Virus record (IMG/VR): IMGVR_UViG_3300009414_001611
Coordinates: 1-34,329 of that record
Reading direction: 5' to 3' (one strand)
From: a virus
DNA: 34,329 bases
The notes under the pieces were generated by a model. The model did no database searches. It saw only the letters and a list, made by a program, of their open reading frames with translations, and was not told where the DNA came from. Numbering within the stretch: position 1 is the stretch's first letter; each line of letters opens with the position of its first letter. Positions 1 through 34,329 of this stretch are shown in pieces. The position numbers and the translations under genes were made by a program.

Positions 1-2
1 TC

Positions 3-197
3 CTCCGATGGACATTAATAATCTGGATTGGTAGTTTTTACCTAGTAGTAACTGCGGGATTTGCGTATCTAGGGTATTGGATTTCACAATATTATATATA
101 TTTAGGTATATGGATTGGAGCAATTTTATTTGTGTTGTTTTCCTTAACCATGAATTTCTTTGTTTTGAGAATAATTCAACAGGTTAGAGCTTCTTAA
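3..197 (+). CDS. C-terminal part of a membrane protein (5' truncated)
   Basis: An open frame runs from the window edge to a TAA at 195-197 and gives 64 residues, beginning LRWTLIIWIG. Two hydrophobic stretches are visible, about residues 5-27 (LIIWIGSFYLVVTAGFAYLG) and 33-56 (YLGIWIGAILFVLFSLTMNF). They are followed by a short polar, basic tail (RIIQQVRAS). The protein is therefore an integral membrane protein whose last two helices are seen here. Its stop overlaps the primase start (TAATG), so the two are translationally coupled. The beginning lies outside the window and no family could be recognised. Confidence 0.6.
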   Translation, partial: LRWTLIIWIGSFYLVVTAGFAYLGYWISQYYIYLGIWIGAILFVLFSLTMNFFVLRIIQQVRAS

Positions 198-1108
198 TGA
201 CAATAGTTGAATTTTTACAGGATGCTGGGTTAAATATCACCAGACATTATGGTGATGAAGTTGTGGCGTATTGTCCTTGGCATGATGACCGTAATGCCAG
301 TTTAGCAATTAACGTTGGTGGTAAGGGCTGGCACTGTTTTCATGGTTGCGGAAAGGGGCGTAATTTAAAGAGTTTACTGGATAAACTACGACCTAAAGTT
401 AATCTCTATCAACAGTTTCTAGATTTATTTCCAGAGCTGTATATCAGGAATCTAAACTTTGATCGGCCCAAAGAAGAGATAGCAGATCCATATCAGGATT
501 TAAAGGGCTTACCATCGGCGGTAGGCCATGATTATTTGAAGTCCCGTAACATTACTGACGAGATGGCTGTTAAATTTGATCTTAGGTACAATGCTCAATT
601 CAATAGCATAATCATCCCGATTTATCAGGCACAGACTCTAGTTGGCACTGTTCAACGTCGTATTGAAGGCAATCCTAAATACATGAATTCTAGGGGTATG
701 GATAAAGATCGAATTCTATTTCCATTTGATTCGTTCCAATCAAACGAAGGTAAAATTATTTTAGTGGAGGGTTTATTTGACGCAATAAAGGCACATCAGT
801 CTGGAATTACGAATGTCTTGAGTACATTCGGAGGAAATGTATCCGATACTCAGGCTAAAATGTTGGGGTCATTGGCTAGGACTGTGATTATTTGTCCTGA
901 TAAGGACTCTAGTGGAATTAAAATGGCGTATCGAACTACTGATATGTTACTCAAACTGGGTTTAAGTGTTGAGTATACGTTTGCTCCAGGCATGGCTAAG
1001 GATTTTGGTGATGTTGATGATTTTTCTAAATTGAAATATCACAGTTATTGGAAGCTCAAGGTTCTCAAAAGAGATTTAAATCAAATTATGGAGAGGTCAA
1101 ATGCCTAA
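197..1108 (+). CDS. DNA primase, CHC2 zinc finger + TOPRIM
   Basis: DnaG-type primase of 303 residues that would synthesise RNA primers for lagging-strand replication. The N-terminal CHC2 zinc-binding motif is C26-P-W-H29 followed by C47-F-H-G-C51. The TOPRIM domain has its acidic motif at 191-196 (EGLFDA), the metal-binding PDKDSSG at 234-240 and a further acidic GDVDD at 271-275. It is roughly half the length of bacterial DnaG and has no room for the C-terminal helicase-binding domain or for a T7-like fused helicase. A separate helicase is therefore expected outside the window. The start is coupled to the upstream stop (TAATG) and the end overlaps the next gene by 8 nt. The family assignment rests on motifs seen directly. 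Confidence 0.9.
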   Translation: MTIVEFLQDAGLNITRHYGDEVVAYCPWHDDRNASLAINVGGKGWHCFHGCGKGRNLKSLLDKLRPKVNLYQQFLDLFPELYIRNLNFDRPKEEIADPYQDLKGLPSAVGHDYLKSRNITDEMAVKFDLRYNAQFNSIIIPIYQAQTLVGTVQRRIEGNPKYMNSRGMDKDRILFPFDSFQSNEGKIILVEGLFDAIKAHQSGITNVLSTFGGNVSDTQAKMLGSLARTVIICPDKDSSGIKMAYRTTDMLLKLGLSVEYTFAPGMAKDFGDVDDFSKLKYHSYWKLKVLKRDLNQIMERSNA

Positions 1109-1937
1109 AATTTCTGTTGGCACATACGTACAAGGTGCAGGTTCTGGCTCTGGTAGTCCTATGGATGAGATTCGTAACCCTTTAAGTGTTTGGCGTAATA
1201 CTGTTCGTGTTCGTCCTAATGAATATGCAGTCATTAGATTTATGGGAGAGGGTGGAGATTTAAGTCGCTACCATAATATCCCTGGCATGACTCGTGATGG
1301 GGCCAGATTTACCAAGTATGAGTATTGTTCACGCTTGAACCTTGGTGCTGAAGGCCAGCAAGTACGAGAGGAACAATGTACCTTTTGTATGTCGGCTGAT
1401 GAGGCTATTGCCAATACCACTGAACGGTTTTTGGCATGGTCATTCCATTACGGTACATTCCACTCTGCTCAAAATCCTCGACTTGACCGAGATGGTCAAG
1501 AGCCATGGGATGAAGTACGACGTGGACAAAAGCTTTTCTATCGTGAGACGGTTCGTAAACCTCAACTGTTCCAAGCGAGTTTTACATTATATAAGAATTT
1601 AGAATCTAAACGAGAGATGATGGACTCATTAACAGAGCGCAATTTTGATTATAGCTGTATGCGTGTCACTGATCGTACTACTTATGCGCTAGACTATTCA
1701 GACACGGCATTGACGAATGATTATGCTGCTGAGATTCAAGCTGTTGAACGTGATTTGCCCGATATTGAGGCTATTGCCGCTAAGTTGATCATGGAGATTG
1801 ATGTACCTCAATTTGGTGATAATTCCAGTGATGGATATCGTATGAACTCACAAACGCCCCAACAAATTGCTAATGAAGAGGCAGCTTTTTCTAATATGAC
1901 CAGTGTAGCGCAGAATGGGGATGAGCATAATGACTAA
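1101..1937 (+). CDS. Probable gp32-like single-stranded DNA-binding protein
   Basis: 278-residue protein between primase and clamp. The order of features resembles T4 gp32. A basic strand ends in a buried AVIRF segment (43-47). A candidate zinc site follows: H58, C76 and C93-T-F-C96, compared with the H-C-C-x2-C site of gp32. An aromatic-rich core comes next (LAWSFHYGTFH, 111-121), and the tail is short and acidic (NGDEHND). This is what one expects of an OB-fold protein coating ssDNA and contacting replication proteins. Overall identity to gp32 is low, and the call rests on motif order and position in the operon. It overlaps the primase by 8 nt. Alternative: an unrelated zinc-binding replication protein. 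Confidence 0.6.
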   Translation: MPKISVGTYVQGAGSGSGSPMDEIRNPLSVWRNTVRVRPNEYAVIRFMGEGGDLSRYHNIPGMTRDGARFTKYEYCSRLNLGAEGQQVREEQCTFCMSADEAIANTTERFLAWSFHYGTFHSAQNPRLDRDGQEPWDEVRRGQKLFYRETVRKPQLFQASFTLYKNLESKREMMDSLTERNFDYSCMRVTDRTTYALDYSDTALTNDYAAEIQAVERDLPDIEAIAAKLIMEIDVPQFGDNSSDGYRMNSQTPQQIANEEAAFSNMTSVAQNGDEHND

Positions 1938-2235
1938 GGTTAATGTTGAGTTAGCTTTGACTCTTAAAATGAGCACTGGTGGCGGTTTTAATATGTTTAA
2001 GCCATCGATTAGTATCAGCGATATTGATATTGATGGTGATGTGACGGATCAGGTCAGTCGATCATTGGAAGTGGTGCATGAAGCGTGGGCTGCCGTTGAG
2101 AATGAAATGGCTAAGTTGGTTCTTCAGGCGGATACCATAGAAAATGAGTCTTTGTTAGTTGAATTAGGCCGTCGTATGGCTGATATGGAGCAACAGCTTA
2201 AAACAGTTGCTAACGATAAAGCCGTTACGTGGTAG
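1930..2235 (+). CDS. Hypothetical protein, replication operon
   Basis: Small protein of 101 residues from the start chosen here (MTKVNVELAL). The ATG at 1930 has a purine-rich GGGGATGAG just upstream at suitable spacing. In-frame ATGs at 1915 and 1921 would add only a few residues. The N-terminal half alternates hydrophobic and polar residues (SISISDIDIDGDVTDQV), as in beta strands. The C-terminal half is helical and probably coiled coil (about 45-97 of the 101). It overlaps the ssDNA-binding protein gene by 8 nt and the clamp gene by 7 nt, so it is likely co-translated with them. No family was recognised; a small replisome accessory protein is only a guess from position. Confidence 0.55.
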   Translation: MTKVNVELALTLKMSTGGGFNMFKPSISISDIDIDGDVTDQVSRSLEVVHEAWAAVENEMAKLVLQADTIENESLLVELGRRMADMEQQLKTVANDKAVTW

Positions 2236-3317
2236 CTATTGAAAGGTTAAGGTTTGAACGGAAGTTAAACGCCATAGCTTCCGTTCTTTCCAACACCTCT
2301 AAGAAGTATCCCCTTCTAGGTTCCGTTCAGAATGGCAATATGCTTATTTGGCAAGATGGCAATATGCCTATTTGGAACACTGAGACTGTAGATACAGATG
2401 AAAATTTTACTTTTTCGGTATTAATAACCAAATTAAAGGAAATTATTGGCGGGTTTAAGGGGCCATCGATAGATTTATTGTCTGATGGTCGTGGTGCTTT
2501 GACCATTAAATCAGGACGTTCTAAAGTTAAGATTCCATATATGGAAGGCTTATACAATGACATCCCTAGTTTGCCTGCACTGGAAGTTAGATGTTCAACA
2601 GGTAGTGAGTTTTTAGGATTTCTATCTAAATCTAGTAATTTTGTTTCGAAGACGTATGAGCAGGCGAGTCTTACTTACTCATATATTGGCTCTAAGGATA
2701 GCCGATTTTTGATTACAGGTATGAATGGTTTTTGTTCGTTTAACGCCTCTATCGACTATGATGGAGAATCGTTACCCGATATTGTGGTTCCAGCTGAATT
2801 TTCTGAAGCAGTGGCTAAATTATTGGGCGGTGGAAATAATGTAGAAGTTGGCCTATCGATGAACCAGGGTCATGTTGTTATGTCCAATGGCGATACAACC
2901 ATTTATACCCCACGTATCCAGCAAGTATACCCTACGGTAGTTTATGATTTAGTAGCGTACACAGGTGTTCCTATATTTAATGTTAATCGCAATTCTATAT
3001 TGGAGCAACTGAAGTTGGCGTTGCAGACCACAAATCGAAATTTGGTTGGCATAGAGCCAGATTCAGAGGGTGGACTAAAATTGAATGTCCCTAGAGCTAC
3101 TATTGATGCTGATCTAGTGATTGAAGACGCCGAGATATGCTCTGAATTTGAATGTACGTATTTTCAACTACCATTTTTAATTCAGTGTATCAATACATTT
3201 ACATCGGAACGTATTAATATGGAAAGGTTACCCAACTTTAATAATGAATTTAGGATTACAAATGACGACAGCACACAGTCTACCACAGTACGACCTCATC
3301 ACTACATCGAGGCTTGA
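2229..3317 (+). CDS. DNA polymerase III beta subunit-like sliding clamp
   Basis: 362 residues, about the length of bacterial DnaN. Three stretches line up with E. coli DnaN. LLSDGRGALTIKSGRSKVKI corresponds to LEGERMLVRSGRSRFSL in domain I. VVPAEFSEAVAKLLGGGNN corresponds to VPRKGVIELMRMLDGGDN. VEVGLSMNQG...TIYTPRIQQVYPTV corresponds to the strand and fPdY turn of domain III. YFQLPFLIQCINTF fits the last long helix region. It should form a ring around DNA and tether a polymerase or other enzymes. The start is a GTG overlapping the previous stop, with no strong ribosome-binding site. An in-frame 24-nt tandem duplication lies near the N-terminus (separate entry). A clamp paired with a family A polymerase is unusual for a phage. 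Confidence 0.82.
   Translation: MVAIERLRFERKLNAIASVLSNTSKKYPLLGSVQNGNMLIWQDGNMPIWNTETVDTDENFTFSVLITKLKEIIGGFKGPSIDLLSDGRGALTIKSGRSKVKIPYMEGLYNDIPSLPALEVRCSTGSEFLGFLSKSSNFVSKTYEQASLTYSYIGSKDSRFLITGMNGFCSFNASIDYDGESLPDIVVPAEFSEAVAKLLGGGNNVEVGLSMNQGHVVMSNGDTTIYTPRIQQVYPTVVYDLVAYTGVPIFNVNRNSILEQLKLALQTTNRNLVGIEPDSEGGLKLNVPRATIDADLVIEDAEICSEFECTYFQLPFLIQCINTFTSERINMERLPNFNNEFRITNDDSTQSTTVRPHHYIEA
2332..2375 (+). repeat. 24-nt tandem duplication inside the clamp gene
   Basis: The 20-nt string ATGGCAATATGCTTATTTGG (2332-2351) recurs at 2356-2375 with one C/T difference. The period is 24 nt, so the frame is kept. It encodes NGNMLIWQ followed by DGNMPIWN. It looks like a recent slippage duplication adding eight residues to the first domain of the sliding clamp. 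Confidence 0.75.
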
Positions 3318-5007
3318 GGATTTACAGCATTCTATTCTTGGTAGCAATGACCGGCTTGTGGCCGTTGATACTGAAACGACGGGCCTTAACTGGTTAGATG
3401 ATAAGGCTTTTGGTGTTTCTCTAGCCTGGGATAATCAGGCGGCATTTATTCGTAACACTGATTTTGGAGCAGATCAAATCGGCGTGTTAATGACTGAACT
3501 ATTCAAGGCGGATCATAAAGTCTTTGTGTTTCATAACGCCGAATTTGACCTACATATGATTAGGGAAACGTATGGTGCGTACCCTCCCAAAAATATCTTA
3601 GATACTCTACGTATTTCTCACCTACGTAACCCTAAACCACCACATGGATTGAAAGAACTTGCTACTGTGGCGTATGGGCCAGGCGCAGCAGCATGTGAGG
3701 ACACTATTAAGGCATACATTAAACAGTATAAGCTCAAAGATTATTCTCAGGTTCCTAGTGAATTTATGGATCCATATGCTTGCATGGATACGGTGTTGAC
3801 TAAGGGCTGGGCGCACCTATATATGGATGAGGTAAAAGAGGAGTATCCCAAACTTTTCCAATTAGAGCACATGCTGATTCCTATTATTCTTGAAATGGAA
3901 CATCAAGGAATCAAGATTGACCTAGATTATATTGATATTCTCCATCGTCAATATTTGGCCGAACAACGTTCTATCCAAGATGATATTTATAAAATTGTTG
4001 GCAGGTCTATGGAAGTTAGTAGTCCTAAACAGCTACAAAATTACTTCTATGACCAATTAGGCATTAAACCGCCCAGAGAGACTGCTGGTGGCGGTAGGAG
4101 TACTGACGAAACATCATTACAGTCTATTACCCATCCTGTAGGGTCTAAGGTCGCTGAATTAGTATTGAGATGGCGGTCTATTGAAAAAGTTGATTCTACC
4201 TATGTTCAACCATATCAAAATACGGCACGTAATAGTCGATTGCATCCACGATGGAATGCTATGGGTGCTATAACAGGACGATTTTCTAGTAGTAGTCCCA
4301 ATCTTCAAAATATTCCAGCAGACAAAAAAGTACGTCGTATGTTTGTGCCAGATCGAGAGTTCTTTGACTTTGATTACTCTCAGGTTGAGATGCGTATGAT
4401 GGCGCATGCGTCACAGCAACATAACCTGATTCAAAGTTTTAATGATGGTACGGATCTACATGCGTATACGGCCTCATTGGTATTTAATACCACTCCCGAT
4501 CAGGTGGATAAGGAGCAACGTCAGATTGGTAAGCGATTAAATTTTGGAGCTATTTATGGTGGTGGCTCTAAAGGTTTGGCTCGTCAATGTAATATAACTC
4601 AAACCCAGGCTAGAACCTTTTTGAATCAATTATGGGATGCTTACCCTGTTATGAAGGGTTGGGTTGAGCGGACCAAACGAAATGCTGAACGTGATGGATA
4701 TGTAAGAACCATTCATGGTCGTAAGATTCCTGTATTAGCTGAGGATTCGTTCAAGGCACCGAACTATTTAATACAGGGCACTGCTGGTGACATTATTAAA
4801 ATTAGTCTGGTGAAGACCGCTCAATACGTTCAAAGTATTGGTGGATGTATTCGTAATACCGTACATGACCAGATACTGTTCGATGAAGTAGACGAATCGG
4901 CCATTCCAGATATTAGAGAGATTATGGAAGATTTCTCTTTTAGTATGCCAGTTACAGTTGATTTGCAACGTTCTACCGAGTCGTGGGGAGATTTAATACA
5001 TGAGTAG
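3262..5007 (+). CDS. DNA polymerase, family A (3'-5' exonuclease + polymerase)
   Basis: Replicative phage polymerase of 581 residues from the ATG at 3262, which has TTTAGGAT upstream. An in-frame ATG at 3244 would only add MNLGLQ. The DEDD exonuclease motifs are VDTETTGL (35-42), HNAEFDLHMI (91-100) and YACMDTVLT (172-180). The polymerase motifs are A, DYSQVEMR (D371); B, RQIGKRLNFGAIYGG (R420, K424, F428); and C, VHDQILF (H535, D536, Q537). There is no 5'-3' nuclease domain, so it is not a host Pol I. F428 occupies the E. coli Pol I position 762. Motif C has Gln where Glu is nearly universal. It overlaps the clamp gene by 56 nt and recA by 8 nt. Confidence 0.95.
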   Translation: MTTAHSLPQYDLITTSRLEDLQHSILGSNDRLVAVDTETTGLNWLDDKAFGVSLAWDNQAAFIRNTDFGADQIGVLMTELFKADHKVFVFHNAEFDLHMIRETYGAYPPKNILDTLRISHLRNPKPPHGLKELATVAYGPGAAACEDTIKAYIKQYKLKDYSQVPSEFMDPYACMDTVLTKGWAHLYMDEVKEEYPKLFQLEHMLIPIILEMEHQGIKIDLDYIDILHRQYLAEQRSIQDDIYKIVGRSMEVSSPKQLQNYFYDQLGIKPPRETAGGGRSTDETSLQSITHPVGSKVAELVLRWRSIEKVDSTYVQPYQNTARNSRLHPRWNAMGAITGRFSSSSPNLQNIPADKKVRRMFVPDREFFDFDYSQVEMRMMAHASQQHNLIQSFNDGTDLHAYTASLVFNTTPDQVDKEQRQIGKRLNFGAIYGGGSKGLARQCNITQTQARTFLNQLWDAYPVMKGWVERTKRNAERDGYVRTIHGRKIPVLAEDSFKAPNYLIQGTAGDIIKISLVKTAQYVQSIGGCIRNTVHDQILFDEVDESAIPDIREIMEDFSFSMPVTVDLQRSTESWGDLIHE

Positions 5008-5962
5008 TGAAGTCCAATCTATAGTTGATATTATCAATAAGCAACTAAAGACTAACATTACGGTAGGTAATGATGACTCGTTAGACACGTTACGTATTGA
5101 AACAGGTATGCCAGCATTGGATGAAATGCTTGGTGGCGGTATTCCTAGGTTAGCAGTAACGGAGTTGTTTGGCCTACAAAGTTCTGGCAAGACGTATATT
5201 AGCCAGCGAATGATTTCTAATGCTCAAAAAGCTGGCTATACTTGTGCTTTCATTGATGCCGAATTTAGCTATGATCCCATATGGTCGGCTAATATTGGGA
5301 TAGACACTGAAAATCTTATAGTTTCTCGTCCTCAAACTGGTGAGAACGCTTTAGATGTGTTATTGGCTCTATGTGACCAAGGAATAGATTTGATTGTGCT
5401 GGATAGCATTGCAGCTCTTTTACCTACTGCTGAAGCAAAAGAAGGTATGGAACATCAATCTATTGGGTTACAGGCTCGTTTAATGAATCAACTGTTTCGT
5501 AAGTTGCCCCAAGTTAATACCAAGTCGGCTCTTGTTTTTATTAATCAGATACGAGCCGGTATTGGTGGATATATTACACGTGATGCCTTACCAGGTGGCA
5601 AAGGTCAAGAGTTTTTTAGTCGTATAATGGTTAGGGTACGCAAAGGGGAGACTATTGGCGATCATAAGTCTCCTCAAGGATTCTTTATAGAGATGAAAGC
5701 AGAAAAGAATAAAACCCATACCCCTTTATTGACTTCATCTGTGCCATTTTACTATACGGGCCTTCCAGATCCAGTCTATGAAACGTTTATGTTAGCTTCT
5801 GATTTGGAGATAGTTAGACGTAGTGGCCCTCAATATAGTTATGTGGATTCGATAACTGGGGAAGTTACAAAAGGGTTGGGAAGAGAAAAGTTTCTTCAGA
5901 TTATGAAAGATGATGAAGAACTGTTTAAGAAGATATCAGAGGATTTAAGGAGTGTAAAATGA
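5000..5962 (+). CDS. RecA/UvsX-like recombinase
   Basis: 320-residue strand-exchange ATPase for recombination-dependent replication and repair. The Walker A motif is GLQSSGKT (about 57-64) after the RecA-type lead LDEMLGGGIP. Walker B is LIVLDSIAALLP. Both are followed by a RecA-like FINQIRAGIG segment and a GGKGQEFFSRI stretch equivalent to GGNALKFYASV of RecA, the DNA-binding loop 2 region. It is shorter than bacterial RecA (about 350 residues) and lacks most of the C-terminal domain, as is common in phage recombinases. The start overlaps the polymerase stop by 8 nt and the stop overlaps the next ATG (ATGA). Confidence 0.92.
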   Translation: MSSEVQSIVDIINKQLKTNITVGNDDSLDTLRIETGMPALDEMLGGGIPRLAVTELFGLQSSGKTYISQRMISNAQKAGYTCAFIDAEFSYDPIWSANIGIDTENLIVSRPQTGENALDVLLALCDQGIDLIVLDSIAALLPTAEAKEGMEHQSIGLQARLMNQLFRKLPQVNTKSALVFINQIRAGIGGYITRDALPGGKGQEFFSRIMVRVRKGETIGDHKSPQGFFIEMKAEKNKTHTPLLTSSVPFYYTGLPDPVYETFMLASDLEIVRRSGPQYSYVDSITGEVTKGLGREKFLQIMKDDEELFKKISEDLRSVK

Positions 5963-6429
5963 CGACTAGCTCTATTGGTAACTTAGCTGAAGATCTACGA
6001 AGCATCTTAGCGTCATTTGGAAGCATGCTAGAAGGTGTATATCACATTGATGAAGATTTAGCCGCTGAAATGGCTGAAAAATTTGCTAATCGTCTTCGAG
6101 ATGATACTAGAACTATTTATGCTGAAATGACTGCCGAAATCAGTGAAGGGCTAAAGAAGCCGCCCAAGAAGAAGCGTGGGCGACGTAAGGCGGTGGAATC
6201 TCTTACAAATGAGAGACAATATGAAGAGCCAGAACATAGAAATGTTATGGGTGCTGAAGAGTTGCCTGAAAATGATAATACCTTGTTGAATTTGAGCAAT
6301 GATGGTGACCCTGGACAGTTGGCTGAACAACTGCTTGGCAGTGATAGAGTGACTGATCGAGCCGGTAGGTCTACTATGCCCACCAATTCTTGGGATAATG
6401 ATAATCCAACTATGCGACGTATACGGTGA
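5959..6429 (+). CDS. Hypothetical protein with a basic patch
   Basis: 156 residues. The N-terminal half is helical and acidic (about 1-65). A strongly basic segment KKPPKKKRGRRKA follows at about 67-79. The C-terminal half is polar and low in hydrophobics, and is likely disordered. The basic block could bind nucleic acid. The gene sits between recA and a nuclease gene with ATGA and GTGA overlaps on either side, so it belongs to the recombination operon. No family was recognised. Confidence 0.6.
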   Translation: MTTSSIGNLAEDLRSILASFGSMLEGVYHIDEDLAAEMAEKFANRLRDDTRTIYAEMTAEISEGLKKPPKKKRGRRKAVESLTNERQYEEPEHRNVMGAEELPENDNTLLNLSNDGDPGQLAEQLLGSDRVTDRAGRSTMPTNSWDNDNPTMRRIR

Positions 6430-6755
6430 AGTCTGACCCACGAAAGAAGGACACTCCCCAACAGTTTTTAGTGGCTGCGTGGATCAAGGAAGCAGGATTT
6501 GGCACTTCTTTAGAAGAAGATTTTCCTCCATATGTCGTAGATGTTTACATACCTGATCTTCATCTAGGTATTGAATTAGATGGCCCACATCACTTTCGTA
6601 AGCAAGATGTGATACGTGATGAACGTCTGTTGTCAGAATATGAACTAGAAATTTGGAGATTTAAGAATACAGAAATAGTGAGCAAATTTAAATCTATATT
6701 TATAGATAATATTTTAAACTTCGCTCAAGGGAGAATCGATGCCTCGACTTACTGA
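6426..6755 (+). CDS. Vsr/DUF559-like PD-(D/E)XK endonuclease
   Basis: Small nuclease of 109 residues starting at a GTG that overlaps the previous stop (GTGA). The core VVDVYIPDLHLGIELDGPHH (37-56) gives the D...ExD arrangement plus the HH typical of DUF559 and very-short-patch-repair-type endonucleases. It is followed by RDERLLSEYELEIWRFKN, matching the family's R-x5-L...i.R/W.. end. The expected role is cutting or nicking DNA during recombination, mismatch processing or host DNA breakdown; the substrate cannot be read from sequence. It overlaps the next nuclease gene by 17 nt. A second, diverged relative lies at the far end of the window. Confidence 0.72.
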   Translation: MKSDPRKKDTPQQFLVAAWIKEAGFGTSLEEDFPPYVVDVYIPDLHLGIELDGPHHFRKQDVIRDERLLSEYELEIWRFKNTEIVSKFKSIFIDNILNFAQGRIDASTY

Positions 6756-7431
6756 GATATTACGTGATAGAGGAAAGCATTGGCTAGAATCTAGTTTAGA
6801 TAATCATGAAAAAACTTTACAACGGGCATCATATAGACGTACTCATTTTAGTCCGTCTCAAGCACACCTATGCCCACGAGCTTTATATTACCATATGATG
6901 GGCTACTCTCAAGACCCTCTTGAGGATCAGACTTTACGTCGTATGAGCATTGGTACGGTGTATCATGATTTTATTGAAAAAAGGCTAACAGATATTGGGC
7001 TATTAGTTTCATCAGAAGGAGAGGTTACACATGATGATCCGCCCATACGTGGCTTTTATGACGCTATTATCCGAAGACCATCTGATGATAAGCAGTTCTT
7101 GTTGGAACTTAAATCGATGGCTGCACCTAAGAACCCTAAATATGCAGAGTATCTTCCCAAGAGTGATCATTTAGTTCAATGGAATTTATATTCCATGATG
7201 ACGGGCATAACTGAAGGTATGATTTTTTATATCAATAAGAATAATCAGGAATACATTATTTGCGAGACTGAACGTAATGATTCAATCATCAACTCTACTC
7301 TTGATAAATTTAAATTAGTTCAAGAATATGTAAAGAACGAGGAGCATGTTCCTTATCAACCTGATTGGGACCATTACTGGTGTAATTATAAATCTACCTG
7401 TGAGAGAGATCATTTTATCAAAGGAATGTGA
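6739..7431 (+). CDS. Cas4/RecB-like PD-(D/E)XK exonuclease
   Basis: 230 residues with the motif set of the RecB nuclease superfamily: H76 in GTVYHDFIE, D108 in GFYDAII, E123-x-K125 in LLELKSM, and Q147/Y151 in QWNLYSMM. Cas4 and AddB proteins add a 4Fe-4S cluster held by one N-terminal and three C-terminal cysteines. Here C45 (LCPRALYY) and C215/C221 are in place. The position of the first C-terminal cysteine is H212, giving HYWCNYKSTC. The protein probably resects DNA ends during phage recombination next to RecA. There is no CRISPR array or Cas1/Cas2 nearby, so a CRISPR adaptation role is not supported. Confidence 0.82.
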   Translation: MPRLTEILRDRGKHWLESSLDNHEKTLQRASYRRTHFSPSQAHLCPRALYYHMMGYSQDPLEDQTLRRMSIGTVYHDFIEKRLTDIGLLVSSEGEVTHDDPPIRGFYDAIIRRPSDDKQFLLELKSMAAPKNPKYAEYLPKSDHLVQWNLYSMMTGITEGMIFYINKNNQEYIICETERNDSIINSTLDKFKLVQEYVKNEEHVPYQPDWDHYWCNYKSTCERDHFIKGM

Positions 7432-7437
7432 TTATTT

Positions 7438-7917
7438 GTGGTTAAAGTTTCAACTTTCATATCTAAAGCCGCTGAACTTCAAGAACTAGATGCTAAATAC
7501 CCTATGCCGCAAAGACCTAACGGTGGTACATCCTATGCGTTTCCATCTAATTCAGATAATTTATCAGATGCACAGATGGATGATTGGCTTCTATTTTTAG
7601 GATCTTGGCGTGGCTATATAGCATATCAAATTTCTAAGTTAGAGAGTCAATTGTTTGTTTTATCGGAAGGTTTTGATTTGATGCTATCCACTAGGATAGC
7701 TGGATTGGAAGCCGAGTCTTCTAAACGGTTGTTAAAGGATTCATTGAAAGGTCAAGCTGTTTTGGAAGATGAAGAGTTGCAAAATTTGAAGATTCGTATC
7801 ATTGATTTAAGTGCCGAGAGTAGACTACTCAAAGGTCGATTAAGCTTATATGAGTCTCAGTTTGAGACTTTGAGTAGGGTAATTACTAGACGAGGGCATG
7901 AACGAATGCGTTTATGA
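7438..7917 (+). CDS. Hypothetical coiled-coil protein
   Basis: 159 residues from a GTG start; AAGGA lies about 12 nt upstream, and no better start exists. After a Pro/Asn-rich N-terminal third (YPMPQRPNGG, 21-30), most of the protein from about residue 60 is predicted by eye to be long helices with heptad-like leucines (KISIL-type spacing; RIIDLSAESRLLKGRLSLYE). It overlaps the RuvC-like gene by 4 nt (ATGA) and so belongs to the recombination operon. No family was recognised. Confidence 0.6.
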   Translation: MVKVSTFISKAAELQELDAKYPMPQRPNGGTSYAFPSNSDNLSDAQMDDWLLFLGSWRGYIAYQISKLESQLFVLSEGFDLMLSTRIAGLEAESSKRLLKDSLKGQAVLEDEELQNLKIRIIDLSAESRLLKGRLSLYESQFETLSRVITRRGHERMRL

Positions 7918-8381
7918 GTATTTTTGGTTTTGATCTAAGTACCTCAAAAATAGCCATTGCAAGGCTTTCCATAGAAGGTTTTGAAGTGGTAGAATTGACT
8001 TCAAAATCTAGATCTTGGGAAACTCGATTCAAAGAGTTGTATTGGCTTCTTTCGCCGTGGATACGGGATTTTGTAACCACAGACGACCTCATTTGTATTG
8101 AAGACATCCCGTTAGTTCAGAATCGCCAGACATTAATTAAGTTGGTCCATATTTTGGCCATGTGTCGGACTATATGTACGGAGCATGGAATGGATGTATT
8201 TACGGTTAATGTTAAGACTTGGAAAAAAGATGTCGTTGGAGATGGAAGTGCTGATAAAGATAAGGTTAGAGTGATGGCAGTTAAAATTTTTGGTGATTCA
8301 GTACAGAAGTTTTCCCAAGACTCGATTGATGCCTTGATGATTGCTAAATGGGGAGAATTGAGGGTAAGTCCGGGCGCATGA
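7914..8381 (+). CDS. RuvC-like Holliday junction resolvase
   Basis: 155 residues with an RNase H-like fold signature: D7 in the first strand (IFGFDLSTSKIAIA), E63 after the fourth strand (LICIEDIPL), and the acidic pair D136/D139 in SQDSIDALMIAKW. VNVKTWKKDVVG matches the RuvC helix that ends in a conserved K-x4-G. Length is close to RuvC (about 170). It would cut four-way junctions formed by the recombinase before packaging. It is the last gene before a hairpin terminator, so it closes the replication/recombination operon. Confidence 0.85.
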   Translation: MSIFGFDLSTSKIAIARLSIEGFEVVELTSKSRSWETRFKELYWLLSPWIRDFVTTDDLICIEDIPLVQNRQTLIKLVHILAMCRTICTEHGMDVFTVNVKTWKKDVVGDGSADKDKVRVMAVKIFGDSVQKFSQDSIDALMIAKWGELRVSPGA

Positions 8382-8387
8382 GGTTAT

Positions 8388-8448
8388 AGGGCTAAAAGTT
8401 GCCCTTTCTGGAACGGCTCTAATTTATCCGAGGTGAAGAGTCGTTTTT
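8388..8448 (+). terminator. Tandem hairpins, second one terminator-like
   Basis: The first hairpin is AGGGC (8388-8392) with GCCCT (8401-8405), an 8-nt loop. The second is AACGGCTCT (8412-8420) with AGAGTCGTT (8437-8445), one G-T pair and a 16-nt loop. It runs straight into a T-rich tract (TTTTTATTTT). This is a rho-independent terminator layout separating the resolvase from the ribonucleotide reductase gene. Confidence 0.65.
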
Positions 8449-8471
8449 ATTTTGAATTTTAGGAGATTGTT

Positions 8472-10727
8472 GTGGGAGTATTGGTACATTCATTTACGGA
8501 TAATGCTTTGAAGATTCTGGAGAAGCGTTATCTACAAAAGGATATCGAGGGTAATTACGAGACACCTGAGACATTATTTCGACGTGTGTCTCGTGTTATG
8601 GCTGAAGTCGAATTTAAGTATGGGTCTACCTCCAAAGAAGTTAAAGAGTTAGAAAATCGTTTCTTTGATTTGATGTGGTCTTTGGACTTCTTGCCTAATA
8701 GTCCTACTCTCATGAATGCTGGAATCGGTGCCGGTACTTTAAGTGCCTGTTATGTGATGGACATAGAGGACAATATGTCTAGCATAATGGATACTGCTAA
8801 AGACCAGGCTATGATTGAAAAGTTTGGTGGTGGGGTTGGATTTTCCCTATCTGGATTACGCCCTAAAGGCCATTCAATCCTTACAACTCAGGGTAAAGCT
8901 TGTGGGCCTATAAATGTTCTGAGGGTTCTTTCTCAAGTTGGAACTATGATTACTCAAGGTGGACGCCGAGATGGTGCACACATGGCTATCATGGAGGTGT
9001 ACCACCCTGATATTGAGGAATTTATCCATTGTAAGAATACCGAGGGAGAGATTTCTAATTTCAATATCTCTGTTGGTGCCGATTCAACTTTCATGGAAGC
9101 CGTTCAGCGAGATAAGTTGATTCATCTAACGTGGCCTCTTGATCATAAGATGTATGACGAGCCTCAAGATGATGGTCGATATATTCGGGCTAGAGAGATT
9201 TTCAATGAAATCATTCAGGGTGCTTGGACCAATGGCGAGCCTGGAATGGTATGGTTGGATCGAATTAATCAGGATAACACCACTCCAGCGATTGGTCGTA
9301 TAAATGCCACCAATCCATGTGGTGAGCAGCCTTTGCTTTCGGGTGAGTCGTGTAATCTTGGAAGTATAAATGTGGGTAATTTTGTTTCCCAAGGTACTTT
9401 TGATTTTGATCGTTTCACCGAGACAGTACAGACCTGTATCCAGTTCCTTGATAATGTAGTTGATGCCAATAAACATCCTACGTCTTTTACCCAACAGATG
9501 AATGAGTCCACTCGTAAAGTCGGGTTAGGACTTATGGGATTTGCTGATTTATTGGTTCGATTGCGTATTCCTTACGGTAGTGACGAAGCTTTGGAGTTGG
9601 CCCAATCAATTGGTCAAACTCTCAAAAATGCCGCTGACACTGCATCTTTATCGTTGGCCAAGACTAAAGGAAGTTTTCCTGCTTTCGATAAGTCTACCCT
9701 CAATAAGGCCAATGGTGGTGATTGGGACTCCATGCGTAATGCTTGGAGGCTATCCATTGCACCCACCGGCACTATCAGCATGATAGCTGGCTGCTCTAGT
9801 GGTATTGAGCCTCTTTTTGGTTTGGCGTATAAAAAGCACAACATGTCGGCAGCTCTGGAAGGCATGGAGCTGTTCTACATAAATGATGATTTAAAGGACT
9901 ATTTGGGCATACCTAAGGAAGACATTGCCAGTCACTTAGGTGAAGGCCACAGTGTGGATTCTCTGCTGGATGCTTCAGCTAGAAAAATTTTTAGTGCTAG
10001 TGATGCTATTCACCATGAATGGCATGTGAAGATGCAGGCATCATTCCAACAATATGTAGATTCAGGTATCTCTAAGACAATCAATTTGCCTAGTGAGGCC
10101 ACTCAATATGATATAGGTATGGCCTACGAGCAGGCTTGGGAATTAGGCTGTAAGGGTATAACTGTTTATCGTCGTGGTAGTCGAGAACGAGAGGTGTTAG
10201 TCTCTACGGATTCTACTCTTCAATCTTCTACTACTTGGAATACTCAACCAACTCGCCCTCATACTTTGGTTGGAACGACTACGTCTATATCGACAGGTCA
10301 TGGCAAGATGTATGTGACCATTAACTATTCTGAGGATCAGATGTATGAAGTTTTTGCTACTGTCGGTAAAGCTGGTGCTTGTGAGGGTGCTACTACAGAG
10401 GCTTTGTGTAGGCTAACTTCAACGGCTTTACAATATGGAGTTCCATTAGAAGTTATTATCAAACAATTGGATGGCATCACCTGTTGTCCTGTGTGGGACC
10501 AAGGCAAAAAGGTCAATTCTCTGGCTGATGGCATTGGCCATGTGTTGAAACAGTCTGGACATAGGTCAATCCATGCTAATGGTCATGGTGACGCCACGAC
10601 AATTGATAATTTTAATGAGATAATATTAAATACTAATTCATCCCGTTGCCCTGAATGTGGTCAGTCGTTGCAACAAGCTGAGGGATGCTTCAAGTGTGTG
10701 GAGTGTGGCTATTCCCGCTGTGGATAA
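8472..10727 (+). CDS. nrdJ: Ribonucleotide reductase, class II (adenosylcobalamin-dependent)
   Basis: 751-residue enzyme reducing ribonucleotides to deoxyribonucleotides. Family blocks in order: NSPTLMNAG (76-84), LSACYVMDIEDNM (C93), GGGVGFSLSGLRPKG (119-133), NPCGEQPL (281-288, active-site C283 and E285), GESCNLGSIN (C294, partner of C93) and IAPTGTISM. The C-terminal part has a TSCPD-type domain (GACEGATTEALCRL). A four-cysteine zinc ribbon closes it (CPECGQ...CVECGYSRCG), as in NrdJ proteins. No small subunit or activase gene adjoins. Length and the C-terminal domains indicate the B12-dependent class. The GTG start has a strong AGGAG at 8461-8465. The host must supply cobalamin or import it. 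Confidence 0.92.
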   Translation: MGVLVHSFTDNALKILEKRYLQKDIEGNYETPETLFRRVSRVMAEVEFKYGSTSKEVKELENRFFDLMWSLDFLPNSPTLMNAGIGAGTLSACYVMDIEDNMSSIMDTAKDQAMIEKFGGGVGFSLSGLRPKGHSILTTQGKACGPINVLRVLSQVGTMITQGGRRDGAHMAIMEVYHPDIEEFIHCKNTEGEISNFNISVGADSTFMEAVQRDKLIHLTWPLDHKMYDEPQDDGRYIRAREIFNEIIQGAWTNGEPGMVWLDRINQDNTTPAIGRINATNPCGEQPLLSGESCNLGSINVGNFVSQGTFDFDRFTETVQTCIQFLDNVVDANKHPTSFTQQMNESTRKVGLGLMGFADLLVRLRIPYGSDEALELAQSIGQTLKNAADTASLSLAKTKGSFPAFDKSTLNKANGGDWDSMRNAWRLSIAPTGTISMIAGCSSGIEPLFGLAYKKHNMSAALEGMELFYINDDLKDYLGIPKEDIASHLGEGHSVDSLLDASARKIFSASDAIHHEWHVKMQASFQQYVDSGISKTINLPSEATQYDIGMAYEQAWELGCKGITVYRRGSREREVLVSTDSTLQSSTTWNTQPTRPHTLVGTTTSISTGHGKMYVTINYSEDQMYEVFATVGKAGACEGATTEALCRLTSTALQYGVPLEVIIKQLDGITCCPVWDQGKKVNSLADGIGHVLKQSGHRSIHANGHGDATTIDNFNEIILNTNSSRCPECGQSLQQAEGCFKCVECGYSRCG

Positions 10728-10777
10728 AGAAGTGTTTTCATTGTTGAAAGTATAGTGTATAGGACAAATTTATTCAT

Positions 10778-13700
10778 ATGACTATTTCTTTATCAAAATT
10801 AGCAGCCTTAGAGGCTGCTATAGAGTATCTTGTCAAAGCTACTCCTGGTGAGCAGCTTGAATATCTGTCACCTGGTGAAAAACCTCCTAGTGACACCAAG
10901 ATTCATACTACTGAAAGAGGTGCACAAGGATATTATCCTTCTGAGGTTCTTGATACGAAGATTGAAATTTCTCAGCCTTCTAAAATGTCTCGTCAAGAAT
11001 TTGAAGACAAACGCATTACTCAACAAGAGATGTTGGAGCGTGGTGCTGATGGACATTTGTCTAGTGCAGTTGAGATTGATATTCCTTTAAATTTAATTGA
11101 AGGATTAGAACCTGTTCCTGACATGGAGGGTGGGTATCAGGAAGGTACTCCAGTTACACAGCCTGTTGAGATTAAATACGATGATGGTCAATTTATTCTT
11201 TATGCTGGTAACCATCGGGTCCAACAAGCGAAAGTTAATGGAGATTCCACCATTCCGGCTTTTGTTGAAAATCTTAAATATTCAGATTTAAAAACTGCAT
11301 TTGAACCTCGTTCATTAGAACCTACAGAAGAACGGGAAGTTGAAGTAGTTCAAGCTCCTGAATTACCGAAATCTGGTATAGAACTTGAACGAGATCGACA
11401 ACGTAACCAAGCGACTGAATTAGAGGCTTTGAACCTTGTTAGTCCACAAGATATTACCGATGGTGGTTATAGTAATGTTATTAAAAGGTCTGATGCAAAT
11501 GATTTAGTTGAGCCTAGTCTTTTAAATGAAAATGGGGCTACTGCTGAGAATTTATATGAGAAAGCTAAAGAATTAGGTCTAGATAAAGTTACAGTTTGGC
11601 ATGGTACAACGGGTAAAGGGGCCACTGGTATATTAACTGATGGAGCAGTAGACCCTGCTAAAACTGGTGGGGGATTTGGTGCTGGTTTTAACATGTCTCC
11701 CAAGGCCGCTAGTAGTTGGGCTGGGGGTAAGGCCATTGGACCAGAGTTGCAACATTCAGTTGATAGATTACCGATGATTATTCAATTTGATGTACCAGTG
11801 GAATTATTAAGAGATATTACACATGACCAATCTTCTGATGCTTATTCAATAGAAGACTATCAGGTGAAGATTCCTTTAGATTTAGAAACTACTAAAATTC
11901 TTTATAGTGATGATCCCGACGCTCCCTACCCAAATAAAAGTTTTAATCTGTTAAATGAACATTTTTCTGGTGTCCCTAGAAATCTTTTAAAGCAAGAGAA
12001 GTCTCTTGATCTTAGTGTGACGGTTCCTGATGATTCATCTTTATATGGTGTAAAGGCAGCTGACCATCAATTACGTCAGCCAAATGGGTCTCCTGTGCGT
12101 GGCACTCCTATGTCACTTGATGACCCTAGAATTCCTGAAACTGTTTATCATATGACTACTAATGCTCCAGCAATAAGAGCATCTAAAAAATTAATTGCTG
12201 GGGGTGTTGGAGGATTAGGTGGTGATGCTAGCGACCAGATTATTTCTTTAACGATTAATAAAGAAATTGCGTATCAATTAGCGGAAGACACTAAACTTGC
12301 TTCTGAAATTGGTCGTATGCGGGGTGGAGAGCACAGAACACCTGAACGTGCAGAAGCATCAAAAGCAATACTTAAACGTTTAAATCAAGAGATGGAAAAA
12401 GAGGGCTGGGACAGTAAAATGTTCAGAAACTTCTCCGATGATCCATCTAATGAGTATATGCTTGAGGGTCTTAATGCTAGAGAGTGGTTGAAAGAGTATT
12501 TTAAGGCTAGGGCAAGAGAGACAGATGACGAAAAACGTGATCCGCTGTTTTTCACTGAACCGGAAGATTTAGCTAAAATAAATCCTGAAAATGTGGATGT
12601 AATTGAGATTCCGAAGAATGCTCTCCGTACTGGGGCTATGATTACTGATTTTGATTTAGATAGTCCGTATGGTTTACAAGAGATACGAGTATATGGTGAT
12701 GTAGGTGTTTCGGCTGAAGAGAAGTCTGATAATCTATCTAAACTTCTAGTTCTTGAAGATTATTTATCTAAAGCCACTATGACTACTGATTCCATCCGTA
12801 TTGGTAATCTAGATATTCCAGTTGAAATAGCCACTGATCCTGTTACAGGTCTTTCGTGGCGTGACAGTTTGGCTCCTGGCACTGGAATGCTTTTTGATCT
12901 AGGTGATCACCCAGTCATAACCATGAAGGGCATGAAATTTCCTTTAGATCTTGTTTGGATGGCTGATGGCAGGGTTGTTTATTTAACTGAAAATGCATTA
13001 GTACCTGTTTTAAACCAAGAATCTTTATATATTCCTGAAGCACATGCGACGGCTGTTTTAGAGATTAATGGGGGAGAGGTTCAGCGGTTAGGTATTAAGA
13101 TTGGTGATTTTGTAGAGGGTGGTAATTTTTTGTGGAAACAATCCAACCTTTCTAAATTATTAGTTCTTGAAACTGCTTTAGACTACTTAGTAAAATCTCA
13201 ACCTGGAGAGAAACTTGAGTATTTGTCACCCGGTGAAAAACCTCCGGGTGAAACTCCAATACGTACTACTCCTCGTGGGGCTACGGGATATTACCCTTCT
13301 GAGGTTGTTACGGGAGAGGGAGAAGCTACAGAACCTTCTGAGCTAGAACCGGGGGAAGAAAGAGAGATAGAAGTAGTTCAACCTGAAGAATCTACATCTA
13401 CTAATCTAAATCAACTTCCTTATAAATCTATCGTACAAGCTCAAATAGACAGCAGAGAGCTTTTTGTCCTGCATGATACTGAAGTGGCCCAGAATCATAA
13501 TTATATTTTTAATAATCAGCATACTAAATTAGAACGAGTTTTGGGTTCTGATAGTAAAACATTTTTAGGTTCAGAGATTAAACCAGAACGATTAACTGCG
13601 GATAATTTAGAGAGTGTGGGCTTTACTGATGGTTCTTTAAATGGAATAGATGAAATGGGATCTACAGGTATTAATGCTGCACATAATTATACAGTTAAAG

Positions 13701-14665
13701 TGGATGGTAAGAGATTTATATATAAAACTATGTATGGCGATAATCGTGCTGAGATGTTGAGCTATTCAGTAGATAGAGCACTTGGTCTAAATATAGTGCC
13801 GTATGTTAAATCTCACAGTATTGATGTAGAGAAGTTATACGATAAGTTTCTTGGTACTTGGAACAAGTCTTTTCCTCTTACATCTGGGGGCGAAGAATCT
13901 CTAGAGTGGTTGGACCAAGTTACTAGGTTAAGCCCACATGAGGATCCAAAGAGGGCTGATGCTTATTTAAATGAGTTACATGATGATTTAAATCTAGGTG
14001 GCGGCCACTTTATGGAATTTTGTGAGAATTGTTTAAGTACTAGTGATCGAGATAGGGCCGTTATAGAGATGCTCATGACTGCGGAAGGCAGAGAAGAATT
14101 TATTAAAGTCATGTTATTAGATCTTATTATCGCAAATCCAGATCGACATACAGGTAACTGGATGCTCACTGATGACCATAAAATGATTGCTATTGATAAT
14201 GGTTTAGCTGGTGACGGTGCGGGTATGGAGGGTAATCTAGATAGTTTGGCCGAAGTGAATCCTGGCTCACCTTACAATGATACGAATTTTCAATTTCCTG
14301 ATAAATTAACAATGAGATACTCTAGTGGCCCACTTCTTACGTCTGTGATGGAAGAGAAAGTCGGGGAAGGATGGGATAAAGAAGAATATACTAAAATTAT
14401 GTTAGAAGCCTTTGATCCTGACGTTTTTGGAGAGGAAATTTCAAATGTATTTGATAAATATTTTGATTTCAATAAGTTAAATCCAGTAACAGAGGCTGTT
14501 AATTGGAAAGTATTGCCTATTAAGAAGCAAACTAGGTTTAAAGAAAATTTTGTAGAAAATGTCCAACGTGCTTTTTCTCCGCCTGTTATGGGGTTATTAG
14601 GCAGCTTAATTCCTGGGTATACTAGTCCTTGGTCGGAAAGACTAGCAGACCTAGAGCTTCCATAG
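10778..14665 (+). CDS. Giant mosaic ('polyvalent') protein: ParB-like, ART-like, DUF192, HipA/PI3K-like kinase
   Basis: 1295 residues built from unrelated parts. Residues 5-57 hold the first copy of the shared module. About 95-170 is ParB-like (YAGNHRVQQAKVNGDSTIPA). About 270-375 resembles an ADP-ribosyltransferase (VWHGTTGKG...GAGFNMSPKAASSWA...SIEDYQVKIP). About 455-650 is a second ART-like region (VYHMTTNAPAIRA...YGLQEIRVYG). Residues 652-666 are a partial module. About 669-783 is DUF192 (SLAPGTGMLF...GIKIGDFVEGG). Residues 790-843 are a full module copy. About 970-1200 is a kinase of HipA/PI3-4K type, with K983, E992, D1122-R-H-x-x-N1127 and metal ligand D1140. Start ATG; the upstream 50 nt hold no convincing promoter, only a small TTTCA/TGAAA hairpin. 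It is probably delivered to the host cell (inference). The kinase and DUF192 calls are firmer than the ART calls. Confidence 0.75.
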   Translation: MTISLSKLAALEAAIEYLVKATPGEQLEYLSPGEKPPSDTKIHTTERGAQGYYPSEVLDTKIEISQPSKMSRQEFEDKRITQQEMLERGADGHLSSAVEIDIPLNLIEGLEPVPDMEGGYQEGTPVTQPVEIKYDDGQFILYAGNHRVQQAKVNGDSTIPAFVENLKYSDLKTAFEPRSLEPTEEREVEVVQAPELPKSGIELERDRQRNQATELEALNLVSPQDITDGGYSNVIKRSDANDLVEPSLLNENGATAENLYEKAKELGLDKVTVWHGTTGKGATGILTDGAVDPAKTGGGFGAGFNMSPKAASSWAGGKAIGPELQHSVDRLPMIIQFDVPVELLRDITHDQSSDAYSIEDYQVKIPLDLETTKILYSDDPDAPYPNKSFNLLNEHFSGVPRNLLKQEKSLDLSVTVPDDSSLYGVKAADHQLRQPNGSPVRGTPMSLDDPRIPETVYHMTTNAPAIRASKKLIAGGVGGLGGDASDQIISLTINKEIAYQLAEDTKLASEIGRMRGGEHRTPERAEASKAILKRLNQEMEKEGWDSKMFRNFSDDPSNEYMLEGLNAREWLKEYFKARARETDDEKRDPLFFTEPEDLAKINPENVDVIEIPKNALRTGAMITDFDLDSPYGLQEIRVYGDVGVSAEEKSDNLSKLLVLEDYLSKATMTTDSIRIGNLDIPVEIATDPVTGLSWRDSLAPGTGMLFDLGDHPVITMKGMKFPLDLVWMADGRVVYLTENALVPVLNQESLYIPEAHATAVLEINGGEVQRLGIKIGDFVEGGNFLWKQSNLSKLLVLETALDYLVKSQPGEKLEYLSPGEKPPGETPIRTTPRGATGYYPSEVVTGEGEATEPSELEPGEEREIEVVQPEESTSTNLNQLPYKSIVQAQIDSRELFVLHDTEVAQNHNYIFNNQHTKLERVLGSDSKTFLGSEIKPERLTADNLESVGFTDGSLNGIDEMGSTGINAAHNYTVKVDGKRFIYKTMYGDNRAEMLSYSVDRALGLNIVPYVKSHSIDVEKLYDKFLGTWNKSFPLTSGGEESLEWLDQVTRLSPHEDPKRADAYLNELHDDLNLGGGHFMEFCENCLSTSDRDRAVIEMLMTAEGREEFIKVMLLDLIIANPDRHTGNWMLTDDHKMIAIDNGLAGDGAGMEGNLDSLAEVNPGSPYNDTNFQFPDKLTMRYSSGPLLTSVMEEKVGEGWDKEEYTKIMLEAFDPDVFGEEISNVFDKYFDFNKLNPVTEAVNWKVLPIKKQTRFKENFVENVQRAFSPPVMGLLGSLIPGYTSPWSERLADLELP
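10790..10948 (+). repeat. Shared module, copy 1 (N-terminus of mosaic protein)
   Basis: Encodes residues 5-57: LSKLAALEAAIEYLVK, then TPGEQLEYLSPGEKPP, then TERGAQGYYPSEV. It is the N-terminal copy of a module found again in this gene and in the topoisomerase IB gene. A later EEREVEVVQAPE (about 184-195) corresponds to the tail that follows the other copies. Confidence 0.85.
12731..12775 (+). repeat. Shared module, partial copy 2
   Basis: Encodes NLSKLLVLEDYLSKA (residues 652-666), the helix that opens the module, without the PGE...YYPSEV half. It sits exactly between the second ART-like region and the DUF192 domain, so it marks a domain junction. Confidence 0.7.
13145..13306 (+). repeat. 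Shared module, copy 3 (before the kinase domain)
   Basis: Encodes residues 790-843: NLSKLLVLETALDYLVK, PGEKLEYLSPGEKPPGE and PRGATGYYPSEV. EEREIEVVQPEE follows shortly after. The DNA is close to copy 1 (KLEYLSPGEKPP shared) and to the topoisomerase copy: CTTGAAACTGCTTTAGA is identical at 13166-13182 and 15139-15155. Confidence 0.85.
13921..13950 (+). repeat. 30-nt dispersed repeat, copy A
   Basis: This 30-nt segment matches 25156-25185 at 29 of 30 bases; the single difference is C/G in AGCCCAC versus AGCGCAC. Both copies are read in the same frame and give TRLSPHEDPK here and TRLSAHEDPK in the other gene. Confidence 0.85.
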
Positions 14666-14705
14666 GGGAACCCAACCTAAATGGCTTGGTCCTCTAATCT
14701 TTTTG
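14664..14705 (+). terminator. Possible imperfect terminator after the mosaic gene
   Basis: An imperfect inverted repeat, AGGGGAACCCAACC (14664-14677) against GGCTTGGTCCTCT (14683-14695), starts on the stop codon. It is followed by AATCTTTTT. Bulges in the stem make this a weak call. Confidence 0.35.
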
Positions 14706-14714
14706 GTCGTGATT

Positions 14715-14751
14715 TTGAAGGAGGCTAACTTCAAGGTAAATGGAGAGATAA
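14715..14751 (+). promoter_or_regulatory. Ribosome-site hairpin and three-codon leader before topoisomerase gene
   Basis: A perfect AAGGAGG (14718-14724) lies partly in the stem and partly in the loop of the palindrome TTGAAG-GAGGCTAA-CTTCAA (14715-14734). Downstream, ATG GAG AGA TAA (14740-14751) forms a three-codon open frame in the same frame as the topoisomerase gene. That gene's GTG start follows after one codon. This could control translation by hairpin masking or reinitiation; the mechanism is inference. Confidence 0.45.
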
Positions 14752-14754
14752 ATA

Positions 14755-16647
14755 GTGGCAGCAGTAACTATATATAAAGATAGTAACTTAGAATATATCG
14801 TCTTGCCCCAACGTAAAGTTCTGGCTAAGACTGAGTATGGAGGCTTACATAATTCTCTAATAGTTACAGAAAAGTCTGCTTTTTGGCAGAATAAAGGACT
14901 ACGAGAGCGTATTAAGAAATCTGGAGATAGATTCTTTAAAATACATTCTAAAGCATTAGATTCTCTTGATATGGGCGTCTCTGGTGATTCTATGTCTGAT
15001 GGGTTTTTCTTATATTTAACCTATAGCAGGTTCCAGAATCAACAATATATAGCATATTTTATTAATGATAAGGAATTAAATCAGTTAACTAAAAGGTCTG
15101 ATATTAAAAAGAGTGGTGATTTAGCTAGATTATTAACTCTTGAAACTGCTTTAGAGTATCTCGTTAAGATGAAACCTGGAGAGAAGCGTGAGTATGGTGA
15201 CGTTCCTCCCAATACACCTTTACATACAGGAAAACGAGGTGGGGGTTTTTATTATCCATCTGAAGTAGGTACCGATATTCCTGAGGTTGATGCAGCTAAA
15301 GAAGATATTCCTATTGGGGAGGAAGTTGAACGTGAAGTAGTAGCCGCCGAAGCTGCTGGAGCGATGATTCCTTGGAGATCATATGCTGAGATGTTGCCTA
15401 CTATAACTAAAGAAGAAGTCAGTAGACAGTTAACAGAGGGTAGGCGTCAGGGATGGGATGGGTCAAGAGATAAGACCCCAGTTACTCCAGGCGTAGTTAT
15501 GCGTGATGATGAGGGCAATATTACCAGCATTTCTACTCCTGATGGTCATATGATATCTGCAAAGGAGATCGATCCTAAAGAACCGGATCGTGGTGGCAAG
15601 TCAGGTTTGGTGATTGCACGTACTGCGGATGCTGAGATACAGGCCCAATGGACTGATTCTCAGGGACATAAACAGGCAACCTATAGCTTTGAACATAATA
15701 AGAAAGCTGCAGGCAAAAAAGATGCTCAAGTAGCTGATTTGGTTGCAGTCCTTCCTAAACTTGAAAAAGCATTGAAGCGGGATATGAAAGATCCTAAACC
15801 TTTAGGTAGGATGAGACTCAATACTATTCGTGAAGCTGCGTTCACGATTGCATTGATACATGATACTTTCCGACGTGTTGGCGGTCCTGCGGGTGCCACA
15901 TTAGTAACTATGGACGGTCAAGAGGGAAGACCTAAAAAGTTGGATAAGGACGGTAAGCCTGTTAGAGGACAGGTTAAAACCTACGGCATTACTACCATGC
16001 TAGGTAGACATGCAAAGGTGACTGGTAATAAAGTAACATTAGATTTCTTAGGTAAGCGTGGTATACGAAATGTAGTCACTGTGTCAGATCCTTCTCTAGC
16101 TAAAGAGTTGATACGCCGTAAGAAAGAGGTCGGTCCTAAGGGCACCCTTCTTAATATTAGTGAGGCTGCGGTAAATTCTTATTTGAAGGGTGTTACGGGA
16201 CGTGATCTCTCCGCTAAAAACTTTCGTACTTATCATGGTACTAGACTTGGACTTGAAGCGTTAGAATCAATCGGTGAAGTGCCTAGCATTAAGAAATCCA
16301 CTTTTGAAGTGGGCATGGTTAACCTAATTAGTAAGGTACAAAAGAAAGGCGGTAAAGACCTTACTGCTGATGAGTGGCGTGATGCTATAGAGTTATATGT
16401 AATTGAGTCTCACAATAAATTTAAGTTGAATTTAATAGGAGAGCCGGTATCTAAACGCTTGGGCAACCAGCCAAAGGTAGCACTAGATGCCTACATCAGT
16501 GATGCTATATTTGAGCAAACTTGGGATCCTAGTTTTTCTACAGAAATGGAAAAATTTATAGAAATACCTAGATTTTCGGCTAAAAAAATCGCTACAATTC
16601 AAGCTAAAATAAAAGAGCAAGCGGCAAAGGCTAGACGTAAAAAATAG
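14755..16647 (+). CDS. DNA topoisomerase IB with long N-terminal extension carrying the shared module
   Basis: 630 residues; bacterial topoisomerases IB are about 350. The C-terminal part has the family pattern: FRRVGG (372-377), YGITTMLGRHAKV (410-422), FLGKRG (K434), VNSYLKGVTGRDLSAKNF (473-490), RTYHGT (R491), then VSKRLGNQPKVALDAYISDA with N571 and nucleophile Y580. Such enzymes relax supercoils through a 3'-phosphotyrosine intermediate. Residues 1-115 are unrecognised. Residues 122-171 carry the shared module (LARLLTLETALEYLVK...GGGFYYPSEV) and then EVEREVVAAEAA. The start is GTG with GGAGAG 7 nt upstream; an in-frame TAA lies one codon before, so no longer start exists. The enzyme probably works on incoming or replicating phage DNA. 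Confidence 0.85.
   Translation: MAAVTIYKDSNLEYIVLPQRKVLAKTEYGGLHNSLIVTEKSAFWQNKGLRERIKKSGDRFFKIHSKALDSLDMGVSGDSMSDGFFLYLTYSRFQNQQYIAYFINDKELNQLTKRSDIKKSGDLARLLTLETALEYLVKMKPGEKREYGDVPPNTPLHTGKRGGGFYYPSEVGTDIPEVDAAKEDIPIGEEVEREVVAAEAAGAMIPWRSYAEMLPTITKEEVSRQLTEGRRQGWDGSRDKTPVTPGVVMRDDEGNITSISTPDGHMISAKEIDPKEPDRGGKSGLVIARTADAEIQAQWTDSQGHKQATYSFEHNKKAAGKKDAQVADLVAVLPKLEKALKRDMKDPKPLGRMRLNTIREAAFTIALIHDTFRRVGGPAGATLVTMDGQEGRPKKLDKDGKPVRGQVKTYGITTMLGRHAKVTGNKVTLDFLGKRGIRNVVTVSDPSLAKELIRRKKEVGPKGTLLNISEAAVNSYLKGVTGRDLSAKNFRTYHGTRLGLEALESIGEVPSIKKSTFEVGMVNLISKVQKKGGKDLTADEWRDAIELYVIESHNKFKLNLIGEPVSKRLGNQPKVALDAYISDAIFEQTWDPSFSTEMEKFIEIPRFSAKKIATIQAKIKEQAAKARRKK
15118..15267 (+). repeat. Shared module, copy 4 (topoisomerase IB protein)
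   Basis: Encodes residues 122-171: DLARLLTLETALEYLVK, MKPGEKREYGDVPPN and KRGGGFYYPSEV. It lies between an unrecognised N-terminal domain and the catalytic topoisomerase. KRSDIKKSGD just before it resembles IKRSDANDLV in the mosaic protein. Confidence 0.85.
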
Positions 16648-16656
16648 AAGTAGACG

Positions 16657-16685
16657 TGTACTTAGGTTGTAAATTCTGCTATACT
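16657..16685 (+). promoter_or_regulatory. Sigma70-like promoter with extended -10
   Basis: TGTACT (16657-16662), a 17-nt spacer and TGC-TATACT (-10 at 16680-16685) give a weak -35 and a strong extended -10. The spacer and -10 resemble the promoter at 27436-27465, including TAG.GTTG after the -35 and TATACTAG at the -10. It lies just upstream of a small acidic gene and thyX. Confidence 0.55.
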
Positions 16686-16695
16686 AGAGGTTAAT

Positions 16696-16887
16696 ATGTC
16701 ATATAAAAAAATGAAAGCACTTTTTGAGACTCGTCACTATGCTATTCAGCGTGATCCCGTTGTTAAGTTGGACGAAGATGATGATGATGAAGAGTCTATA
16801 GACCCTAAAATAGAAGAAGCCAGTATGAATTGGGAAGATTGGTTGGATACTATAGCGGAAAGGATTATTGCCAAACGACAACGTTAG
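16696..16887 (+). CDS. Small acidic hypothetical protein
   Basis: 63 residues with AGAGG 4-5 nt before the ATG. A basic N-terminus (MSYKKMKALFETRHY) is followed by a run of acidic residues (LDEDDDDEESID, 25-36) and a helical end with Trp-rich NWEDWLD. It is the first gene after the promoter at 16657-16685. The charge pattern suggests a protein that binds or mimics nucleic acid, but this is speculative and no family was recognised. Confidence 0.6.
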   Translation: MSYKKMKALFETRHYAIQRDPVVKLDEDDDDEESIDPKIEEASMNWEDWLDTIAERIIAKRQR

Positions 16888-16926
16888 CATTTTTGATACG
16901 GCTAAAAAAGGCAAGGTAGAATATTA

Positions 16927-17712
16927 ATGGGTAAAATAGTTGAGCCGCAGGTATTTTTAATTGGTGAGTCCCAGGTAAATAGAGAAGGTCTACAAGATTT
17001 TTTAAATCATATGGGAGCCTCAGAATGGACTTCTGATGCTGTAACTGACGTAGAGTTACTGACTGAAGCATATGGTAGAGCATGTTATAAGTCTTTTGGT
17101 ACTGAATTAAATCCTAATATAACTAGGGTTAGAAGCTCTAATCAGAGCTATATATCTAATATAATTGATAAAGGCGACGGTAGTGTATTAGAGCACGGTG
17201 TCGCCAATTTCTTTTTCTGTGATGTAAGTAGGGTTTTTACACATGAATTGGTAAGGCATAGGGTGGGGACGGCCATGTCTCAGGAGTCTTTACGGTATGT
17301 ACGGCTTACTGATTTAGACTGGTACGCTCCGGTATGTATTCAAGAAGATGAGCAAGCCATGACTATGTTTACTAGAACTTTTGAAGAATTATCTCAATTA
17401 CAGAGAGAAATGTCGGAAATTTTTGATTTAGACGGGCCAGGGTCATTTGATCGTAAAAAGAAAATTACCTCTGCGATGAGACGAATCGCACCTATTGGTC
17501 TTGCTACCAATATTGGATGGTCTACTAACTTTAGAAATTTACGTCATGTAATTGAAATGCGTACTTCTCCATGGGCTGAAGAAGAAATTAGATTAGTATT
17601 TGGAAAAGTCGCAGAAATAGCCATTAAACGGTGGGGGAATCTATTTTCAGATTATAAAATAGAGACGATTGATGGCTTACCCTACTATACAACCAAGAAT
17701 AATAAGGTATAA
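16927..17712 (+). CDS. thyX: Flavin-dependent thymidylate synthase
   Basis: 261-residue ThyX, which makes dTMP from dUMP using methylene-tetrahydrofolate, FAD and NADPH. The signature RHRVGTAMSQESLRY (110-124) corresponds to the ThyX motif RHRxxSxNExSxRY, with S121, R123 and Y124 in place. A preceding LEHGVANFFFCDVSRVFTHE (89-108) matches the family's lEH..f.F...gisR...hq. It has AAGGTAG upstream of the ATG. Together with the class II reductase it gives the phage its own dNTP supply. Confidence 0.93.
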   Translation: MGKIVEPQVFLIGESQVNREGLQDFLNHMGASEWTSDAVTDVELLTEAYGRACYKSFGTELNPNITRVRSSNQSYISNIIDKGDGSVLEHGVANFFFCDVSRVFTHELVRHRVGTAMSQESLRYVRLTDLDWYAPVCIQEDEQAMTMFTRTFEELSQLQREMSEIFDLDGPGSFDRKKKITSAMRRIAPIGLATNIGWSTNFRNLRHVIEMRTSPWAEEEIRLVFGKVAEIAIKRWGNLFSDYKIETIDGLPYYTTKNNKV

Positions 17713-17735
17713 GTGTGATATATTAGGGTTATATC

Positions 17736-17873
17736 TTGTTTGGAACTGATATATTGCCGAAAAATGTTAAAACAATAGAGCTTTCGGAACAAGAAATCGA
17801 GAATATTCTCTGTCATATTCTTGAAACTATTTGGTATATGAATATCCTACTCCAGTTATTTTTTCATCATTAA
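17736..17873 (+). CDS. Short ORF, probable N-terminal half of a frameshifted gene
   Basis: 45 codons from a TTG (17736) with TTAGGG upstream. The helical, acidic sequence ELSEQEIENILCHILETIW looks genuine. The frame then runs into NILLQLFFHH and stops at 17871-17873. The following ORF, in the -1 frame, has no good start and overlaps this one by 43 nt. Joining ...HILETIW to YEYPTPVIFSS would make one protein of about 105 residues ending at 18055. A T-rich run (17860-17865) lies in the overlap. This could be a programmed frameshift, a true mutation or a sequence error. No family was recognised. Confidence 0.4.
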   Translation: MFGTDILPKNVKTIELSEQEIENILCHILETIWYMNILLQLFFHH

Positions 17874-18055
17874 CTAGATTGGGTATAGTATCTTTCCTCA
17901 GAGGCAAAGGTACTCAAGACGATATTGAAGTTCAAGCCGTAGATGTGTTCCGTCAGTTAAGTGAATTGGCTGCCACAAATAAACACTATGAATGGTTTAC
18001 AGATTGGTCAAAGAAATTAGTAGACTTGGTTAAGGAGAAAAAGACAGACGAATAA
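17831..18055 (+). CDS. Hypothetical protein, probable C-terminal half of a frameshifted gene
   Basis: 74 residues if read from the TTG at 17831. An in-frame TGA stop at 17822-17824 prevents extension upstream, and there is no ribosome-binding site at suitable spacing. The sequence ends in a charged helix (VDLVKEKKTDE) and has a central SFLRGKGTQDDIEV. Its stop overlaps the next ATG (TAATG). It most likely continues the reading frame that begins at 17736. The function is unknown. Confidence 0.5.
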   Translation: MVYEYPTPVIFSSLTRLGIVSFLRGKGTQDDIEVQAVDVFRQLSELAATNKHYEWFTDWSKKLVDLVKEKKTDE

Positions 18056-18507
18056 TGGGAATTTATTGCAATATTGAGACTTGTTTAAATTGGGTTGCAT
18101 TAGAAACGCCAAAACAGATGAAGAAGAGTGCTGGATATGTACCCATTGGTAGCATTGGTATATATAATGGCAAGTGTGGTCTAGCAGCAGTATCTATAAT
18201 GACTCATACGGCTCGTGGGACCTCCACCAAACAGACATTGCCGATTTGTGGAAATTATACTGTTGAGTCCTTAGAGGATTCTCCTGACAATCAATCAAAA
18301 TCTTTCACTTGTTCTGAGGAGCGTTGTGCTTTTTATCTAGATAATAATCAATGTGATAAAATTAATCATAATCATGATTTGTATATAGGCTGGACTACTG
18401 CTTTTTATGGTACAGATAAAAAGGAGGTTATTAACTGTAAATCATTTGCTCATCGTAAAAGAGAGAATGCTTTTGATTGGGGGCGGGCAGCCACTGGTTT
18501 TCGTTAA
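18055..18507 (+). CDS. Cysteine-rich hypothetical protein
   Basis: 150 residues with at least eight cysteines, including C5-x4-C10, C41, C65 and a cluster TCSEERCAFYLDNNQC (about 84-99), plus HNH (104-106). This pattern suggests bound metal, most likely zinc. It is coupled to the upstream gene by TAATG. It lies between nucleotide-metabolism and packaging genes, but its role is not evident. Confidence 0.6.
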   Translation: MGIYCNIETCLNWVALETPKQMKKSAGYVPIGSIGIYNGKCGLAAVSIMTHTARGTSTKQTLPICGNYTVESLEDSPDNQSKSFTCSEERCAFYLDNNQCDKINHNHDLYIGWTTAFYGTDKKEVINCKSFAHRKRENAFDWGRAATGFR

Positions 18508-18537
18508 ATATTATTAAACAATCAATGGGAGCACTGT

Positions 18538-18870
18538 ATGCCATTATTTCCAGAATTTAATGAAGATGAATTCTCTGTCATGGTCGATCCCTTCACTGGT
18601 CGAATAGCGTTAATCTGTCCTGCACCAATCATGACTTTTGCTGATGCTAATGAGTTTAGAAATTGGCTCTCTTATCTTTTAGAGACTATACCTACTCTCG
18701 TGAAGGCGTCTACTCCTACCGATAGTGGCCCAACTATCGATAGAGACTATGCTGCAGCGGTAATTGAATTATGGCAAGAACAAATACTGGACAACCTAAA
18801 ACTGTCTCGCAAGAAGACAGAGATAAAAAAGCCCGTAAAGAAGCCCAGGAACTCTACGAAAAGGGAGTAG
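18538..18870 (+). CDS. Hypothetical protein upstream of terminase
   Basis: 110 residues with GGGAG seven nt before the ATG, a good start. The N-terminal half is compact (FSVMVDPFTGRIALICPAP). The C-terminal quarter is a basic helix (LKLSRKKTEIKKPVKKPRN) that could bind DNA. The last 100 nt overlap the small terminase gene in another frame, so its basic tail is encoded by DNA that also codes for the start of that protein. No family was recognised. Confidence 0.55.
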   Translation: MPLFPEFNEDEFSVMVDPFTGRIALICPAPIMTFADANEFRNWLSYLLETIPTLVKASTPTDSGPTIDRDYAAAVIELWQEQILDNLKLSRKKTEIKKPVKKPRNSTKRE

Positions 18871-19331
18871 CCATTAGGGATATTAGCTCCCAATTGGCTA
18901 TTTCATATGATGATTTAAACCAGTGGAGATTCATTGAGCAATGGGAAATCTTACCTATAGAAATTCCACAAAATACTGAACTAGATACTATCTCAGAGAA
19001 GACTTTAGCGGTATCTAATGAAGATATATCTTTATCGACAATTGAAGCCAACGAAAGATTACTTTCAGGATATCGATTAATAGCTAAGACTGCTGAAGAG
19101 GCAGTTCTTAACGATAATCTGAAATTCAAGGATAAAAAACAAGCTACAGACACACTTATAGCTAGTCTAAAAGGTCAAGTGGATATTTTAGGAGTTGATT
19201 TATCACAACAATTTTTGTTGGATGTAGCCCAAATAATACGGGAAGAAGTTCAAGATGAAGAAACCCTCAAACGGCTCGGCACCAGGTTGGTTGCCATCGG
19301 TAGACTTTACAATGCTAGGATTGGGTCTTAA
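18771..19331 (+). CDS. Probable terminase small subunit
   Basis: 186 residues directly before the large terminase. The N-terminal part looks like a helix-turn-helix (ARKEAQELYEKGVAIRDISS, 21-40, then AISYDDLNQW), as in many TerS proteins that recognise the packaging site. Long helices follow (about 90-150), which would allow ring formation. Assignment rests on position and this HTH; no distinctive family motif is visible. The ATG at 18771 has no clear ribosome-binding site and lies 100 nt inside the previous gene, but it is the only start that keeps the HTH. Confidence 0.65.
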   Translation: MARTNTGQPKTVSQEDRDKKARKEAQELYEKGVAIRDISSQLAISYDDLNQWRFIEQWEILPIEIPQNTELDTISEKTLAVSNEDISLSTIEANERLLSGYRLIAKTAEEAVLNDNLKFKDKKQATDTLIASLKGQVDILGVDLSQQFLLDVAQIIREEVQDEETLKRLGTRLVAIGRLYNARIGS

Positions 19332-21207
19332 CGATTCCGATTTTAAAGTTGATGAGTCAGAGTTAGGCTTAGAATCACCGGAGAGTATATTTGAGACTAC
19401 TCCAGTGGATTTAGAGTCATTTCTCTATAAGCCCGAATATTTAAATTTATCTATGCGTCTATCTTCACATCAATTGAGGTTTGTTGACGCTTTATCTGAT
19501 ATTTTTAATGAAAAACAATATACTGAGGGTGTTCTTATGGCTGGACAGGGATCCGGTAAGGACACCTGTTCTATTTTAATTGGGTTAAGAATTATTTACT
19601 TATTACAGTGTCTTAGTAGCCCTCAACGTTATTTTGGCATGGATAAAAATAGCTTTATTGATTCCATCAATGTAGCCCAAAATGCCGATATAGCTCGGAA
19701 TATTTATTTTAGTACATTGTCTAATATTCTTCGTAGCTCTCCTCTTTTCCAAGCTGATTCTGGTCCTCAATCTATCGCCTGTCGCATTACTCAGCAAGCG
19801 GTTACTTTCCCCAAAAATATACGTTTGATTTCAGGTAACTCTGAAAATGAATCGTGGCAGGGATACACTCCAATTCTAGTAATTCTAGATGAGATTGATG
19901 CATTTAAGAGTGAGCAAGAGTTACAACGTAGCCATTCTTTGCGGAGTGAGGGAGCGGAAGGCGTATATAATACGGCTAAAGCACTAGTACAATCTAGGTT
20001 TCCGGGTCTAGGTAAGATCATTAGTCTGTCATGGCCACGGTTTAAAGGTTCATTTATTCAACGTCGGTTTGCCAATGGTAAGATGGAAAATAATACTTTT
20101 GTGGCGTGTAAAGAAAATGGGGACCCTTATGCTACATGGGAATTCAATCCATCAAAGAAAGAGATAGATTTTGCTGACTTCTATGCTACTGACCCAACTT
20201 TAGCCAAAGCTAGATTTGAATGTGATCCTCCCTATGCTCGTGATGCGTATATTAAAGATCCGCTACCTATTTTACGAACATTCGATGCTGAAATCGATAG
20301 TGTCGGTCAGATTGTGTGGGGCGGTTTAAAAGAGATACGTGATGAATCAAGCTTAATGCTTGGGGTTAAGTATTTTATTCATGTTGATTTAGGTCTAAGA
20401 CATTCTAATGCTGCTGTATGTATAGCTCATCAGGGCTTAGAGCATGTAGAAATTGATTTAATTAAAGTTTGGGAACCACAAGTTGACCAAGATGTAGATT
20501 TTGGTGCCATTGAGCATTTTATCATCTCGTTACGAGATAAAGGTTTTAGAGTAGTTAATGTTACATATGATAACTATCAATCGGTTAACTCTCTACAAAC
20601 ATTAGCCAAACATGGTATTTCAGCTAAATATAAATCTATTGGTAGAGGGAGCCGAGAAGCTTACGATACGTTTAAAGATTTACTTTATCAGGAAAAAATT
20701 GATGGATATTTTGATAAAGAGACTATAGCTGAAATTTTGGCCTTAGATATAGTTTATGGAGATAAAATTGAAGCTCGACCTGGTATGAAAAAAGATCGAG
20801 CTGATGCCGTTGTAGGTGCGGTTCATGGTGTCTTAAAGGATCATGGAGTAGTTACAGGCATGCAAGCAATGCCCGGAATAAACTCTTTATTTGAAAATCC
20901 AGGTGCAGCTGAGCAGGATCAAAATAAATCACGAAATCCTTTACAGTCTACTTCTGGTACCGGTTGGGGACGAGATGCAGTAAAAGAGCGAATTGTTAGC
21001 AGTAGTTCCGATACATGTATTGTATGTCATAGGATTGGTGGTATAGAATATACTGATGAATTAGGAAATAGAGTATTTGAAGATGGTAACGCATTTAAAA
21101 AGATTTGTTTAGTTTGCAGCTCTAGGTGGTCTAGGTCAGACGGTGGGTGGTCTACTCTTAATCCACCTGATGAATACGCATTGACTGATATCATAGGAAG
21201 GTCTTAA
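19255..21207 (+). CDS. Terminase large subunit
   Basis: 650-residue packaging ATPase/nuclease. Walker A is GQGSGKDT (97-104) and Walker B with catalytic Glu is LVILDEID (208-215). The RNase H-like nuclease has D378 (HVDLGLRHSN), D439 (VTYDNYQS) and the final KKDRADAVVGA (D514/D517). Beyond the nuclease is a C-terminal extension with C588-I-V-C591 and C618-L-V-C621, a likely zinc knuckle not usual for TerL. The start at 19255 overlaps the small subunit by 77 nt. An ATG at 19312 would overlap by 20 nt and is a serious alternative, since residues 1-19 look like shadow coding. Confidence 0.93.
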   Translation: MKKPSNGSAPGWLPSVDFTMLGLGLNDSDFKVDESELGLESPESIFETTPVDLESFLYKPEYLNLSMRLSSHQLRFVDALSDIFNEKQYTEGVLMAGQGSGKDTCSILIGLRIIYLLQCLSSPQRYFGMDKNSFIDSINVAQNADIARNIYFSTLSNILRSSPLFQADSGPQSIACRITQQAVTFPKNIRLISGNSENESWQGYTPILVILDEIDAFKSEQELQRSHSLRSEGAEGVYNTAKALVQSRFPGLGKIISLSWPRFKGSFIQRRFANGKMENNTFVACKENGDPYATWEFNPSKKEIDFADFYATDPTLAKARFECDPPYARDAYIKDPLPILRTFDAEIDSVGQIVWGGLKEIRDESSLMLGVKYFIHVDLGLRHSNAAVCIAHQGLEHVEIDLIKVWEPQVDQDVDFGAIEHFIISLRDKGFRVVNVTYDNYQSVNSLQTLAKHGISAKYKSIGRGSREAYDTFKDLLYQEKIDGYFDKETIAEILALDIVYGDKIEARPGMKKDRADAVVGAVHGVLKDHGVVTGMQAMPGINSLFENPGAAEQDQNKSRNPLQSTSGTGWGRDAVKERIVSSSSDTCIVCHRIGGIEYTDELGNRVFEDGNAFKKICLVCSSRWSRSDGGWSTLNPPDEYALTDIIGRS

Positions 21208-23114
21208 TGGGATTTGTTGATTCCTTGGCCAGTGCTCTGTCTAATAGGGGCCGAGATGGCTCCGTCGCATCAGCTAGCGACGCCATTGCATTGACTAGTA
21301 CAGCAACTGAGAATCTAGGTAATTACCAGAGGGTTAATGGACTTCTGGGAACTTTAGATTCTTTGGTTAAGTCTGCGGAGACGGCTCAAGGTGCTACAGG
21401 ACGGATGGCACCTCTAGGTCTTGATGCGATTATTCAGGACTGGGTTCGTCAACAATTCATTTATCGTCGTAGTATTCTTCAAGATTTATATGTTCTTGCT
21501 TATCAAGTTACAGAAATTCGATCTGTTGTGCTGGCGATTCTACGGGAAGTGTTTAGAAAAGGTTTTGCCCCGTGGCGTCAAAAGTTTATGCGTAAATGTG
21601 TTCAGTGCGGCAAAGAATTTGAAGAAGAAGACGATGAACATTGTGATACTTGTTTTGTTTTTGAGATTGTAGAACAAGAAGTTTATGATGCACATGATGA
21701 TGAGATAAGACTTAAAAAAATCAGAAAATATAAAAGAGATGCCTCTGGACAGAAGATTCCAGTTAAGACTGAAGTTCCTGATTTTGCGCAGCAGAATGGT
21801 TTTGACGAGTTGCTGTCTAGTGCCAATAGCTTCCATCAGACTTTGTTAGATGTCCTTCATGAATTTATGACGGATATTCTTATTGCCGATGATGGTTTCT
21901 TATTGCTAAACAAAGAGTATAAAATTGATCCAATCAGCGGTAAAATTTTAAAACAAAAGATATTTGAGATTACTCGATTGCATCCAGCTCTAACTGAGTA
22001 TGATATTGATCGTAAAGATGGATTGCCTGAGCGATCTCACTTTTTGTGCCCGATCCATAGAGAACAACAAACTCATACATCGCCCGGCAATTGTGATGTA
22101 ATCGTGCCTGAAGGATTCAGGTGTAACAGTATATTACTTCCTGCCATGTATCGATATTATTGGCGTGGTCGTTATCGTTATTATCTGGCTGATGAGATTT
22201 GTCACGCTTCTTTCTTTAATCCTTCCAAGACTTATGGCTATTCACCTGTTCTAACTGTGTTTGAAAAGGTTCTAGCAATAGTTGGCGCAGATAGGACGTT
22301 GTATAGATATTGGTACGAGCGTCGTATTCCACCAGGGTTAATAATTACCTATACGGATGATCCTGAATCCCTTGAACAAGAAATTGAACGGGTTAAAACT
22401 CAAATGTTGAATGACCCGAATACTTTCCCATGGGTTGCGGCATCCGCTAGAAATAACCGTGGCAAGACTGACTTTATTAAGTTAGCGTACACGTTCCAAG
22501 AATTGGACTACCTACCTGTTAGGCAAGAGATTCGTGACCGTGTAGCTATGCTATGGGGCGTAACACCCCTGTTTACGGGTGATGCTAATAGTGTTGGCGG
22601 TTTAACTAGAGAAACAGCTCAAACTGCTATGCATGACAGTTTAATTGAGTCCTATCAAAATGTTATTAATAGAAATATTATGCCTCACTTGTTAAAACAG
22701 CTCAATGTGTCTGATTGGGAGATGGAATTAGTTCCTCCTAAGGAGGAAACTGAAGAGATAAGTCTGGGTGTTGAAAAGCAACGTATTGAAAATGCGTTGC
22801 AAATGATGCAATTAGGCTATGAACCCGTCAAAGAAAAGGGCAAAGAGATTAGATTTAAGTTTAAAAAGGCGGAGCAAGCACCTGGTATGCCAGGGGCACC
22901 AGGCCAACTAGGCATGCCACAGCCAGCAATGGCAGGAGGAGCACAGCCAGCAATGGCTGAAGGTCAACCTCCCGCAACAGGTGGAGGAATGCCAGCTGAT
23001 GTGAATCAACTTCCAACTCCGCCGCCTATTGAAGGACCAGAAGCTAATGCTAGTGGAGAAATTGACCCATCTGAAGATGATGAGGTTAATGCTAGTGGAG
23101 ATATACGGCCATGA
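21207..23114 (+). CDS. Portal protein with inserted zinc ribbon
   Basis: 635 residues, following TerL with a one-base TAATG overlap. The central part (about 330-500) has portal features: YGYSPVLTVFEKVLAI, then a stem helix, then FIKLAYTFQELDYLPVRQEI and WGVTPLFTGDANSVGGLTRE. These match the 'clip/wing to crown' segment of SPP1/lambda-class portals. Unusually, C131-V-Q-C134 and C146-D-T-C149 form a zinc ribbon inserted after the N-terminal helices. A second Cys/His group (CPIH...C...C) lies near 280-310. The tail from about 560 is Pro/Gly/Ala-rich and repetitive (GMPGAPGQLGMPQPAMAGG), probably disordered. It forms the dodecameric DNA gate. Confidence 0.85.
   Translation: MGFVDSLASALSNRGRDGSVASASDAIALTSTATENLGNYQRVNGLLGTLDSLVKSAETAQGATGRMAPLGLDAIIQDWVRQQFIYRRSILQDLYVLAYQVTEIRSVVLAILREVFRKGFAPWRQKFMRKCVQCGKEFEEEDDEHCDTCFVFEIVEQEVYDAHDDEIRLKKIRKYKRDASGQKIPVKTEVPDFAQQNGFDELLSSANSFHQTLLDVLHEFMTDILIADDGFLLLNKEYKIDPISGKILKQKIFEITRLHPALTEYDIDRKDGLPERSHFLCPIHREQQTHTSPGNCDVIVPEGFRCNSILLPAMYRYYWRGRYRYYLADEICHASFFNPSKTYGYSPVLTVFEKVLAIVGADRTLYRYWYERRIPPGLIITYTDDPESLEQEIERVKTQMLNDPNTFPWVAASARNNRGKTDFIKLAYTFQELDYLPVRQEIRDRVAMLWGVTPLFTGDANSVGGLTRETAQTAMHDSLIESYQNVINRNIMPHLLKQLNVSDWEMELVPPKEETEEISLGVEKQRIENALQMMQLGYEPVKEKGKEIRFKFKKAEQAPGMPGAPGQLGMPQPAMAGGAQPAMAEGQPPATGGGMPADVNQLPTPPPIEGPEANASGEIDPSEDDEVNASGDIRP
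22917..23107 (+). repeat. Low-complexity repeats in the portal C-terminus
   Basis: Short direct repeats: CACAGCCAGCAATGGC occurs twice near 22919 and 22942, encoding QPAMAGG/QPAMAEG. TAATGCTAGTGGAGA occurs near 23045 and 23087, encoding NASGEID/NASGDIR. They give a Pro/Ala/Gly then acidic tail, likely grown by slippage. Confidence 0.6.
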
Positions 23115-25258
23115 CGCTAAAGCAAGAGCGTAAATATAATATCATTCTAAATAGGATCGATTATTACCTTAAACAGGCTGATGATTGGGCCTCTGTCGAT
23201 GATTTAGATGACCTTATCTTGGCTGTATCTCCCACGTTTTACTTTAAAGATGTTTCAGATAGCACTATTTCTATGTTTAATGTGAGCGGTGATATCGCTC
23301 ATGATTATTTATATCTCCAGATGCCGGAGAGTGTAACTGCTTGGGATTCTGCTCAACAAGCTGAGGAATCTGGTGTTTTTGCTGACCATATTAAAACGGT
23401 TGACAAACTAAATCGTCTTGGAGATGGCCTATTTCCTGATCAGAAAGACGGGGACCCAGTTAGTTCGAATACTAGAGAAGCTGCAGAGCAGATTAAGAAT
23501 GCTTTAATTACTGGTAGTGACTATCTAGATTATAGTAAAGATGACCTTTTTCCTAAAGAGGGAGTTCTTTTACACGATGATCAAGCCGGTGCAATTCGTA
23601 TTCAACGTGTTGATTCGAAGGATCCCAGCAAAGGCTATAACGTATTTCGCAATAACGCTAGTGTAGAGGGTGGTAAGTATTCTAAAGTTGCCCCATGGTC
23701 TGATAATGATCGTACCCAATTAAATAGTGATCCTATTACTAATTATTCAGAGGCTTATCAAGCTTCTAAAAAAGCACTGATTGCTGGCGGTATGGATGAA
23801 AGTGCAAAGCCGAATGTTAGTTTAGGACTTGGAGCAACACTTAGCCGACAGCGGATTCAGAGGGCAGCATTTAAAGATAGTGGAATTTGGGATGCCGCTG
23901 TTAAAAAAGGTGGCTCAGTTAGCTATAAAACCTTATATGCGTCTAGAGATGGATTAAATCGAAGAAAGGCTATTTTTGAAGCTATTAATCGCTTTTCAGA
24001 TCGCACAAAAGCAGGGTTTAAAGAGGGATATGATGCTGCAAAAAAGAGCATGCACGGTGCGAAGCCAGAAGGTTGGTTGTATAGAAAGAACCGACAGGTA
24101 TATTGGGAAGAGCGGGCTAACTTAGCTACTGAATATGCTCAAGGTAACGCTGAATATGATAGATTAAATGCTCTTGCTGATGGAATGGAAGGTAATGAAA
24201 AAGCAAAGGCTAAACAAGCTGCTTGGGATAAGTGGCAAGAAACTGTCAAAAGTGTAACTGAGCAGGCTGAGTATATTGGTGCTACCTTTGATAATGTTCA
24301 AGAACATGTTGAAAAAATAAAAGCAGGGTCTAAAACTATTCTGCCTCCTGCTGATGGGTGGCCAGATGCTTATGGCGGGGCTAAGAGAGTTAAAGCTCTT
24401 CAACGTAATCTAGCATATTTCAAGTTAGACCGTTATGGATCAATTCAATATACTCTACCTGGAGTCCCACAAAAGCCATCACAGGCACCACAGTCAGAAG
24501 CTGCTCCTGCTGAAGGTGCTGCCGAAGATGGACAACCGGCTCCTGTTGAAGAACAAGGAGCGTTTCCTGCTGGCCTAATGCGAGGGGAAGGTAAAGTTCA
24601 ACCTGTTGCTGGTACGCCTGAGCCTAGTACTGGACCTGGGCCTCAAATATCAGGTAAAGGAAATGGTGGTGGGACTGGAGCAGATGTACCTTCTAACCAG
24701 CGTGAGTATGCAACGAGTGCGCCTTATGGCCTTCCATTGCATCATGGTAAGTCTCGTGGTGAAGGTAAAATTTCATCATTTTATGATAAACGAGCTGCTA
24801 GGCAAGCTAAAGCCGCAATGGCAGAAAGAACTGGTCTTGTTGTCCCAGGAGTTGGAGCAAGTGAAAATCAACCTGGATATGGACAGGCAGTTGGTGCGCT
24901 TCAAGAAGAAGGACGTGCAATAGCTGCTGCTGGAGAAAATGAAATGGCTGAACCAATAAATGATTACAAACAAGCTGCTGAAGAAGAAGAGGCTAAGGCC
25001 AAACGTTCACAGGCTAAATCCAAGATTCGCACTGCAAGAGCAAATGCGAGGATGGCTAAAGCTAAGGCCAATGAAGCAGAAGCCAAGGCTAAGCGATCAG
25101 AAGCGGATTCTGGTGTTCATATAGCTGATATTTTAGCTAAATTAGATAATCGTATTACTAGGTTAAGCGCACATGAGGATCCAAAAATTTCTTTAGTGCT
25201 ATCTAAGCTGGACGGTACGATTAAGTCTATAAATAAAGTCGCAGCGTTAAAGAAATAG
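23111..25258 (+). CDS. Hypothetical protein after the portal, helical with low-complexity linkers
   Basis: 715 residues with an ATGA overlap to the portal gene. The N-terminal helix (LKQERKYNIILNRIDYYLKQ) is followed by a mixed region. About 170-440 looks globular (GYNVFRNNASVEGGKYSKVA; GWLYRKNRQVYWEERANLAT). About 455-560 is a Pro/Ala/Gly-rich linker. About 610-670 is an Ala/Lys/Glu coiled coil (NARMAKAKANEAEAKAKRSE). The C-terminus has TRLSAHEDPK, encoded by the repeat at 25156-25185, and then a helix like the shared module (LVLSKLDGTIKSIN). A head-internal, scaffold-like or head-completion protein is plausible from position; no family was recognised. Confidence 0.6.
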   Translation: MTLKQERKYNIILNRIDYYLKQADDWASVDDLDDLILAVSPTFYFKDVSDSTISMFNVSGDIAHDYLYLQMPESVTAWDSAQQAEESGVFADHIKTVDKLNRLGDGLFPDQKDGDPVSSNTREAAEQIKNALITGSDYLDYSKDDLFPKEGVLLHDDQAGAIRIQRVDSKDPSKGYNVFRNNASVEGGKYSKVAPWSDNDRTQLNSDPITNYSEAYQASKKALIAGGMDESAKPNVSLGLGATLSRQRIQRAAFKDSGIWDAAVKKGGSVSYKTLYASRDGLNRRKAIFEAINRFSDRTKAGFKEGYDAAKKSMHGAKPEGWLYRKNRQVYWEERANLATEYAQGNAEYDRLNALADGMEGNEKAKAKQAAWDKWQETVKSVTEQAEYIGATFDNVQEHVEKIKAGSKTILPPADGWPDAYGGAKRVKALQRNLAYFKLDRYGSIQYTLPGVPQKPSQAPQSEAAPAEGAAEDGQPAPVEEQGAFPAGLMRGEGKVQPVAGTPEPSTGPGPQISGKGNGGGTGADVPSNQREYATSAPYGLPLHHGKSRGEGKISSFYDKRAARQAKAAMAERTGLVVPGVGASENQPGYGQAVGALQEEGRAIAAAGENEMAEPINDYKQAAEEEEAKAKRSQAKSKIRTARANARMAKAKANEAEAKAKRSEADSGVHIADILAKLDNRITRLSAHEDPKISLVLSKLDGTIKSINKVAALKK
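25156..25185 (+). repeat. 30-nt dispersed repeat, copy B
   Basis: 29 of 30 bases match 13921-13950, and it is read in the same frame (TRLSAHEDPK). It lies near the 3' end of the gene after the portal. Confidence 0.85.
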
Positions 25259-25273
25259 TTCGTGGGGTAATTT

Positions 25274-27427
25274 ATGTCTGTTACTTCTGTAATTGATAGG
25301 CTTGATGAATTAGTTGTCCAAACGGAGATAGCTGACTTAGCTAAGCTTGCTAACGGTTTATTGGAAAAAGCACCTAAAGGTGAGATTGCGGCAGGACATC
25401 GCCGTTATCCTCATTTAGTTCCTATGTATAGGACTGTTCATCGCACTAAGCCTCGTCCTATGGTACTTCGTGCTATACGTTGGGTTAATCCTAAAAGGAT
25501 GATGCCTGGGGCCGGTCTTACAAGAGAAGAAATGGAGAAGATGTCTAAGGAGGAGCTATCTGATTTAATCGTTAAATTAAATGATTATCGTGGTGAAGCT
25601 CACGTTATTCACAATCGTTACAATCAAATGATTGATATGATTGATGCAGGCCAGCTTCCTTATTATATTCCTTATATAGGTGTGAATAAAGATAAGTGGA
25701 TGTCTTTGCAGGATCACATGGATCGTGCTGTGCGTTTGAAAGAGGGTACTAAAAATTGGGAATCCGCTCTTGACCATCAAGCTTTAGAAATTAGAGAGAT
25801 TCTTAATAAGAAGCATGATACTAAATTAGATGATATTGACGGGTTATGGGTAGATGCTAAAGGTAACCCAGCTGCTCCTAACTTTCTAGATGTTAAACAA
25901 GCTCAGGAAGCGAAAAAATTTCTTAGAGTGCAACGTTTATCTCCAGACGGTACACGGTTACTACTTGCTCCTAAGATATACGCTCGTCGTTTTATTGCCG
26001 TCCCACAGGCAGAAATACGTGCAGGAGAATCAGTCCGTATGCCTGCTGGGGGACAATTACGTAGGCCACGTGATCCAAGAGCGAGAGCATGGTTTGATGA
26101 ACATGGTGGAGCCGCAGCTCATTTAATGCGTGTTCCTAGAGGATTTGGTGGAGGTACTGAAGATCCACGATTACGTCAACGTGGTCAACTTATCAGTTTT
26201 CCCGCTGGTCGTGAAAATCCTAACATTTTGACATTTGGTGAAGTTAGTGATAGCGATGTAGCTAATCGTAGAGAAGAACGATGGACACATCGTGGTCTAG
26301 CCCCTCATAGAGGGGCAGCTTCTCGTGGTAGGCAAGGTAGTATTCCTCAAGAAGGTCCTGCTCCTCATGGCAGAGAGGATCTTGGTGAGCGTGGGGAGCA
26401 GATACGTCCAAGAGGCAGGCAACGTGATGGCCGTGGGATGGCGGATATTGAGCAAGGTATTCGTCGTGTGCAACGGCAACGAGCACAACAGCGACAGGGA
26501 GCGGGTCAGGGAGCTGATCTTGGCGTTGTTCGACCAGAAGCTATTGCAGCTAATGAAGCCTTCAATAAGGCTGCGGCTAATGTGTTTGCAGCTAATGGCA
26601 TAAATACTTCTGAATTAGACGCTATGAGAGCTATTAAAGAGGATGATATTGACCAAATCTTTCCTTTAGGTGGAGGAGTTAATAGATCAGCTACATATCA
26701 AATGCGGTTGCATGATGGTCGAAGATTTGTTTTTAAAGTTGTAGTAAATGAGCAAAAAGCTGAACTATTTGCTAATGTTATAGATAATATACTTGATTTA
26801 AATACACAGGCTCCCACAGTTATTGCTCCTGGTATGGATGTTATTTCAAATGCGTTTATTGCTGATCAGGGTATAGCACTACGTAATTTTGCAGAGGCCA
26901 GACACCAAGGTGGAGGGCACCTCCAAAAGTTTTGTGAGCCTAATTGTAAGGAATGGTCTAGGTTAGACTCTAACCGTAGACGAGAATTAGCAGCAAATGA
27001 GAATTTTAGAAACGAATATCACAGAAATGTTTTGTTAGATTTTATTGGCGGCAACTGGGATCGGCACGGTAGTAATTTTATGGTCTCAGAAGATGGTCAT
27101 TTTGTTGGCATAGATAATGGTTTCCATATCGATGTTGCTAGACTACTAAAACCTCAGTTTAGTAAGAGTGAGATAGAAAATAGAGGAACTATGTTTTCTA
27201 TAGCACACAAGGGTATTAATCAAGGTGGCAGGAGTCCTTTGAAGGGGTATGGTCCCGCTGGACTTGATATAGATGAGGAACTTGGTTCTGTATTTGACCG
27301 ACATTTTGACCTAGGTAAAATTAATGATGTTCAGCGTGAATTTGGCATGGCCAATAGGATGGAAGGACGGGATCACGACTATATTAAAGCTGAATTTATA
27401 GCTGCAGCTCGTAAATTATGGCGTTAG
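25274..27427 (+). CDS. Second HipA/PI3K-like kinase-domain protein with RG-rich region
   Basis: 717 residues with GGGG six nt before the ATG. The N-terminus (LAKLANGLLEKAPKGEIAAG, then VHR...LRAIRWVNP at about 57-76) shares motifs with the nucleotidyltransferase protein (VHR...RARTAWVNP). About 250-420 is very rich in Arg, Gly and Gln (RPRGRQRDGRG), likely disordered and nucleic-acid binding. The C-terminal kinase has K488 (FVFKVVV), E497 (KAELFA), GGGHLQKFCE, D596-R-H-x-x-N601 and D614 (GIDNGF). These line up with the kinase of the mosaic protein. It would phosphorylate a protein or lipid-like substrate; the target is unknown. A perfect 7-bp hairpin GCCCCTC-ATA-GAGGGGC lies inside the gene at 26300-26316. 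Confidence 0.78.
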   Translation: MSVTSVIDRLDELVVQTEIADLAKLANGLLEKAPKGEIAAGHRRYPHLVPMYRTVHRTKPRPMVLRAIRWVNPKRMMPGAGLTREEMEKMSKEELSDLIVKLNDYRGEAHVIHNRYNQMIDMIDAGQLPYYIPYIGVNKDKWMSLQDHMDRAVRLKEGTKNWESALDHQALEIREILNKKHDTKLDDIDGLWVDAKGNPAAPNFLDVKQAQEAKKFLRVQRLSPDGTRLLLAPKIYARRFIAVPQAEIRAGESVRMPAGGQLRRPRDPRARAWFDEHGGAAAHLMRVPRGFGGGTEDPRLRQRGQLISFPAGRENPNILTFGEVSDSDVANRREERWTHRGLAPHRGAASRGRQGSIPQEGPAPHGREDLGERGEQIRPRGRQRDGRGMADIEQGIRRVQRQRAQQRQGAGQGADLGVVRPEAIAANEAFNKAAANVFAANGINTSELDAMRAIKEDDIDQIFPLGGGVNRSATYQMRLHDGRRFVFKVVVNEQKAELFANVIDNILDLNTQAPTVIAPGMDVISNAFIADQGIALRNFAEARHQGGGHLQKFCEPNCKEWSRLDSNRRRELAANENFRNEYHRNVLLDFIGGNWDRHGSNFMVSEDGHFVGIDNGFHIDVARLLKPQFSKSEIENRGTMFSIAHKGINQGGRSPLKGYGPAGLDIDEELGSVFDRHFDLGKINDVQREFGMANRMEGRDHDYIKAEFIAAARKLWR

Positions 27428-27435
27428 TAATTTTA

Positions 27436-27465
27436 TTGACTTAGTGTTGGTATCTATGGTATACT
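27436..27465 (+). promoter_or_regulatory. Strong sigma70-type promoter
   Basis: TTGACT (27436-27441), 18-nt spacer and TGG-TATACT (-10 at 27460-27465, with extended TG). It lies 30 nt before an ATG that has TAGGAGA as ribosome-binding site. It drives the small genes and the nucleotidyltransferase gene downstream and is related to the promoter at 16657-16685. Confidence 0.78.
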
Positions 27466-27495
27466 AGTAGTATATCTTAGTAGGAGATTAAAAGT

Positions 27496-27801
27496 ATGAC
27501 AAATGTATGGATTTTAACTAATGCAGCTAGCGAAGACCCGGATGATTGGAAAACTAAGATTGCAGCAGTAGTACTTCCTAATAAGAAAGTAATTTCAAAA
27601 TACGAAGACTATATTGATTTGTTGACTCAACAAATCAAAGAAGCGCAAGAATTTTGGGAAGAAGACGGTAATACTGGTCTGGCAGATATTGAAATAATAT
27701 ATGAATATCTAGATGCGTTGCATACTAGTCCATATCATCTAGGTGGAGTAGTTTCCATAGAAGAGGCTAAAGAATATGTTAAACTAAGCGGTGGAATTTA
27801 A
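27496..27801 (+). CDS. Hypothetical protein
   Basis: 101 residues with a strong ribosome-binding site (AGGAG, 9 nt before the ATG), first gene after the promoter at 27436. The sequence looks like a small alpha/beta protein (WILTNAASEDPDDWKTKIAA, then DYIDLLTQQIKEAQEFWEED) with strong acidic character. Its stop overlaps the next start (TAATG). No family was recognised. Confidence 0.65.
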   Translation: MTNVWILTNAASEDPDDWKTKIAAVVLPNKKVISKYEDYIDLLTQQIKEAQEFWEEDGNTGLADIEIIYEYLDALHTSPYHLGGVVSIEEAKEYVKLSGGI

Positions 27802-28205
27802 TGTCTGACGATTTATTGATTAAAGCAGAAGAAGCCGATGCTGATGAAGATGAAAAAGAAGAGGATAAATACCCTGAGATTTGGTTCATCTTTGATGGGG
27901 TAGGCACATACTTGGGCCAAGTTGCTAAAAATGCGACGGGTAATTTTCACGCTCAAATTACTAAAGATGAGCGTAATGAATATTTTGATGAAATGTTTAC
28001 ATTTTTACGTCCGTTGGGGTCTAAAGGCATAGAATCATCCGCAAGTGTTTTAATAGTAGATGTGGATAAGGAGGAAGCTTTAGATGCTATAACGGGTGCT
28101 GGGTTTATGGCAAAGAAGGCTACTGGTAAAGATCACGATGAATTGATACGGGAATTAGATAAACTACAAACTGTTAAAGGTGGGGAGAGTAAGAAATACA
28201 AATGA
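27801..28205 (+). CDS. Acidic hypothetical protein
   Basis: 134 residues. It opens with an acidic stretch (EEADADEDEKEEDKYPE, about 9-25). A small mixed domain follows (WFIFDGVGTYLGQVAKNA; ASVLIVDVDKEEALDAITGA), then a charged helical tail. It is coupled to the genes on both sides (TAATG, ATGA). No family was recognised. Confidence 0.62.
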   Translation: MSDDLLIKAEEADADEDEKEEDKYPEIWFIFDGVGTYLGQVAKNATGNFHAQITKDERNEYFDEMFTFLRPLGSKGIESSASVLIVDVDKEEALDAITGAGFMAKKATGKDHDELIRELDKLQTVKGGESKKYK

Positions 28206-28369
28206 TAGCTAAACTAATGGACAAAATTCGACCTCAAGCATTTATTGCGGTGGTGATTCTGGGCGGCGTTGCGGCATATGCAATGTACATGACACAAAGT
28301 GAGATAGCTGCTGGTGCGACTGGTGGTATCGTGGCTCTGGTAAAGGACATCATTCAGACTGATAAGTGA
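28202..28369 (+). CDS. Tiny membrane protein (55 residues), paralogue of 33275-33460
   Basis: Starts at an ATG overlapping the previous stop (ATGA) and ends TGA at 28367-28369. Basic N-terminus (MIAKLMDKIRPQ), one clear hydrophobic helix (AFIAVVILGGVAAYAMYM, 13-30) and a second amphipathic or weak helix (IAAGATGGIVALVKDII). The 61-residue protein at 33275 has the same plan: (K/R)IRPQ, helix, T/S-E-I, GGI. Size, two helices and charged ends are compatible with a holin or other small phage membrane protein, but no lysis enzyme was found nearby. Confidence 0.6.
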   Translation: MIAKLMDKIRPQAFIAVVILGGVAAYAMYMTQSEIAAGATGGIVALVKDIIQTDK

Positions 28370-28370
28370 T

Positions 28371-30713
28371 ATGTCCATACTTTCTGATCCAAATAAAATA
28401 TTATTACAGATAGACTATGTTCTATCTAAGCAAGCTGCTCAACAGTTACCTAATGTTGAAATTGAGCGGGAAGCTCCACTTGTCGGTCCTGAGGCTGAAA
28501 AATTTAAGTTCGAAGATAAGCCAGTGTCTGAACAAGCTGGAGAATCTCCCACTGGAAAAGTTAGAACTAAGATTTATGAGTTAGTCCACCGTGGTGGTCG
28601 TACTTTTGAAAGAGCCAGAACTGCTTGGGTAAATCCTGATGTCGCCAAGAACCTTGAGCAACGAAAGCGAGCCTCAGATTGGATTAGAACTTTAGGTAAC
28701 TATCTTCCTATCTATTTTGTAGGTGGGTATGTTAGAGATAAATTCTTTAAAAAGATTTCTAAAGATATTGACTTAGTTACGTTAACTTCATTAGATGAAG
28801 CTAAAAACATACTGAATTCCATAAATATACCTTTTAAGGAAAGCCATAATTCTCATGCTAGACTTAAATTTGAAGTCGGTGGCATGAATGTAGACCTTAT
28901 ATCTACAACTCCAGATGAGTTATTAAATAACCTACGTAATAGGGATTTTACTATCAATGCTATTGCCCAGTCTGTGACTGGGCAATTTTACGATCCTACT
29001 CGTGGCATGGAAGATATTAAATTAAAGTGGTTGAGATCTCCCAATAATGATAGTAATAAATCCTTTAAAGCGGATCCGATTAGAATTCTTAGAGCTGCTA
29101 GATTTTTAGCAGATTTTCCAATTAAGCCGCATGGAACCTTATTAAAAGGATTAAAAGAGACTTCTGATGTTTTATCGAAATCAAAAAAACATCGTATAGG
29201 ATTGGAATTATTTAAGATTCTACAGACTGAAAAGCCTTGGATAGCTATGCAATTTCTAGCTGATAATGGTCAGTTAAAGCATATTGCTGCTGATCTAGCT
29301 AAAGAGATTGGATTTAAACAGATCGGATCAGAACGTAAACACACCGATGTGTGGCAACATACTGTAGCAGCTTTGAAAAATGCTAATAGTGATGATGCCA
29401 TTTTAAATCTAGCCATACTCTGTCATGATATCGGTAAACCTCAGACGGCAACGGAGAAAAATAGGCATTTTCCTGGACATGATAAAAAAGGCTCAGAGAT
29501 TACTACGGCTTTATTGAAGGATTTAGGGTATTCTCAAGATTTAGTGAAACGAATATCCAATATGGTCTTACACCATCTGTTCCTAACTAAGGTTGGCTTA
29601 GAGGGTACAGATGAACAATATCAGAAAGTAGTTCTAACCTTGGGCGGCGACATCGATCGTTTTTTCAAACTTATGAAAGCTGACGGCGAAGACCACAAAG
29701 TTAGAGATGAAGCGTTACTTGATAAGGTTGAAAAACGTATGAGACGAATTAAAGCTGATAAGCCTGAACAAGCTGGTAAGAAGACTTTAAGTAAGTCCCA
29801 ATCTGTAAATTTATTAGATTTTTCTATAGATATTCTTCTTCAAGATGAATCGACTCAAGATGAAGGCCGTCAGTATGATCCTGAAGGTTTTCATGTTGGA
29901 CCACGGCACGGTAAATACTTTAAACCGGGTGAACGTGAGGCTGGTGGTAAAGAGGTTGAAATAGTCCAAGCTCCTGAAGCTGCACCCGAAGAAGATAAAT
30001 GGGCTGCATGGAGAAAAAAGACTGAAGGATTTATTCAAGGCTTACTTGACCCTGAATCGGGTACAGGATTTTTTGGTAGTTTTAAAACTAAACAGGTTAG
30101 GATTCCTTGGGAAGATGATAATAGAAAGCAAGATCCTAATGGTCATGTAAAAAGAGTGATGATTAGTGGTAAGCAACATGCTTTGCTTTTTGATAATCTT
30201 GAGAAATTATATAAGTCTAAATATCGCAAAAATCATATGCCAGTTGGACCTGGCGGCGGTGGTTACAAGCAACGTGCGGGTTTTGACGGTAGTCTTTTTG
30301 GTGGAGATGAGCGTCAAAAATTTAGGCTAGAACAATTTCCTAATGGGGCTGCTAATCTTGAACTATGGGATGGCACTAGACAAGAGGCTGGTGTAGGTAA
30401 AAAGGCGCAGGAAGCAGAACAAGTAAAAGAACAAGCACGAGATGAGGACCCATTGACCGATCATTTTGGTGGTGAAGTCCCACAGGTTCTTATACAAAAT
30501 TGGATGACAGATTTTATGAAAGTTCCTGGTAGAGTGCCTGATGCAGGAACCATCGTAGAAATGGGAAAATATTTAGCATCTAAACAAACAAAAACCATAC
30601 CAAAAGAATTTGCAACTCGATTAGGGGATTTGTCACAGTATTTAGATATTGAAAAATCCCAAGCAGTAGCCTATTTAGAAGAAATGTTAGAACTAGTTGG
30701 CGATAATGCCTAA
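28371..30713 (+). CDS. CCA-adding-type nucleotidyltransferase with HD domain and module-like extension
   Basis: 780 residues. About 1-100 is an extension with VHR...RARTAWVNP, also found in the kinase protein at 25274. The polymerase-beta-like head has GGYVRD (118-123), DID (132-134), RNRDFTINA (189-197) and DPIRILRAARF (235-245). The Glu normally before this last motif is Ala234, while D235 and R238, which read the incoming base in class II CCA enzymes, are kept. An HD phosphohydrolase domain follows (H330, H352-D353, HFPGHD). Residues 478-536 resemble the shared module (SVNLLDFSIDILLQ...GPRHGKYFKPGER...EVEIVQAPE). The last 240 residues are unrecognised. Likely repairs tRNA 3' ends; a poly(A) polymerase is the alternative. 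Confidence 0.82.
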   Translation: MSILSDPNKILLQIDYVLSKQAAQQLPNVEIEREAPLVGPEAEKFKFEDKPVSEQAGESPTGKVRTKIYELVHRGGRTFERARTAWVNPDVAKNLEQRKRASDWIRTLGNYLPIYFVGGYVRDKFFKKISKDIDLVTLTSLDEAKNILNSINIPFKESHNSHARLKFEVGGMNVDLISTTPDELLNNLRNRDFTINAIAQSVTGQFYDPTRGMEDIKLKWLRSPNNDSNKSFKADPIRILRAARFLADFPIKPHGTLLKGLKETSDVLSKSKKHRIGLELFKILQTEKPWIAMQFLADNGQLKHIAADLAKEIGFKQIGSERKHTDVWQHTVAALKNANSDDAILNLAILCHDIGKPQTATEKNRHFPGHDKKGSEITTALLKDLGYSQDLVKRISNMVLHHLFLTKVGLEGTDEQYQKVVLTLGGDIDRFFKLMKADGEDHKVRDEALLDKVEKRMRRIKADKPEQAGKKTLSKSQSVNLLDFSIDILLQDESTQDEGRQYDPEGFHVGPRHGKYFKPGEREAGGKEVEIVQAPEAAPEEDKWAAWRKKTEGFIQGLLDPESGTGFFGSFKTKQVRIPWEDDNRKQDPNGHVKRVMISGKQHALLFDNLEKLYKSKYRKNHMPVGPGGGGYKQRAGFDGSLFGGDERQKFRLEQFPNGAANLELWDGTRQEAGVGKKAQEAEQVKEQARDEDPLTDHFGGEVPQVLIQNWMTDFMKVPGRVPDAGTIVEMGKYLASKQTKTIPKEFATRLGDLSQYLDIEKSQAVAYLEEMLELVGDNA
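29802..29978 (+). repeat. Shared module, diverged copy 5 (nucleotidyltransferase protein)
   Basis: Encodes residues 478-536: SVNLLDFSIDILLQ, GFHVGPRHGKYFKPGER and GKEVEIVQAPE. The order (helix, then P-R-G/H-x-Y/F, then EVxVVQAPE) matches the clear copies. The VVQAPE end is nearly identical to that of the mosaic protein at the DNA level (CAAGCTCCTGAA). The first half is much diverged. Confidence 0.55.
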
Positions 30714-31095
30714 AGCTGGACGACCTAAACTTCTACAAAAAGAAGGCCATCATCGTCATGATGGCTATTCTCGTTGGCATGCTATTGACCAAGTGCACAG
30801 ACCGGGTCTTCATCAACATCTACAGAAGAGTAGTGTAGTTATACAGGACGCACCATTGGATTCAACTGTTAATAGTCCAGCCGCAGAAATTTATAATTTA
30901 GTCGTATCTTTAGAAAAAATGGAGTATGGTAAGGCTTTATTATTTGAACTTCAAAATGCTATACAAACTTTAATGCAAAATAGGAAACTAAAAGACGAAG
31001 TTCGTATGCATAGAGAAGAACGTAATGAACAATCAGCTTTAGGCGATGCTAATGATGCTGAGGATCGAGAACCTAATACATATGGACTGCCGTAA
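30706..31095 (+). CDS. Histidine-rich small hypothetical protein
   Basis: 129 residues from the ATG at 30706, overlapping the nucleotidyltransferase gene by 8 nt; a TTG at 30697 is less likely. The N-terminus is His-rich (GHHRHDGYSRWHAIDQVHRP), including a VHR like those in other proteins here. A helical middle (LEKMEYGKALLFELQNAIQT) and a charged tail ending EPNTYGLP follow. This tail is partly duplicated in the gap after the next gene. No family was recognised; a role in head or tail assembly would be a guess. Confidence 0.55.
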   Translation: MPKAGRPKLLQKEGHHRHDGYSRWHAIDQVHRPGLHQHLQKSSVVIQDAPLDSTVNSPAAEIYNLVVSLEKMEYGKALLFELQNAIQTLMQNRKLKDEVRMHREERNEQSALGDANDAEDREPNTYGLP

Positions 31096-31097
31096 TA
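31068..31097 (+). repeat. Gene-tail direct repeat, copy A
   Basis: The end of the gene at 30706-31095, AGAACCTAATACATATGG onward, encodes REPNTYGLP-stop. A closely similar segment follows the next gene at 31703-31732. Confidence 0.65.
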
Positions 31098-31118
31098 AGA
31101 AATTAGGTGTTTACAGAA

Positions 31119-31700
31119 ATGAAAAATGATACAGACCTACAGACATTGGTCAGTCTTCTTTCGTATTTGAAGAAACACGAAGAATTTGAAAAACGTGAGA
31201 AACCTTTATCTTTTACTGACGAAACACAACGCAAACTTCATGAAAGGCTTGGGCCTCCCAATAAACCGATTTATCCTGAAGACTTATCTAGGGCACGATA
31301 TCGGACAACTTCTGTAGGAAGTGGTACTCCTGGGAGTACTACATCAGGTAATATTCCTGATGTTTCTGATGAAACATCAGAGGGGACTGAGGATTCAGAG
31401 GGTATCATTAAACCGTATAAGCACTATCATTCACATGGTACAGAAACTGGTCCTAGAGAAGGTAAGTTTGATACGGTGGGGGATACTCCAGTAGAGTCAG
31501 TTACAGCACCTGATCCTTCTGGTGCTGCCCCAGACTTCATAACTGATGAAGAAGATGCAATCCTACAGTGGTTTCAGGATGAAAATTGGTCTCTTTCTGA
31601 CATAAAACAATTGCTTGAGGATTGCACAGCACCTTCTGCCCGTATTAATAAATCTAATGAATATCCTCTTTTGAAGCTTTTCAAAAGATTAGGAATTTAA
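31119..31700 (+). CDS. Hypothetical protein with disordered centre
   Basis: 193 residues from the ATG at 31119, which has AGGTG at nine nt; the GTG at 31107 would add MFTE. N-terminal helix (LQTLVSLLSYLKKHEEFEK), Ser/Thr/Gly-rich acidic middle (about 62-110), then KHYHSHGTETGPREGKF, which recalls the GPRHGKYF of the nucleotidyltransferase protein. A C-terminal helical region (EDAILQWFQDENWSLSDIKQ) could be a small interaction domain. No family was recognised. Confidence 0.55.
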   Translation: MKNDTDLQTLVSLLSYLKKHEEFEKREKPLSFTDETQRKLHERLGPPNKPIYPEDLSRARYRTTSVGSGTPGSTTSGNIPDVSDETSEGTEDSEGIIKPYKHYHSHGTETGPREGKFDTVGDTPVESVTAPDPSGAAPDFITDEEDAILQWFQDENWSLSDIKQLLEDCTAPSARINKSNEYPLLKLFKRLGI

Positions 31701-31702
31701 TC

Positions 31703-31732
31703 AAGAACCTAATACTTATGGGCTATCACAAT
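31703..31732 (+). repeat. Gene-tail direct repeat, copy B (non-coding remnant)
   Basis: AGAACCTAATACTTATGG onward reads QEPNTYGLSQ-stop in one frame, matching the tail of the gene ending at 31095. It has no start of its own, since a TAG lies at 31690-31692. It looks like the scar of a duplication that inserted or copied the intervening gene. Confidence 0.6.
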
Positions 31733-31789
31733 AAATAAGTTAAGGTTAATTACAATGTAATCAATTTTCCAAATTGCTCATTAAAAGTA

Positions 31790-31818
31790 TTGACTGATGT
31801 ACCTTATATGGCTACAAT
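31790..31818 (+). promoter_or_regulatory. Strong sigma70-type promoter
   Basis: TTGACT (31790-31795), exactly 17 nt spacer, TACAAT (31813-31818), in the 176-nt gap between 31700 and 31877. It is placed to transcribe the membrane-protein genes at 31877-33460. Confidence 0.75.
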
Positions 31819-31839
31819 CTACCTTTGGTAGTTGTAGCC
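31810..31839. promoter_or_regulatory. Operator-like palindrome over the -10 and start site
   Basis: GGCTACAATCTACC (31810-31823), TTT loop, GGTAGTTGTAGCC (31827-31839): 13 paired bases per arm with a single extra T. It covers the -10 and the predicted transcription start at about 31825. The start site lies at the centre, so the hairpin would not form in the transcript, and no T-tract follows. A protein-binding operator is the best reading. Confidence 0.65.
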
Positions 31840-31876
31840 ATTAGTATATGTAACCTGGATGACGATGGATTAAGGA

Positions 31877-32188
31877 ATGGCTGAGTTAGATAACGTAGAA
31901 GAATTGATAGCAGCTAGAGTAGAGATTGAACGTCTTAAAGCTAAAACCTCTACAACACTGTCTGGAACGGAATTTCTCACATTACTTTTCGTATTGCCAA
32001 TAATTCTGAGTTTCGTCTGTTTAGGTATAATTATTGTATGGAAAACGACATCAAATCCGTCAGAAGTTGCACCTCATCTTGATATCGTGCTTGTGGCCAT
32101 GGGCCTGTTCTCAGGTCCGGTGACGGCTTTCGTAGCGACTATGGCACAGCGTTTAGTAAACGAAGGCAATAAATCAGCGGGGGATTAA
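31877..32188 (+). CDS. Small two-helix membrane protein
   Basis: 103 residues. The N-terminal helix is charged and coiled-coil-like (VEELIAARVEIERLKAKT, 7-24). Two transmembrane helices follow: about 33-54 (EFLTLLFVLPIILSFVCLGI, then IIV) and 68-90 (HLDIVLVAMGLFSGPVTAFV). The tail is short and polar. The ATG at 31877 directly follows TAAGGA, an unusually short ribosome-site distance; no other start fits. Size and topology recall holins or phage membrane accessory proteins, but no specific family was recognised. Confidence 0.6.
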   Translation: MAELDNVEELIAARVEIERLKAKTSTTLSGTEFLTLLFVLPIILSFVCLGIIIVWKTTSNPSEVAPHLDIVLVAMGLFSGPVTAFVATMAQRLVNEGNKSAGD

Positions 32189-32191
32189 AAA

Positions 32192-33229
32192 ATGCAGATA
32201 CTTGCAATTGGCGGTGCTATCCAAGGTATGCAGAATTGGATAGCTACTTTAGGGGTTCCCGAATCTTTAGCGTTCATCCTGACGGCTGCAATATGGGTGT
32301 TAGGCGCAACGGTATTCAGTGTAGGATTGATGATTCTTCTCTGGCGTTACCGTAAAATTCTACTACGTAACCGTGACCTAAAGCTGAATAAGTTTACAGC
32401 TCCACGACTTCCTGGCGTTAACTTTCTAAACGCTCTGCGAATACCAATTCCGACATTTAGATTTGATTTGAGTGGGTTCAAGGGCATTGGTATGGCTATG
32501 GGTGTTGTGGGGTTTGCGTTTACCTTAGCCTTTACCTTTGTAATTGCTGGCACAGATGATACTCCGGTCTGGCCTGAGGCTGGTGCGGAATATCCTCTGC
32601 CGGTGGTGCAAGGTGTCAAGCTGGAACCTGACCCGGAAAACCCGGCAGACGCAAATCAGACTTTGAAGATTAATTTAGCGGCGGGAGTAAGATTATCGTC
32701 CCTTACGTTAAATAACTTAGATATGGGTAAAACAGGTCTTACAGACTGCCTCGAAATCACCAGAAAGCAAGGCAACTCGTCAGGTTGGCTGTACGTGGAT
32801 AATTGGACTGCTACAGGTGTTTCTGCTCCAAGTGCGGACTTTGCTAATGCTGAAATAGCCAATCTATCGTTGGGAGCCTATGTCGATGGTCATACAGTAG
32901 AGGCAACTATTGACTCTACAATCACGGATTTACAGATAAATTCAACCCGTGGTGCTGGCGAGTTTAAAGCTGAGAACAGCGTAGTTGACCGTGTTTTAAT
33001 AGTTATGGCCGGAGATGCTGTGATCGATAATTTCGTTATGACAAATGTAGATTGTTCGGTGGGCGGCTGGAATGTCGATTATGTGAAAGCAGGTCATTTC
33101 ACATTAGATAATACTTCGACATTTGGTGATGGCGATGGAATCGATACTGCTGACTTCGTAATTAATGATACGGTTAAAACTAGGATAATGACTGATAACT
33201 TGGTTGATACTCCGATTACGGTTAAGTAA
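32192..33229 (+). CDS. Membrane-anchored protein with beta-rich C-terminal domain
   Basis: 345 residues, three bases after the previous stop. Two transmembrane helices lie at about 25-51 (SLAFILTAAIWVLGATVFSV) and 97-119 (GIGMAMGVVGFAFTLAFTFV), joined by a basic loop. The remaining 225 residues alternate hydrophobic and polar residues in short repeating strands (LSSLTLNNLDM; EIANLSLGAYVDGHTVEATI; DVVDRVLIVM-like strands), suggesting a beta-solenoid or jelly-like fold outside the membrane. Possible roles are host-surface modification or superinfection exclusion; none is shown. It is in the operon driven from 31790. Confidence 0.6.
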   Translation: MQILAIGGAIQGMQNWIATLGVPESLAFILTAAIWVLGATVFSVGLMILLWRYRKILLRNRDLKLNKFTAPRLPGVNFLNALRIPIPTFRFDLSGFKGIGMAMGVVGFAFTLAFTFVIAGTDDTPVWPEAGAEYPLPVVQGVKLEPDPENPADANQTLKINLAAGVRLSSLTLNNLDMGKTGLTDCLEITRKQGNSSGWLYVDNWTATGVSAPSADFANAEIANLSLGAYVDGHTVEATIDSTITDLQINSTRGAGEFKAENSVVDRVLIVMAGDAVIDNFVMTNVDCSVGGWNVDYVKAGHFTLDNTSTFGDGDGIDTADFVINDTVKTRIMTDNLVDTPITVK

Positions 33230-33274
33230 TCATTTTATCGCTCTTGTAGGTTTTATCTAGACGGTGGTGAAATA

Positions 33275-33460
33275 ATGTTGGGTAGGATACGCCCTCAGAT
33301 CTTAGTTGCTATCATATGCGCTACTATATTTAGTATGTTTGCATGTTGGTTGGGCTATAAAATGGATGCTACCGAGATTGTGACCGCTATAGTGGGAGGT
33401 ATATTCGGATTTCTTGGCGGTGTTAGTCTCCGTATCATAGAATCTGAAGGGACACAGTAG
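33275..33460 (+). CDS. Tiny membrane protein (61 residues), paralogue of 28202-28369
   Basis: Two hydrophobic helices: about 9-27 (ILVAIICATIFSMFACWLG) and 35-53 (IVTAIVGGIFGFLGGVSLR). The N-terminus GRIRPQ and the inter-helix T-E-I match the 55-residue protein encoded at 28202. GGTGGTG lies five nt before the ATG. It is followed by a 94-nt gap with an imperfect inverted repeat around GGGAA...TTCCC (33499-33524). A holin-like role is possible but unproven. Confidence 0.6.
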   Translation: MLGRIRPQILVAIICATIFSMFACWLGYKMDATEIVTAIVGGIFGFLGGVSLRIIESEGTQ

Positions 33461-33554
33461 TGTTAAGTACATAATAAAAATGTTAGAATAATCGGATGGG
33501 GAATCAAATATAGATTGGCTTCCCGATAGGACGGCGTAACAATAAGGAGAGGTT

Positions 33555-33995
33555 ATGGTAATCAATAATGAAGAGTCAGTACAGGAAGCATCGGGAATGG
33601 TTACGGGTGAAATTAACGAAGATCCAACAAACGTGGATTCTGACAACGAGAAGCGGGGTCGAGGTCGTCCCGCCGGTTCTTTAAATAAGTCAAATGATTC
33701 CAATAAGCTAACGTCTGAAGTGTCTGCTCTTAATGCTAAGATTGAAGATCTTAATTCTAAAGTTGAAGCTTTACAGAATCAGATTAATAGGCAATTGACA
33801 GTTCAGAATGTGTCAGAACCTTCAAATCAGTCAGAAAAACGATTGACGGTAATCCAGGCTTGGGTAGAGGCTTTCCATCAGTTCTTACTTACCAGTCGTA
33901 TTACTAATTCGGCAGATAGAGCGGCTGAGGATGAACTGGCTTTGATTATCCGACATTTGCCAGATAATTCTCCTATAGCTGATGCCGAGGGGTAG
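33555..33995 (+). CDS. AT-hook and coiled-coil protein
   Basis: 146 residues with a strong AAGGAGAGG ribosome-binding site. After an acidic N-terminus there is an AT-hook-like KRGRGRPAGS (33-42), a motif that enters the minor groove of A+T-rich DNA. A coiled coil follows (VSALNAKIEDLNSKVEALQN, about 55-80), then a C-terminal helical domain (LTVIQAWVEAFHQFL). An oligomeric DNA-binding protein is the natural inference. The following nuclease gene overlaps its last 14 nt and also begins with a basic GRPRK stretch. Confidence 0.62.
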   Translation: MVINNEESVQEASGMVTGEINEDPTNVDSDNEKRGRGRPAGSLNKSNDSNKLTSEVSALNAKIEDLNSKVEALQNQINRQLTVQNVSEPSNQSEKRLTVIQAWVEAFHQFLLTSRITNSADRAAEDELALIIRHLPDNSPIADAEG

Positions 33996-34329
33996 ACCTA
34001 GAAAAAATCCTTCTCGGCCTATGGATAGAACTCGTTCTATCAAAAAAACGGCATCCTTTTGGAATAGATTGGCACGTCAGGAGCCAAATAATGCCGAAAT
34101 GACATTATTTGGCATCCTTTGCTATATGGGTCTAGAGTATAGATATACTGGTAATGGACAATTTATATTAATGGGCAAATGCCCAGACTTTGTACATGTA
34201 AAGAATAGAAAAATTATTGAATTTTACGGCGAAAGATGGCATAGACCTGAAGAAGAACAACAAAGAATCGATTTATTTGCTAGAAGTGACTATCAAGTTT
34301 TGATAGTATGGCAACGGGAACTGTCTCCA
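33982..34329 (+). CDS. Vsr/homing-type endonuclease (3' truncated)
   Basis: Open from ATG 33982 to the window edge, 116 residues. N-terminal GRPRKNPSRP is basic. The core KCPDFVHVKNRKIIEFYGER (66-85) followed by WH (86-87), RIDLFARSDYQVLIVWQREL (95-114) fits Vsr-like nucleases: D69, E80, H87 and a conserved final W110. Free-standing phage nucleases of this type often act as homing endonucleases or in DNA repair. The overlap with the upstream gene suggests co-translation. The last part of the domain is missing because the window ends. Confidence 0.7.
   Translation, partial: MPRGRPRKNPSRPMDRTRSIKKTASFWNRLARQEPNNAEMTLFGILCYMGLEYRYTGNGQFILMGKCPDFVHVKNRKIIEFYGERWHRPEEEQQRIDLFARSDYQVLIVWQRELSP

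Follow-up and report, generated by a model that had tools for sequence, protein, structure and literature searches.

A repeated protein module on unrelated enzymes of viruses with one head type, a candidate head-assembly docking tag

For T4 (IPIII) and P1 (N-terminal part of DarB) it is established that short sequences target proteins to the capsid, and in both phages a short protein element of this type suffices for the uptake of foreign proteins into the head (PMC9024508). In P1, the available text of PMC12810830 further describes DarA and Hdf as capsid-bound internal head proteins that are required to package other anti-restriction proteins. Polyvalent proteins, finally, are mosaics in which ParB-like, ART, peptidase and further effector domains are combined; their genes lie near portal, MuF and head genes, and it is a common prediction that these proteins are packaged and injected (Iyer et al., 2017, PMC5512222).

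The module described here, which comprises about 55 residues and a short tail, may by analogy work like the T4 and P1 targeting sequences and like polyvalent proteins. A preliminary description of this DNA had drawn the T4 analogy, which stands as a functional likeness only: the T4 and P1 sequences are N-terminal, whereas the module is larger, apparently folded, repeated within proteins, found in distant viruses and, although several copies are N-terminal, mostly internal. As most copies are not N-terminal and the sufficiency of the module is only presumed by analogy, we do not claim membership among the capsid-targeting sequences, and we know of no sequence match between the module and a described one. 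With polyvalent proteins the module-bearing proteins share the combination of several effector or enzyme domains, unrelated to each other, within a single polypeptide (a weak ParB-like domain, DUF192 and a PI3K-like domain in the window) and the location of their genes with portal, terminase and head genes (five records, permutation P = 5e-5). They differ in that TopoIB, CCA, DUF192 and PI3K-like cargos recur in the module viruses and in that the accessible portions of PMC5512222 describe no polyvalent protein with a repeated dedicated module common to a head protease or portal. The docking proposed below would resemble the hub-and-client scheme of DarA/Hdf, a likeness by description and not by sequence, and unlike for the module, no repeated tag is described for the P1 system in the available text of PMC12810830. 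In the Druskaviridae (HVTV-1 gp113-gp116, HCTV-1 gp109), which have the same portal and capsid families, a homologous beta unit stands beside zeta/ART domains, between portal and protease; there, the 18-residue helix that is conserved in the marine lineage cannot be recognised, and gp115 is annotated only as a zeta toxin.

The window, i.e. the whole stretch of DNA analysed, is a viral record of 34,329 bases from IMG/VR, and the same virus is present on two more contigs with 100% identity across the compared proteins. Its genes run in the order primase-like, PolA-like, RecA-like, RNR, mosaic protein, topoisomerase IB, ThyX, terminase, portal, post-portal proteins and CCA-type enzyme, where names without Pfam or PHROG support were assigned by reading the sequences. 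The genes of relevance here are the following.

10778..14665, + strand: mosaic (polyvalent) protein, 1295 aa
14755..16647, + strand: topoisomerase IB protein (Pfam Topoisom_I, 2e-14)
21207..23114, + strand: portal protein (PHROG portal, 2e-45), marker of the module-linked head type
23111..25258, + strand: protein directly after the portal, with a diverged module second half
28371..30713, + strand: CCA-type nucleotidyltransferase with HD domain (Pfam PolyA_pol 4e-13, HD 3e-7)

The mosaic protein consists of module A, a ParB-like domain (PHROG 1.4e-3, weak), a module tail, an uncharacterised region (195-393), a region that is also present in the viruses G005 and G022 (394-646), a half module, DUF192 (Pfam 5e-16), module B and a PI3/4-kinase-like domain (Pfam PI3_PI4_kinase 1.3e-5, below cut-off). 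In the topoisomerase IB protein, an N-terminal domain of about 118 aa is followed by the module and then by the TopoIB core, in which blocks with R, K, R and Y are invariant in four relatives; we take these residues to have the catalytic roles. The C-terminal extension of the CCA-type protein is lineage-specific and starts with a module. The cargo kinase of the mosaic protein has a homologue (1.2e-16) in the kinase-like domain of the second post-portal protein (25274-27427), which bears no module. As side observations, the RecA-like gene (window 5000-5962) and a DnaX-like gene of a sister virus (G003:90192-91331) look bacterial, and the cultured members of the portal clade infect archaea. Further, the RNR, ThyX and large terminase genes of the sister virus G005 each appear to bear an intein (L036:14645-17974, L037:3979-5901 and L037:7459-10569; Intein_splicing or Hint with LAGLIDADG or HNH), and the window orthologues are uninterrupted.

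Module copies and parts of copies were located as follows (E values for copies A, B and the topoisomerase IB copy are those of the leave-window-out profile).

10790..10948, + strand: module copy A at the mosaic N-terminus (residues 5-57; helix and beta unit), E = 2.4e-26
11330..11362, + strand: stand-alone tail EREVEVVQAPE (mosaic residues 185-195), after the ParB-like domain
12731..12778, + strand: half module, helix only (mosaic residues 652-667), before DUF192; alone not significant, E = 3.6
13145..13306, + strand: module copy B (mosaic residues 790-843), before the kinase-like domain, E = 1.4e-25
13358..13387, + strand: tail of copy B, EREIEVVQPE (mosaic residues 861-870)
15118..15267, + strand: module of the topoisomerase IB protein (residues 122-171), E = 8.6e-20
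24680-24847, + strand: diverged module second half in the post-portal protein (residues 524-579), E = 1.8 in the window
29802..29984, + strand: diverged module of the CCA-type protein (residues 478-538; GPRHGKYF and EVEIVQAPE), match to G004|13485-14744
31419..31481, + strand: GPREGKF-type copy (residues 105-125) in a 197-aa ORF (31107-31700), G008-copy profile, E = 2.7e-6

The repetition reported in the preliminary description is thus real: besides three full copies, the window contains a diverged one and several that are incomplete, and the full copies lie where that description had placed them in the mosaic protein (5-57 and 790-843) and the topoisomerase IB protein (122-171). A profile of sister-virus sequences only, none from the window, recovered the full copies; in shuffled proteomes the best match reached E = 0.002 to 5. 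For the half copy noted at mosaic residues 652-666 the helix is indeed present, but taken alone it stays at chance level. The diverged copy reported at residues 478-536 of the CCA-type protein is uncertain by profile (1.7e-3), yet it is real: residues 498-537 match G004|13485-14744, an otherwise unrelated protein, with 72.5% identity over 40 aa (E = 5e-13), and the similarity ends at the module boundary, which is direct evidence for one module on two cargos. The GPREGKF-type copy and the post-portal half module are additions to the earlier list, and the latter is recovered in the sister viruses G004 (4.9e-9), G008 (7.9e-5), G005 (1.3e-4) and G003 (1.3e-3). In the mosaic protein, the ParB-like domain is placed as if it had been inserted between the beta unit of copy A and its tail.

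The module is composed of a predicted helix, a three-stranded beta unit and an acidic linker with EEREIEVVQAPE at its end. Across 21 aligned copies from the window and its sister viruses, L, L, L and K are invariant in the helix and Y, P, R and Y in the beta unit, for which the consensus is [RK]xY[LIV]xPGExxPEGVxVxxGxRGGxYY, followed by the variable acidic linker and then EEREI-VVQAPE. From this alignment AlphaFold2 predicts a helix at positions 3-22 and short strands at 30-32, 45-46 and 52-54 (block pLDDT 83-93), with a disordered tail. A model of the whole topoisomerase protein, which was based on four sequences only, was discarded (mean pLDDT 63.6, module mostly <50). No relative was found in the PDB by sequence or by a fold search with the model, and in a Pfam search of the module-bearing proteins the module itself remained unmatched. 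PHROG 24083 (length 1233, unknown function) matches three module proteins, with the alignment covering the module in at least two of them.

The copies are homologous and are conserved at the protein level. Within a genome they share 31-73% of their residues, and only about 40-65% of the codons of identical residues are the same. As codons differ at roughly half of the identical residues, the copies must be old and their similarity maintained by selection on the protein, and the codon divergence rules out recent duplication or gene conversion as its source.

The domains carried next to modules include TopoIB, CCA/PolyA_pol with HD, DUF192, PI3K-like, ParB-like and HNH domains and, in addition, a DRAT-type ART, NUDIX with PAP2, an SNF2 helicase and zeta with ART. 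In G008, both CCA and TopoIB lie behind a module of a type unlike that of the main lineage. The sister viruses G021 and G023 differ by one whole enzyme cassette: residues 1-208 of the former match 1-205 of the latter with 88% identity and residues 129-523 match 669-1063 with 97.5%, so that G021 is without the cassette that lies between the two modules of G023. At the DNA level, G021 is like the first G023 copy up to a point within residues 131-190 and like the second one from there on, which places the junction inside the module. At the same locus, DUF192 is a short free-standing protein in G007 (L019, G007:12332-12748) and G009 (L021, G009:5396-5782), which suggests that the mosaic may have grown around DUF192 by cassette addition.

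One could imagine that the module is a tolerated spacer that has no recruiting role and was spread by domain shuffling between copies, as would fit the junction inside the module in G021/G023 and the same variant module ahead of different cargo in the window and in G004. However, residues were kept while synonymous codons diverged, the sequence is conserved even among viruses that are only distant relatives and occurs with a single head type, and the module is also present in a protease and in a portal fusion, such that we regard this explanation as improbable. A second alternative starts from the conserved R-G-G-x-Y-Y with its basic residues and from the cargos that act on DNA or RNA (TopoIB, ParB-like, HNH, CCA), and takes the RGG-aromatic beta unit to be a DNA-binding element that holds the enzymes on the packaged genome, so that both would be ejected together. 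Given that each copy has a single RGG, that several copies have RGA or PSG instead and that such a tether leaves the restriction to one head type unexplained, we consider it very improbable.

This restriction is apparent from the distribution of the module. The profile search gave 40 matches, with 15 of 16 viral records positive. Besides the window, no fewer than nine viral records have relatives of the module, as do HVTV-1 and HCTV-1, two cultured viruses of Haloarcula. The latter two are among the Druskaviridae of Haloarcula that are the only cultured relatives of the portal in the phage collection, and among its 50,697 records the module is found only in Druskaviridae. HVTV-1 gp115 carries RVYVDSPDEAPEGVQVQQGDRGGLWYPSE ahead of its zeta domain, and there are two module copies in HVTV-1 gp116 and one in HCTV-1 gp109. 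A profile made from marine sequences only matches gp115 (3e-6), gp116 (4e-6) and HCTV-1 gp109 (5e-5), and in the reverse search the halovirus profile matches marine copies at 1e-6. A DNA pattern of the module core matched 20 stretches in IMG/VR, 18 of which (overlapping and sister contigs included) are in-frame motifs of the module type; with a pattern for the first half of the beta unit, ten stretches with 11 matches were obtained, some in known records, and all 11 continue with G-x-x-G-G-x-[FYG]-Y.

Occurrence in bacterial proteins unrelated to heads, which the preliminary description had named as speaking against its proposal, was also looked for, and none of the cellular genomes searched was positive. 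In about 85,000 cellular species genomes the core pattern gave 34 matches that we attribute to chance, as none of them reaches the aromatic pair with an upstream R-x-Y, and many resemble out-of-frame ORFs. The module profile had no match in 293 genomes from the phylum of an archaeal MAG or in 299 from the phylum of a Tateyamaria, and a search of 72,556 plasmids was equally negative. Weak matches in Pseudomonas phage B3 and in Erwinia phages (E >= 2) were taken as chance. Three viral contigs outside the module family (L152, L157 and L159) contain GPRGGRYY and, after it, a second strand-like stretch (NGNKTYI in L152).

All module records of sufficient length encode a portal of the window type or a capsid protein of the G003/HVTV-1 type, and the same applies to each of G010 to G018 and to both haloviruses. 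Clustering of module genes around head genes was found across five long records (permutation P = 5e-5), where the mean distance to a gene for portal, protease, capsid or terminase is 3.6 kb. The mosaic genes of the window family have RNR on one side and ThyX on the other and precede the terminase by about 5 kb. The module is further carried by head proteins themselves, namely by the head-maturation protease proteins of G010 (protease 41-201, modules 228-257 and 749-778) and G011 (module 180-207, protease 901-1073) and by a fusion in G016, in which it stands between portal and MuF in one polypeptide. The module helix is not a generic targeting helix of head proteins, since its profile matches module copies only and none of the scaffold and capsid proteins compared has it.

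That head-type proteases are present, two of which bear the module, brings up the possibility that the copies are processing sites, at which the head-maturation protease would cut polyproteins into separate enzymes inside the prohead. T4-like and SPN3US-like phages cleave internal head proteins (PMC10052503), the module tail is predicted to be disordered, and the copies do lie at domain junctions, roughly one per enzyme, as stated when processing was first suggested for this DNA. However, the analysis found no cut-site motif in common with a capsid protein, and the tail EREIEVVQAPE as a candidate for such a site had no match in capsid, portal or scaffold candidates. Moreover, the conserved core is predicted to be folded and many module proteins have a single copy, sometimes at the very N-terminus, and we therefore find processing an unlikely role.

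From our point of view, the reading with the better prospects is that the module is a head-assembly docking tag on exchangeable enzyme cassettes in viruses with a Druskaviridae-like portal/capsid system. Taken together, a docking role best explains why the module is limited to one head type, why its genes are linked to head genes and why proteases and a portal fusion carry copies. That the module directs enzymes into the head, as proposed in the preliminary description, is likewise the best-supported form of that proposal because the module is found in one head type, near head genes and in no cellular genome searched; most likely it helps to load its carrier proteins into the virus head. The capsid-targeting step, the binding to a prohead component, the presence in virions and the ejection are parts that we infer. 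The protease and portal-MuF copies suggest general head-assembly docking rather than a pure cargo tag. As such, the module would be an autonomously folding docking domain with an amphipathic helix, a beta unit and a disordered acidic tail, through which its carriers, i.e. some head proteins as well as enzymes destined for the incoming genome or the host, would be recruited into or onto the prohead via a common head component. Packaged enzymes would represent most of its clients, and those located inside would be released together with the DNA. As copies would be interchangeable, recombination inside the module could add, remove or swap cassettes of module plus enzyme, which would account for the mosaic proteins.

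Several observations count against the docking tag. Some proteins have two or three modules, where one tag per polypeptide should suffice, and the mosaic genes adjoin RNR and ThyX, which makes late expression a weak point. The kinase-like post-portal protein represents a cargo-type domain that has no module, no module was recognised in the fragments G007 and G009, in which the portal is of the same type, and no scaffold or capsid protein shares the module helix.

In a broader form, which we put forward tentatively and with some doubt, a single docking domain would be common to tailed viruses of haloarchaeal and marine hosts, so that any enzyme joined to it would become part of the head and would then be delivered along with the genome. 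Cassettes would be exchanged through recombination within this domain, and head protease and portal would use it in organising assembly. If true, the module would offer a sequence handle by which proteins carried inside heads could be recognised across a large group of viruses, most of them uncultured, as well as a testable loading signal in cultured haloviruses, and it would account for the assembly of polyvalent proteins out of exchangeable cassettes.

Two further observations concern the haloviruses. A second repeated linker, EWVSDPTEQAPNRWTHTETGEHRYQETKPG, is found within and between large proteins of HVTV-1 (gp115, L041:26102-30043) and HCTV-1 (gp107 and gp109, L042), and is possibly another tag comparable to the module. 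Lastly, an ARGPxG...ADGxIH stretch is present in both the protease and the capsid protein of HVTV-1 (L041:31413-34715), in the N-terminal part of the capsid protein and after the catalytic part of the protease, and is possibly a maturation cut site.
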